From an uncultured Bacteroidia bacterium (lineage in GTDB: Bacteria; Bacteroidota; Bacteroidia; Bacteroidales; F082): a stretch of DNA of 39,989 nt. The stretch lies in NCBI GenBank assembly GCA_902802535.1, contig CADCML010000074.1, forward strand, positions 1-39,989, read 5' to 3'. The number at the start of each line of letters is the position of its first letter. Positions within the stretch are counted from its first letter, which is position 1. A model generated the notes under the pieces. That model did not search any database and was not told the DNA's origin. It saw only the letters and a program-made list of their open reading frames with translations. The position numbers were made by a program, and so were the translations under genes. Shown piece by piece: positions 1-39,989 of the stretch.

Positions 1-70
1 AGTGGCAATGTTGTTTTTTTGCCTTCAAAGAATGTATCAGACAGAAAAAAGACCCATAAAAAAACATTGA

Positions 71-139
71 TTTTGGTGAATAAAATCACCAAAAATTATA
101 ATATTTGGTGAATTGAATCACCAAATTTAGTATTTTTGC
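71..139 (+). promoter_or_regulatory. Tandem palindrome pair plus -7 box ahead of ATPase gene 1
   Basis: Two perfect 9-bp-arm inverted repeats stand in tandem. The first is TTTTGGTGA (71-79) with TCACCAAAA (86-94); the second is ATTTGGTGA (103-111) with TCACCAAAT (118-126). Each has a 6-nt spacer (ATAAAA, ATTGAA) and their centres are 32 bp apart. A TATTTTTGC -7 element follows at 131-139, so the second palindrome covers the region where the -33 contact would lie. The placement suggests an operator; the binding protein is unknown and autoregulation by the ATPase is inference. Confidence 0.75.
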
Positions 140-157
140 ACGGTAAAAAAGCAAATT

Positions 158-1279
158 ATGATAGAACGAAAACTTCACAAAGTCATCAAAAACCGCTTTT
201 TCAATGGAAAAGCCATCGTGCTTATAGGGGCACGACAGGTGGGGAAAACCACATTGCTGCACGAACTGACGAATAGAACAAATGACGTTTTATGGCTCAA
301 TGGCGATGAACTCGCCACAAGGACTTTATTGCAGGAAGTGTCGGTGGAGAAATTTCGCAGTTTGATAGGGTCAAAAACAATCCTAATTGTGGATGAAGCC
401 CAACGAATAGAGAATATCGGCTTGAAAATGAAGTTGATAACCGATAATCTGCCGAATGTTCAACTCATCCTTACCGGAAGTTCATCTTTCGAACTTGCCA
501 ATCGTGTCAATGAGCCTTTGACGGGACGAAAATGGGAATACACCTTGTTTCCGCTCTCTTTCGCCGAAATGGCCGAGCACACAAATGCTTTCGAGGAAAT
601 CAAACACTTGCCGCTTCGTTTGGTCTATGGCTACTACCCTGATGTCGTCACGCACCCTGGCGACGAAAAAGAAGTCCTTAAACAAATCACAGACAGTTAC
701 TTGTACAAAGACATCCTCGAATGGGAGCGCGTCAAAAAGTCTGACAAATTGGTCAAGTTATTACAATCGTTGGCTTTTCAGGTGGGAAGCGAGGTGTCAC
801 TGAACGAATTGGGGCAACAAGTTGACTTGGACAAAAACACCGTGGAGAAATACATCGTCTTGTTGGAACAAGCCCAAGTCATTTTCAGACTTGGTTCATT
901 GAGCCGCAATCTCCGCAATGAGTTAAAGACCGCGCGTAAAATCTATTTCTACGACAACGGTGTCCGCAACGCCCTCATTAACAATTTCAACGACCTTGCG
1001 CTTCGCGACGACACAGGGGCATTGTGGGAAAACTGGATGATCAGCGAATTGGTCAAGAAAAGGGCATACGACCGTCAATTTGTCAACCGTTATTTTTGGC
1101 GAACCACACAGCAACAGGAAATCGACTACATTGAGGAAGCCGATGGACGTTTCACTGCATACGAATTCAAATGGAATCCGAAGAAGAAGGCCAAAACAAG
1201 TCAAAGTTTCCTGAAAGCCTATCCCAATACGGAAATCATGACCGTCAACCCGGATAATTTCTATACACTGCTCTTATAG
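158..1279 (+). CDS. AAA family ATPase with C-terminal DUF4143 domain (ATPase 1)
   Basis: This 373-residue protein has the AAA_14/DUF4143 architecture. The Walker A motif GARQVGKTT lies at about residues 24-32, Walker B (ILIVDEAQ) ends at D79-E80, and a sensor-like LTGSSS follows near 106. A winged-helix-like stretch (SLNELGQQVDLDKNTVEKYI) occupies roughly 214-233. The C-terminus has the arrangement E321-I-D323 then E336-F-K338, which fits the PD-(D/E)XK nuclease-like fold of DUF4143. Biochemical function is not established for this family. The gene stands alone, with its own promoter and two tandem palindromes. It is a close relative of the gene at 11372-12397 and has an intact C-terminus where that one is cut. 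The ATG at 158 lies 19 nt after the -7 box, so the leader is short. Confidence 0.88.
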   Translation: MIERKLHKVIKNRFFNGKAIVLIGARQVGKTTLLHELTNRTNDVLWLNGDELATRTLLQEVSVEKFRSLIGSKTILIVDEAQRIENIGLKMKLITDNLPNVQLILTGSSSFELANRVNEPLTGRKWEYTLFPLSFAEMAEHTNAFEEIKHLPLRLVYGYYPDVVTHPGDEKEVLKQITDSYLYKDILEWERVKKSDKLVKLLQSLAFQVGSEVSLNELGQQVDLDKNTVEKYIVLLEQAQVIFRLGSLSRNLRNELKTARKIYFYDNGVRNALINNFNDLALRDDTGALWENWMISELVKKRAYDRQFVNRYFWRTTQQQEIDYIEEADGRFTAYEFKWNPKKKAKTSQSFLKAYPNTEIMTVNPDNFYTLLL

Positions 1280-1340
1280 TGTTTTGTCTGTACTGGAAAG
1301 GAGATATGCAAAATGATGCGTATTTTTCACGAAAATACGG

Positions 1341-3434
1341 TTATTCCACCACAACCTTCCGCGTTTCGCCGCCCAAGGTCACAAAATACAATCCTTGCGG
1401 CAATTTCACCTTTTCCTTGCCTTTGATTTCTTTGGTCAGAATGATTTGCCCGAGGGCGTTGGTTACGGTCATAATGCCTGTACCTTCTATCATTATGTAA
1501 TCCTTGGCCGGGTTGGGGTAAATCTTAAAGATGCTTCTATGGTTTTCACAAAGTTGGTCATAGGGCATCGTGCAAAACACCGCTTCGGGACTCGCGGGAG
1601 AGGCGTAATGCGTTGATGTTTCCTTTTTGTGTTGCGTGAAGGTGTAAGAAGTATTAGGAACCAAGCCTTCAAATAAAGTGGAATTTTGCCATTCTCTGCC
1701 ATCAATATTGTATTCGCAACCTTCTATGGCAACAAGAGTGATGCTTGTTTCAGTATTGCTTTCCATCTGCGGGGCTTCAGGAATGGCTTGTTCCGCCTTT
1801 TTGACAGGGCCTACAAGAGGTGAAATCACAGCTCCCACACAATTCTCGGCGGCGACTTGTACGCAAATGTTCTCGTCAATATCGTCTTCAGTCAAAGTAT
1901 ACGTCTGGAAAACAGCACCTTCAATGGCTGTTGTATCTCTACGCCATTGATAGCTCAATTCGCCCAATTCAGGAATTGATGGTATTGCGGTCAAATCAGT
2001 GATTGCGGTTAAGATTTGTCCGAAAACAGGTTCGCCGTCAATCTTGACCTCGCCAATCAAAGTAGGTGTGATGGCACCGTTTAATGCGTTTTCTATTGCC
2101 CCGTATGCGTTCAGTCTTCTCCCCTCAGCTACCAAACCATCGAGAGAAGGCAGGTGGTCGGCACCATCAAAGAGGGATTGTTTCACTGAAAGACAGAAAC
2201 TTGCGGGGTCACTTTTGCAAACCTGCATCATTTCCTCTGGCAAGGCAGCATACATCAACGCTATGGTTCCAGAAACTTGTGGAGTGGCCATTGAGGTTCC
2301 AGTCAAATTACCGTAGCTGTTGTTGGGCGTTGTGGAATAGATGCTTGTGCCTGGTGCTCCAATGTCGATGTTTTCGATGCCATAACCCGCACTACCGTAC
2401 TTCACATCAGCAGAAGTAGTATTGGTGATGCCAATCAGATAATCCCCAGGACAGGCTGACGGAACATCGCCTACCACATCGACATTTACATTCATGTTCG
2501 GGCCGGCACCGCAACTCAATATGCCGACATTGCCCATCTCGTCGTACATTGAGCACCAGATGGGATAATCGTCGGGATTGCCGTAATCGACACCAAAAGA
2601 AGAATTGGTAGACACGATGAAAGCGCCTTCCTCGCCGTTGGTTTCATTGTATCGCGCCCGCATTTCCAAAGCGTAGGAATAGGCCTCCACGACTATGGAC
2701 TCATTGCCCGAACTACCGCAAATGGGCAAAACTTTCACATTCCAATTCACTCCGCAAATGCCTTTTCCGTTGTCGCCGACCGCCCCGATGATGCCCGAAA
2801 CATGGGTGCCGTGGTTGCTGCTACCGACATAGCCGTTGTGGTTGTATGCATTCCAGCCGTGATAGTCATCGATATAGCCATTGCCATCGTCGTCGATTCC
2901 ATTATTGGGAATTTCGTTGGCGTTTTCCCAGCAATTCAGGTCTTCATGGGTCCAATCGGTACCACTATCGATGACAGCCACGACTATGGTGTCACCCGTT
3001 GCCGTGACACCACCCGTGGTGAACTCTTCCCAAGCCTGCGGTAGGCTCATAATGTCCGGTGCCCACTGCATACTATAATAGGGATCATCAGGAATCGCTT
3101 CACGCAGTACAATGTTGGTATGGTTGTTCTGAATGACCCGCACATCGGCATTTTTGTTCAAGCGATGCATTTTTTCTGCTCTCGGCTCTTTATTGTCGGT
3201 TATTTCGAAAAGCCAGATATTCAGCCTTTTGGAAAGTTGTCTTTTAGGCACAATTCCAACATTGGCATTGGCGGCAAAAGTCGAGGCATCCACATCTTGC
3301 TCCAACCAAATAATGAATTCGTTCTCTACATAAGTTGAGTTTTCGGTCTTGGTGTTTTGTTCCTGAGCGTAGGAAAACAAGGACAAAAACACCATCGTCA
3401 AAACGATTGCTGATTTGATGATTGATGGTTTCAT
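1341..3434 (-). CDS. Secreted S8 (subtilisin-like) serine protease with T9SS type A sorting domain
   Basis: A 697-residue secreted protease. A signal peptide spans residues 1 to about 23 (ends SYAQ). The S8 catalytic triad is visible: D156 in VAVIDSG, H208 in NHGTHVSG, S381 in GTSMATP. An Asp/Asn-rich segment (IDDDGNGYIDD, about 180-190) resembles the calcium-site insert of Bacteroidota subtilases. A linker with an Ig-like segment (about 465-560) leads to the C-terminal sorting domain, which starts at IYPNPAKDY and carries the GLYFV motif. This domain sends the protein through type IX secretion for surface attachment or release. The gene starts 23 nt after hicA on the same strand with no obvious promoter of its own, so read-through from the toxin-antitoxin promoter is likely. 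Confidence 0.92.
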   Translation of the reverse strand: MKPSIIKSAIVLTMVFLSLFSYAQEQNTKTENSTYVENEFIIWLEQDVDASTFAANANVGIVPKRQLSKRLNIWLFEITDNKEPRAEKMHRLNKNADVRVIQNNHTNIVLREAIPDDPYYSMQWAPDIMSLPQAWEEFTTGGVTATGDTIVVAVIDSGTDWTHEDLNCWENANEIPNNGIDDDGNGYIDDYHGWNAYNHNGYVGSSNHGTHVSGIIGAVGDNGKGICGVNWNVKVLPICGSSGNESIVVEAYSYALEMRARYNETNGEEGAFIVSTNSSFGVDYGNPDDYPIWCSMYDEMGNVGILSCGAGPNMNVNVDVVGDVPSACPGDYLIGITNTTSADVKYGSAGYGIENIDIGAPGTSIYSTTPNNSYGNLTGTSMATPQVSGTIALMYAALPEEMMQVCKSDPASFCLSVKQSLFDGADHLPSLDGLVAEGRRLNAYGAIENALNGAITPTLIGEVKIDGEPVFGQILTAITDLTAIPSIPELGELSYQWRRDTTAIEGAVFQTYTLTEDDIDENICVQVAAENCVGAVISPLVGPVKKAEQAIPEAPQMESNTETSITLVAIEGCEYNIDGREWQNSTLFEGLVPNTSYTFTQHKKETSTHYASPASPEAVFCTMPYDQLCENHRSIFKIYPNPAKDYIMIEGTGIMTVTNALGQIILTKEIKGKEKVKLPQGLYFVTLGGETRKVVVE

Positions 3435-3457
3435 AATGATGTTGTTTTAGGCATAAA

Positions 3458-3649
3458 TTATTCAATTCCCGCCTGTTTCAAAATAGCCATAAAAGTTTCT
3501 TTCTTCAAGTCCTTTCCATTATGATAAGGCACGATGATGATCTTGTTGTTAATCGGATTATAATACACTTGATGTGATCCTTTTGCCCTCTTGAAAACAT
3601 AGCCATTTTCTTCAAGCAACTGAATCAAGTATTTGGAACTCAGGTTCAT
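3458..3649 (-). CDS. hicA: HicA-type mRNA interferase toxin
   Basis: A 63-residue protein of normal HicA length with the KGSHQVY core. H26 is the catalytic histidine expected of this double-stranded-RNA-binding-fold ribonuclease. HicA toxins cleave mRNA on the ribosome or free until neutralised by HicB. The start codon overlaps the last 4 nt of hicB (ATGA type overlap), so the pair is translationally coupled. Gene order is antitoxin first, the reverse of the classical E. coli hicAB order but common in Bacteroidota. Family assignment is firm; activity is inferred. Confidence 0.88.
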   Translation of the reverse strand: MNLSSKYLIQLLEENGYVFKRAKGSHQVYYNPINNKIIIVPYHNGKDLKKETFMAILKQAGIE

Positions 3650-3873
3650 ACAGCCATCAAATTCAGTGAATACTCCAACACATTGCTATCATCAGGAACA
3701 TATTCACCCCTATCCTGCAATTCCTCTATATAAAGCTCTATGGCTTCCTTAGCCATATCAATGGCCTCATCGACGGTTTCCCCGTATGTAATGCAACCCG
3801 GCAAGGAAGGCACAAACACCGTATATCCCCCTTCCTCCTCTTTCCTTAGGTTGATTTTGTAAGTTCTATTCAT
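3646..3873 (-). CDS. hicB: HicB-type antitoxin (short form, no evident DNA-binding tail)
   Basis: A 75-residue protein with the degraded RNase H-like HicB fold: GGYTVFVPSLPGCITYG followed by ETVDEAIDMAKEAIELYI. This is the HicB partner that binds and blocks HicA. No C-terminal helix-turn-helix or ribbon-helix-helix extension is present, since the protein ends about 20 residues after the fold. Direct operator binding by this protein is therefore doubtful. It leads the hicB-hicA pair and has a TATTTTTGC promoter 25 nt upstream. Confidence 0.87.
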   Translation of the reverse strand: MNRTYKINLRKEEEGGYTVFVPSLPGCITYGETVDEAIDMAKEAIELYIEELQDRGEYVPDDSNVLEYSLNLMAV

Positions 3874-3897
3874 AACTTAGCCTTGTTGTTTTCATTT

Positions 3898-3906
3898 GCA
3901 AAAATA
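3898..3906 (-). promoter_or_regulatory. -7 element for hicBA (and probably the S8 protease)
   Basis: TATTTTTGC on the minus strand, 25 nt before the hicB ATG, matches the Bacteroidota TAnnTTTG consensus. It is the only clear promoter upstream of hicB, hicA and the protease gene. Confidence 0.6.
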
Positions 3907-3948
3907 GCAAAAAACTTGAAACCGATAGTTTTCCGCATCGTTTTTTCA

Positions 3949-4794
3949 TTAAAACGCCACCTCAATCCATTGCCCATCCTTGAAATTCACCACACTGCGA
4001 TACCCCGCCTTCTTCAAGGCTTCCTCGGCGGCAGCAAACTCCAATGAAATTTCACTGAAATGGTGCGCATCAGCAGAAATGATGGCGGGAACGCCCATCT
4101 TGCAAGCTTCCTCCATCAGCCAAGGGGAAGGATAAAAGCCGTTGTAGCGTTTCTTGTAGATACCGCGTGTGTTGATTTCCATTACCAAGCCTTTTTCTCG
4201 GATGAGGTCGAGGGTTTCAAGGGCAAGTTTACGATACCAAGGCTCGTCCTCATGGAAATATCTTTCGCGGTTGTGCATCTTGATTTTGTCGAAGTGGGCG
4301 ATGATGTCAAACTGCTCGTTTTCAATCATCTCGTTCGATTGTTCGTAGAATCGGCGCACGGCGCGATGGATGTCGCTGTCAAAGAATTTTTGCAGACCTT
4401 CATCGTAAACTTCCCATTTCGGGCCGTCGATGAACCAGATTTCATCGGGATTGGCTGACTGCCCGACCAAATGTACACCACCAATCAGATAATCAAGGTG
4501 ATAGCGTTCTTTAGTCACGGCGAAAGGCTCGGAAACGCCAGTTAGATAGTCTGCTTCCAAACCGCAATACAAGTCAATTTTTCCCTTGAATTCTTCTTTC
4601 AGTTGGGCGATTTCGGCCACATAACGCGGCATGTCGGCCTCTTTGACGGAGAAATTGTTGTCGAAAGGCAAAGGGCTATGCTCCGAAAAGCCCAATGTCG
4701 TCAAGCCCTGACGGACAGCCTCTTCCACGATTTCGCGGGGCTGCGACTTGCCGTCGGAATAAATGCTATGGGTATGTAGGTTGAAGTTTTGCAT
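3949..4794 (-). CDS. PHP-domain histidinol-phosphatase family protein
   Basis: The PHP metal-dependent phosphoesterase signatures are present: HTHSIYSDG at the N-terminus, GFSEHSP, the GLEADYL segment and ADAHH near the end. This matches HisK/HisJ-type histidinol phosphatases, which hydrolyse L-histidinol phosphate in histidine synthesis. No other his gene is nearby, so another phosphoester substrate is possible. I chose the ATG at 4794 (protein begins MQNFNLHTHS, 281 residues). An upstream in-frame start at 4836 would translate a dispersed intergenic repeat and add 14 non-conserved residues. The gene follows the U32 gene on the same strand, 56 nt away. Confidence 0.82.
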   Translation of the reverse strand: MQNFNLHTHSIYSDGKSQPREIVEEAVRQGLTTLGFSEHSPLPFDNNFSVKEADMPRYVAEIAQLKEEFKGKIDLYCGLEADYLTGVSEPFAVTKERYHLDYLIGGVHLVGQSANPDEIWFIDGPKWEVYDEGLQKFFDSDIHRAVRRFYEQSNEMIENEQFDIIAHFDKIKMHNRERYFHEDEPWYRKLALETLDLIREKGLVMEINTRGIYKKRYNGFYPSPWLMEEACKMGVPAIISADAHHFSEISLEFAAAEEALKKAGYRSVVNFKDGQWIEVAF

Positions 4795-4810
4795 AATCAA
4801 AATTTTTCTT

Positions 4811-4845
4811 TCTGGATTGCTTCGCTGCGCTCGCAATGACGCGAA
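4811..4845. repeat. Short dispersed palindromic repeat of the 'GGATTGCTTCGC...GCAATGAC' type
   Basis: The stretch has inverted-repeat ends (ATTGCTTCGC facing GCTCGCAAT) around a GC-rich centre. Very similar short intergenic repeats occur in many unrelated bacterial genomes; that statement is from memory. Here it lies in the 56-bp gap between the U32 and PHP genes and could form a hairpin in their shared transcript. Confidence 0.6.
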
Positions 4846-4850
4846 GCGTG

Positions 4851-6086
4851 TTAATTCGTAACTATTTTATAAACCTTGTCGCCGCGCCGCACCAACGACT
4901 TGACCGGAATCGAACAAAACTCGCCTTTGACGGTCTGCTCAACGGAGCCCAAATCCACGCGAATTTCAGTGAGGGTATCTTCGTAAACGCCTGTCGTCGT
5001 GCCAATAATCATAATTTGTTCGCCAAGTTTTAAATCGTGACTGTCCATGCGGATTTCAGCAACGCCTAACTTGCTGTAATAGTTGGTAATCAAGCCGATA
5101 TATTCCTTACTTTGCGTGGCGTGCGAGCCGTATTGCTTCGACCATTCAAAAGTCCTGCGACCCAAATAATAGCCATCCCAAAAGCCTCGATTATACACGC
5201 TGCGCAGGCGTTCCATCCAAGCGTCAATCTTGTCTTGGGTAAAAGTGCCTTCCTGAATGGTCTTTATCGCCTCGCTGTAGACCGCCACCGTCACCTTAGT
5301 ATATTCCGGCGAACGGCCTCGACCTTCGATTTTCAAAACCTCCACACCTGCATCCAACACCCTATCCAAAAAAGGTAAAGTGCAGAGGTCTTTGGGCGAC
5401 ATAATATATTCATTGTCAAGAGCCAATTCATAGCCATCCTCGCGCTCGCGCACATCGTAACCACGGCGACAGAGTTGCATACAAGCCCCACGGTTGGAGG
5501 AAGAGTTGTAGATGTCCTGACTCAAGTTGCACTTGCCCGAAATGGCCATGCACAAGGCCCCGTGGCAAAACACCTCGATGCGCACCAATTCTCCCTTCGG
5601 GCCACGAATCTGCTGTTTCTCAATTTGTTCTGTGATATAACGAACTTGGTCGATGTTCAACTCTCGGGCAGTCACCATCACGTCGGCGAACTGCGAATAG
5701 TAGCGCACAGCCTCAAGGTTGGTGATGTTGCATTGCGTAGACATGTGTACCTCAACGCCAATTTGCCGGGCATATTGGATGACGCTTTGGTCGGAGGCGA
5801 TAATGGCCGAGATGCCGTTGGCCTTGATGGCATCCAACAGTTGGTGCATCTCCTCCATTTCCTCATCGTAAATCACCGTATTGACTGTGACATAACTCTT
5901 TACGCCGTTCTCGCTGCAGGTTTCGACTAATTGACGCAGGTCGTCAAGCGTGAAATTCTTCGCCGAACGCGAGCGCATATTGAGTTTGCCTATGCCGAAA
6001 TAAACGCTTCCTGCACCGGCTTGTATGGCGGCTGCCAAGGCTTCATACGAGCCTACTGGAGCCATGATTTCGATGTTTTGTTTCAT
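4851..6086 (-). CDS. trhP: Peptidase U32 family protein, TrhP (YegQ)-like tRNA hydroxylation factor
   Basis: The U32 family signature is complete at EVFCHGALCMAISGKCNLS, with conserved cysteines. The length (411 residues) matches single-domain YegQ/TrhP proteins rather than the longer RlhA. In E. coli TrhP is needed for 5-hydroxyuridine at tRNA wobble position 34; the 'peptidase' name is historical. The N-terminus begins IEIMAPVGSYEAL, a TIM-barrel strand typical of the family. I chose the ATG at 6086 (MKQNIEIM). The longer frame reaching 6131 would run through the tRNA-Pro terminator. The gene is immediately downstream of tRNA-Pro(CGG). TrhP rather than another U32 subfamily is inferred from length and the signature alone. 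Confidence 0.82.
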   Translation of the reverse strand: MKQNIEIMAPVGSYEALAAAIQAGAGSVYFGIGKLNMRSRSAKNFTLDDLRQLVETCSENGVKSYVTVNTVIYDEEMEEMHQLLDAIKANGISAIIASDQSVIQYARQIGVEVHMSTQCNITNLEAVRYYSQFADVMVTARELNIDQVRYITEQIEKQQIRGPKGELVRIEVFCHGALCMAISGKCNLSQDIYNSSSNRGACMQLCRRGYDVREREDGYELALDNEYIMSPKDLCTLPFLDRVLDAGVEVLKIEGRGRSPEYTKVTVAVYSEAIKTIQEGTFTQDKIDAWMERLRSVYNRGFWDGYYLGRRTFEWSKQYGSHATQSKEYIGLITNYYSKLGVAEIRMDSHDLKLGEQIMIIGTTTGVYEDTLTEIRVDLGSVEQTVKGEFCSIPVKSLVRRGDKVYKIVTN

Positions 6087-6096
6087 AGGCATTATG

Positions 6097-6124
6097 AAAA
6101 AACCAGCCTGATTCTCAGACTGGT
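6097..6124 (-). terminator. Intrinsic terminator after tRNA-Pro
   Basis: Minus-strand ACCAGTCTGA, loop GAA, TCAGGCTGGT form a 10-bp stem with one G-U pair, followed by six T. It lies 9 nt beyond the 3' end of tRNA-Pro and only 10 nt before the TrhP-like ATG. Confidence 0.85.
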
Positions 6125-6133
6125 GTGACAAAG

Positions 6134-6207
6134 TCGGGATGACAAGATTCGAACTTGCGGCCTCTTCGTCCCGAACGAAGCGCGCTACCGGGCTGCGCTA
6201 CATCCCG
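6134..6207 (-). tRNA. tRNA-Pro (CGG)
   Basis: The 74-nt cloverleaf is readable by eye. The acceptor is CGGGATG with CATCCCG and discriminator A. The anticodon stem CTTCG/CGAAG carries loop TTCGGGA (anticodon CGG). The T arm has TTCGAAT between GCAAG and CTTGT. The CCA end is not encoded. It resembles E. coli proK in the anticodon arm. A TAATTTTGC promoter lies upstream and an intrinsic terminator downstream. Confidence 0.96.
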
Positions 6208-6221
6208 AACCGTTTTGCGCC

Positions 6222-6230
6222 GCAAAATTA
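6222..6230 (-). promoter_or_regulatory. -7 element for tRNA-Pro
   Basis: TAATTTTGC on the minus strand, 15 nt before the mature tRNA 5' end, fits the TAnnTTTG consensus. Confidence 0.6.
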
Positions 6231-6281
6231 CATATTTTTTTGATATGGTGTGCAATTTGTTATCCAGTTTTTTCTCTCTGC

Positions 6282-6854
6282 TCAAAAACTGATTATCCCG
6301 AGATGCTCCAAAAGAAACTTCAATCCGATGAGAATCAATATGATACCACCAACAACCCCAGCTGATTTTTCGTATTTAGAGCCAAAGACATTGCCGATTT
6401 TCACGCCCAAGACCGAGAAAAGAAAGGCTGTCAGGCCGATAAGCAGCACCGATGACCAAAGTCTGACTTGGATGCAGGCGAACGAAACTCCCACGGCTAA
6501 GGCATCGATGCTGGTGGCAATAGCCAAAAGGAACATGGTCTTGAAATCCAAGGAATTATTGTTTTCACCCTCCTCTTTTTTGCCCCAAACGGCCTCTCGA
6601 ATCATGTTAGCCCCTATGAGGAAAAGTAAGCCGAAAGCAATCCAATGGGCATAAAAATGGATAAAACTCTCGAATTGCGCCCCCAAGAAATAGCCGACAA
6701 TGGGCATCAAGGCTTGGAACAAACCAAACCAAAGTCCACAAACCAAAGCCATACGCCAAGAAAACCTTTTCGTGGTCAGACCCTTGCAAATCGAGACCGA
6801 AAAGGCATCCATTGACAGGCTAACGGCTATCAGCAGAAGTTCAATGAAACTCAT
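6282..6854 (-). CDS. mntP: Manganese efflux pump MntP
   Basis: A 190-residue hydrophobic protein with about six transmembrane segments and the two internally repeated DUF204 half-motifs: [14 protein letters not shown] near the N-terminus and [14 protein letters not shown] in the middle. The paired Asp residues (MDAF, IDAL) are the conserved intramembrane acids of MntP/YebN. MntP exports Mn2+ across the inner membrane. The gene is monocistronic and divergent from the Omp85-like gene. In E. coli mntP has a Mn-responsive yybP-ykoY leader; no such leader is visible in the short upstream region here. Confidence 0.93.
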
Positions 6855-6872
6855 TCTTCTTCAAATAATGCG

Positions 6873-6923
6873 GCAAAAATAGCATTAATTATCTCGCCGC
6901 TCGGAGAAAATCCATATTTTTGC
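6873..6923. promoter_or_regulatory. Divergent promoters: mntP (minus, 6873-6881) and Omp85-like gene (plus, 6915-6923)
   Basis: TATTTTTGC occurs on both strands: 6873-6881 reading toward mntP, and 6915-6923 reading toward 6945. Both match the Bacteroidota -7 element and lie about 20 nt from their respective start codons. Confidence 0.65.
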
Positions 6924-6944
6924 AAATTCTTAACTACATAAAAT

Positions 6945-8279
6945 ATGAAGAAATCCCTACTCCTCATGCTTGCCCTGCTGTTGGCTGCGGGCGGTTTCGC
7001 ACAAGAAAAGAAAGCCAAGAAAGAAAAGGTTTACAACGAAAAAGGTGAAATCATCAAGACAGGCTGGAACATCGGTCCGCTGCCCGTTTTGGGCTTCGAC
7101 AGTGATTTGGGCTTCCAATATGGTGCCTGTGTCGACTTCTTCAACTTCGGCGATGGCTCACGCTATCCGCGCTACAACTACAAGTTCAACGTGGAGGTGT
7201 CGCGCTACACGAAAGGCTCAGGCGTGTTCCGCTTCTACGCCGACATGCCTTTTCTGATCAAAGACACCAAGCTCTTCTTCGACCTCACTTACAACTACTC
7301 GAAAAAATTTGAGTTCTTCGGTTTCAACGGTTATGAGGCCAGCTTGTTCGACCCTAACCTCGCTGCCAATGAGGATATTATCGACTACAAGAGCGGTTAC
7401 CACTACATCAAGCGTAACACGCTCCGCTTTGTTGGATCCATGCAACGTACTTTTTTCCATGTGCCCAACCTTAACTGGGTCGTCGGACTTGCCTATTACA
7501 ATGTAAAGACCGACAGCCTCAACCTCGTGGGTTATGAGGGTCAGCAGACCTTGTATACCAACTATGTGAATACCGGCATCATCAAAGAAAACGAGAAAAA
7601 TGGCGGCAACATCGGCCAAGTGCGCCTCGGAATGATTTATGACAGCCGCGACCACAACAGCGACCCATCGAAAGGCATTTATGCGGAATACACCCTCACC
7701 GGCTCCTCCGACTTCTTCGATGGCAACGGGTACAACGCCCTGATACAGACCTTCATTTGGAGACATTATGTCCCGATTTACAAGGACAAACTGACTTTTG
7801 CCTATCGTTTGGGCGTGCAGCATAAGATTGCTGGCAGCACACCTTGGTATATGATCAACAACATCAACACGCCTTTCTTCCAAAAGATGTACACCGAAGG
7901 TTTGGGCGGCGTGGTGACCATGCGTGGCGTGAACCGTAACGGCGTGCTGGGCGATGGCTTTTTGCTGGGTAACGCCGAGCTGCGTTGGCATTTCCTTGAT
8001 TTCCAGTTCATCAACCAAAACTGGCAGTTGGCTTTGTCACCTTTCTTCGATGCAGGTATGATTATCCAGCCTTTCCGCGAACAGGAATTGAAGGAAGCTG
8101 AAATTGAGGGTGTTGAGTTGTATAGCGGCAATAAGGAAGGTGTCCACATGGCTGCTGGTGCTGGCCTGAAAATCATCATGAACCGCAACATGATTCTCGG
8201 CGTGGATGCAGGTCGCGCCCTTGACCCGCGCGATGGCGAAAAGGTCAAGATTTTCGTTGGATTCAATTATATATTCTAA
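6945..8279 (+). CDS. Omp85-type outer-membrane beta-barrel protein (BamA/TamA-like, no POTRA)
   Basis: The protein has 444 residues with a signal peptide of about 19 residues (ends GGFAQ) and a short lysine-rich linker. The rest is a beta-rich region with alternating aromatic strands ending in FVGFNYIF, a terminal aromatic typical of outer-membrane barrels. The segment VVTMRGVNRNGVLGD corresponds to the Omp85 (V)RGF/Y motif, and GNAELRWHF to the strand after it. It is much shorter than BamA and has no POTRA domains, so it belongs to the Bacteroidota group annotated as 'BamA/TamA family outer membrane protein'. Its substrate is unknown. It stands alone and converges with gpmA. Confidence 0.83.
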   Translation: MKKSLLLMLALLLAAGGFAQEKKAKKEKVYNEKGEIIKTGWNIGPLPVLGFDSDLGFQYGACVDFFNFGDGSRYPRYNYKFNVEVSRYTKGSGVFRFYADMPFLIKDTKLFFDLTYNYSKKFEFFGFNGYEASLFDPNLAANEDIIDYKSGYHYIKRNTLRFVGSMQRTFFHVPNLNWVVGLAYYNVKTDSLNLVGYEGQQTLYTNYVNTGIIKENEKNGGNIGQVRLGMIYDSRDHNSDPSKGIYAEYTLTGSSDFFDGNGYNALIQTFIWRHYVPIYKDKLTFAYRLGVQHKIAGSTPWYMINNINTPFFQKMYTEGLGGVVTMRGVNRNGVLGDGFLLGNAELRWHFLDFQFINQNWQLALSPFFDAGMIIQPFREQELKEAEIEGVELYSGNKEGVHMAAGAGLKIIMNRNMILGVDAGRALDPRDGEKVKIFVGFNYIF

Positions 8280-8285
8280 CTTTTC

Positions 8286-8399
8286 GGAAACAAATCTGAC
8301 ACAAATTTTACATAAATAGACTATAAAATAATCGGTCGACGAGGAAGTCCCTTGCCAACCGATTCATATTTGTAATAGATTTGTGGTAAATTTGTTTCC
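8286..8399. terminator. Nested inverted-repeat element between convergent genes
   Basis: Three co-linear inverted repeats are nested: GGAAACAAAT (8286-8295) with ATTTGTTTCC (8390-8399); ACAAAT (8301-8306) with ATTTGT (8379-8384); AATCGGT (8330-8336) with ACCGATT (8358-8364). The two outer stems are separated by exactly 5 nt on each side. The element fills the 121-bp gap between the convergent barrel gene and gpmA and ends 1 nt before the gpmA stop codon. It could act as a bidirectional terminator or be a degenerate MITE-like insertion; I cannot tell which. Confidence 0.5.
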
Positions 8400-8400
8400 T

Positions 8401-9147
8401 TTACTTCGCCTTCCCCTGATTGGCGACGGCAGCCATCAGCGCAGCCACCTTCTCAGGATCTCCTAGGAAGAAATCCTTTTGCAACTTCATGTTGTCGTCA
8501 AACTCGAAGACATACGGGATGCCCGTCGGGATGTTGAAGGCGATGATTTCATCGTTGCTCATGCCTTTCAATACTTTTACCACGCCGCGCAGGCTGTTGC
8601 CGTGGGCAACGACCAGCACTTGGTCGTGGGTCTCGAAGGCCTTCATAATGTTGTTCTCGTAGTAAGGCATCACACGCTCGATGGTGTCGCAAAGTGCCTC
8701 GGTGAGCGGGATTTGCTCGTCGGTGAGTTCAGCATAGCGCGGATCCATGCGGGGACTCTTGGGGTCGTTCATGTCAAGCGCGGGCGGACGCACATCGAAG
8801 GCGCGGCGCCACAGGCGCACTTGCTCGTCGCCATATTTCTCGGCGGTCATTTTCTTGTCCAAGCCTTGCAGCTGGCCATACGATTTCTCATTCAGTCTCC
8901 ATGATTTATACACAGGCAACCAGTCCATGTCCATGGCTTCAAGAGCCAAGTTCAAGGTCTTGATGGCGCGTTTCAAATAAGAAGTGAAACAGATTTCTGG
9001 CTTGTAGCCGTTCTCTTTCAGCACTTTACCAGCCTCAATGGCTTCTTGGACGCCTTTTTCCGAAAGGTCCACATTGGTCCACCCCGTAAAGAGGTTCAAT
9101 TTGTTCCATTCACTTTCTCCGTGACGGATTAGGATGAGTTTTTTCAT
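8401..9147 (-). CDS. gpmA: 2,3-bisphosphoglycerate-dependent phosphoglycerate mutase
   Basis: A 248-residue protein of standard GpmA length. The phosphohistidine motif LIRHGESEWN places the catalytic His at residue 9. NLFTGWTNVDLSEKG follows, as do the WRLNEKSYGQLQG segment with the active-site Glu and the second His in VVAHGNSLRG. It interconverts 3- and 2-phosphoglycerate in glycolysis and gluconeogenesis in the cytoplasm. It lies 12 nt after the OstA-like gene on the same strand, so the two are probably co-transcribed. Confidence 0.96.
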   Translation of the reverse strand: MKKLILIRHGESEWNKLNLFTGWTNVDLSEKGVQEAIEAGKVLKENGYKPEICFTSYLKRAIKTLNLALEAMDMDWLPVYKSWRLNEKSYGQLQGLDKKMTAEKYGDEQVRLWRRAFDVRPPALDMNDPKSPRMDPRYAELTDEQIPLTEALCDTIERVMPYYENNIMKAFETHDQVLVVAHGNSLRGVVKVLKGMSNDEIIAFNIPTGIPYVFEFDDNMKLQKDFFLGDPEKVAALMAAVANQGKAK

Positions 9148-9159
9148 ATTATTTATGTA

Positions 9160-10827
9160 TTAATCGTTGTTGTTTGCTTTTCTTGGTCTGTGCCTTCTCG
9201 GCTGTTCCTCTTGAATCTCGGTTTCTGTTTCTGCAGGAGTTTCCGTTATCGTTTCTTCAGGCGTGGCTTCGGGTGCAGATTGCGGCATTCCGGTCTCAAT
9301 GCGGCGGAAGATGTCGTCCTTGTCCTTGGGGCGAGCCTCCTCGTGCCACTTGAAGCCTTGCAGGTAACGATTGCTTTCGCTTAAATCAGTTTCAGGATAC
9401 ATGGTTTCCGAAATGGCCTTGAACGATTTGATGATAGAAACGCTCTGGTTCTCCATCTCGATAACCATCGTTTCAGAGTTTGACACATCGATGCCGATAA
9501 GTCCGCCCTCATCGTCACGAATCCAATAAATTGTCTCGGCCTTTTCACCGTCCACATTGACGTGATGGATGTCGCCCTCCTTGAAATGCGAGGTAATGTC
9601 CGTGCCTTTGATTTGGTTGAAACCCTCAATGGTATCTTGTGAAATGATGAAAGCATTGCCTTTTTGCAGCACCCATTCCACTGAGTTTTCCTTGACTTTG
9701 ATATCGATATCGGTGCCCGTCATTTGGCTGTCCTCGGCCCAAAGAATCGGTTCCACGCGCATTCGTATGATGGAATCTTCCACCAAATAGGTGAGCGTGT
9801 CGCATTTGCCCTGCAAGTCCGACTTGAAGAAGCGCACGTTGCGGCGGGCGATGAGTTTCTTGGCTTCTTCCTTCTGCTTGTCGAAATACATGAACAGCGT
9901 GTCGCCGTGGATGTAAAGCGAATCGCCGCCGTCGTAACTGATGGCATAAGCGCTGTCGGTAGCAAAAGAAAGGCCTTTATTCTCCCACATCTCCGCATAA
10001 TCGCCGCGCATGATGATTTTGTACGAAGTGTCGATCATATCCACCTGGCTGTAGGCCTGAGCCAAGCCTATATTACGATCATAGAAAATGGAATCAGAAC
10101 GTATCTGCTGGTTTTCGTTGTACATGAAAGGCCGTTCGTCGAGGTACACAAAATCCTCATCGACAAGATAATAGCCGTGTGTCCCTTCCAAAACGTTCTC
10201 CTTATTGATGATGGTGGTCGGACCTTCGAACCACATCTTCTCGATGTCCGTGTTATAATATAAAGTATCAGTGTACATCTGATATTTCGGGCTGGTCACT
10301 TCCACCTTCTCGAAAAACGAAAACTCCTTGAGGTCGTCGCGGTAATAGCCAATGCAACTGATGAGAGTCTTATCGCCTCGATAGGTGGTCGCGCTGTCGG
10401 GATAACATGCCAGATGCAAGTTGCGGTCATAAGTGAGGTATTCGGTGAGCAAGGTCGTGGAGTCGTCCATCAGTTTCACATTATCGAAAAACTCGGCAAA
10501 GCGCGTATTGCCATCATAATCAAGCAAGTCGCTGAAGATTTCTACGCTATCGTTGACGATGATGTGCACATTCTGAAAAGCGTTGAAACTATTGGTTTTC
10601 TCGAAGAAATAGGCCGAGTCGCAGAAGAAATAGGCCGAATCGTGACGCATCTTCACATGACCAATGAGCCGTTGCATGTCGCCCATGCTTTTGGAGAACG
10701 TGGCCACATCATAATGCTCGATATGGATGCGGGTTTTCTTGCGTTGCACGGTGTCTTGCTCCTGAGCCACAACGATTTGCGACAACAGAAGGAATAACGA
10801 CGCTATGAGCAACAATTTGGCTTTCAT
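9160..10827 (-). CDS. OstA-like (LptA/LptD N-terminal domain family) exported protein
   Basis: A 555-residue protein with a signal peptide of about 21 residues (ends VVAQ). The body is a run of beta-taco-type repeats rich in DSAYFF, YDGNTRFAEFF and DTLYYNTD motifs, as in the OstA/LptA fold. It lacks the C-terminal barrel of LptD. The tail is rich in P/E/T and ends in basic residues (RRHRPRKA). Bacteroidota proteins of this type are generally called OstA-like and are inferred to act in lipopolysaccharide transport across the periplasm. No lpt partner is adjacent here. It leads an apparent two-gene operon with gpmA. Confidence 0.82.
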   Translation of the reverse strand: MKAKLLLIASLFLLLSQIVVAQEQDTVQRKKTRIHIEHYDVATFSKSMGDMQRLIGHVKMRHDSAYFFCDSAYFFEKTNSFNAFQNVHIIVNDSVEIFSDLLDYDGNTRFAEFFDNVKLMDDSTTLLTEYLTYDRNLHLACYPDSATTYRGDKTLISCIGYYRDDLKEFSFFEKVEVTSPKYQMYTDTLYYNTDIEKMWFEGPTTIINKENVLEGTHGYYLVDEDFVYLDERPFMYNENQQIRSDSIFYDRNIGLAQAYSQVDMIDTSYKIIMRGDYAEMWENKGLSFATDSAYAISYDGGDSLYIHGDTLFMYFDKQKEEAKKLIARRNVRFFKSDLQGKCDTLTYLVEDSIIRMRVEPILWAEDSQMTGTDIDIKVKENSVEWVLQKGNAFIISQDTIEGFNQIKGTDITSHFKEGDIHHVNVDGEKAETIYWIRDDEGGLIGIDVSNSETMVIEMENQSVSIIKSFKAISETMYPETDLSESNRYLQGFKWHEEARPKDKDDIFRRIETGMPQSAPEATPEETITETPAETETEIQEEQPRRHRPRKANNND

Positions 10828-10843
10828 TACTTCAATTAATGCC

Positions 10844-10852
10844 GCAAAATTA
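10844..10852 (-). promoter_or_regulatory. -7 element for the OstA-like gene and gpmA
   Basis: TAATTTTGC on the minus strand, 17 nt before the OstA-like ATG, in the 94-bp divergent gap shared with the first MazG gene. Confidence 0.55.
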
Positions 10853-10921
10853 AGATTATTGTCTGAATTGAGCCAACGAAACGAAAAATCAACTAATTTT
10901 ACCCCATCAAACCAACGAAAA

Positions 10922-11251
10922 ATGACGATAAAGGAAGCCCAGAACGCCGTCGATGAATGGATTAAGACTTACGGCGTGAGATATTTCAACGAACTGACCA
11001 ACATGGCCTTGCTGACTGAGGAAGTCGGCGAATTGGCCCGCATCATCGCCCGCACATACGGCGAGCAATCCTTCAAGGAATCGGACAAGAACCGCGACCT
11101 TGGCGACGAAATGGCCGACATCCTTTGGGTGCTGATTTGCCTTGCCAACCAAACCGGCGTTGACCTCACCGATGCTTTTGCCAAGAATATGGAGAAAAAG
11201 ACACAGCGGGATAGGGAGCGGCATTTGAGGAATGAGAAGTTGATGGCATGA
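10922..11251 (+). CDS. MazG-like nucleotide pyrophosphohydrolase, copy 1
   Basis: A 109-residue all-alpha NTP pyrophosphohydrolase. The metal-binding pattern is E34-x2-E37 (TEEVGEL) and E63-x2-D66 (DEMADI). Such proteins hydrolyse (d)NTPs to monophosphates plus pyrophosphate and serve as house-cleaning enzymes. I chose the ATG at 10922, because the longer frame from 10805 has 39 residues with no conservation in copy 2. Copy 2 at 12601-12930 differs at 11 of 109 residues (about 90% identity) and starts at the same residue. The two copies bracket ATPase gene 2. Confidence 0.87.
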   Translation: MTIKEAQNAVDEWIKTYGVRYFNELTNMALLTEEVGELARIIARTYGEQSFKESDKNRDLGDEMADILWVLICLANQTGVDLTDAFAKNMEKKTQRDRERHLRNEKLMA

Positions 11252-11281
11252 ATCAAGTTGGGTTTTCTCTGCCATTTATTT

Positions 11282-11340
11282 TAAAATCTTCAATGAAATG
11301 AAGAAATTCGATTGAAAATCTTCAATTGAATGAAGATTTT
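11282..11340 (+). repeat. 59-bp direct repeat, 5' copy (operator palindromes of ATPase 2)
   Basis: This copy matches 12395-12453 at 58 of 59 positions. It holds two palindromes: TCTTCA/TGAAGA (11287-11292, 11299-11304) and AAAATCTTCA/TGAAGATTTT (11315-11324, 11331-11340). Spacers are ATGAAA and ATTGAA, and centres are 32 bp apart. The geometry equals that at 71-126, but the arm sequence differs. Confidence 0.9.
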
Positions 11341-11342
11341 TG

Positions 11343-11351
11343 TATTTTTGC
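11343..11351 (+). promoter_or_regulatory. -7 element for ATPase gene 2
   Basis: TATTTTTGC begins 2 nt after the second palindrome and lies 20 nt before the ATG at 11372. This is the same arrangement as at ATPase gene 1. Confidence 0.65.
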
Positions 11352-11371
11352 GGAGTAAAAACGATCAAACC

Positions 11372-12397
11372 ATGATACAAAGAGCATTGAAAGAAGTGAT
11401 TGGGACTTCCATGCAACCGAACAAGGTGATGTTGGTGTTTGGAGCAAGAAGAGTTGGCAAAACAGTGTTAATCAAGCAATTGATTGAACAATTCAAAGGC
11501 AAGGTTCTTTTTCTGAACGGAGAAGATGCCCTGACAGAAGAGATGTTTAGCACTCGAACAGCCTCACATTATCGCCAACTTTTGAGCGGAACAAACCTGC
11601 TCGTCATTGATGAGGCGCAAAGTATCCCTGACATTGGCAAGATTCTGAAACTCATTGTGGACGAGGTGGAAGGTATCCGTGTGTTGGTTTCGGGTTCTTC
11701 TTCTTTCGATTTGCGCAACCAGACCGGTGAGCCTTTGGTAGGGCGTTCCACCACTTTCCGTCTTTCCTCTTTGTCGGTGGGTGAGTTGCTTTCGCAACAG
11801 CCAGTGGCGCAACTGCTGCTTGATTTGGACGAACACCTTGTTTACGGCGGTTATCCCGAACTGCTTTCCATTCCAGATTTCGAGCGTAAGCAGGTCTATC
11901 TTTCGGAACTGGCGCAGTCGTATCTGCTGAAAGACATCCTCACCTTAGACGGCATCAAAAACTCTGGAAAGATGTTCAATTTGCTTCGGTTGGTAGCCTT
12001 TCAAATGGGTAGCGAAGTGTCGTATGAAGAATTGGGGCGGCAGTTGGCGTTGAGCCGCAACACAGTTGAGAAATACTTGGATTTGCTGACCAAAACCTTC
12101 GTCATTTACCGGCTTCCGGCCTTTTCTAATAATCCAAGAAAGGAAGTCAGCAAGGCGGGCAAATGGTATTTCTACGACAATGGTATCCGCAATGCCATCA
12201 TCGGCGACTTCCGCCCGCTTGCGCTCAGGCAGGATGTTGGCGCTCTTTGGGAGAATTTCCTGATTTCGGAACGTATAAAGATGAATGACAACCTGCATCA
12301 TCGGGCGGAGTATTATTTCTGGCGCACCTATTCCGGGCAGGAGATTGACCTGATTGAAGAGCGCAACGGCGAAGTAAAAGCCTTTGAAAAAATCTAA
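11372..12397 (+). CDS. AAA family ATPase, DUF4143 type, C-terminally truncated (ATPase 2)
   Basis: A 341-residue paralog of ATPase 1. Walker A GARRVGKT is at about 24-31, Walker B (LLVIDEAQ) ends near residues 80-81, VSGSSSFDLRN follows, and the C-terminal segment YFWRTYSGQEIDLIEE holds the first half of the nuclease-like motif. It then ends at KAFEKI, whereas ATPase 1 continues through YEFKW for 38 more residues. The stop codon TAA is the first three bases of the downstream 59-bp repeat, so truncation follows from the repeat junction. Loss of the E-x-K part should disable any PD-(D/E)XK activity while leaving the ATPase intact. I chose the ATG at 11372 (MIQRALKEV, aligning with MIERKLHKV). 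An earlier ATG at 11330 lies inside the operator palindrome. Confidence 0.85.
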   Translation: MIQRALKEVIGTSMQPNKVMLVFGARRVGKTVLIKQLIEQFKGKVLFLNGEDALTEEMFSTRTASHYRQLLSGTNLLVIDEAQSIPDIGKILKLIVDEVEGIRVLVSGSSSFDLRNQTGEPLVGRSTTFRLSSLSVGELLSQQPVAQLLLDLDEHLVYGGYPELLSIPDFERKQVYLSELAQSYLLKDILTLDGIKNSGKMFNLLRLVAFQMGSEVSYEELGRQLALSRNTVEKYLDLLTKTFVIYRLPAFSNNPRKEVSKAGKWYFYDNGIRNAIIGDFRPLALRQDVGALWENFLISERIKMNDNLHHRAEYYFWRTYSGQEIDLIEERNGEVKAFEKI

Positions 12398-12453
12398 AAT
12401 CTTCAATGAAATGAAGAAATTCGATTGAAAATCTTCAATGGAATGAAGATTTT
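12395..12453 (+). repeat. 59-bp direct repeat, 3' copy
   Basis: Second copy of 11282-11340 with one mismatch in the second spacer (ATGGAA instead of ATTGAA). Both palindromes are kept. It lies 1,113 bp from the first copy and supplies the stop codon of ATPase 2. No TATTTTTGC box follows it, so it is an operator copy without its promoter. Confidence 0.9.
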
Positions 12454-12600
12454 ACACCGTATTATCGGCAGGGGTTTACACCGCCTACCTGATGTGCTGT
12501 CACACTTACGGGGTTCCCCAGTGTGCCGCCAAAGTCCTGAAAGGACGACCCTAACACAAGCAGGCGACGACAGTCCCTGCTCGCAACGGAGAACATCATC
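12454..12600. repeat. Intergenic palindromic repeat element, member A
   Basis: Non-coding 147 bp. Shared features with 13692-13842 are an initial CAGGGG, CTGTCAC, GGGGTTCCC, the small hairpin AGTCCTGAAAGGACGA and AAGCAGGCG. It looks like a diverged member of the same dispersed element family and fills the gap between the 59-bp repeat and MazG copy 2. Confidence 0.55.
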
Positions 12601-12930
12601 ATGACCATAAAAGAAGCCCAAACCGCCGTTGACGAATGGATTAAGACTTACGGCGTGCGTTATTTCAGCGAACTGACCAATATGGCCTTGCTGACCGAGG
12701 AAGTCGGCGAATTGGCCCGCATCATCGCCCGCACCTACGGCGAGCAATCGTTCAAAGAATCGGACAAAAACCGCAATATGGCCGATGAAATGGCCGACAT
12801 TCTTTGGGTGTTGCTCTGTTTAGCCAACCAGACTGGCGTGGACCTTACTGAAGCCTTTGCTAAGAACATGGAGAAGAAGACTTTGCGTGATAGGGAGAGG
12901 CATATACATAATGAGAAATTGATGTCGTAA
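12601..12930 (+). CDS. MazG-like nucleotide pyrophosphohydrolase, copy 2
   Basis: A 109-residue paralog of 10922-11251, with 98 identical residues and the same E-x2-E and E-x2-D metal motifs (TEEVGEL, DEMADI). It is predicted to hydrolyse nucleoside triphosphates to monophosphates. Substitutions cluster at the NRDLGD/NRNMAD turn and near the C-terminus, so the fold and active site look intact. Upstream sequence differs completely from copy 1 (a palindromic repeat element rather than a divergent promoter gap), and no clear -7 box is seen. Either copy could be the ancestral one. Confidence 0.87.
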   Translation: MTIKEAQTAVDEWIKTYGVRYFSELTNMALLTEEVGELARIIARTYGEQSFKESDKNRNMADEMADILWVLLCLANQTGVDLTEAFAKNMEKKTLRDRERHIHNEKLMS

Positions 12931-12951
12931 GTAAAGAAATGCTAATTTTTC

Positions 12952-12994
12952 AATACCAAACATGGTTTGATTCAAAGAATTATGGTATTTTTGC
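12952..12994 (+). promoter_or_regulatory. Promoter and candidate operator of mntA-hepT
   Basis: TATTTTTGC at 12986-12994 is the -7 element. AATACCA (12952-12958) and TGGTATT (12983-12989) form an inverted repeat whose right arm overlaps the -7 box. A smaller one, CAAAC-ATG-GTTTG (12957-12969), lies inside. Overlap with the promoter suggests repression, as expected for a toxin-antitoxin operon. Confidence 0.5.
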
Positions 12995-13020
12995 ATTCGA
13001 AATGAAATCCAATTTCTCCG

Positions 13021-13329
13021 ATGAGCACAAAAAACATGATAAAAGTCATTGCCGATTATCTCAGGACTCAGCCCGTTCTGAAAGCATGGCTTTTTGGCTC
13101 ATACGCACGAGGCGAACAGACTTCGCAGAGCGACGTGGATATTCTTTTTGTGCCTGACAAGTCGCAACATTTCAGCCTTTTCACATTGGGTGGCATGTAT
13201 GAAGACTTGAAAGACCTTTTGGGTTGTGAGGTAGATTTAATCACCGTCGGAGGTCTATTGCCTTTCGCGAAAGAAAGTGCCGACCGCGACAAAATATTAA
13301 TCTATGAGAGAACCGAGCAAAGATCCTAA
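13021..13329 (+). CDS. mntA: MntA-type minimal nucleotidyltransferase antitoxin
   Basis: A 102-residue protein with a perfect GS-x10-DxD active site: G26-S27 in FGSYARGE and D38-V-D40. This is the minimal nucleotidyltransferase (MNT) fold. In characterised HepT-MntA systems MntA neutralises the HEPN toxin by adding AMP units to its active-site tyrosine. It overlaps the following hepT gene by 26 nt in another frame, which implies coupled translation. The ATG at 13021 lies 26 nt after the -7 box. Confidence 0.9.
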   Translation: MSTKNMIKVIADYLRTQPVLKAWLFGSYARGEQTSQSDVDILFVPDKSQHFSLFTLGGMYEDLKDLLGCEVDLITVGGLLPFAKESADRDKILIYERTEQRS

Positions 13330-13663
13330 ACGCCTAACCGATATTTTAGAGGCCATTGATACCATTTTCCAATACGTAGGAAATGATGACATGGATGCTT
13401 TTGTGGCAGACCGTATGCGTTATCATGCTGTGGTTTACAACATTATGATTATCGGTGAGGCTGCCAATATGCTAACCTTGGAATTTAGAGAGAATCATCC
13501 AGAAACACCTTGGAGACAAATTACAGGCATGAGAAACTTCCTCATACACGGTTATCATCAAGTGGAAAAAGACATTGTTTGGAAAGTGATTGAAGAAGAT
13601 TTACTTTTGCTGCGCCCACAAATTGTGGGTTACTTGGCTGCTTTTGGTGTTTCAGCACAATAA
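13304..13663 (+). CDS. hepT: HepT-type HEPN (DUF86) ribonuclease toxin
   Basis: A 119-residue all-alpha HEPN protein with the R-x4-H-x-Y motif R77-NFLI-H82-G-Y84. This motif is the RNase active site, and its Tyr is the AMPylation target in characterised HepT proteins. FVADRMRYHAVVYNIMIIGEA is the conserved DUF86 helix before it. It pairs with mntA immediately upstream (26-nt overlap). The toxin is expected to cleave RNA when unmodified. All key residues are present, so the module looks functional. Confidence 0.9.
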   Translation: MREPSKDPKRLTDILEAIDTIFQYVGNDDMDAFVADRMRYHAVVYNIMIIGEAANMLTLEFRENHPETPWRQITGMRNFLIHGYHQVEKDIVWKVIEEDLLLLRPQIVGYLAAFGVSAQ

Positions 13664-13691
13664 CGCCATACTCCCTATTGGGTTTTCCAAT

Positions 13692-13842
13692 CTGTATTGG
13701 TTGTTTTTCAGGTTCCGCAAGGCTCCACCACCTGCTTAATATCCTGTCACCTATACGAGGTTCCCAAGTCCCGTAGGGACGATGGATATTAAGCAGGCGG
13801 TGGAATACAATGGAACCCCTGCCAAAAACGAAAACCAATTTT
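13692..13842. repeat. Intergenic long palindromic repeat element, member B
   Basis: The core stem is TCCACCACCTGCTTAATATCC-like at 13724-13744 paired with 13784-13804, matching at 20 of 21 positions. A small inner hairpin GTCCC-GTA-GGGAC sits in the loop. The flanks (ATTGGTTGTTTTTCAGG, and CCTGCCAAAAACG then AAAACCAAT) extend the symmetry to about 150 nt. It shares CCTGTCAC and GGTTCCCAAGTCC-type words with 12454-12600. Confidence 0.65.
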
Positions 13843-13858
13843 GACAATAGCGAAACCA

Positions 13859-13892
13859 CAAAAAAATTGGGGACAGTGTGCACGCCGTCCCC
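13859..13892 (-). terminator. Intrinsic terminator of glnS
   Basis: Minus-strand GGGGAC (13887-13892) pairs with GTCCCC (13869-13874) around a GC-rich loop, followed by AATTTTTTT. It lies about 30 nt after the glnS stop codon. Confidence 0.75.
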
Positions 13893-13922
13893 ACAAAACA
13901 ATGAATTCAAGATGATTACAAA

Positions 13923-15665
<1,743 letters not shown>

Positions 15666-15690
15666 AGGTCAGTTGAGTTAAAAACAAGCT

Positions 15691-15699
15691 GCAAAAATA
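15691..15699 (-). promoter_or_regulatory. -7 element for glnS
   Basis: TATTTTTGC on the minus strand, 26 nt before the glnS ATG and just after the tRNA-Cys terminator. Confidence 0.65.
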
Positions 15700-15718
15700 G
15701 TAAAAAATGTACAAACAC

Positions 15719-15750
15719 AAAAAAAGCCCGCCGAAACTCAGCAGGCTTTT
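15719..15750 (-). terminator. Intrinsic terminator after tRNA-Cys
   Basis: Minus-strand AAAGCCTGCTGA and TCGGCGGGCTTT pair around a GTT-type loop, followed by a run of T. It begins 2 nt after the tRNA 3' end and separates tRNA-Cys from glnS. Confidence 0.85.
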
Positions 15751-15751
15751 G

Positions 15752-15822
15752 AGGTACCTGGCGGACTCGAACCGCCGTCCCCGGTTTTGCAGACCGATCC
15801 CTAACCACTCGGGCAAGGTACC
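15752..15822 (-). tRNA. tRNA-Cys (GCA)
   Basis: The 71-nt cloverleaf has acceptor GGTACCT with AGGTACC and discriminator U, the identity base for cysteine. The anticodon stem TCGGT/ACCGG carries loop CTGCAAA (anticodon GCA). The T arm is GGCGG-TTCGAGT-CCGCC. No CCA is encoded. Confidence 0.96.
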
Positions 15823-15832
15823 CTTTGCGGCT

Positions 15833-15841
15833 GCAAAGATA
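15833..15841 (-). promoter_or_regulatory. -7 element for tRNA-Cys
   Basis: TATCTTTGC on the minus strand, 11 nt before the mature 5' end of tRNA-Cys. Confidence 0.6.
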
Positions 15842-15882
15842 CATCTTTTTGGCGAACCGCAACATATTTTCAAAGAATTTTT

Positions 15883-17292
15883 TCAAACCAAGCCCCGCGC
15901 CGACAATTTCAGCCAGTTCCAGGCTATCAATGCAATGAATAGGACAATACAGTATATATAGAAGATTTTCAAGTCTTTACGTCGTAAATGAGTCATCGCA
16001 TAGGCAGCCATAAGTATTAATAAAGGTATGGCTGGCTCATGGTAGCGTTCCGAATTGGCGGCAAAAGAAAACATAATCAAAGCCAAATACGACAGTTCGT
16101 AAGCACCAATTAGGCTGAAATCGCGCCACTTTTTCTGCCGAAAAGCGATTACGATGGCCAACATGGCAAAAAACGCCAAGAAATTCTTCACGTAGGTGCT
16201 GCCATGAATCATCTTGTTGTGGTCGGGACTCTCCTCCACCATAGGCGACAAGGGCAACACAAAAGCTCCCGGAGCCAAAATCCAGCTTTGGGCCAATTCG
16301 CTGTGCTTCATGCCCAAAGAGTCGTACCTCTCTGATTGATAGGTCAAATCGGTGAATTTCATTCGGTAAATATTACCCATTTCGTTGCCCACTGGAGAGA
16401 ACAGAAAGACCAAAAACACCACTGCAATAGCTGAAACCGTGATGATTTTGCCTTTTTTGCCTACCAATCCCTTTGACGACACGACAACAAACACCAAAAA
16501 CGCGAAAATCAGGCACATGCCAATGATGGTGCGAAAACCGAAAGTCAAGGCTGTTAAAATGATAGGAAACAGTATGTTCCAAAAGGTGTATTTCTTGCTT
16601 CGGATAAGATAATCCATGCGCTCAAGGGCGAGGATGGAAAGGAAAATCATCTCCGCCTCTTTGGTGTGCAGACCACAGGTTTGTATCAGGATGGGCATGA
16701 ATACACACATCACGGCAGCCAACCGACCCGTGCGCTCGCCGAACGTCCGCGAACCCAATTTCCATACCACAATGCACAAATAAGCGTGCATCAAGGCCTT
16801 GAACAACCTCGGCACCAACCAACTGCGGCCAAAAATGGCATAAACCACCGTCAACCAAAGCAAGTAACCTTGGTCGGAAAAGCCCATCGTATAGGCATTC
16901 AGATACGCAAAAATGTAAGAAACATATCCACTCCGCAGGCACCGCGACAAAAAAACTCCCGTCGGATGGTACCAAATGCTGTCGCCGGCACCATATTCAA
17001 AGCCAATCCCAGTCTCCAAATAATAATAATAGCACATCACGACGGCATATACCGCCCTGATAGCCAAGGCCGTAAAAAACACCTTGCGCCAAAACTTTTT
17101 CGGCTCGTCGTGTTTCCATCGGGGATAAAAAACGGTAGTCAAGACGAAGAAAAACAAGACCTCTCCAATGCCCCAAAGCACCCATTTCCATTGCAAGGCA
17201 TAGCTTCTGAACGCCATGCTTATCGTCAGCAAGGCCACCAAATACAAGCCAACGCCTATGAACGCAATATGTCGAAGAAGTTTAGTGCTCAT
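15883..17292 (-). CDS. Multi-pass membrane protein, GT-C glycosyltransferase-like, paralog B
   Basis: A 469-residue protein with about 10-12 hydrophobic segments. Between the third and fourth segments is an acidic loop (FEYGAGDSIWYHP), where GT-C enzymes of the PMT/ArnT type carry catalytic acids. LHTKEAEMIFLSILALERMDYLIRSKKYTFW is a strongly conserved cytoplasmic stretch shared with the next gene (break it at LALER for reading). NSERYHEPAIPLL near the C-terminus resembles the late RFRxPxxP motif of GT39-type and polymerase-type proteins. I infer a lipid-linked sugar transferase or glycan polymerase; the family is not certain. It is the last gene of a four-gene operon, 21 nt after its paralog. 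Confidence 0.7.
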   Translation of the reverse strand: MSTKLLRHIAFIGVGLYLVALLTISMAFRSYALQWKWVLWGIGEVLFFFVLTTVFYPRWKHDEPKKFWRKVFFTALAIRAVYAVVMCYYYYLETGIGFEYGAGDSIWYHPTGVFLSRCLRSGYVSYIFAYLNAYTMGFSDQGYLLWLTVVYAIFGRSWLVPRLFKALMHAYLCIVVWKLGSRTFGERTGRLAAVMCVFMPILIQTCGLHTKEAEMIFLSILALERMDYLIRSKKYTFWNILFPIILTALTFGFRTIIGMCLIFAFLVFVVVSSKGLVGKKGKIITVSAIAVVFLVFLFSPVGNEMGNIYRMKFTDLTYQSERYDSLGMKHSELAQSWILAPGAFVLPLSPMVEESPDHNKMIHGSTYVKNFLAFFAMLAIVIAFRQKKWRDFSLIGAYELSYLALIMFSFAANSERYHEPAIPLLILMAAYAMTHLRRKDLKIFYIYCIVLFIALIAWNWLKLSARGLV

Positions 17293-17313
17293 TTTTATGA
17301 CCTTTTTTCCAAA

Positions 17314-18720
17314 TCAAACCAATCCCCGCGCCGCCAGCTTCATCCAGTTCCAAGCGAATAAAGCCACAACCAGCAAACCACAATACACATAAAACAGTTT
17401 CAAGTCCCTATGCCGCAAATGGGTCATGGCGTATGCGGCCATGACTATAATCAAAGGTATGGCCGGTTCATGATACCGCTCCGAATTGGAAGTAAAAGTG
17501 AACATGATAATGGCCAAATAAGACAGCTCGTAAGTCCCAATGAGGCTGAAATCGCGCCACTTTTTCTGCCTTATGGCAATCACAATGGACAACATCGCGA
17601 AAAACGCCAAAAAGTTCTTGATATAAGTGCTGCCGTGAATCATTTTGTTGTGGTCGGGCGACACTTCCACCATAGGCGACAAAGGCAAGACAAATGCCCC
17701 GGGAAACAGGTACTTGCTCTTGGTCAACTCACCATATTTCAACCCCATCTTCTCATATTTTTTGGCCATATAGTCCGTGCCGCTGAAATTTATCCTGTAG
17801 ATGATTTTCATCTCGCTACCCACCGCAGTGAAAAGAAAAAACAAGAAAACCGCCACCGTTGCCGACAGTGTGATAATCTTGGCTTTTCTGCTCACCAAAT
17901 CGTTAGGCGAAAGGATGATGAACACCAAAAACGCGAAAATAAGGCACATGCCGACCACCGTCCTGAAACCGAAGGACATGCCTATCAACAAGATGGGAAA
18001 CAAGATGTTCCAGAAGGTGTATTTCTTGCTCCGAATGAGGTAATCCATGCGTTCGAGGGCAAAGATGGAAAGGAAAATCAACTCCATTTCCTTGGTGTGC
18101 ATCCCCGTCAGTTGTATCAGAATGGGCATGAAAACACACATCACGGCGGCCAATCGACCCGAGCGCTCGCCGAAGGTTCGGGAGGCCAACTTGTAGACCA
18201 CGATGCACAAATAGGCACTCATCAAGACCTTGAAAACCCTTGCCACCAATACACCCCGCCCGAACAAAGTATGCAAGAAAATGAGCCAAATCAGATAGCC
18301 GTGGTCGGAGAAACCCATCGAATAGCCTTTCAGAAAATTGACGACAAAGCCGAAATCGCCTCTCCGGATGTATCGCGACAGTCGCACACTCCTATTATAA
18401 TAACCCACACCATCGCCCGGAACGTCAAAGGGGAAACCCATCGTGTGCTTGAAATAGAAATAGGTCAGGATGACATAAAGCAAACGTATGACCAATGCCA
18501 CCCAAAACACCTTGAGCCAAAATTGTTTAGGCGCGTCGTTTTTCCAACGCAGATAAAACACGGTGGTCAGCACAAAGAAGAACAAGACTTCTCCTATTCC
18601 CCACAGCATCCATTTCAATTGCAGGGCGTATTCGTGGAACACCAAGCTGATAACGAGCAGCGCCAACAGATAAACGCCGACACCGTAAAGGGCAATATAT
18701 CGGATCAGTTTTTGTGACAT
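17314..18720 (-). CDS. Multi-pass membrane protein, GT-C glycosyltransferase-like, paralog A
   Basis: A 468-residue paralog of the downstream gene, clearly similar over its whole length (shared YALQ-KW-LWGIGEVLFFFVLTTVFY start, GERxGRLAAVMCVFMPILIQ middle, FVLPLSPMVE-SPDHNKMIHGSTY late). Its luminal or periplasmic loop DVPGDGVGYYNRSVRLSR differs most from its partner and may set substrate specificity. Its ATG shares one base with the stop codon of the upstream BACON lipoprotein (TAATG), so translation is coupled. The role is inferred as glycan assembly at the inner membrane; no enzyme name is justified. Confidence 0.7.
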   Translation of the reverse strand: MSQKLIRYIALYGVGVYLLALLVISLVFHEYALQLKWMLWGIGEVLFFFVLTTVFYLRWKNDAPKQFWLKVFWVALVIRLLYVILTYFYFKHTMGFPFDVPGDGVGYYNRSVRLSRYIRRGDFGFVVNFLKGYSMGFSDHGYLIWLIFLHTLFGRGVLVARVFKVLMSAYLCIVVYKLASRTFGERSGRLAAVMCVFMPILIQLTGMHTKEMELIFLSIFALERMDYLIRSKKYTFWNILFPILLIGMSFGFRTVVGMCLIFAFLVFIILSPNDLVSRKAKIITLSATVAVFLFFLFTAVGSEMKIIYRINFSGTDYMAKKYEKMGLKYGELTKSKYLFPGAFVLPLSPMVEVSPDHNKMIHGSTYIKNFLAFFAMLSIVIAIRQKKWRDFSLIGTYELSYLAIIMFTFTSNSERYHEPAIPLIIVMAAYAMTHLRHRDLKLFYVYCGLLVVALFAWNWMKLAARGLV

Positions 18721-19520
18721 TAATCCATAAATATCCCTTCGCCGCCCTTGCGTTTCTGGGCTTTCCGCAACAAATCTGCCTTTTCCGCCGGATTGAAGTC
18801 CATTATCTTCCGCATGTCGCCACGTTCAAACTGGTGGGGCTGGTATTCATGGAAGAACCGATACAAGGAGTCGCTGGCGGTCAACACTAAGGCATCATAA
18901 GCTTCAACGGTATCATTAGCCGTCTCAAACTCAATGTGAAGTATCTGGTCGACAGGATTGTAGTTGTAGGTGAACTCAAAATACAATTCGTGAGGATGGT
19001 CGTGTTGCACGCCTACGCCATTTTCGAGGAAATACATCTGATAGCCCGCCGCAGTATCGTAAGGATCAAATTCGAGAAGTTCGTATGATTCTTCTATCAT
19101 CTGGTCATAATAGTCGGTGTACCATTTTTCCCGATTCATCAAACCGAAAACCTTGTTGACCATGCTGTAGAAATCCACCTTGTTTTGCGAAACGAAAACT
19201 GTCCGGTAAACGTGTCCGCCAGGTGAACTGATGACAAATGAAGAGCCACGGAAATCGCCGTTCGGGTAATCGTTGACGGTCACGGTGATGACACTGTCTT
19301 TGGCCCTGCCCGACATGGGCGAAATGGTGTACCAGTCGGCATCATCGTTTTTGGTCACCTTCCATTTGCAATTGGCATTGACGATAACGGTCTGGCTTTC
19401 AGCTTGCAAACCGAATCTAAGGTCTTGTGTCGACACAAAAAGGCTGTAATCCTTGACACAACTGGAGAGTCCTAACAATGACAGGACGAATACGATAAAA
19501 ATCAGATGTTTTGCTTTCAT
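18720..19520 (-). CDS. BACON-domain lipoprotein, paralog B
   Basis: A 266-residue protein with a lipoprotein signal (MKAKHLIFIVFVLSLLGLSSC, lipobox LSSC). A BACON domain follows, showing the C-K-W-x-V and DADWYTISPMSG pattern, then SSPGGHVYRTVFVSQ. The C-terminal half is of unknown type with EFTYNYNPVDQILHIEFE and ends in a basic RADMRKIMDF...KAQKRKGGEGIF tail shared with its paralog. I chose the ATG at 19520; the longer frame to 19550 lacks a signal. BACON domains often occur in carbohydrate-binding surface lipoproteins, but here the partners are membrane proteins of a putative glycan pathway. Confidence 0.8.
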   Translation of the reverse strand: MKAKHLIFIVFVLSLLGLSSCVKDYSLFVSTQDLRFGLQAESQTVIVNANCKWKVTKNDDADWYTISPMSGRAKDSVITVTVNDYPNGDFRGSSFVISSPGGHVYRTVFVSQNKVDFYSMVNKVFGLMNREKWYTDYYDQMIEESYELLEFDPYDTAAGYQMYFLENGVGVQHDHPHELYFEFTYNYNPVDQILHIEFETANDTVEAYDALVLTASDSLYRFFHEYQPHQFERGDMRKIMDFNPAEKADLLRKAQKRKGGEGIFMD

Positions 19521-19546
19521 TGGTCTATTCGTTATAAAACACATCA

Positions 19547-20356
19547 TCAAAATTGGAATATCGGTTCGCCAGCCTTGCGCTTTCTGGCCTTTTGCATCAA
19601 AGCACCTCTTTCTTGGGGCTCGAAGATGCCCACCTTACGCATATCGGCGCGCTCCCACCAGTTGGGCTTGTATTCGTGAATGAACCGATACAGCGAATCA
19701 CTGGCCGTCAGCACATGGGCATCGTAATCCTCAGTAGCATCCGAAACGGTCTCGAATTCAATGTGAAGAATCTGATTGACAGGGTTGTACTCGTAGGTGA
19801 ACTCATAATAAACGGCCGTGTCGTTGTGGCGGTCGCGCTGCACGCCTTTGCCGTCTTCAAGGAAATACATCAGGTAGCCCTTCGTGGTGTCGTAAGGGTC
19901 ATAAATCCTGTGTTTGTAGGATTCCTCGATGATTTGGCCATAAAAGTCCGTATTCCAGTGCTCCAAACTCATGACTCCGAAGATTTTGTTGATCATGCCG
20001 TCGAAATCGAGCTTATTTTGCGAGACAAAGATGGTACGGTAAACGTGTCCGCCAGGCGACAGGATGACAAACGACGCGCCACGGTAATCGGCATCGCCTA
20101 AAGCCTTGACGGTGACGGTGATGGTAGCATCATTTTCACCGCTCATCGTGCTTATCGTGTACCAATCGGCTTCTTCATTTTGCCTGATGGTCCATTTGCA
20201 GTTTGCGGTCAGCTCAATGGTCTGTGTACCAGCATCCAAGCCAAACCAAAGGTTTTGGGTGGAAACACGCAAGGTGTACTCTTTCGCGCAACCCACAAGA
20301 GTCGCTACAATCACGGCCAACAGGGCCATCATCACTAAAATGCTTCTTTTCTTCAT
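19547..20356 (-). CDS. BACON-domain lipoprotein, paralog A
   Basis: A 269-residue paralog of the following gene with lipobox LVGC, a BACON domain (CKWTIRQNEEADWYTIS, then SPGGHVYRTIFVSQNK) and the same C-terminal module ending RADMRKVGIFEP...KARKRKAGEPIF. I chose the ATG at 20356 (MKKRSILVMM), because the frame to 20392 adds residues ahead of the signal peptide. It leads the four-gene unit behind a TACTTTTGC promoter. Duplication of both the lipoprotein and the membrane protein suggests that each lipoprotein may pair with one membrane paralog; that is inference. Confidence 0.8.
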   Translation of the reverse strand: MKKRSILVMMALLAVIVATLVGCAKEYTLRVSTQNLWFGLDAGTQTIELTANCKWTIRQNEEADWYTISTMSGENDATITVTVKALGDADYRGASFVILSPGGHVYRTIFVSQNKLDFDGMINKIFGVMSLEHWNTDFYGQIIEESYKHRIYDPYDTTKGYLMYFLEDGKGVQRDRHNDTAVYYEFTYEYNPVNQILHIEFETVSDATEDYDAHVLTASDSLYRFIHEYKPNWWERADMRKVGIFEPQERGALMQKARKRKAGEPIFQF

Positions 20357-20378
20357 TTTCGTTCGTTTTAAAATCGAT

Positions 20379-20387
20379 GCAAAAGTA
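20379..20387 (-). promoter_or_regulatory. -7 element for the BACON/membrane-protein operon
   Basis: TACTTTTGC on the minus strand, 22 nt before the first lipoprotein ATG. No other clear promoter lies before 15883. Confidence 0.6.
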
Positions 20388-20418
20388 AACAATTTTATTT
20401 ATGGGAGGCTGATTCCTA

Positions 20419-22614
20419 TCAACGTTTCTTGCGTTTTGCCTTCTTGGGCAGCGTGTCGGCCAGCATCTCGAAGTCCATCTTGTGTTTGAAAAGGTCGACG
20501 GCCTTCACGCGGATGCGCACTTCGTCGCCCAATTGGATGACGCGACCTGTTTCCTGACCGATGACGCGGAAATTGTCGTCGTCCAAATAGTAATAGTCGC
20601 CGGGGAGGTCTTCGTAGCGTACCAAACCCTCGCATTTGTTGCCTTTCAGCTCGACAAACAGGCCCCATTTGCTGACACCTGACACCAAGCCTTCGAATAC
20701 CTGACCAATCTTATCTTGCAGGTATTCAGCTTGTTTGTACTTAATGGATTGGCGTTCCATTTCCTCGGCTTGCTTTTCCATTTCGCTGGAGTGTTCGCAC
20801 ATCTCTTCGTATTCCTTCTTGTTGACCGAGCCTTGGCCTTCAATGAGATACCTTTCTATCAGTCGGTGAACCATCAGGTCGGGATAGCGGCGGATGGGCG
20901 AGGTGAAATGGGTGTAGTAGTCGAAAGCCAAGCCGTAGTGTCCGATGTTGTCGGTCGAATAGACGGCCTTGGCCATGGTACGCACCGCCACCGTCTCGAT
21001 GAGGTTCTTCTCGCCTTTGCCCTCCACATCCTCGAAGAGTTTGTTGTAGGAACGCACCAATTTGTCACGGCTACTGAGATCCATGGTGTAGCCCAAGCGC
21101 GAAATCAGCAACATGAATTTGTTGAGTTTCTCGGGATTAGGTTCATCGTGGATACGGTAAACGAAAGTATTGTTGTGCCATTTGCTTTCAGGTTTGCCGA
21201 AGGTTTCGGCCACAGTGCGGTTGGCCAACAGCATGAAGTCCTCAATGAGCTCATGCGACTCGTTCTGCACGCGCACGTAGGTATCGATAGGTTTCTTGTT
21301 CTCGTCGAGGATGAAACGCACCTCCTCCGAGTGGAAATTGATGCTGCCTGCCGCCATGCGTTGCTCGCGGAGTTTGGTGGCCAAGCTGTTGAAAGTCAGG
21401 ATTTCATCTTTGTAGTCGCCCTCACCGCCTTCAATCATGGTTTGCACCTCCTCGTAAGTATAACGGCGGCACGATTTGATGATGGTCTTGCCAATCCAAT
21501 GGTCGTAAATCTTGGCATCGTCGTCCATTTCGAAGACGACCGAGAAAGTCAGCTTTTCCTCGTTGGGACGCAGCGAGCAGACGTTGTTGCAGAGTTTTTC
21601 AGGCAACATGGGAATGGTGCGGTCGACAAGGTAAACCGAAGTGCCGCGGTCGAGAGCCTCTTGGTCGATAGCAGAGCCTTTCTTCACATAGTGCGACACA
21701 TCGGCGATGTGGACGCCCAGTTCCCAATGACCGTTGGGCAGTTTCTGCAAACTGATGGCGTCGTCGAAGTCCTTGGCGTCGACTGGGTCGATGGTGACGG
21801 TGAACACCTTGCGGAAGTCGCGGCGCTTCTTGATTTCGTCCCTACCAATTGTGATGGGAATCCTATCTGCTTCTTTTTCAACTTCTTCTGGGAACTCTAT
21901 CGGGTATTCATGGGCGGCCAAAATGCTTTCCATTTCGACATCGTTCTCGCCAGGCTTACCGAGCACGCGGACAATCTCTCCAAAAGGATTGCCCGAGCCG
22001 TCGGGCCAATCGACGAGATGAACTATGACTTTCATGCCGTCTTTTGCACCGTTGAGGTCGCCGCGTGGGATGAAAATGTCCACCGGCATCCAGTCGACAT
22101 CGGGACGAACGAAGACATAGCCATGGGAGATGGTGAGCACGCCCACAAACTCGGTGTGGCGGCGTTCCAATATTTCCACAATCTCGCCTTCGGGCTTGCT
22201 GTTGTTGCGCTTCGGGAACATGGCCACGCGCACGCGGTCGCCATGCAGTGCCTTGTAGGTGTCCTGGGCCGCGATGAAGATGTCCTCGCCTTCGCCGTCG
22301 TCGCGCACCACGTATGCCTTGCCCGTCGACTTCATCTCCACGGTACCCTCCACATACTTCGTCTTAGGCCCGAACTGCGCCATGCCTTCGGGACTCATCA
22401 CATAACTGTAAGGCCTCGCTTCTTGCAACAAGCCTTTGTCTTTCAATTCGACAAGGAGCTTATACACCACATCTTTCCCAGCCTGGTCCTTGATGCCCAT
22501 GATTTTGCAGACCTGCTTGTAGTTCTTCGGTCGGAAAGGCTGGTCGGCAAAGATGCCCAGTATCACGCTGGTGAAGGTGCTCAGTTTGTTTTCTATTTTT
22601 TTCTTTTTTGGCAT
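20419..22614 (-). CDS. rnr: Ribonuclease R
   Basis: A 731-residue RNase II/R family 3'-5' exoribonuclease. The N-terminal winged-helix and cold-shock domains are followed by the RNB catalytic core. Its metal-binding run is DPVDAKDFDDAISL, with YLVDRTIPMLPEKLCN and the late FTSPIRRYPDLMVHR. A C-terminal S1 domain (FEGLVSGVSKWGLFVEL) ends in a lysine/arginine tail (KKAKRKKR) typical of RNase R. It degrades structured RNA, including defective rRNA and mRNA. The gene lies 28 nt after ATPase 3 on the same strand, so some expression may come from that gene's palindrome-bearing promoter. Confidence 0.96.
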   Translation of the reverse strand: MPKKKKIENKLSTFTSVILGIFADQPFRPKNYKQVCKIMGIKDQAGKDVVYKLLVELKDKGLLQEARPYSYVMSPEGMAQFGPKTKYVEGTVEMKSTGKAYVVRDDGEGEDIFIAAQDTYKALHGDRVRVAMFPKRNNSKPEGEIVEILERRHTEFVGVLTISHGYVFVRPDVDWMPVDIFIPRGDLNGAKDGMKVIVHLVDWPDGSGNPFGEIVRVLGKPGENDVEMESILAAHEYPIEFPEEVEKEADRIPITIGRDEIKKRRDFRKVFTVTIDPVDAKDFDDAISLQKLPNGHWELGVHIADVSHYVKKGSAIDQEALDRGTSVYLVDRTIPMLPEKLCNNVCSLRPNEEKLTFSVVFEMDDDAKIYDHWIGKTIIKSCRRYTYEEVQTMIEGGEGDYKDEILTFNSLATKLREQRMAAGSINFHSEEVRFILDENKKPIDTYVRVQNESHELIEDFMLLANRTVAETFGKPESKWHNNTFVYRIHDEPNPEKLNKFMLLISRLGYTMDLSSRDKLVRSYNKLFEDVEGKGEKNLIETVAVRTMAKAVYSTDNIGHYGLAFDYYTHFTSPIRRYPDLMVHRLIERYLIEGQGSVNKKEYEEMCEHSSEMEKQAEEMERQSIKYKQAEYLQDKIGQVFEGLVSGVSKWGLFVELKGNKCEGLVRYEDLPGDYYYLDDDNFRVIGQETGRVIQLGDEVRIRVKAVDLFKHKMDFEMLADTLPKKAKRKKR

Positions 22615-22642
22615 ATTGTTTTGAATTTGGGGTTTCTATATT

Positions 22643-24064
22643 CTATTCAAACAGGTCAGCCAAGGTGAGCTTGAAAGCCATTTCCGAGGCATAGCTGTTT
22701 TCAGTGGTTCCGTTGGTGGTAATCAGCGTTGGAAAAATGCCGCATTGGGTGCCCGTCTGCTCAACAAAGGTCGTCCAACGCACCCTGATGTTGTCGGCTT
22801 CCTCCTTATCCAAAAGGTATTGGCCTTCGCTGTATTTGATTTCACAGACATTTATCATCCTATCGGCGCGTTCAATGATGAGGTCAATTTGCGTTTTTGT
22901 CTCTTTCGACTTGCTACGCCAAGAATAATATTCCGTGCCGATGCCGTCGATTTTGAGCGCCTTCTTGATTTGCGGAATATGCGCCATGCAAAGTCGCTCG
23001 AAGGCGTGACCATACCATGTGTTGAGGATGGGTGTGCCAAGATGGTGCTGCCAATACTGTCCATTCTCAAATTGCTTTGCGGCAAAAGTGAGGTGGAACA
23101 AGGTGAAGAAGTCGATGAGTTGAAAAATGCTGCCTGTTGATTTGATTTTCTTCTCGCGGACATAATAACGTCGGATGATGTCGCAGTTTTCAAGGTCTTC
23201 CAATTGCTCTGTGAGATGTCCGTTGTCAGCCACGCCCAAATTCTCTGCCAATTCGACCCGCGTCAAGCCCGACTTATTGTCGGCCAGTTGGCTGATGATT
23301 TGCAGATAAGGGTTCTCGTTATCGAACAACGACTTATAGAGCATTTCGTATTCGGCAACCAATTCCCCTTTGCGGCTGAAGCAAAGCCTGTCGATGTTTT
23401 GCGCAAGGCTTTCGTCGTTGCGCAGCAGGCTGAGATAATAGGGCACGCCACCGAAAGTCATGTAGGTTTGGGCAATCATCAGGCGTGTCCAGCGGAAGCC
23501 GTTGGCTTTCAGGTAGGCTTCCGTTTCTTTCAGGGTGAATGGAGCAAGGTGCATGGTGTGGGTGAGCCGTCCGTAAAGCCCGCCACGGTTATTGATGATG
23601 TTGCGCACCATCCATGAGGTCGCACTGCCACAAACGATGAGTTTCACTTCATCGTGAAGCGAGCACCATGTGTTCCAAAACTGTCCCAAGGCACGGACGA
23701 AAGCACCACCTTTTCGGTCGAAGCAAGGTAGCTCGTCTATGAAGATGACACAAGGTTTGCCTCGGCGCAACTTGCTTGTCAGCAGGTCTTCCAAAGCAAA
23801 GAACATTTCCAACCAACTCTTGCCGATAGGTTTTTCATAGCCATGGTCGCGCAAAGCAATTTGAAATGCAGCCATCTGTTCCGACTTTTTGCCGTAAAGC
23901 AAGCCTGAAACGGAAAATGTCAGTTGGTCGTGCAACAGTTGGTTCACCAAAAAGGTCTTGCCAACGCGCCGTCGCCCGTAGAGACCTATGAACTCAGGTC
24001 GGTTGGAGCTAATGTATTCGCGCAACAGCACAGCTTCTTCTTTTCTTCCAATCAAGGTAGCCAT
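22643..24064 (-). CDS. AAA family ATPase, archaeal-ATPase/DUF234 type (ATPase 3)
   Basis: A 473-residue protein. Walker A YGRRRVGKT is at about 29-37, Walker B is VIFIDELPCFD, and VCGSATSWM is the sensor-like segment. A winged-helix-like region (TRVELAENLGVADNGHLTEQL) comes next. The DUF234-type C-terminus with YSWRSK, QIDLII and CEIKYSE gives a PD-(D/E)XK-like D...ExK arrangement. It belongs to a different family from ATPases 1 and 2 but has the same overall plan: ATPase, winged helix, nuclease-fold tail. I chose the ATG at 24064 (MATLIGRKEE). The frame continues open to 24226, but that stretch is the two operator palindromes and the promoter. Function is unknown. Confidence 0.85.
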   Translation of the reverse strand: MATLIGRKEEAVLLREYISSNRPEFIGLYGRRRVGKTFLVNQLLHDQLTFSVSGLLYGKKSEQMAAFQIALRDHGYEKPIGKSWLEMFFALEDLLTSKLRRGKPCVIFIDELPCFDRKGGAFVRALGQFWNTWCSLHDEVKLIVCGSATSWMVRNIINNRGGLYGRLTHTMHLAPFTLKETEAYLKANGFRWTRLMIAQTYMTFGGVPYYLSLLRNDESLAQNIDRLCFSRKGELVAEYEMLYKSLFDNENPYLQIISQLADNKSGLTRVELAENLGVADNGHLTEQLEDLENCDIIRRYYVREKKIKSTGSIFQLIDFFTLFHLTFAAKQFENGQYWQHHLGTPILNTWYGHAFERLCMAHIPQIKKALKIDGIGTEYYSWRSKSKETKTQIDLIIERADRMINVCEIKYSEGQYLLDKEEADNIRVRWTTFVEQTGTQCGIFPTLITTNGTTENSYASEMAFKLTLADLFE

Positions 24065-24082
24065 AACGATTATTTTTTCGCT

Positions 24083-24194
24083 GCAAAGATAAAAAATTTC
24101 GGGCGGAATCGATGATTTTTTCTTCAATTCCGCCCAAATTTTATGAAAATCCGGGCGGAATCGATGATTTTTTGTTCGATTCCGCCCGGATTTT
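24083..24194 (-). promoter_or_regulatory. Tandem long palindromes plus -7 box ahead of ATPase gene 3
   Basis: The -7 element TATCTTTGC (minus strand, 24083-24091) is followed upstream by two palindromes. The proximal one has 9-bp arms GGGCGGAAT (24101-24109) and ATTCCGCCC (24127-24135). The distal one has perfect 19-bp arms (24146-24164 and 24176-24194) with the same GGGCGGAATC core. Centres are about 52 bp apart. The architecture repeats that of ATPases 1 and 2 with a different sequence. Confidence 0.75.
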
Positions 24195-24199
24195 TCGTT

Positions 24200-24425
24200 C
24201 AAACAGCCTGTTATACGTTCCATCACCCCGTGGTAGAGTTATCCTTTCAGGGCAACCGAATCCATGGATTTCGCGCAGCAATGTGACAGGTATTAACAGA
24301 TTCCCTTCGGGAATGGAATACGGTTTATGTTTAAGGCGGCGGCCAGTAACGTCTACGGATTGTAAACGCCACAAGCCGCCGCTAAAAACGAAAACAGGAA
24401 ACTCCATTCCCAAAGGGAATCTCAT
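24200..24425. repeat. Intergenic palindrome-rich region, probable member C of the dispersed element family
   Basis: No gene is seen in this 226-bp stretch. Two copies of a small palindrome (AGATTCCCTTCGGGAATGG-type) at 24298-24319 and 24401-24422 face each other with 20 of 22 matches. Between them are GGCGGCGG/CCGCCGC and CGTCTAC/GTAAACG pairs. The minus strand has TTAATACCTGTCAC and CTGAAAGGA words in common with the elements at 12454 and 13692. Confidence 0.45.
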
Positions 24426-24642
24426 CTACTGCACCACCCGTGTAAACACCACCGTCTCGCCTTCAGCCACAGCCTTCACAAACACGGCCGTGCAAGGCGG
24501 AATAGGCGTGGTGGCTGGTATGGCTTCAGAGTTGATGTCTGTGCCGTCTGTGCTCAATACGTAATACTCCCTGTCAAGATAGGCATTGCAAGGGAAGGGG
24601 TTGCCAACGAGATTGAAACCTGACAAATCGGCTTCGTTGGTG
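24426..24642 (-). pseudogene. Out-of-frame 3' end of the BspA-like gene
   Basis: In a frame different from the upstream coding region, minus-strand codons read TNEADLSGFNLVGNPFPCN and continue to TRVVQ followed by TAG at 24426. This is clearly the natural continuation, because the same end follows the M6 protease gene at 30349. The sequence between GYLYA and TNEADL is 25 nt shorter than in the other copy, and the frame is lost there. Confidence 0.75.
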
Positions 24643-27600
24643 GGCGTAGAGATAGCCTTTTGTGACCTCCAATTCGGTGAAGCCGCTCTCCGTGTGTTTC
24701 TGATTCTTCCAGTAAGCCGTTGTCTCATCGTAAGCATACAAATCGTATTCGCCTTCAAGCAGATTGACCACCGAATCCACGCCGATGGTTCCTGTGAGCG
24801 GCAAAGCTATCAGATGCCAGCTATCGCTTGTGCCATTGAATGGACTGATGACTTTCCGTACCGTGGCCTGCACATTGGCAACGTTGTGAACGAGTTGCGC
24901 CCCGTCCTCGATGACCAAGCCTGCTGCTACAGTGTTGGTCATGTCATCTGTGACAGTAAGGGTTTTGCCCGATTGCAGGGTGAGCGACTGGCCATTAGAA
25001 ACGGTCAGTGCGGCCACTGTCGCGTTTTGGTCGAGTTGGCATGGTGCATCGATGAAGACTTCATCGGTGGCTCCTGGCATTGCGCCGCCTAACCAGTTGG
25101 CTGCGGTGCTCCAGGCGCCTGCGGTGATGAAGTGGTAGGCATCTAAACTGAAATTGGCCACATACGTAGCGCTCTCTGTTACCGTGAAGCTGTAAGAGGC
25201 TTCCGTGGATACCACTGTGCCATTTTTTGTCCAGTTGACGAAGGTGTAGCCTTCGTTGGCGATGGCGGTTAGTATGCAAATCTGGCCTTGCTGGTAGGTG
25301 CCGTCACCATTCACCGTGCCGCCTTCTGTTAGGTTGGCTATGGCTGTGATTTCGTAACTTAGGCATTCCATTTCCTGAAAATTGGTAAATTCACTCCATC
25401 CATTGGCAGCTTGATAAGCATCTGCCATTCCGCAAGGGACATAAACGGGTATGGACTTGTTTACAGCATAAAACACGTTACCACCTAACGAAGGAGGTGT
25501 TTCTGCATGTACAGTTATGGCGGTCAAGCCACTACAACCATAAAATGCAGAGCCACCAATAGAAACCACAGAATTGGGAATTTCAACAGAAATCAAGCCA
25601 AAGCAATTACGAAATGTACCATAACCGATGAAAGTCAATCCTACAAAGTATTGCAATTCATTAAATGACGAAATTGAAGAATTACTTTGGAACACACTTC
25701 CCAAACTCGTCACAAAAGCAGCCTCAACATAACTCAATTCTCCATCTCCATTAGTATCCCAATGGGCAATGCAAACAGCCTTAACATTTGCATCATCAAA
25801 GATGATATTCCCGCTAAATACAAAATTGGCCACTAAATTTCTTGAATATGTCACAGTAAAACTATAAATAGCTTCTGTTGAGACCTGCACACCGTTCATT
25901 GTCCAATTAACAAAGGTATAGCCTTCGTTAGGAACAGCCGTTACCGTACATGTATCACCTGGACTGTAAATGCCCTCCCCTGTTACCGTCCCACCTATCG
26001 CTGGGTTGGCTATAGTGGTAATTTCATAGCTTAAACATCCCATTTCTCGATAATCTGTGAACTCACTCCATCCATCTGCAACTTGGTAAGCACTTGCAGT
26101 TCCACAAGGGACATAAACCGGTATGGTCTTATTAACGGAATAAAACACGCTATTACCTAACGATGGTGGTGTTTCTGCATATACGGTCAACGATGTTAAA
26201 CGTGAACAGCGACCAAACGCAGAAGGGCCTATTGTGTCAACAGAATTCCCTATCTCTACTGTTGTAAGATTACTGCAATAATAAAAAGCAGACTTGCCTA
26301 TAGAAGTTACGGAATTAGGTATCTCTATAGAAGTTAAATCTGAACAATTTGAGAAAGCACTTTCACCAATCGTTGTTACTGAATTGGGCAACTCTATTGT
26401 AGCCAAATCGTAGCAATCTAAAAATGCATCATCCCCAATTAGTGTTACAGAATTTGGAATCTCTATTGATGCAAGTTTTTGGCAAAACATAAATGCATTA
26501 CCTCCTATTATTGTGACATGGTTAGGAATAATGATAGATGTCAGGTTTTTACAATTATAAAACTCACCTTGAGGTGTAACAATTCCACCTTTTGGGGTGA
26601 CTATTCTTGAATCCCCATTTTTAGATGCTGTGCTTTCTAACGACGTTAATCCAGTAAAGTATTGTAGCTCATCAAAACTTGTTATCGTTTGATTAAGTCT
26701 AAACACTTTGCCCAAATTCGTCACAGCGGCGGCCTCAACATAGCTCAACTCGCCATCATTGTTGGTGTCCCAGTTGGCAACACAGATAGCCTTCACATTT
26801 GCATCAGCGAAGACAATATTTCCAGTAAGAAAATTGGCAAACAAGTTTCTTTCACCCATTACTGTGAAAGTGTATGTGGCGTCTGCCGAAACTACTGAAT
26901 CGTTCTCTGTCCAATTGAAAAACACATACTCGTCATGAGCCGTGGCTGTCAGTGTACAAGATGAGCCCTGCATATATAAGCCGTCGCCTGTTACTATGCC
27001 ACCTTGCCATGGGTTTGCTGAAGCATTAATAGCAAAACTCTGTAGTTGGAAATTCGCCACCAATGTTCGGTCCTCAGTTACGGAAAAGACGTAAGTAGGA
27101 TTGGTTGAAACTTGTGTCCCATTCTCTGTCCAATTGACAAAGATACAATCATCATTGGGTGTGGCAGTGAGAGTGCAGGTTGCACTTTGCAGGTAAGTGC
27201 CACCTCCAGTAATCATTCCACCTTCCAAAGGGTTGGCCAATGCTGTAATAGTAAAAGTTGTGGTGCAATTTTCCTGCAAACTGGTAAAAGTGCTCCAACC
27301 CGAAGCATTTTGATAGGTATTCAAAGTACCGCAAGGCACCTCAACAACTATATCAGTAGGTAAGCTATTAAATGTATTGTTCCCTATTTCTGGAGGTGAT
27401 TGAACAAGAACCTTTATAGAATCAAAGTTATTACAATAAGCAAAAGACCAATCTCCAATAGAAGCCACAGAACAACCGATGGTCAGGTTGCTCGTGAAAC
27501 CACTACAATTTCCAAAAGCCCAGCTGCCTATCGTAGTCACGGAATTGGGAATGATTAGGTTGCCTATTAAACCACTACAATCATAGAAAGCATCACTGTT

Positions 27601-28461
27601 TATTGTAACCACGGAAGTACCGATGGTCAACGAACCAGTAAAGCCAGTGCAGCCAGAAAAAGCATCTTCACCTATAGTGGTCACGGAATTTGGGATGGTT
27701 ATGCCCCCAGTAAAGCCAGTACACCATGAGAAAGCAGATTTGCCAATCTCCACAAGAGAGCTGGGAAGTGTCAGGTTCCCGGCAAGTCCCTCACAATCGT
27801 TAAACGAATAAGCCGGGATACGTTGGACATTCGCTCCAATATGAAGTGTGCCTATTTCAATATCGTTACAATTGGTGGCATTAAAGTTCACGGTTGTAAA
27901 CCCTGTGTTGGCAAATGCTCCTACTTCTATATTGGTAACAGAAGATGGTACGGTCAGTATACCAGTAAGGTTGCTACAACCTTCAAAAGCATATTTACCT
28001 ATTTCAGTTACTGTTGTCGGAATGGATAGATTACCAGTCAAATTGTTACATCCAGAAAAAGTCCCATCACCAATACTTGTTATACCACCCAAAATACTGA
28101 TGCTTCCCGTAAATCCAATGCATCCATTAAACGCATAATCTCCCAATTCCACTACCGAGTTGGGAATGGTCAAGCTGCCAGTGAAGCCGCTACACTCATA
28201 GAAAGCAGAACTGCCTATTGATGTGACGGAATTCGGGATAGTCAAGCCACCTGTGAAGCCGCTGCAATTGTAGAAAACGCCAATTCCTATCTCAGCCAAA
28301 GAATTGGAGATGGTCAGCCCGCCCGTGAAGCCACTACAATTGCCAAAAGCCCAATTTCCTATCATGGTCACGGAATTGGGAATAGTCAGATTACCAGTAA
28401 AACCACTGCAACCATAAAAAGCGTCATCCCCTATCGTCATCACAGAATTTGGAATTGTCAA
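24574..28461 (-). CDS. BspA-like leucine-rich repeat surface protein, middle and C-terminal part (frame-broken)
   Basis: Roughly 1,290 residues. Tandem LRR_5/BspA repeats of 24 residues (IPNSVTTIGESAF pattern) alternate with four copies of an InlB-B-like/bacterial repeat domain (GYTFVNWTKNG, then YSFTVTE...VANF). Two EF-hand-like segments (DTNNDGELSYVEA, DTNGDGELSYVEA) are also present. The C-terminus (FITAGAWSTAANW to GYLYA) is shared with the M6 protease. No signal peptide is present, because this is the continuation of 28530-29945 after a frameshift. The frame stays open up to about 28610, and the nominal start at 28461 is a TTG inside a repeat. It ends out of frame near 24640. Such proteins are surface adhesins in oral and gut Bacteroidota; secretion of this one is doubtful unless the breaks are artefacts. 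Confidence 0.75.
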   Translation of the reverse strand: MTIPNSVMTIGDDAFYGCSGFTGNLTIPNSVTMIGNWAFGNCSGFTGGLTISNSLAEIGIGVFYNCSGFTGGLTIPNSVTSIGSSAFYECSGFTGSLTIPNSVVELGDYAFNGCIGFTGSISILGGITSIGDGTFSGCNNLTGNLSIPTTVTEIGKYAFEGCSNLTGILTVPSSVTNIEVGAFANTGFTTVNFNATNCNDIEIGTLHIGANVQRIPAYSFNDCEGLAGNLTLPSSLVEIGKSAFSWCTGFTGGITIPNSVTTIGEDAFSGCTGFTGSLTIGTSVVTINSDAFYDCSGLIGNLIIPNSVTTIGSWAFGNCSGFTSNLTIGCSVASIGDWSFAYCNNFDSIKVLVQSPPEIGNNTFNSLPTDIVVEVPCGTLNTYQNASGWSTFTSLQENCTTTFTITALANPLEGGMITGGGTYLQSATCTLTATPNDDCIFVNWTENGTQVSTNPTYVFSVTEDRTLVANFQLQSFAINASANPWQGGIVTGDGLYMQGSSCTLTATAHDEYVFFNWTENDSVVSADATYTFTVMGERNLFANFLTGNIVFADANVKAICVANWDTNNDGELSYVEAAAVTNLGKVFRLNQTITSFDELQYFTGLTSLESTASKNGDSRIVTPKGGIVTPQGEFYNCKNLTSIIIPNHVTIIGGNAFMFCQKLASIEIPNSVTLIGDDAFLDCYDLATIELPNSVTTIGESAFSNCSDLTSIEIPNSVTSIGKSAFYYCSNLTTVEIGNSVDTIGPSAFGRCSRLTSLTVYAETPPSLGNSVFYSVNKTIPVYVPCGTASAYQVADGWSEFTDYREMGCLSYEITTIANPAIGGTVTGEGIYSPGDTCTVTAVPNEGYTFVNWTMNGVQVSTEAIYSFTVTYSRNLVANFVFSGNIIFDDANVKAVCIAHWDTNGDGELSYVEAAFVTSLGSVFQSNSSISSFNELQYFVGLTFIGYGTFRNCFGLISVEIPNSVVSIGGSAFYGCSGLTAITVHAETPPSLGGNVFYAVNKSIPVYVPCGMADAYQAANGWSEFTNFQEMECLSYEITAIANLTEGGTVNGDGTYQQGQICILTAIANEGYTFVNWTKNGTVVSTEASYSFTVTESATYVANFSLDAYHFITAGAWSTAANWLGGAMPGATDEVFIDAPCQLDQNATVAALTVSNGQSLTLQSGKTLTVTDDMTNTVAAGLVIEDGAQLVHNVANVQATVRKVISPFNGTSDSWHLIALPLTGTIGVDSVVNLLEGEYDLYAYDETTAYWKNQKHTESGFTELEVTKGYLYAHQRSRFVRFQSRWQPLPLQCLS

Positions 28462-29700
28462 GTTGCCAGTGAAACCGCTACAGCCAGAAAAAGCCTCAGT
28501 CCCAATCTCTACAAGAGAGCTGGGAAGTGTCAGGTTCCCGGCAAGTCCCTCACAATCGTTAAACGAATAAGCCGGGATACGTTGGACATTCGCTCCAATA
28601 TGAAGTGTGCGAACACGGTTGAATAACCTATTTCTATATCGCTACAATTAGTGGCATTAAAGTTCACGATGGTAAACCCCGTATTGGCGAATGCTCCTAC
28701 TTCTATATTGGCAACAGAAGACGGTATGGTCAGTTCGCCAGTGAGACCACTACAACCATCGAAAGCATATTTGCCTATCGTAGTCACAGAATTCGGAATA
28801 GACAAATTGCCCATGAATCCGCTGCAACCATAGAAGGTATACTCCTCTATTGAAGTGATGGTATTGGGAATTATCAAACCGCCTGTAAAGTCTGTACAAC
28901 CAGAAAAAGCAGAACCGCCAATTGAAGTAACGGAATTCGGAATGGTCAAATTACCAGTCAAACCACTACACCCATAGAAAGTACTATTTTCTATTGAAGT
29001 GATGGTATTGGGAATAGTCAAACTTCCCGTGAAACCTGTACAACCAGAAAAAGCAGAACTGCCTATTGAAGTGACGGAATTCGGAATGGTCAGGCTGCCC
29101 GTAAAACCAGTACAATTAGAGAAAGCAGAAACACCTATAGTGGTTACAGAATTCGGGATGCTCAGACCACCAGTGAAACCACAGTTGGCGAAAGCACCTG
29201 CATCTATGGTAGTCACAGAATTACCGATGGAAAGACTACCAGTAAAACCGGTACAGAATGAGAAAGCAGATTCGCCTATTGTAGTCACGGAATTTGGAAT
29301 GGTCAAATCGCCCGTCAAGCCGCTACACCCCGAAAAAGCCTCTTTTCCAATTTCTATAAGAGAACTGGGGAGTGTCAAGTTTCCCATGAGTCCATCGCAT
29401 TCATTAAACAAATAGGCAGGAATACGTTGTACATTAGATCCTATATGAATCGTGGTCAAGTTAGGACAGTATCGAAAAGCACCTTGATATGTGTAATAAT
29501 AAAAATACCAAGCATAATAATACCCAATTGCAATGTCATCACAATTTGTTGCATAGAAGTTCACGGTCGTAAAATCTGTATTGGCAAAGGCACCAACACC
29601 TATATAAGTGATAGATGGTGGAATAGTAAGTGTACCAGTAAAACCAGTACTACCATCAAAAGCATAGTCGCCAATTCGTGTCACCGCATATGTCTGAGTA
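27440..29700. repeat. 72-bp coding tandem repeats (LRR_5)
   Basis: The DNA repeats with a 72-bp period that encodes the 24-residue LRR unit, including recurring CGGAATTGGGAATGGTC-like words. One 100-nt block is perfectly repeated at 27752-27851 and 28511-28610. Such arrays favour slippage and recombination. Confidence 0.7.
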
Positions 29701-29945
29701 ACATATTGACCGTTTTCATAAAATGTATATGACACAGAGGAGGGAATATAAAGATTTCCCGTAGTATTGGAAACTATCGAATGGCCTGTTATGGTCACAG
29801 ATGCCCCGTCACCATTAACGGAGAAATTCAAGTTGTTCACAGTGAAACTTTGAGCCAATGCTTTTGTCATTCCTGCCAAGCATACCAGCAGGACGAGCAG
29901 GGCCATACGCGATGCCCTTTTCAGTTGTAAATCTTTTGTTTGCAT
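28530..29945 (-). CDS. BspA-like leucine-rich repeat surface protein, N-terminal part
   Basis: A 471-residue N-terminal section. The signal peptide (LLVLLVCLAGMTKALAQ) ends at about residue 32. A start module follows (TVNNLNFSVNGDGASVTITGH), then about thirteen 24-residue LRR_5 repeats of the NSVTTIGxSAFxxCTGFTGxLTIP type. After NATNCSDIEIG it reads GYSTVFAHFILERMS and stops at 28530, which is off-frame. Compared with the copy at 27840, a 17-nt segment at 28611-28627 is extra and shifts the frame. The protein would be exported and soluble if truncated here, with no sorting domain. It has a leader of about 300 nt with a promoter at 30254-30262. Confidence 0.78.
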   Translation of the reverse strand: MQTKDLQLKRASRMALLVLLVCLAGMTKALAQSFTVNNLNFSVNGDGASVTITGHSIVSNTTGNLYIPSSVSYTFYENGQYVTQTYAVTRIGDYAFDGSTGFTGTLTIPPSITYIGVGAFANTDFTTVNFYATNCDDIAIGYYYAWYFYYYTYQGAFRYCPNLTTIHIGSNVQRIPAYLFNECDGLMGNLTLPSSLIEIGKEAFSGCSGLTGDLTIPNSVTTIGESAFSFCTGFTGSLSIGNSVTTIDAGAFANCGFTGGLSIPNSVTTIGVSAFSNCTGFTGSLTIPNSVTSIGSSAFSGCTGFTGSLTIPNTITSIENSTFYGCSGLTGNLTIPNSVTSIGGSAFSGCTDFTGGLIIPNTITSIEEYTFYGCSGFMGNLSIPNSVTTIGKYAFDGCSGLTGELTIPSSVANIEVGAFANTGFTIVNFNATNCSDIEIGYSTVFAHFILERMSNVSRLIRLTIVRDLPGT

Positions 29946-30027
29946 ATTCTTTAGTTTTATTGTGTTTTCAACTTTTTATCTCTTTCTCTAGCAGGCAATA
30001 AAAACATGGACTTTAACTCTTCGTTGG

Positions 30028-30140
30028 TCACTGAGGCCTTAGACTGCCGACACTACAACTCTAAGTAAAGCCCATGTGATGAACACACGGGCGTTGCTTT
30101 GGTAGTTTGTAGTGTCTAGAAGTTGTCTAAGTTTCAGTGA
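30028..30140 (-). ncRNA. Nested four-stem hairpin in the leader of the BspA-like gene
   Basis: Four co-linear stems are visible: TCACTGA (30028-30034) with TCAGTGA (30134-30140); CTTAGAC (30038-30044) with GTCTAAG (30125-30131); ACACTACAA (30050-30058) with TTGTAGTGT (30107-30115); GCCCATGTG (30070-30078) with CACACGGGC (30084-30092). The only imperfect pair becomes G-U on the minus strand and A-C on the plus strand, so the minus strand is the better RNA. It lies inside the 5' leader of the gene at 29945. It could be a cis-regulatory RNA, a small RNA or a transposon remnant; I do not recognise the family. Confidence 0.55.
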
Positions 30141-30253
30141 CACAAGCTCTAAGCTAACGCTATTGTTTTAATATGCCGTTTTTCGTTGGTGCGCTTAATG
30201 CGCTGTATTCATTTCAATTCGATTTGGTTGGACTTTTGTTTCGATTGATGGGG

Positions 30254-30262
30254 GCAAAGATA
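30254..30262 (-). promoter_or_regulatory. -7 element for the BspA-like gene
   Basis: TATCTTTGC on the minus strand is the best TAnnTTTG match in the 400-bp gap before 29945. Transcription from here would give a leader of about 300 nt that contains the nested hairpin. Confidence 0.5.
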
Positions 30263-30348
30263 ATGAAAAATCGTAATAATGAGTGAATTTGGCGAAATTT
30301 TGTGTTTTTGCCGTCAGATGTCCAAAACATAGCGCGTCATGACTCCAT

Positions 30349-30565
30349 CTATTGTACCACCCGAGTGAAAACCACCGTCTCCCCTTCAGCCACAGCCTTC
30401 ACAAACACCGCCGTGCAGGGCGGGATGGGCGTGTTAGCTGGGATAGGCTCTGTATTGATGCCCGAACCGTCTGTGCTCAATACGTAATACTCCCTGTCAA
30501 GATAGGCATTGCAAGGGAAGGGGTTGCCAACGAGATTGAAACCTGACAAATCGGCTTCGTTGGTG
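30349..30565 (-). pseudogene. Out-of-frame 3' end of the M6 protease gene
   Basis: Minus-strand codons in a shifted frame read VTNEADLSGFNLVGNPFPCN and continue to TRVVQ and TAG at 30349. This is the same end as at 24426. The first 99 nt at the junction side (30467-30565) are identical to 24544-24642. Confidence 0.75.
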
Positions 30566-33500
30566 ACCCAAGGGTGACCTCCGCACTATTGGCATAGAGA
30601 TAGCCTTTCGTGGCTTCCAATTCCGTGAAATCGCTTTCTGTGGTTTTCTTGTTTTTCCAATAAGTCGTTGTCTCATCGTAGCTATACAAATCGTATTCGC
30701 CTTCAAGCAAATTGACCACCGAATCCACATCGATGCTTCCCGTGAGCGGCAAAGCAATCAAATGCCAGCTATCGCTTGTGCCGTTAAATGGACTGATGAC
30801 TTTTCGTACCGTGGCCTGCACATTGTCGACATTGTGAACAAGTTGCGCCCCATCCTCGATGACCAAGCCTGTCGTTGCCGTGTTGGTCAAGTCGCCCGTG
30901 ACGGTGAGCGTCTTTCCCGATTGCAGGGTAAGCGACTGGCCATCCGAAACAGTCAGTACGGCCACTGTGGCGTTTTGGTTGAGCTGGCATGGTGCATCGA
31001 TGAAGACTTCGTCATCGGTTCCTGGCAATGCGCCGCCTTGCCAGTTGGAGAGGGTGCTCCAGGTGCCTGCGGTGGTGAAATGGTAAGGAGGAATTCTGAA
31101 ATTGGCCACATACGTTGCGTTCTCTGTAACCGTAAAACTATAAGTGGCTTCGGTGGATACCTCTGTGCTGTCTTTTACCCAGTTGACGAAAATGTAGCCT
31201 TGATTAGGTATGGCGGTTAATGTCGCAGTTGTTCCGTGGCAGTAGATGCCACTACCTGCTACTGTACCATACTCATTAAAGTTGGCCGTAGCCGTAATCT
31301 CCGCAAATTCCACTCCTTCAGGTTTTTCGATGCAGTTCGACCATAAAATCTCAGTATTAGCGGAATCTGCGATGCTGACACCGTATTTATAGTTGTCATT
31401 TTCAATCTGCCACCAACTCCAATCTATATATTGTGTTTCGCTCACGTTTTCGGCAAGCAATTGAGTATCCGTGCCGTCACACTTGGCGCGGTAGACATTG
31501 TAGGTCGAGCCGTTCGACCTGCCTGATCTGAAAACCACATCGTCGATATTCAAAATGTACATGTCAGAGCAGTTGTAGTGGCGAATGGCAATGTAGCCCG
31601 TGCCGACAAAGTCGCTCAGGTCAACATCGAAATAATACCAAGTGCCTTGTGTCCGTGTGCCACTGTCGCGCGAAGCTTTGCCTTCGATGACACGCCCTCC
31701 GCCGCCTTTTGCAGTCATTGTCCAACTTTGTACCTCTTGGAAGTTGTCTGGATAGGTGTTGGTGCCCAAGGAAACAAACACACCAAAATGCTCTGCCGGC
31801 CAATTGGCATCTTGGGCACACGCCCAGAACGAGAAATGAGAGCCTTCGGTGATGTGTACTTTTTCGGAAATGAGGTAGTTGTCGGGATACAAAGCTCCAT
31901 AACTGTTAATATAGCTTTGCGAAAGGAACATGTCATCAGAACCGTTGTGGCCGTAGCCTGTGCCTAACACCGTGCTACCCAGCGACCAGCCATAACCATC
32001 GCCATCAGCGTCGATGGTGGTCCAACCCGCAGGCAACTTGCTGTCTTCAAAATCGTGAACGAACACATCAGAATAGTAGAAATGGATGTAATCCACATAA
32101 AAACAGTCGTCGCCGTCGCTCAAACTGCTGTCTTTCGAATAGGTCCACTTGTAGGTGTGTATTCCAGGGGTGACGGCAAACGTCATCTCATCCCATCCGC
32201 TATCACCTGTGTAGATACCCATTTGTACACCGTCGATATAAAAACGGCCGTAATCATAGTTTTTTTCAGAAGAGATTCTGCCGAAGAAGCTGATTTTCCC
32301 TTCATTAGGGACTTGCACAATACATTCTATGGAGGAGGTCGAATTGTTTGCTTCCTCGTTGCCGCTTTTCATGCAGTAAACGCCTTCATACGGGTCTTTG
32401 TTCGTGATGCTCCAAGGATATATGGGGTCGAGCTGCCAGGAGAACATGGAAAAGTCGCCTTTCTCGAAATCCTCAATATTGTTTATCTCAGCTCCCCAAT
32501 GTACTCTCACGTATGGGCTTTCGTAGTTGTTCAGGATGGGATAATTATCGGCATAGACTTGCATTGCAGCCTTTACCTTGAAGAAGACAATCTGGTTCTT
32601 CTGCGAATGCACAGCGGCGTGTTCGGTGTTGCCATATACGGTCGGAGGCGCCATCGGGTTGTAGTTTACGCCATCGGAATAGACATACATGGATTGGCTC
32701 GATGCGTCGAATACGCGGCAACTTATATGAGGTGATTGACTCCAATCACCTGTGTTGTCGTCAACGACAAGGACGAGGTTGGACGCGCCGTCATAGACAA
32801 ACGGAGTAATGAAGTCAATCATTGTCCATGTACCGGAGGCCATGGTAACCGTTCCGCTGAACACCTTATCGGCATCTGTCACGGTTTCCCAATCAATTGT
32901 GTTAGAGAAAGTGTTTTTCGTTGTGCTTTTCAGATAAAAGTCGCAGGTGCGGGTTTTCTCGGCACCGTCGTTGTAAAAAGCTATGCCAGTGAGGTATCCA
33001 GCCTCGCCTATTTCATCAGAGGTATAGATTTGTTGGGTAAGCGCATATTTGTAGTACGAATAACTCGGAAGGAAATCACAGGTTGCTGTTCCTCCATCGC
33101 CTATGATAATAGAGTTTTCGGGCAATACAGTTACGGTGACTGTTTCCGATGCTGTCGACATAAATCCATTTGCGTCAACACTTTTCAGGTAGTAGTTGTA
33201 AGTTCCCGCTGGAAGGTCGTTGTCGGAATAAGTAGTCCCACTGATGTTGTTGATAAGACTTCCGTTTCTGTATATGTTATAGGACTGCGCATCGTTGACG
33301 GCATCCCACGACAATGTGACATCATTGCCCTCTAATGTCGCGATAAGATTGGTCGGAGGGTCACAAAGTGGAGAAGTACCGTATTTGAAAGAAATGGTGC
33401 TTCCCGCAGCGGTGATGTCGAAGATTCTGAAATTGTAGTCAGGGGTGCCGTCGGTGAAAAACGGATACGCGCTTGTTGACGAACTGAATTCGGTTCTGCC

Positions 33501-34919
33501 GGCATTGGCATTGAAATACGCGGCATTCAAATTGCCATTCTCGGTGACCGACCCTTCGGGCCTGAAAATATACACTTCATCATAAATGTTTTCGCTCGGA
33601 TTATAGTCGGCGTTACCTTCAAAACGGGTGTCAATGCGATAAATAAGGAGTCCGGACCCTGGCAATCCGGTCTCAAACATGGAGGTTTTGTCCCGATATT
33701 CCAACACATAGAATTGGTTGGGGTCATCCGACTGAATTTTGTACGCGATATTGGTCGGCGTGGGCGAACTGATGGGATTCAGGGTATAAATTCCAGCCTG
33801 TGTGATTTCGGGAATCTCGTCTATCCAATGGCCGTATTTCATCTTCATGTAAGCACCGCAATGCTGGGGAGGCGTGGTGTTGATGTGCATCAAATCCCAA
33901 ATCCCGACGGCATCTGGTCCCGTGTAAGAATAATGGTAAAGGTCTGGTGCACCCAGCGAATGGTTCATTTCATGACACATGGTTGAAGTGTTGAAATAGT
34001 TCGTCGCATCTGCCAATTGGAAATTGAAGGTGTAGACGCGTTTGCCGTTGATTTTCACTATTCTGTCGTACAAGCTCCATTTATGTGGCCAAAGCAGGGA
34101 ACCCCATGCTCCAACATCGCCACGAACGATAAAACAGACATTGTCGATGAATCCATTGTTATCATAGTCAATGTTCAAGTCTGAGGGAACGGGATAGTTG
34201 GCATTGATGTAGGCCACAGCACGTTCAAGTAGTCCGAATTCGCGTGCTGCCACTTCGCTTTCTTGATAACCGTTGGGATTCGTGGTGGCATTGTACGGCT
34301 GGAAATAACTGCGCGGATAAATGTCTTGATAGGAAATAATGGTCTCATCGTTATGCCCTGGATAGAAGTAGGTTGAAATCTCAAGGGCATAATATGAAGC
34401 AGCCCTGAAATAGGTTTTCATCGAAACGGCGTTCACCGATTCATCATTGAACATGTTGTCAATGGAAGAATAGGTGTTGGTGAATTCTTCATCATCTGAA
34501 AAACGGATGAAAATGGAGATGTTGTTCAGCGAGCCGTGGTTGGGCTGGCCATCTCTCTCTAAGGATATGGTTTCCTTTTCTTTCCAGGCCTTCCTTCTCG
34601 CCATCCATTCCACGGGAGAAATGAGATTGAAAGGTTTCAGGTTTTTGCTTGCGGGGTCTACCCTACCCGCCACAAATTCCGTAGCCACCAATTGGCCGTC
34701 CCGCTTGTCGGCATAGACGTAAAAACCCGTTTGGGGATGTTGCATGATGGTGAATCCATTCTCATCATGGAGATAGTTGAAGAATTCGTCGCCTGACGCG
34801 AAACAATGCAACACTGTGCCATCGGGCTGGGTCAATGTCATCGGGACATCTTTCAAATAAGCGGCCTGTACACTGACGAGGCAGAAACAGGCTATCAGCA
34901 GTAATATTGATTTTTTCAT
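30477..34919 (-). CDS. Secreted M6-type metalloprotease with adhesin-like domains
   Basis: A 1,480-residue protein with a signal peptide of about 19 residues (ends SVQA). The zinc motif H316-E-M-N-H320-SLG-AP-D326 matches HExxHxxGxxD of M6 (immune inhibitor A-like) proteases. NIDYDNNGFIDN just before it resembles a calcium loop. A fibronectin III-like domain (about 540-620) follows, then jelly-roll or cleaved-adhesin-type domains (MFSWQLDPIYPWSI, GHNGSDDMFLSQSY). One InlB-B-like repeat and the 3' module shared with the BspA-like gene come last. The frame is lost after SAEVTLG: the last 30 residues (SPTKPICQ...) are off-frame and the natural end continues in another frame to 30349. The protease domain itself is intact. 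Confidence 0.85.
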   Translation of the reverse strand: MKKSILLLIACFCLVSVQAAYLKDVPMTLTQPDGTVLHCFASGDEFFNYLHDENGFTIMQHPQTGFYVYADKRDGQLVATEFVAGRVDPASKNLKPFNLISPVEWMARRKAWKEKETISLERDGQPNHGSLNNISIFIRFSDDEEFTNTYSSIDNMFNDESVNAVSMKTYFRAASYYALEISTYFYPGHNDETIISYQDIYPRSYFQPYNATTNPNGYQESEVAAREFGLLERAVAYINANYPVPSDLNIDYDNNGFIDNVCFIVRGDVGAWGSLLWPHKWSLYDRIVKINGKRVYTFNFQLADATNYFNTSTMCHEMNHSLGAPDLYHYSYTGPDAVGIWDLMHINTTPPQHCGAYMKMKYGHWIDEIPEITQAGIYTLNPISSPTPTNIAYKIQSDDPNQFYVLEYRDKTSMFETGLPGSGLLIYRIDTRFEGNADYNPSENIYDEVYIFRPEGSVTENGNLNAAYFNANAGRTEFSSSTSAYPFFTDGTPDYNFRIFDITAAGSTISFKYGTSPLCDPPTNLIATLEGNDVTLSWDAVNDAQSYNIYRNGSLINNISGTTYSDNDLPAGTYNYYLKSVDANGFMSTASETVTVTVLPENSIIIGDGGTATCDFLPSYSYYKYALTQQIYTSDEIGEAGYLTGIAFYNDGAEKTRTCDFYLKSTTKNTFSNTIDWETVTDADKVFSGTVTMASGTWTMIDFITPFVYDGASNLVLVVDDNTGDWSQSPHISCRVFDASSQSMYVYSDGVNYNPMAPPTVYGNTEHAAVHSQKNQIVFFKVKAAMQVYADNYPILNNYESPYVRVHWGAEINNIEDFEKGDFSMFSWQLDPIYPWSITNKDPYEGVYCMKSGNEEANNSTSSIECIVQVPNEGKISFFGRISSEKNYDYGRFYIDGVQMGIYTGDSGWDEMTFAVTPGIHTYKWTYSKDSSLSDGDDCFYVDYIHFYYSDVFVHDFEDSKLPAGWTTIDADGDGYGWSLGSTVLGTGYGHNGSDDMFLSQSYINSYGALYPDNYLISEKVHITEGSHFSFWACAQDANWPAEHFGVFVSLGTNTYPDNFQEVQSWTMTAKGGGGRVIEGKASRDSGTRTQGTWYYFDVDLSDFVGTGYIAIRHYNCSDMYILNIDDVVFRSGRSNGSTYNVYRAKCDGTDTQLLAENVSETQYIDWSWWQIENDNYKYGVSIADSANTEILWSNCIEKPEGVEFAEITATANFNEYGTVAGSGIYCHGTTATLTAIPNQGYIFVNWVKDSTEVSTEATYSFTVTENATYVANFRIPPYHFTTAGTWSTLSNWQGGALPGTDDEVFIDAPCQLNQNATVAVLTVSDGQSLTLQSGKTLTVTGDLTNTATTGLVIEDGAQLVHNVDNVQATVRKVISPFNGTSDSWHLIALPLTGSIDVDSVVNLLEGEYDLYSYDETTTYWKNKKTTESDFTELEATKGYLYANSAEVTLGSPTKPICQVSISLATPSLAMPILTGSITY

Positions 34920-34945
34920 TGTTCAGTGGTTTTGTTATTTGGCCA

Positions 34946-34953
34946 CAAAAATA
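34946..34953 (-). promoter_or_regulatory. -7 element for the M6 protease gene
   Basis: TATTTTTG on the minus strand, 26 nt before the ATG at 34919. Confidence 0.55.
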
Positions 34954-35109
34954 ACAAATTACTCGTTGGCGGAATTAAAGTAGTGCATATTTAAGTCGGA
35001 TTCCAAAACACAGCACTACAACATCAATCAAATCACCCAATTAACCCTGTTGATAATTCTGTTGACAAAATTTTCAAGAATTAATTTGGCAGGCGACACC
35101 AAAATACTC

Positions 35110-35118
35110 TACCTTTGC
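35110..35118 (+). promoter_or_regulatory. -7 element for the riboswitch-nrdDG transcript
   Basis: TACCTTTGC on the plus strand, with TTTGG about 20 nt upstream as a possible -33 element. It ends 4 nt before the predicted riboswitch stem. Confidence 0.6.
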
Positions 35119-35122
35119 AAAA

Positions 35123-35280
35123 CAAGGTTCTTGGGAGAAGATGAAAAGGGAACCCCGTGAAAATCAGGGACTATACCCGTAGCTGTAAGCTCTGAAACAT
35201 GCCGAACACCCCATGCCACTGTCCAACCCATGAGGACGGGAAGGCCGTTCGGAAGGGAGTAAGTCAGAAGACCTGCCTTG
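35123..35280 (+). promoter_or_regulatory. Cobalamin (B12) riboswitch upstream of nrdD
   Basis: The conserved words appear in order: GGGAACCCCGTGAAAATC, GGGACTATACCCGTAGCTGTAA, TGCCACTGT, GACGGGAAGGC and the B12 box AAGTCAGAAGACCTGCC (35261-35277). P1 can close by CAAGG (35123-35127) with CCTTG (35276-35280). A hairpin just after it (CCCT-CGGGATA-AGGG within 35298-35317) could form the L5-L13 kissing partner and expression platform, about 75 nt before the nrdD ATG. Cobalamin binding normally lowers expression of the downstream gene. Confidence 0.93.
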
Positions 35281-35391
35281 GAAACGGAAACATGTCGTCC
35301 CTCGGGATAAGGGCAACGTGCCGAACGATAGAAAACGATAATTATACTATGCGTCAGAATTGATGCAACAAACAGAAAACGAGCACATTAT

Positions 35392-37473
35392 ATGAGCAAC
35401 GGAGGATTATACATTACCAAAAGGGACGGCAAGCAGGAAGCCTTCTCTCTGGAAAAAATCAAAGTGGCCATCAGCAAAGCCTTCTTGGCTTCGGGCTTTT
35501 ATGCCACCGACGAGGATTTGAACGCCATCTTGAGCCGCGTCCGCGTGACCAACGGCATCACCGTGGAGGAGATCCAAAACCAGGTGGAGACGGCATTAAT
35601 GGCGGAACAGTACTACACTGTGGCCAAAAACTACCGTGAGATCCGCGAGAAAATCGATTTCTTGAGCAACTATGTCAACGCTTCGAATGCCGCCACAGGA
35701 TCGAAGTACGACGCCAACGCCAACGTGGAGAAGAAAAACATCGCCACCCTTATCGGCGAGCTGCCCAAGTCGAGTTTCATCCGCATCAACCGTCGCCTGC
35801 TGACCGACCGCATCAAGTCGACGTTTGGCAAGGAACTTGCCGACCGTTACCTCTATTTGCTCAACAACCATTTTATCTACAAGAACGACGAGACCTCTTT
35901 GGCCAACTACTGCGCCTCCATCACCATGTATCCCTGGCTTAACGAAGGCACGGCTTCCATCGGCGGCAATTCCTCCGCCCCGACTAAGCTGCGTTCCTTC
36001 TGCGGTGGTTTTATTAATATGGTGTTCATGGTGTCGTCGCAACTGTCAGGCGCCTGCGCCACGCCGGAGTTCTTGATGTACATGAACTACTTCATCGCCA
36101 AGGACTATGGCCCAGACTATTACAAACGTGCTGACGAGGTGGTCGATTATTCCTTGAAGCCGCGCACCATCGACAAGGTCATCACCGACTGCTTCCAGCA
36201 AATCGTCTACTCGCTCAACCAACCTGCTGGCGCGAGAAACTACCAATCGGTGTTCTGGAACATTGCCTACTACGACAAGAACTATTTCGAGTCGCTGTTC
36301 GGCAACTTCTATTTCCCCGACGGCACCAAACCCGATTGGGAATCACTGAGTTGGCTCCAAAAACGCTTCATGAAGTGGTTCAACGCCGAGCGCCTGAAGA
36401 GCGTGCTGACCTTCCCCGTCGAAACCATGGCCCTGCTCTCGAAGGACGGCGACGTCATCGACCAGGAATGGGGCGACTTCACCGCCGAGATGTATGCCGA
36501 AGGCCATTCGTTCTTCACCTACCTCAGCGATAACGCCGACTCACTCTCGTCATGCTGCCGCCTGCGCAACGAGATTCAGGACAACGGTTTCAGTTACACC
36601 CTCGGTGCCGGTGGCGTTTCCACGGGTTCCAAGAGCGTGCTGACCATCAACCTGAACCGTTGCATCCAATATGCCGCACGCAACAACATGCACTACCTCA
36701 CCTTCCTTGAGGAAATCGTCGACCTTTGCCACAAGGTGCAGATTTGCTACAATGAAAACCTGAAGGAATTGCAGAAGAAAGGCATGCTGCCACTCTTCGA
36801 TGCGGGTTACATCAACCTCGGTCGCCAATACCTCACCATCGGCGTGAACGGCCTCGTGGAAGCCGCCGAGTTCTTGAAAATCAAGATTTCAGACAATCCT
36901 GAGTATGAGCATTTTGTGCAGGAAGTTCTCGGCCTCATCGAGAAGTACAACAAGAAATACTACTCGAAGCAAGACGGCCTGATGTTCAACTGCGAGATGA
37001 TTCCCGCCGAGAACGTGGGTGTGAAACATGCCAAATGGGACAAGGAGGACGGCTACGAAGTGCACCGCGACTGCTACAACAGCTACTTCTACATCGTGGA
37101 AGACCCCAACACCAACGTATTGGACAAGTTCCGCCTCCACGGCGAGAAGTACATCAAGCACCTCACCGGTGGCTCAGCCTTGCACTGCAATCTGGAGGAA
37201 CACCTCACCAAGGAACAGTACCGCCAGCTGCTGCGCGTGGCTGCCCGCGAAGGATGCAACTATTTCACTTTCAATATCCCGAATACGATTTGCAACGACT
37301 GTGGCCACATCGACAAGCGTTACCTGAAGGAATGCCCCGAGTGCCACAGCCACAACATCGACTACCTGACCCGCATCATCGGTTACCTGAAGCGTGTCAG
37401 CAATTTCAGCGAGCCACGTCAAGAAGAAGCCGCCCGCCGTCACTATGGAAAAATGGAGATGGACCGATGCTAA
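35392..37473 (+). CDS. nrdD: Anaerobic (class III) ribonucleoside-triphosphate reductase
   Basis: A 693-residue NrdD. The N-terminal ATP-cone (YITKRDGKQEAFSLEKI) is the allosteric domain. The central barrel carries SFCGGFINMVFMVSSQLSGACATPEF-type active-site sequence (around residues 203-228). The C-terminus has a zinc site C-x2-C...C-x2-C (CNDCGH, CPECHS). The glycyl radical residue is G664 in RIIGYL. The enzyme reduces NTPs to dNTPs without oxygen and needs NrdG for activation. It is controlled by the B12 riboswitch upstream, which suggests that the cell also has a B12-dependent class II reductase elsewhere. It overlaps nrdG by 7 nt. Confidence 0.96.
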   Translation: MSNGGLYITKRDGKQEAFSLEKIKVAISKAFLASGFYATDEDLNAILSRVRVTNGITVEEIQNQVETALMAEQYYTVAKNYREIREKIDFLSNYVNASNAATGSKYDANANVEKKNIATLIGELPKSSFIRINRRLLTDRIKSTFGKELADRYLYLLNNHFIYKNDETSLANYCASITMYPWLNEGTASIGGNSSAPTKLRSFCGGFINMVFMVSSQLSGACATPEFLMYMNYFIAKDYGPDYYKRADEVVDYSLKPRTIDKVITDCFQQIVYSLNQPAGARNYQSVFWNIAYYDKNYFESLFGNFYFPDGTKPDWESLSWLQKRFMKWFNAERLKSVLTFPVETMALLSKDGDVIDQEWGDFTAEMYAEGHSFFTYLSDNADSLSSCCRLRNEIQDNGFSYTLGAGGVSTGSKSVLTINLNRCIQYAARNNMHYLTFLEEIVDLCHKVQICYNENLKELQKKGMLPLFDAGYINLGRQYLTIGVNGLVEAAEFLKIKISDNPEYEHFVQEVLGLIEKYNKKYYSKQDGLMFNCEMIPAENVGVKHAKWDKEDGYEVHRDCYNSYFYIVEDPNTNVLDKFRLHGEKYIKHLTGGSALHCNLEEHLTKEQYRQLLRVAAREGCNYFTFNIPNTICNDCGHIDKRYLKECPECHSHNIDYLTRIIGYLKRVSNFSEPRQEEAARRHYGKMEMDRC

Positions 37474-37961
37474 AATACGCCAATTTTGATATCGTCTTCC
37501 AGGAAGTTCCTGAGGAAGTGACACTTGCCATTAATATCACCAACTGTCCCAACCAATGCCCAGGTTGTCACAGCAAGTATTTGTGGGAGAACACTGGTAA
37601 AGCATTAGACACCAAGGAATTGTATCGTCTTGTGGAACAATACAAGACGGGCATCACCTGTGTATGTTTCATGGGCGGTGACAATGAGCCTGAATCTGTA
37701 GCCCAATTGGCCAACCAAGTGAAGAAAGACTACCACGTGAAGGTGGCCTGGTATTCGGGGAAAAACGACCTGCCGCAAAACGTTTCCACCGACCATTTCG
37801 ACTACATCAAATTGGGTCGTTATGTGGCCGAGCTTGGGCCTTTGGACAGCATCACCACCAACCAGCGCATGATGAAACGCCTGGCCGACGGCCGTGTGAA
37901 AGACATCACGGAGTGGTTTAGGCGAAACAAGAAAGTTGAGATTGTTGAAAACGAGCCATGA
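37467..37961 (+). CDS. nrdG: Anaerobic ribonucleotide reductase activating protein (radical SAM)
   Basis: A 164-residue radical SAM enzyme. The [4Fe-4S] motif C-x3-C-x2-C is C-PNQ-C-PG-C near residue 27, FMGGDNEP is the SAM-binding glycine motif, and the length is typical of NrdG. It makes the glycyl radical on NrdD. I chose the ATG at 37467 (MLKYANFDIVF), which overlaps the nrdD stop by 7 nt. The same frame is open further upstream, but only as an antiphase reading of nrdD. A strong hairpin terminator starts at its stop codon. Confidence 0.95.
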   Translation: MLKYANFDIVFQEVPEEVTLAINITNCPNQCPGCHSKYLWENTGKALDTKELYRLVEQYKTGITCVCFMGGDNEPESVAQLANQVKKDYHVKVAWYSGKNDLPQNVSTDHFDYIKLGRYVAELGPLDSITTNQRMMKRLADGRVKDITEWFRRNKKVEIVENEP

Positions 37962-37991
37962 AAAAACTCCAGCGTTTGCTGGAGTTTTTTT
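37961..37991. terminator. Bidirectional terminator between nrdG and the S41-type gene
   Basis: AAAAAACTCCAGC, loop GTTT, GCTGGAGTTTTTTT: a 13-bp A/T-flanked stem with T runs in both directions, between convergent transcripts. Confidence 0.9.
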
Positions 37992-38018
37992 GTTTTGAAC
38001 CATTTGTAGTAGGCACAT

Positions 38019-39299
38019 CTATTGGTAGTTCTTGATGTATTCAATAGCCGCGTCAAACTGGGGCATAAAGCTGGTGTTGTGGTCTTTGAAGAGCACGATT
38101 TCATCGGGTGTGACACCGATGCCTTCAAGTACCTTGCCACCCACTTGCGCCTCAAATGTCGAGGTGTAGATGTAATGGTTCATATTGTTTTGGTCTCCAA
38201 AAGGCCCTCCGAAGTTGAGATCGATGAACGAAACAGGCTGCAGAGGCCCCGTGGCACCGTAGGTACGCTCGCCGATGACATGAACCGTAGGCATCACGTG
38301 CCTCATGACGGCAGGTTCAATCTCGCCCATGCTGATTGAACAGATGTTAGTAAGGACGACGAAGGGGATATTTTCGGCGGTGATGTCGCGGTGGTAGTCG
38401 GGCTTCGGATCGATGTAATAGGAAACCCAAGGCGAGTACTCAAGCCTTCCAGGACCTTCCTTGTAACGGGTCTTCAGTACCTCGGTGCGTTCGTTGATGA
38501 AGGAGCCGACGAGATAGTCGAGGTCATCTTGGCAGCCGCCACCATTGGCGCGGTTGTCGAGAATGATGCCGGCCAACTGCTCACGAGGTGTTTCCTTGAT
38601 GGCGGTCAGCCATTTGTCCACAACGGCTTTAGCGGCTTGAGCCGAGGCTGAAGTGCCGTTCATCACGTATGAAATGACAGCCGCCGACTGCCAGAAGTAA
38701 GGTATCTTGCGACCATCGGGCAACCTAAACAAGAAATAGTAGTAAGAAATACCCGTGCCAATCTCTTCAAGCATGCCGTCAAACGATTCCTGCTCCTCAA
38801 TGTTGTCAAGCAGGGTCATCTCAGCATCCATTTGGTATTTGAAATATACCTGTAACAAAAAAGTAGGTATAGTAAAATAATCCCTTTTCTCAACCTCAAT
38901 CTCGCCAGGGCTGACGTAGAAATATGGTAACGTGTCGGAAACGGCGGGGTGAAGGTTTTTAATTACTATGGCCATGTGATGGTCTCTCAGACCGCCCATC
39001 GCACCTGTGTAGAGTTCGTTTAGATCGTCCAAAGTCACTTCCTGGCCGGCTTCATGCTGCGCGTCAAGGGCATGGAACTTGGGCATGTATTCTTCGTAGA
39101 CGGCATCCCAGTCGGTTTCGTCAACATCCCAAAACACATAACCCGAACTGAGGCTTTTCCAAAGGTATTCGAACTGTGTGGAATAGCTGTCGTAGGCCAA
39201 TTTGTCCGTTTCTCCGATATAGGGGTGATAGTCGGCATCTTTGCGGCAACCACTGAAAATCAAGGCAATCAGTGCCAAAATAATGATATTTCTTTTCAT
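38019..39299 (-). CDS. S41-type (C-terminal processing protease-like) lipoprotein
   Basis: A 426-residue protein with a lipoprotein signal (lipobox FSGC, Cys18). The C-terminal half is S41-like: IILDNRANGGGCQDDLDYL, then VVLTNICSISMGEIEPAVM, where the central Ser is the candidate nucleophile, and VIGERTYGATGPL. The N-terminal half (FEYLWKSLSSGYVFWDVDETDWDAVYEEY) is the usual cap of this Bacteroidota group. No clear PDZ domain is seen. It lies 12 nt after the barrel gene on the same strand, so the two are probably co-transcribed. It acts in the periplasm or at the outer membrane; the substrate is unknown. Confidence 0.83.
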   Translation of the reverse strand: MKRNIIILALIALIFSGCRKDADYHPYIGETDKLAYDSYSTQFEYLWKSLSSGYVFWDVDETDWDAVYEEYMPKFHALDAQHEAGQEVTLDDLNELYTGAMGGLRDHHMAIVIKNLHPAVSDTLPYFYVSPGEIEVEKRDYFTIPTFLLQVYFKYQMDAEMTLLDNIEEQESFDGMLEEIGTGISYYYFLFRLPDGRKIPYFWQSAAVISYVMNGTSASAQAAKAVVDKWLTAIKETPREQLAGIILDNRANGGGCQDDLDYLVGSFINERTEVLKTRYKEGPGRLEYSPWVSYYIDPKPDYHRDITAENIPFVVLTNICSISMGEIEPAVMRHVMPTVHVIGERTYGATGPLQPVSFIDLNFGGPFGDQNNMNHYIYTSTFEAQVGGKVLEGIGVTPDEIVLFKDHNTSFMPQFDAAIEYIKNYQ

Positions 39300-39311
39300 A
39301 GTCGTTCGGTT

Positions 39312-39989
39312 TTAGAATTTGTAATAAACGCCAAGGTCGATGGAAAGGGTGTTCAGATAGCGCGGGTCGCTCAAGTGCGCGTAACTCTTGCGGTAGCTGA
39401 CGAGGTCATAATAATAAAGCGCGTCAAGGTTAAGGCCAACATGGTCAGTAATGTCCCAATTCAAGCCCACACCGCCAACGAGACCGGCTGTGAAGCGTTG
39501 GTCTTCGCTGTTAAATTCGCGTTTTTGGTTGAAGTCATCGAAAAACACGTAATAGTCAGTCATCCAGTAGGTTGTTCCCTTGATACGGGATTGCAGCCAG
39601 TAGCCAGCAAAGCCGCCGCAAAGCAGGTGTCCACGCAATGCCTCGCCGCCAAACGAAAAGTCGGCCATCACGGGGAGCATCAGGTAGTCGTTGCGATACT
39701 CGGTGAAAACTGGGTCTAGATAGTTAAGGTTGCGGTCCATGCGGTGGGAGCGTTTCATATAGCTCAAGTCGGCACGGAGGGCAATCCAATCGTTGAACTC
39801 GCAACGGGCTTGAAAACCAGCATCGAAGCCGCTTAAGCGCGAGTAGGTCTCGTCGATACGTCCTGCAATGGAACGGTCGGGCGAGGTGCAGGTCCAGCCG
39901 CCCTTGATGCCAATCGCCCACTGGGCCTTGGCTTCGGTTGCCGTCCAACACAGAAGGACGGCGAGCACAAAGATGATTCGTTTGTTCAT
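39312..39989 (-). CDS. Outer-membrane beta-barrel protein (PorT/OMP_b-brl type)
   Basis: A 225-residue protein with a signal peptide of about 22 residues (ends TEAKAQ). Repeated amphipathic strands follow (WAIGIKGGWT, FDAGFQARCEF, LRADLSYMKRSHRM, LMLPVMADFSFGG, FTAGLVGGVGLNWDI) and the end is LGVYYKF, a C-terminal Phe typical of barrels. The pattern fits the PF13568-like outer-membrane beta-barrel family of Bacteroidota. The ATG occupies the last three bases of the window, so the gene looks complete but its promoter is not visible. It is upstream of the S41-type lipoprotein by 12 nt. Confidence 0.8.
   Translation of the reverse strand: MNKRIIFVLAVLLCWTATEAKAQWAIGIKGGWTCTSPDRSIAGRIDETYSRLSGFDAGFQARCEFNDWIALRADLSYMKRSHRMDRNLNYLDPVFTEYRNDYLMLPVMADFSFGGEALRGHLLCGGFAGYWLQSRIKGTTYWMTDYYVFFDDFNQKREFNSEDQRFTAGLVGGVGLNWDITDHVGLNLDALYYYDLVSYRKSYAHLSDPRYLNTLSIDLGVYYKF

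What the first reader, a model, noticed from the sequence alone, without database searches (positions are those of the whole stretch)
71..24194. Three scattered ATPase genes each carry a private pair of tandem palindromes at the promoter
Seen in the sequence: ATPase 1 (71-126), ATPase 2 (11287-11340) and ATPase 3 (24101-24194) are each preceded, against the -7 box, by two tandem inverted repeats. Arm sequences differ (GGTGA, CTTCA, GGGCGGAAT), but genes 1 and 2 share 6-nt A/T-rich spacers and exactly 32 bp between centres. All three proteins combine an AAA ATPase, a winged-helix-like segment and a PD-(D/E)XK-fold tail (DUF4143 or DUF234). Known family data give no agreed function. Inference: each ATPase recognises its own palindrome pair, either as an autorepressor or as the recognition site of a selfish or defence-like ATPase-nuclease unit. 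I do not know of a description of this coupling.
Basis: partly seen in the sequence, partly recalled or inferred. Interest (0 to 1): 0.82.

Follow-up and report, generated by a model that had tools for sequence, protein, structure and literature searches.

The report
ATPase genes reading private DNA tags
Many related ATPase-nuclease genes of gut and environmental bacteria each appear to recognise their own private pair of DNA sites at their own promoter, and some sit between two copies of that site and can vanish leaving the site behind, which suggests self-controlled mobile or defence units of unknown function.

Summary
In the window's genome the best paired-repeat spacing is 32/33 bp before 32 of 55 ATPase genes versus 15 of 263 controls; in 80 relatives of gene 1 it is exactly 32 bp in 65, versus 7 of 264 neighbouring genes; the gene-3 family uses 51-54 bp in 16 of 26. 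Site sequence follows the ATPase's own recognition helix: residue 227 tracks half-site base 5 (Asn-T 24/25, Lys/His-G 22/22, Glu/Gln/Asp-C 17/18), is the best of 327 columns on a tree, and was right for 25 of 29 new genes after filters set once the list was seen (unfiltered 36 of 62). So each ATPase very probably binds its own site; its overlap with the promoter suggests autorepression. New: some genes have a second site copy at the stop codon (own genome 1 of 31, gene-3 family 10 of 22), and sister genomes keep a solo site without the gene. The proteins match untested phage-defence candidates PDC-S01/S27. Seven of seven distant homologues lack a clear site pair. Role and mobility agent are inferred.

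The parts
72..125 (+). Gene 1 site pair (OP): two 22-bp palindromes, centres 32 bp apart, just upstream of TATTTTTG
   Evidence: no other copy with fewer than 2 mismatches in the genome apart from a 99-bp contig overlap
158..1279 (+). Gene 1: AAA_14 - winged helix - PD-(D/E)XK-like ATPase (DUF4143; PADLOC PDC-S01)
833..871 (+). Gene 1 recognition helix, residues 226-238; residue 227 = codon 836-838
   Evidence: helix in AlphaFold2 model; covariation
1013..1246 (+). Gene 1 nuclease-like domain, residues 286-363, with E291, D323, E336, K338 invariant in 47 aligned relatives
11280..11341 (+). Gene 2 left OP: CTTCA palindrome pair, 32 bp apart, next to the promoter -7 box
11372..12397 (+). Gene 2: DUF4143 ATPase (PDC-S01); its 3' end lacks about 109 bp that the copy in genome G359 has
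12395..12454 (+). Gene 2 right OP: second direct copy of the site pair, containing the stop codon of the shortened gene
22643..24064 (-). Gene 3: ATPase_2/AAA with DUF234-like tail (PDC-S27); start taken as MATLIGRKEE
24102..24186 (-). Gene 3 OP: two 33-bp palindromes, centres 52 bp apart, next to TATCTTTG
10805..11251 (+). mazG copy left of the gene 2 unit (insertion neighbourhood)
12589..12930 (+). second, N-terminally shortened mazG copy right of the gene 2 unit

Best explanation
Each of these ATPase genes is a self-recognising single-gene unit. Shown by comparison: the gene carries at its promoter a private tandem site (OP) at a spacing typical of its subfamily (32 bp, about 3 turns, for gene 1/2 types; 32-33 bp direct repeats for several longer forms; about 52 bp, 5 turns, for the gene 3 type), and in the gene 1/2 type site bases 4, 5 and 6 track residues 225, 227 and 226 of the protein's own recognition helix. 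Inferred: the protein binds its own OP, probably as dimers on each palindrome, and represses its own promoter; private sites keep co-resident paralogues apart. Shown in two families: the gene can lie between two direct OP copies, and sister genomes hold the same locus with one solo OP and no gene. Inferred: the unit is gained or lost as a cassette at OP. What triggers the ATPase-nuclease is unknown; phage defence is so far a bioinformatic proposal.
For: Spacing: 32 of 55 against 15 of 263; direct repeats 31 of 55 against 0 of 263; 65 of 80 against 7 of 264; gene 3 family 16 of 26 at 51-54 bp. Code, 74 non-redundant genes: residue 227 with base 5, excess information 1.31 bits, z 24; residue 225 with base 4, z 20; residue 226 with base 6, z 9.7. 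On a tree built without the helix, residue 227 is the best of 327 columns for T, G and C; independent pairs: G/Lys 7 of 7 the same way (sign test p 0.016), T/Asn 5.4 of 7 same and 0 opposite (median p 0.06). New genes: 25 of 29 right, 0 of 100,000 permutations as good. Structure: residues 226-238 are the second helix of a helix-turn-helix followed by a wing. Position: of 57 relatives with a clear pair, 50 have TAnnTTTG within 80 bp of the start, and in 49 of these the site overlaps the box or lies within 40 bp upstream. Privacy: under the patterns used, the window genome has the gene 1, 2 and 3 sites only beside their own genes at fewer than 2 mismatches, apart from a contig overlap. Cassette: second OP near the stop codon in 3 of 57, 1 of 31, 2 of 17, 1 of 25 and 10 of 22 genes of five sets; solo OPs in G018, G366 (gene 2) and G012, G022 (gene 3).
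Against: 11 of 80 gene 1 relatives score below 18 at spacing 31-33, and 24 of 55 own-genome genes have no 32/33 direct repeat scoring 18 (a few of these use other spacings). Seven of seven distant plasmid homologues (26-29% identity) have no pair scoring 22; two of them have their best spacing at 31 or 32 with chance-level scores of 18.3 and 18.7. Looser tests on new genes are weaker: 28 of 39 and 36 of 62, and the filters were chosen after I had seen the list. Part of the covariation is shared ancestry. Repression rather than activation rests on position only. A second OP is rare outside the gene 3 family, and no solo OP was found for gene 1 (15 of 15 sites lie beside a whole or partly deleted gene). 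Solo sites could come from ordinary recombination between repeats.
Confidence: 0.78

Rival explanations
1. OP-ORF-OP is an autonomous mobile element: OP copies are its ends, the AAA-wHTH-PD-(D/E)XK protein reads and cuts or joins them, and autorepression is secondary.
For: G400 and G414 hold the gene 2 unit in other contexts than the window, and homology between them runs from outer OP edge to outer OP edge (L329 against L330, 1494-2779); window gene 3 and its G018 relative share only gene plus left OP; two-OP units at near-constant distance and solo OPs; 7 of 26 other mazG loci have neither OP nor gene; 0 to 63 DUF4143 matches per draft genome in one genus; relatives on plasmids and a faecal phage contig.
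Against: No known transposase or integrase domain in the three proteins; second OP absent from most gene 1/2 relatives; window and G414 units also share about 200 bp of repeated sequence beyond the right OP, so the edge is not sharp there; several gene 1 relatives share flanks, that is, sit in one inherited locus; a solo OP is also what host recombination would leave.
Confidence: 0.33
2. Anti-phage defence gene (PDC-S01/PDC-S27) kept silent by its own DNA binding and released on infection; OP is only its operator.
For: Strong PADLOC matches (3e-165, 6.2e-140, 5.8e-176); a nucleotidyltransferase/HepT-like pair lies next to gene 2; two papers list these families among the commonest candidates (abstract and passages seen).
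Against: [quoted passage not shown] does not explain the second OP or solo OPs.
Confidence: 0.3
3. The palindromes are read by a separate host regulator common to the family.
For: Common spacing across paralogues.
Against: Arms differ from gene to gene and follow the ATPase's own recognition-helix residues.
Confidence: 0.04
4. The repeats act as RNA hairpins (attenuator or terminator).
For: They are palindromes near the start codon.
Against: The sites mostly lie upstream of the -7 box or contain it; direct-repeat versions are not hairpins.
Confidence: 0.03

Closest known systems
PADLOC phage-defence candidates PDC-S01 and PDC-S27
   Same: Same protein families by HMM; ATPase fused to a PD-(D/E)XK domain (PMC12988326, passages)
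   Different: No operator, recognition code or flanking repeat in the passages I saw; no test of their activity in those passages
Archaeal AAA+ ATPases SSO1545 (2fna) and PABY2304 (2qen); Orc1/Cdc6
   Same: Best Foldseek matches to the gene 1 model
   Different: TM-score about 0.5 at best; whether they have private promoter sites was not looked up
Autoregulated restriction-modification control proteins and toxin-antitoxin operators (recalled)
   Same: Gene-private tandem operators at the own promoter
   Different: Here the ATPase-nuclease itself carries the DNA-reading helix; no partner gene evident in the window
LTR elements with solo LTRs, and REP/RAYT units (recalled)
   Same: Repeat-gene-repeat and solo repeats; palindromic sites
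   Different: Only AAA and DUF4143/DUF234-type domains found; the repeat doubles as promoter site

Membership tests
PDC-S01 (PADLOC) | HMM match | tested here: met
   P0001 3e-165, P0002 6.2e-140
PDC-S01 (PADLOC) | anti-phage activity | not testable with these tools
   no experiment; validation pending for most PDCs per PMC12988326
PDC-S27 (PADLOC) | HMM match | tested here: met
   P0003 5.8e-176
DUF4143/AAA_14 ATPase (Pfam) | both Pfam domains over cut-off | tested here: met
   genes 1 and 2
DUF234 ATPase (Pfam) | DUF234 over cut-off | tested here: inconclusive
   gene 3 21.9 bits against cut-off 22.5
PD-(D/E)XK nuclease | conserved acidic residues and ExK | tested here: met
   gene 1 family E291, D323, E336, K338 invariant in 47; gene 3 family E356, D394, E408, K410 invariant in 20; window gene 2 lacks the ExK part. 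Nuclease activity not tested
Classical insertion sequence | transposase domain | tested here: not met
   no transposase domain at E 0.001 in Pfam for the three proteins
Classical insertion sequence | terminal inverted repeats | tested here: not met
   the second OP copy is direct in 16 of 17 cases found; OP being palindromic, orientation is weakly defined
Classical insertion sequence | target-site duplication | not tested
   junctions only printed and looked at
Self-binding transcriptional repressor | own DNA-reading residues match own operator | tested here: met
Self-binding transcriptional repressor | repression of own promoter | not testable with these tools
   only site position
Toxin-antitoxin pair | small co-transcribed partner | tested here: inconclusive
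   none obvious beside genes 1-3 in the window; relatives not surveyed

The most novel reading that the evidence does not exclude
A new class of single-gene mobile element: an AAA+ - winged-helix - PD-(D/E)XK protein flanked by two copies of the tandem site that it reads through a simple residue-to-base code, with dozens of mutually private families living in one genome, the site serving at once as operator and as end, and leaving solo sites when the gene is lost. What is counted as the fourth most common prokaryotic 'defence system' would then be, at least in part, a selfish element family.
Probability: 0.3. Interest if true: 0.95.

Novelty: new variant of a known kind. Interest (0 to 1): 0.86.

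Why it matters
PDC-S01 is reported as the fourth most common defence across prokaryotes (PMC12988326) and as the most frequent single locus in rumen genomes (PMC13356809; passages seen), with validation pending for most PDCs. A self-read private site gives a concrete handle: it predicts DNA binding of a gene 1/2-type member from its sequence, separates paralogues, offers a ready promoter assay, and makes it testable whether this large family is immune, selfish or both.

Tried and rejected
Rejected: chance or A/T-richness; a common host regulator; RNA hairpins; a wider regulon for gene 1 at fewer than 2 mismatches (the 2-mismatch places were not followed, except that two were printed). Not supported: the rule as universal for DUF4143 proteins (0 of 7 distant homologues; 12 of the 44 phage and plasmid rows listed were fetched). 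No sequence relative of gene 1 in the PDB up to E 1. Paper searches: DUF4143 with palindrom 0; DUF4143 alone 1 paper, one table row seen; COG1373/COG1672 9 papers, listing only; PDC-S01/PDC-S27 3 papers, abstract and passages of two seen, the third in the listing only; listings not on point; none. A motif meant to print the empty mazG junctions matched 0 of 7 loci, so I have no target-site consensus.

Rows dropped or set by hand: one search used 59 labelled of 80 loci, then 37 after removing near-duplicates; 13 had been dropped for low score, 1 had no readable half-site and 7 were set aside as ambiguous; the labels of 16 loci (those 7 included) were set by me from the DNA listing before the protein table was seen; automatic labels agree in 57 of 59. 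One search had 98 eligible and 74 non-redundant genes; it contains genes and is not independent of them. New-gene test: 84 genes, 51 dropped by filters; 26 upstreams from 30 loci. Control upstreams start from the first ATG of the longest ORFs, own-genome ATPase upstreams from the Walker motif.
Full report
What was checked. The three palindrome pairs are present as described. Gene 1 and gene 2 pairs have centres 32 bp apart with 6-nt spacers, gene 3 has 52 bp. Genes 1 and 2 are AAA_14 plus DUF4143 proteins; gene 3 is an ATPase_2/AAA protein with a borderline DUF234 match. The AlphaFold2 model of gene 1 (pLDDT 88.4, pTM 0.90) shows an AAA+ part, a helix-turn-helix with helices 215-222 and 226-238, two wing strands, and a tail in which E291, D323 and E336-x-K338 are invariant among 47 aligned relatives. 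The first two Foldseek matches are 2fna and 2qen, archaeal AAA+ ATPases, at TM-score about 0.5. Gene 3 was not modelled.

More than chance, and general. The window's genome (3.7 Mb draft) has 63 DUF4143 matches. For 55 Walker-motif ORFs in the fetched regions, the best spacing of a paired inverted repeat is 32 or 33 bp in 32, against 15 of 263 upstream regions of other genes. A direct-repeat scan, which also covers non-palindromic sites, finds a 32/33 bp repeat scoring 18 or more in 31 of 55 against 0 of 263. Several longer-form ATPases carry direct, non-palindromic repeats every 33 bp, some with three copies. Among 80 relatives of gene 1 from named records, mostly Bacteroidota (52-99% identity), the best spacing is exactly 32 bp in 65, against 7 of 264 neighbouring genes in the same loci; 57 of 80 against 5 of 264 score 22 or more at 31-33 bp. 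The gene-3 family has its best spacing at 51-54 bp in 16 of 26. Of 12 plasmid and phage relatives fetched, those on a Desulfosarcina plasmid (score 20.6), a Treponema plasmid (30.1), a Bacteroides uniformis plasmid (26.6) and a faecal phage contig (35.6) have the 32-bp pair; one on a B. finegoldii plasmid has only a 33-bp direct repeat; seven distant ones (26-29% identity) have no pair scoring 22.

The protein reads its own site. Half-sites were aligned from the centre outward; base 5 varies, and its labels were made from DNA alone. Of all protein columns, residue 227, the second residue of the recognition helix, carries by far the most information about base 5 (1.32 bits excess, z 14.8, 37 genes; 1.31 bits, z 24, 74 genes). 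The table is Asn-T 24 of 25, Lys-G 18 of 18, His-G 4 of 4, Glu-C 12 of 13, Gln-C 3 of 3, Asp-C 2 of 2, Gly-C 2 of 2, Ala-A 3 of 5, and single Ile-T and Leu-A cases. Neighbouring residues map to neighbouring bases: 225 to base 4 (z 20), 226 to base 6 (z 9.7). The pairings fit commonly cited amino acid-base contacts (recalled). On a tree built without the helix region, base 5 needs 24 changes, and residue 227 is the best of 327 columns for each of T, G and C by independent pairs; the pairs are few (7 on well-supported branches), so single sign tests reach only p 0.016 (G/Lys) and about 0.06 (T/Asn). Among 84 new genes, 33 passed quality filters (set after I had seen the list), 29 had a prediction, 25 were right, and none of 100,000 permutations did as well; with the repeat filter alone it is 28 of 39 and with neither quality filter 36 of 62, where many genes have no readable site in this register.

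Likely action at the promoter. Of 57 relatives with a clear pair, 50 have a TAnnTTTG box within 80 bp of the start, and in 49 of these the site overlaps the box or lies within 40 bp upstream of it. The box mostly takes a few registers relative to the proximal palindrome (about -14, +2, +16 to +18, +32), roughly one half-site step apart. Sites that include the -7 box and reach the start codon, as in Pedobacter, suit a repressor better than an activator. In the window genome the gene 1, 2 and 3 sites occur only beside their own genes under the patterns used, at fewer than 2 mismatches for gene 1, apart from a 99-bp contig overlap. Autorepression by a private operator is the best reading; it is not shown.

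Cassettes and solo sites. In the window gene 2 has a second, direct copy of its site at its stop codon, and its 3' end lacks about 109 bp present in genome G359. A second site starting -6 to +79 nt from the stop codon occurs in 3 of 57 gene 1 relatives, and in 1 of 31 own-genome genes (window gene 2), 2 of 17 gene 2 relatives, 1 of 25 further gene 1 relatives and 10 of 22 gene 3 relatives: common only in the gene 3 family. At the mazG locus where the window has site-gene-site, genome G018 has one site and no gene, with left and right flank pieces at 96 and 98% and the right copy's variant base; of the 26 other mazG loci, 7 have neither site nor gene, one is the occupied G359, and the rest could not be read across. 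In 99 genomes of the genus the gene-2 site occurs in 6: as a pair around the gene in 4, alone in 2 (G018, G366). G400 and G414 hold the unit elsewhere; homology between them runs from outer site edge to outer site edge, whereas window and G414 also share about 200 bp of repeated sequence beyond the right site. The gene-3 site occurs in 14 of 99 genomes: on both sides of the gene in 7, as a single pair in 6 (the window, G014, G012, G022, G410, G414) and as one palindrome in G367. No gene lies beside it in G012, G022 and G367; G410 and G414 are cut by contig ends. For G012 and G022 both flanks match occupied loci; in G012 the solo site matches better in the inverted sense. Gene 1's site occurs in 15 of 99 genomes, in all 15 beside the gene; one copy (G017) has an in-frame internal deletion. 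Between gene 1 relatives in different contexts homology starts within about 30 bp of the site and ends near the stop codon; several close relatives instead share flanks, that is, one inherited locus.

What is known. The proteins match PADLOC's PDC-S01 and PDC-S27. [quoted passage not shown] PMC13356809 counts 10,358 PDC-S01 loci in rumen genomes (abstract and passages). My searches of the held library brought up no paper on operators or mobility of these genes; most hits were seen as listings only.

Verdict. Own-site recognition is about as well supported as sequence alone allows for the gene 1/2 type; for the gene 3 type and the direct-repeat forms only the spacing rule was tested. Autorepression is likely. 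Presence or absence of the gene at a retained site is shown for two families; its agent is not. Function stays open between defence and selfish spread.

Noticed in passing
L355 (genome G017), about 1575-1970: A gene 1 copy with an in-frame internal deletion: site pair, promoter and start remain, but the AAA and winged-helix parts (up to about residue 247) are gone, leaving the nuclease-like tail.
   Followed up: partly
window 10805-11251 and 12589-12930: Two mazG copies flank the gene 2 unit; the other genomes of the genus with a match at this cut-off show one.
   Followed up: partly
window 13021-13663: A nucleotidyltransferase/HepT-like pair between the second mazG copy and the tRNA-synthetase gene; the seven empty mazG loci run straight past it.
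   Followed up: no
L062 upstream of the + strand ATPase: Several copies of a 22-bp direct repeat (two helical turns) over more than 110 bp before one ATPase gene.
   Followed up: no
window 1-99 and G000:C7 end (L197): The window starts with an exact 99-bp overlap to the end of contig C7, so the two contigs are probably adjacent.
   Followed up: yes
window 12455-12592; L336 downstream of the site: The right flank of the gene 2 site is a sequence that recurs beside the gene 2 unit of G414 in another context.
   Followed up: no
DUF4143 matches vary from 0 to 63 between draft genomes of one genus.
   Followed up: partly
L340 (genome G012) 1458-1624: The solo gene-3 site matches the occupied locus L263 in inverted sense between flanks in unchanged sense.
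   Followed up: no
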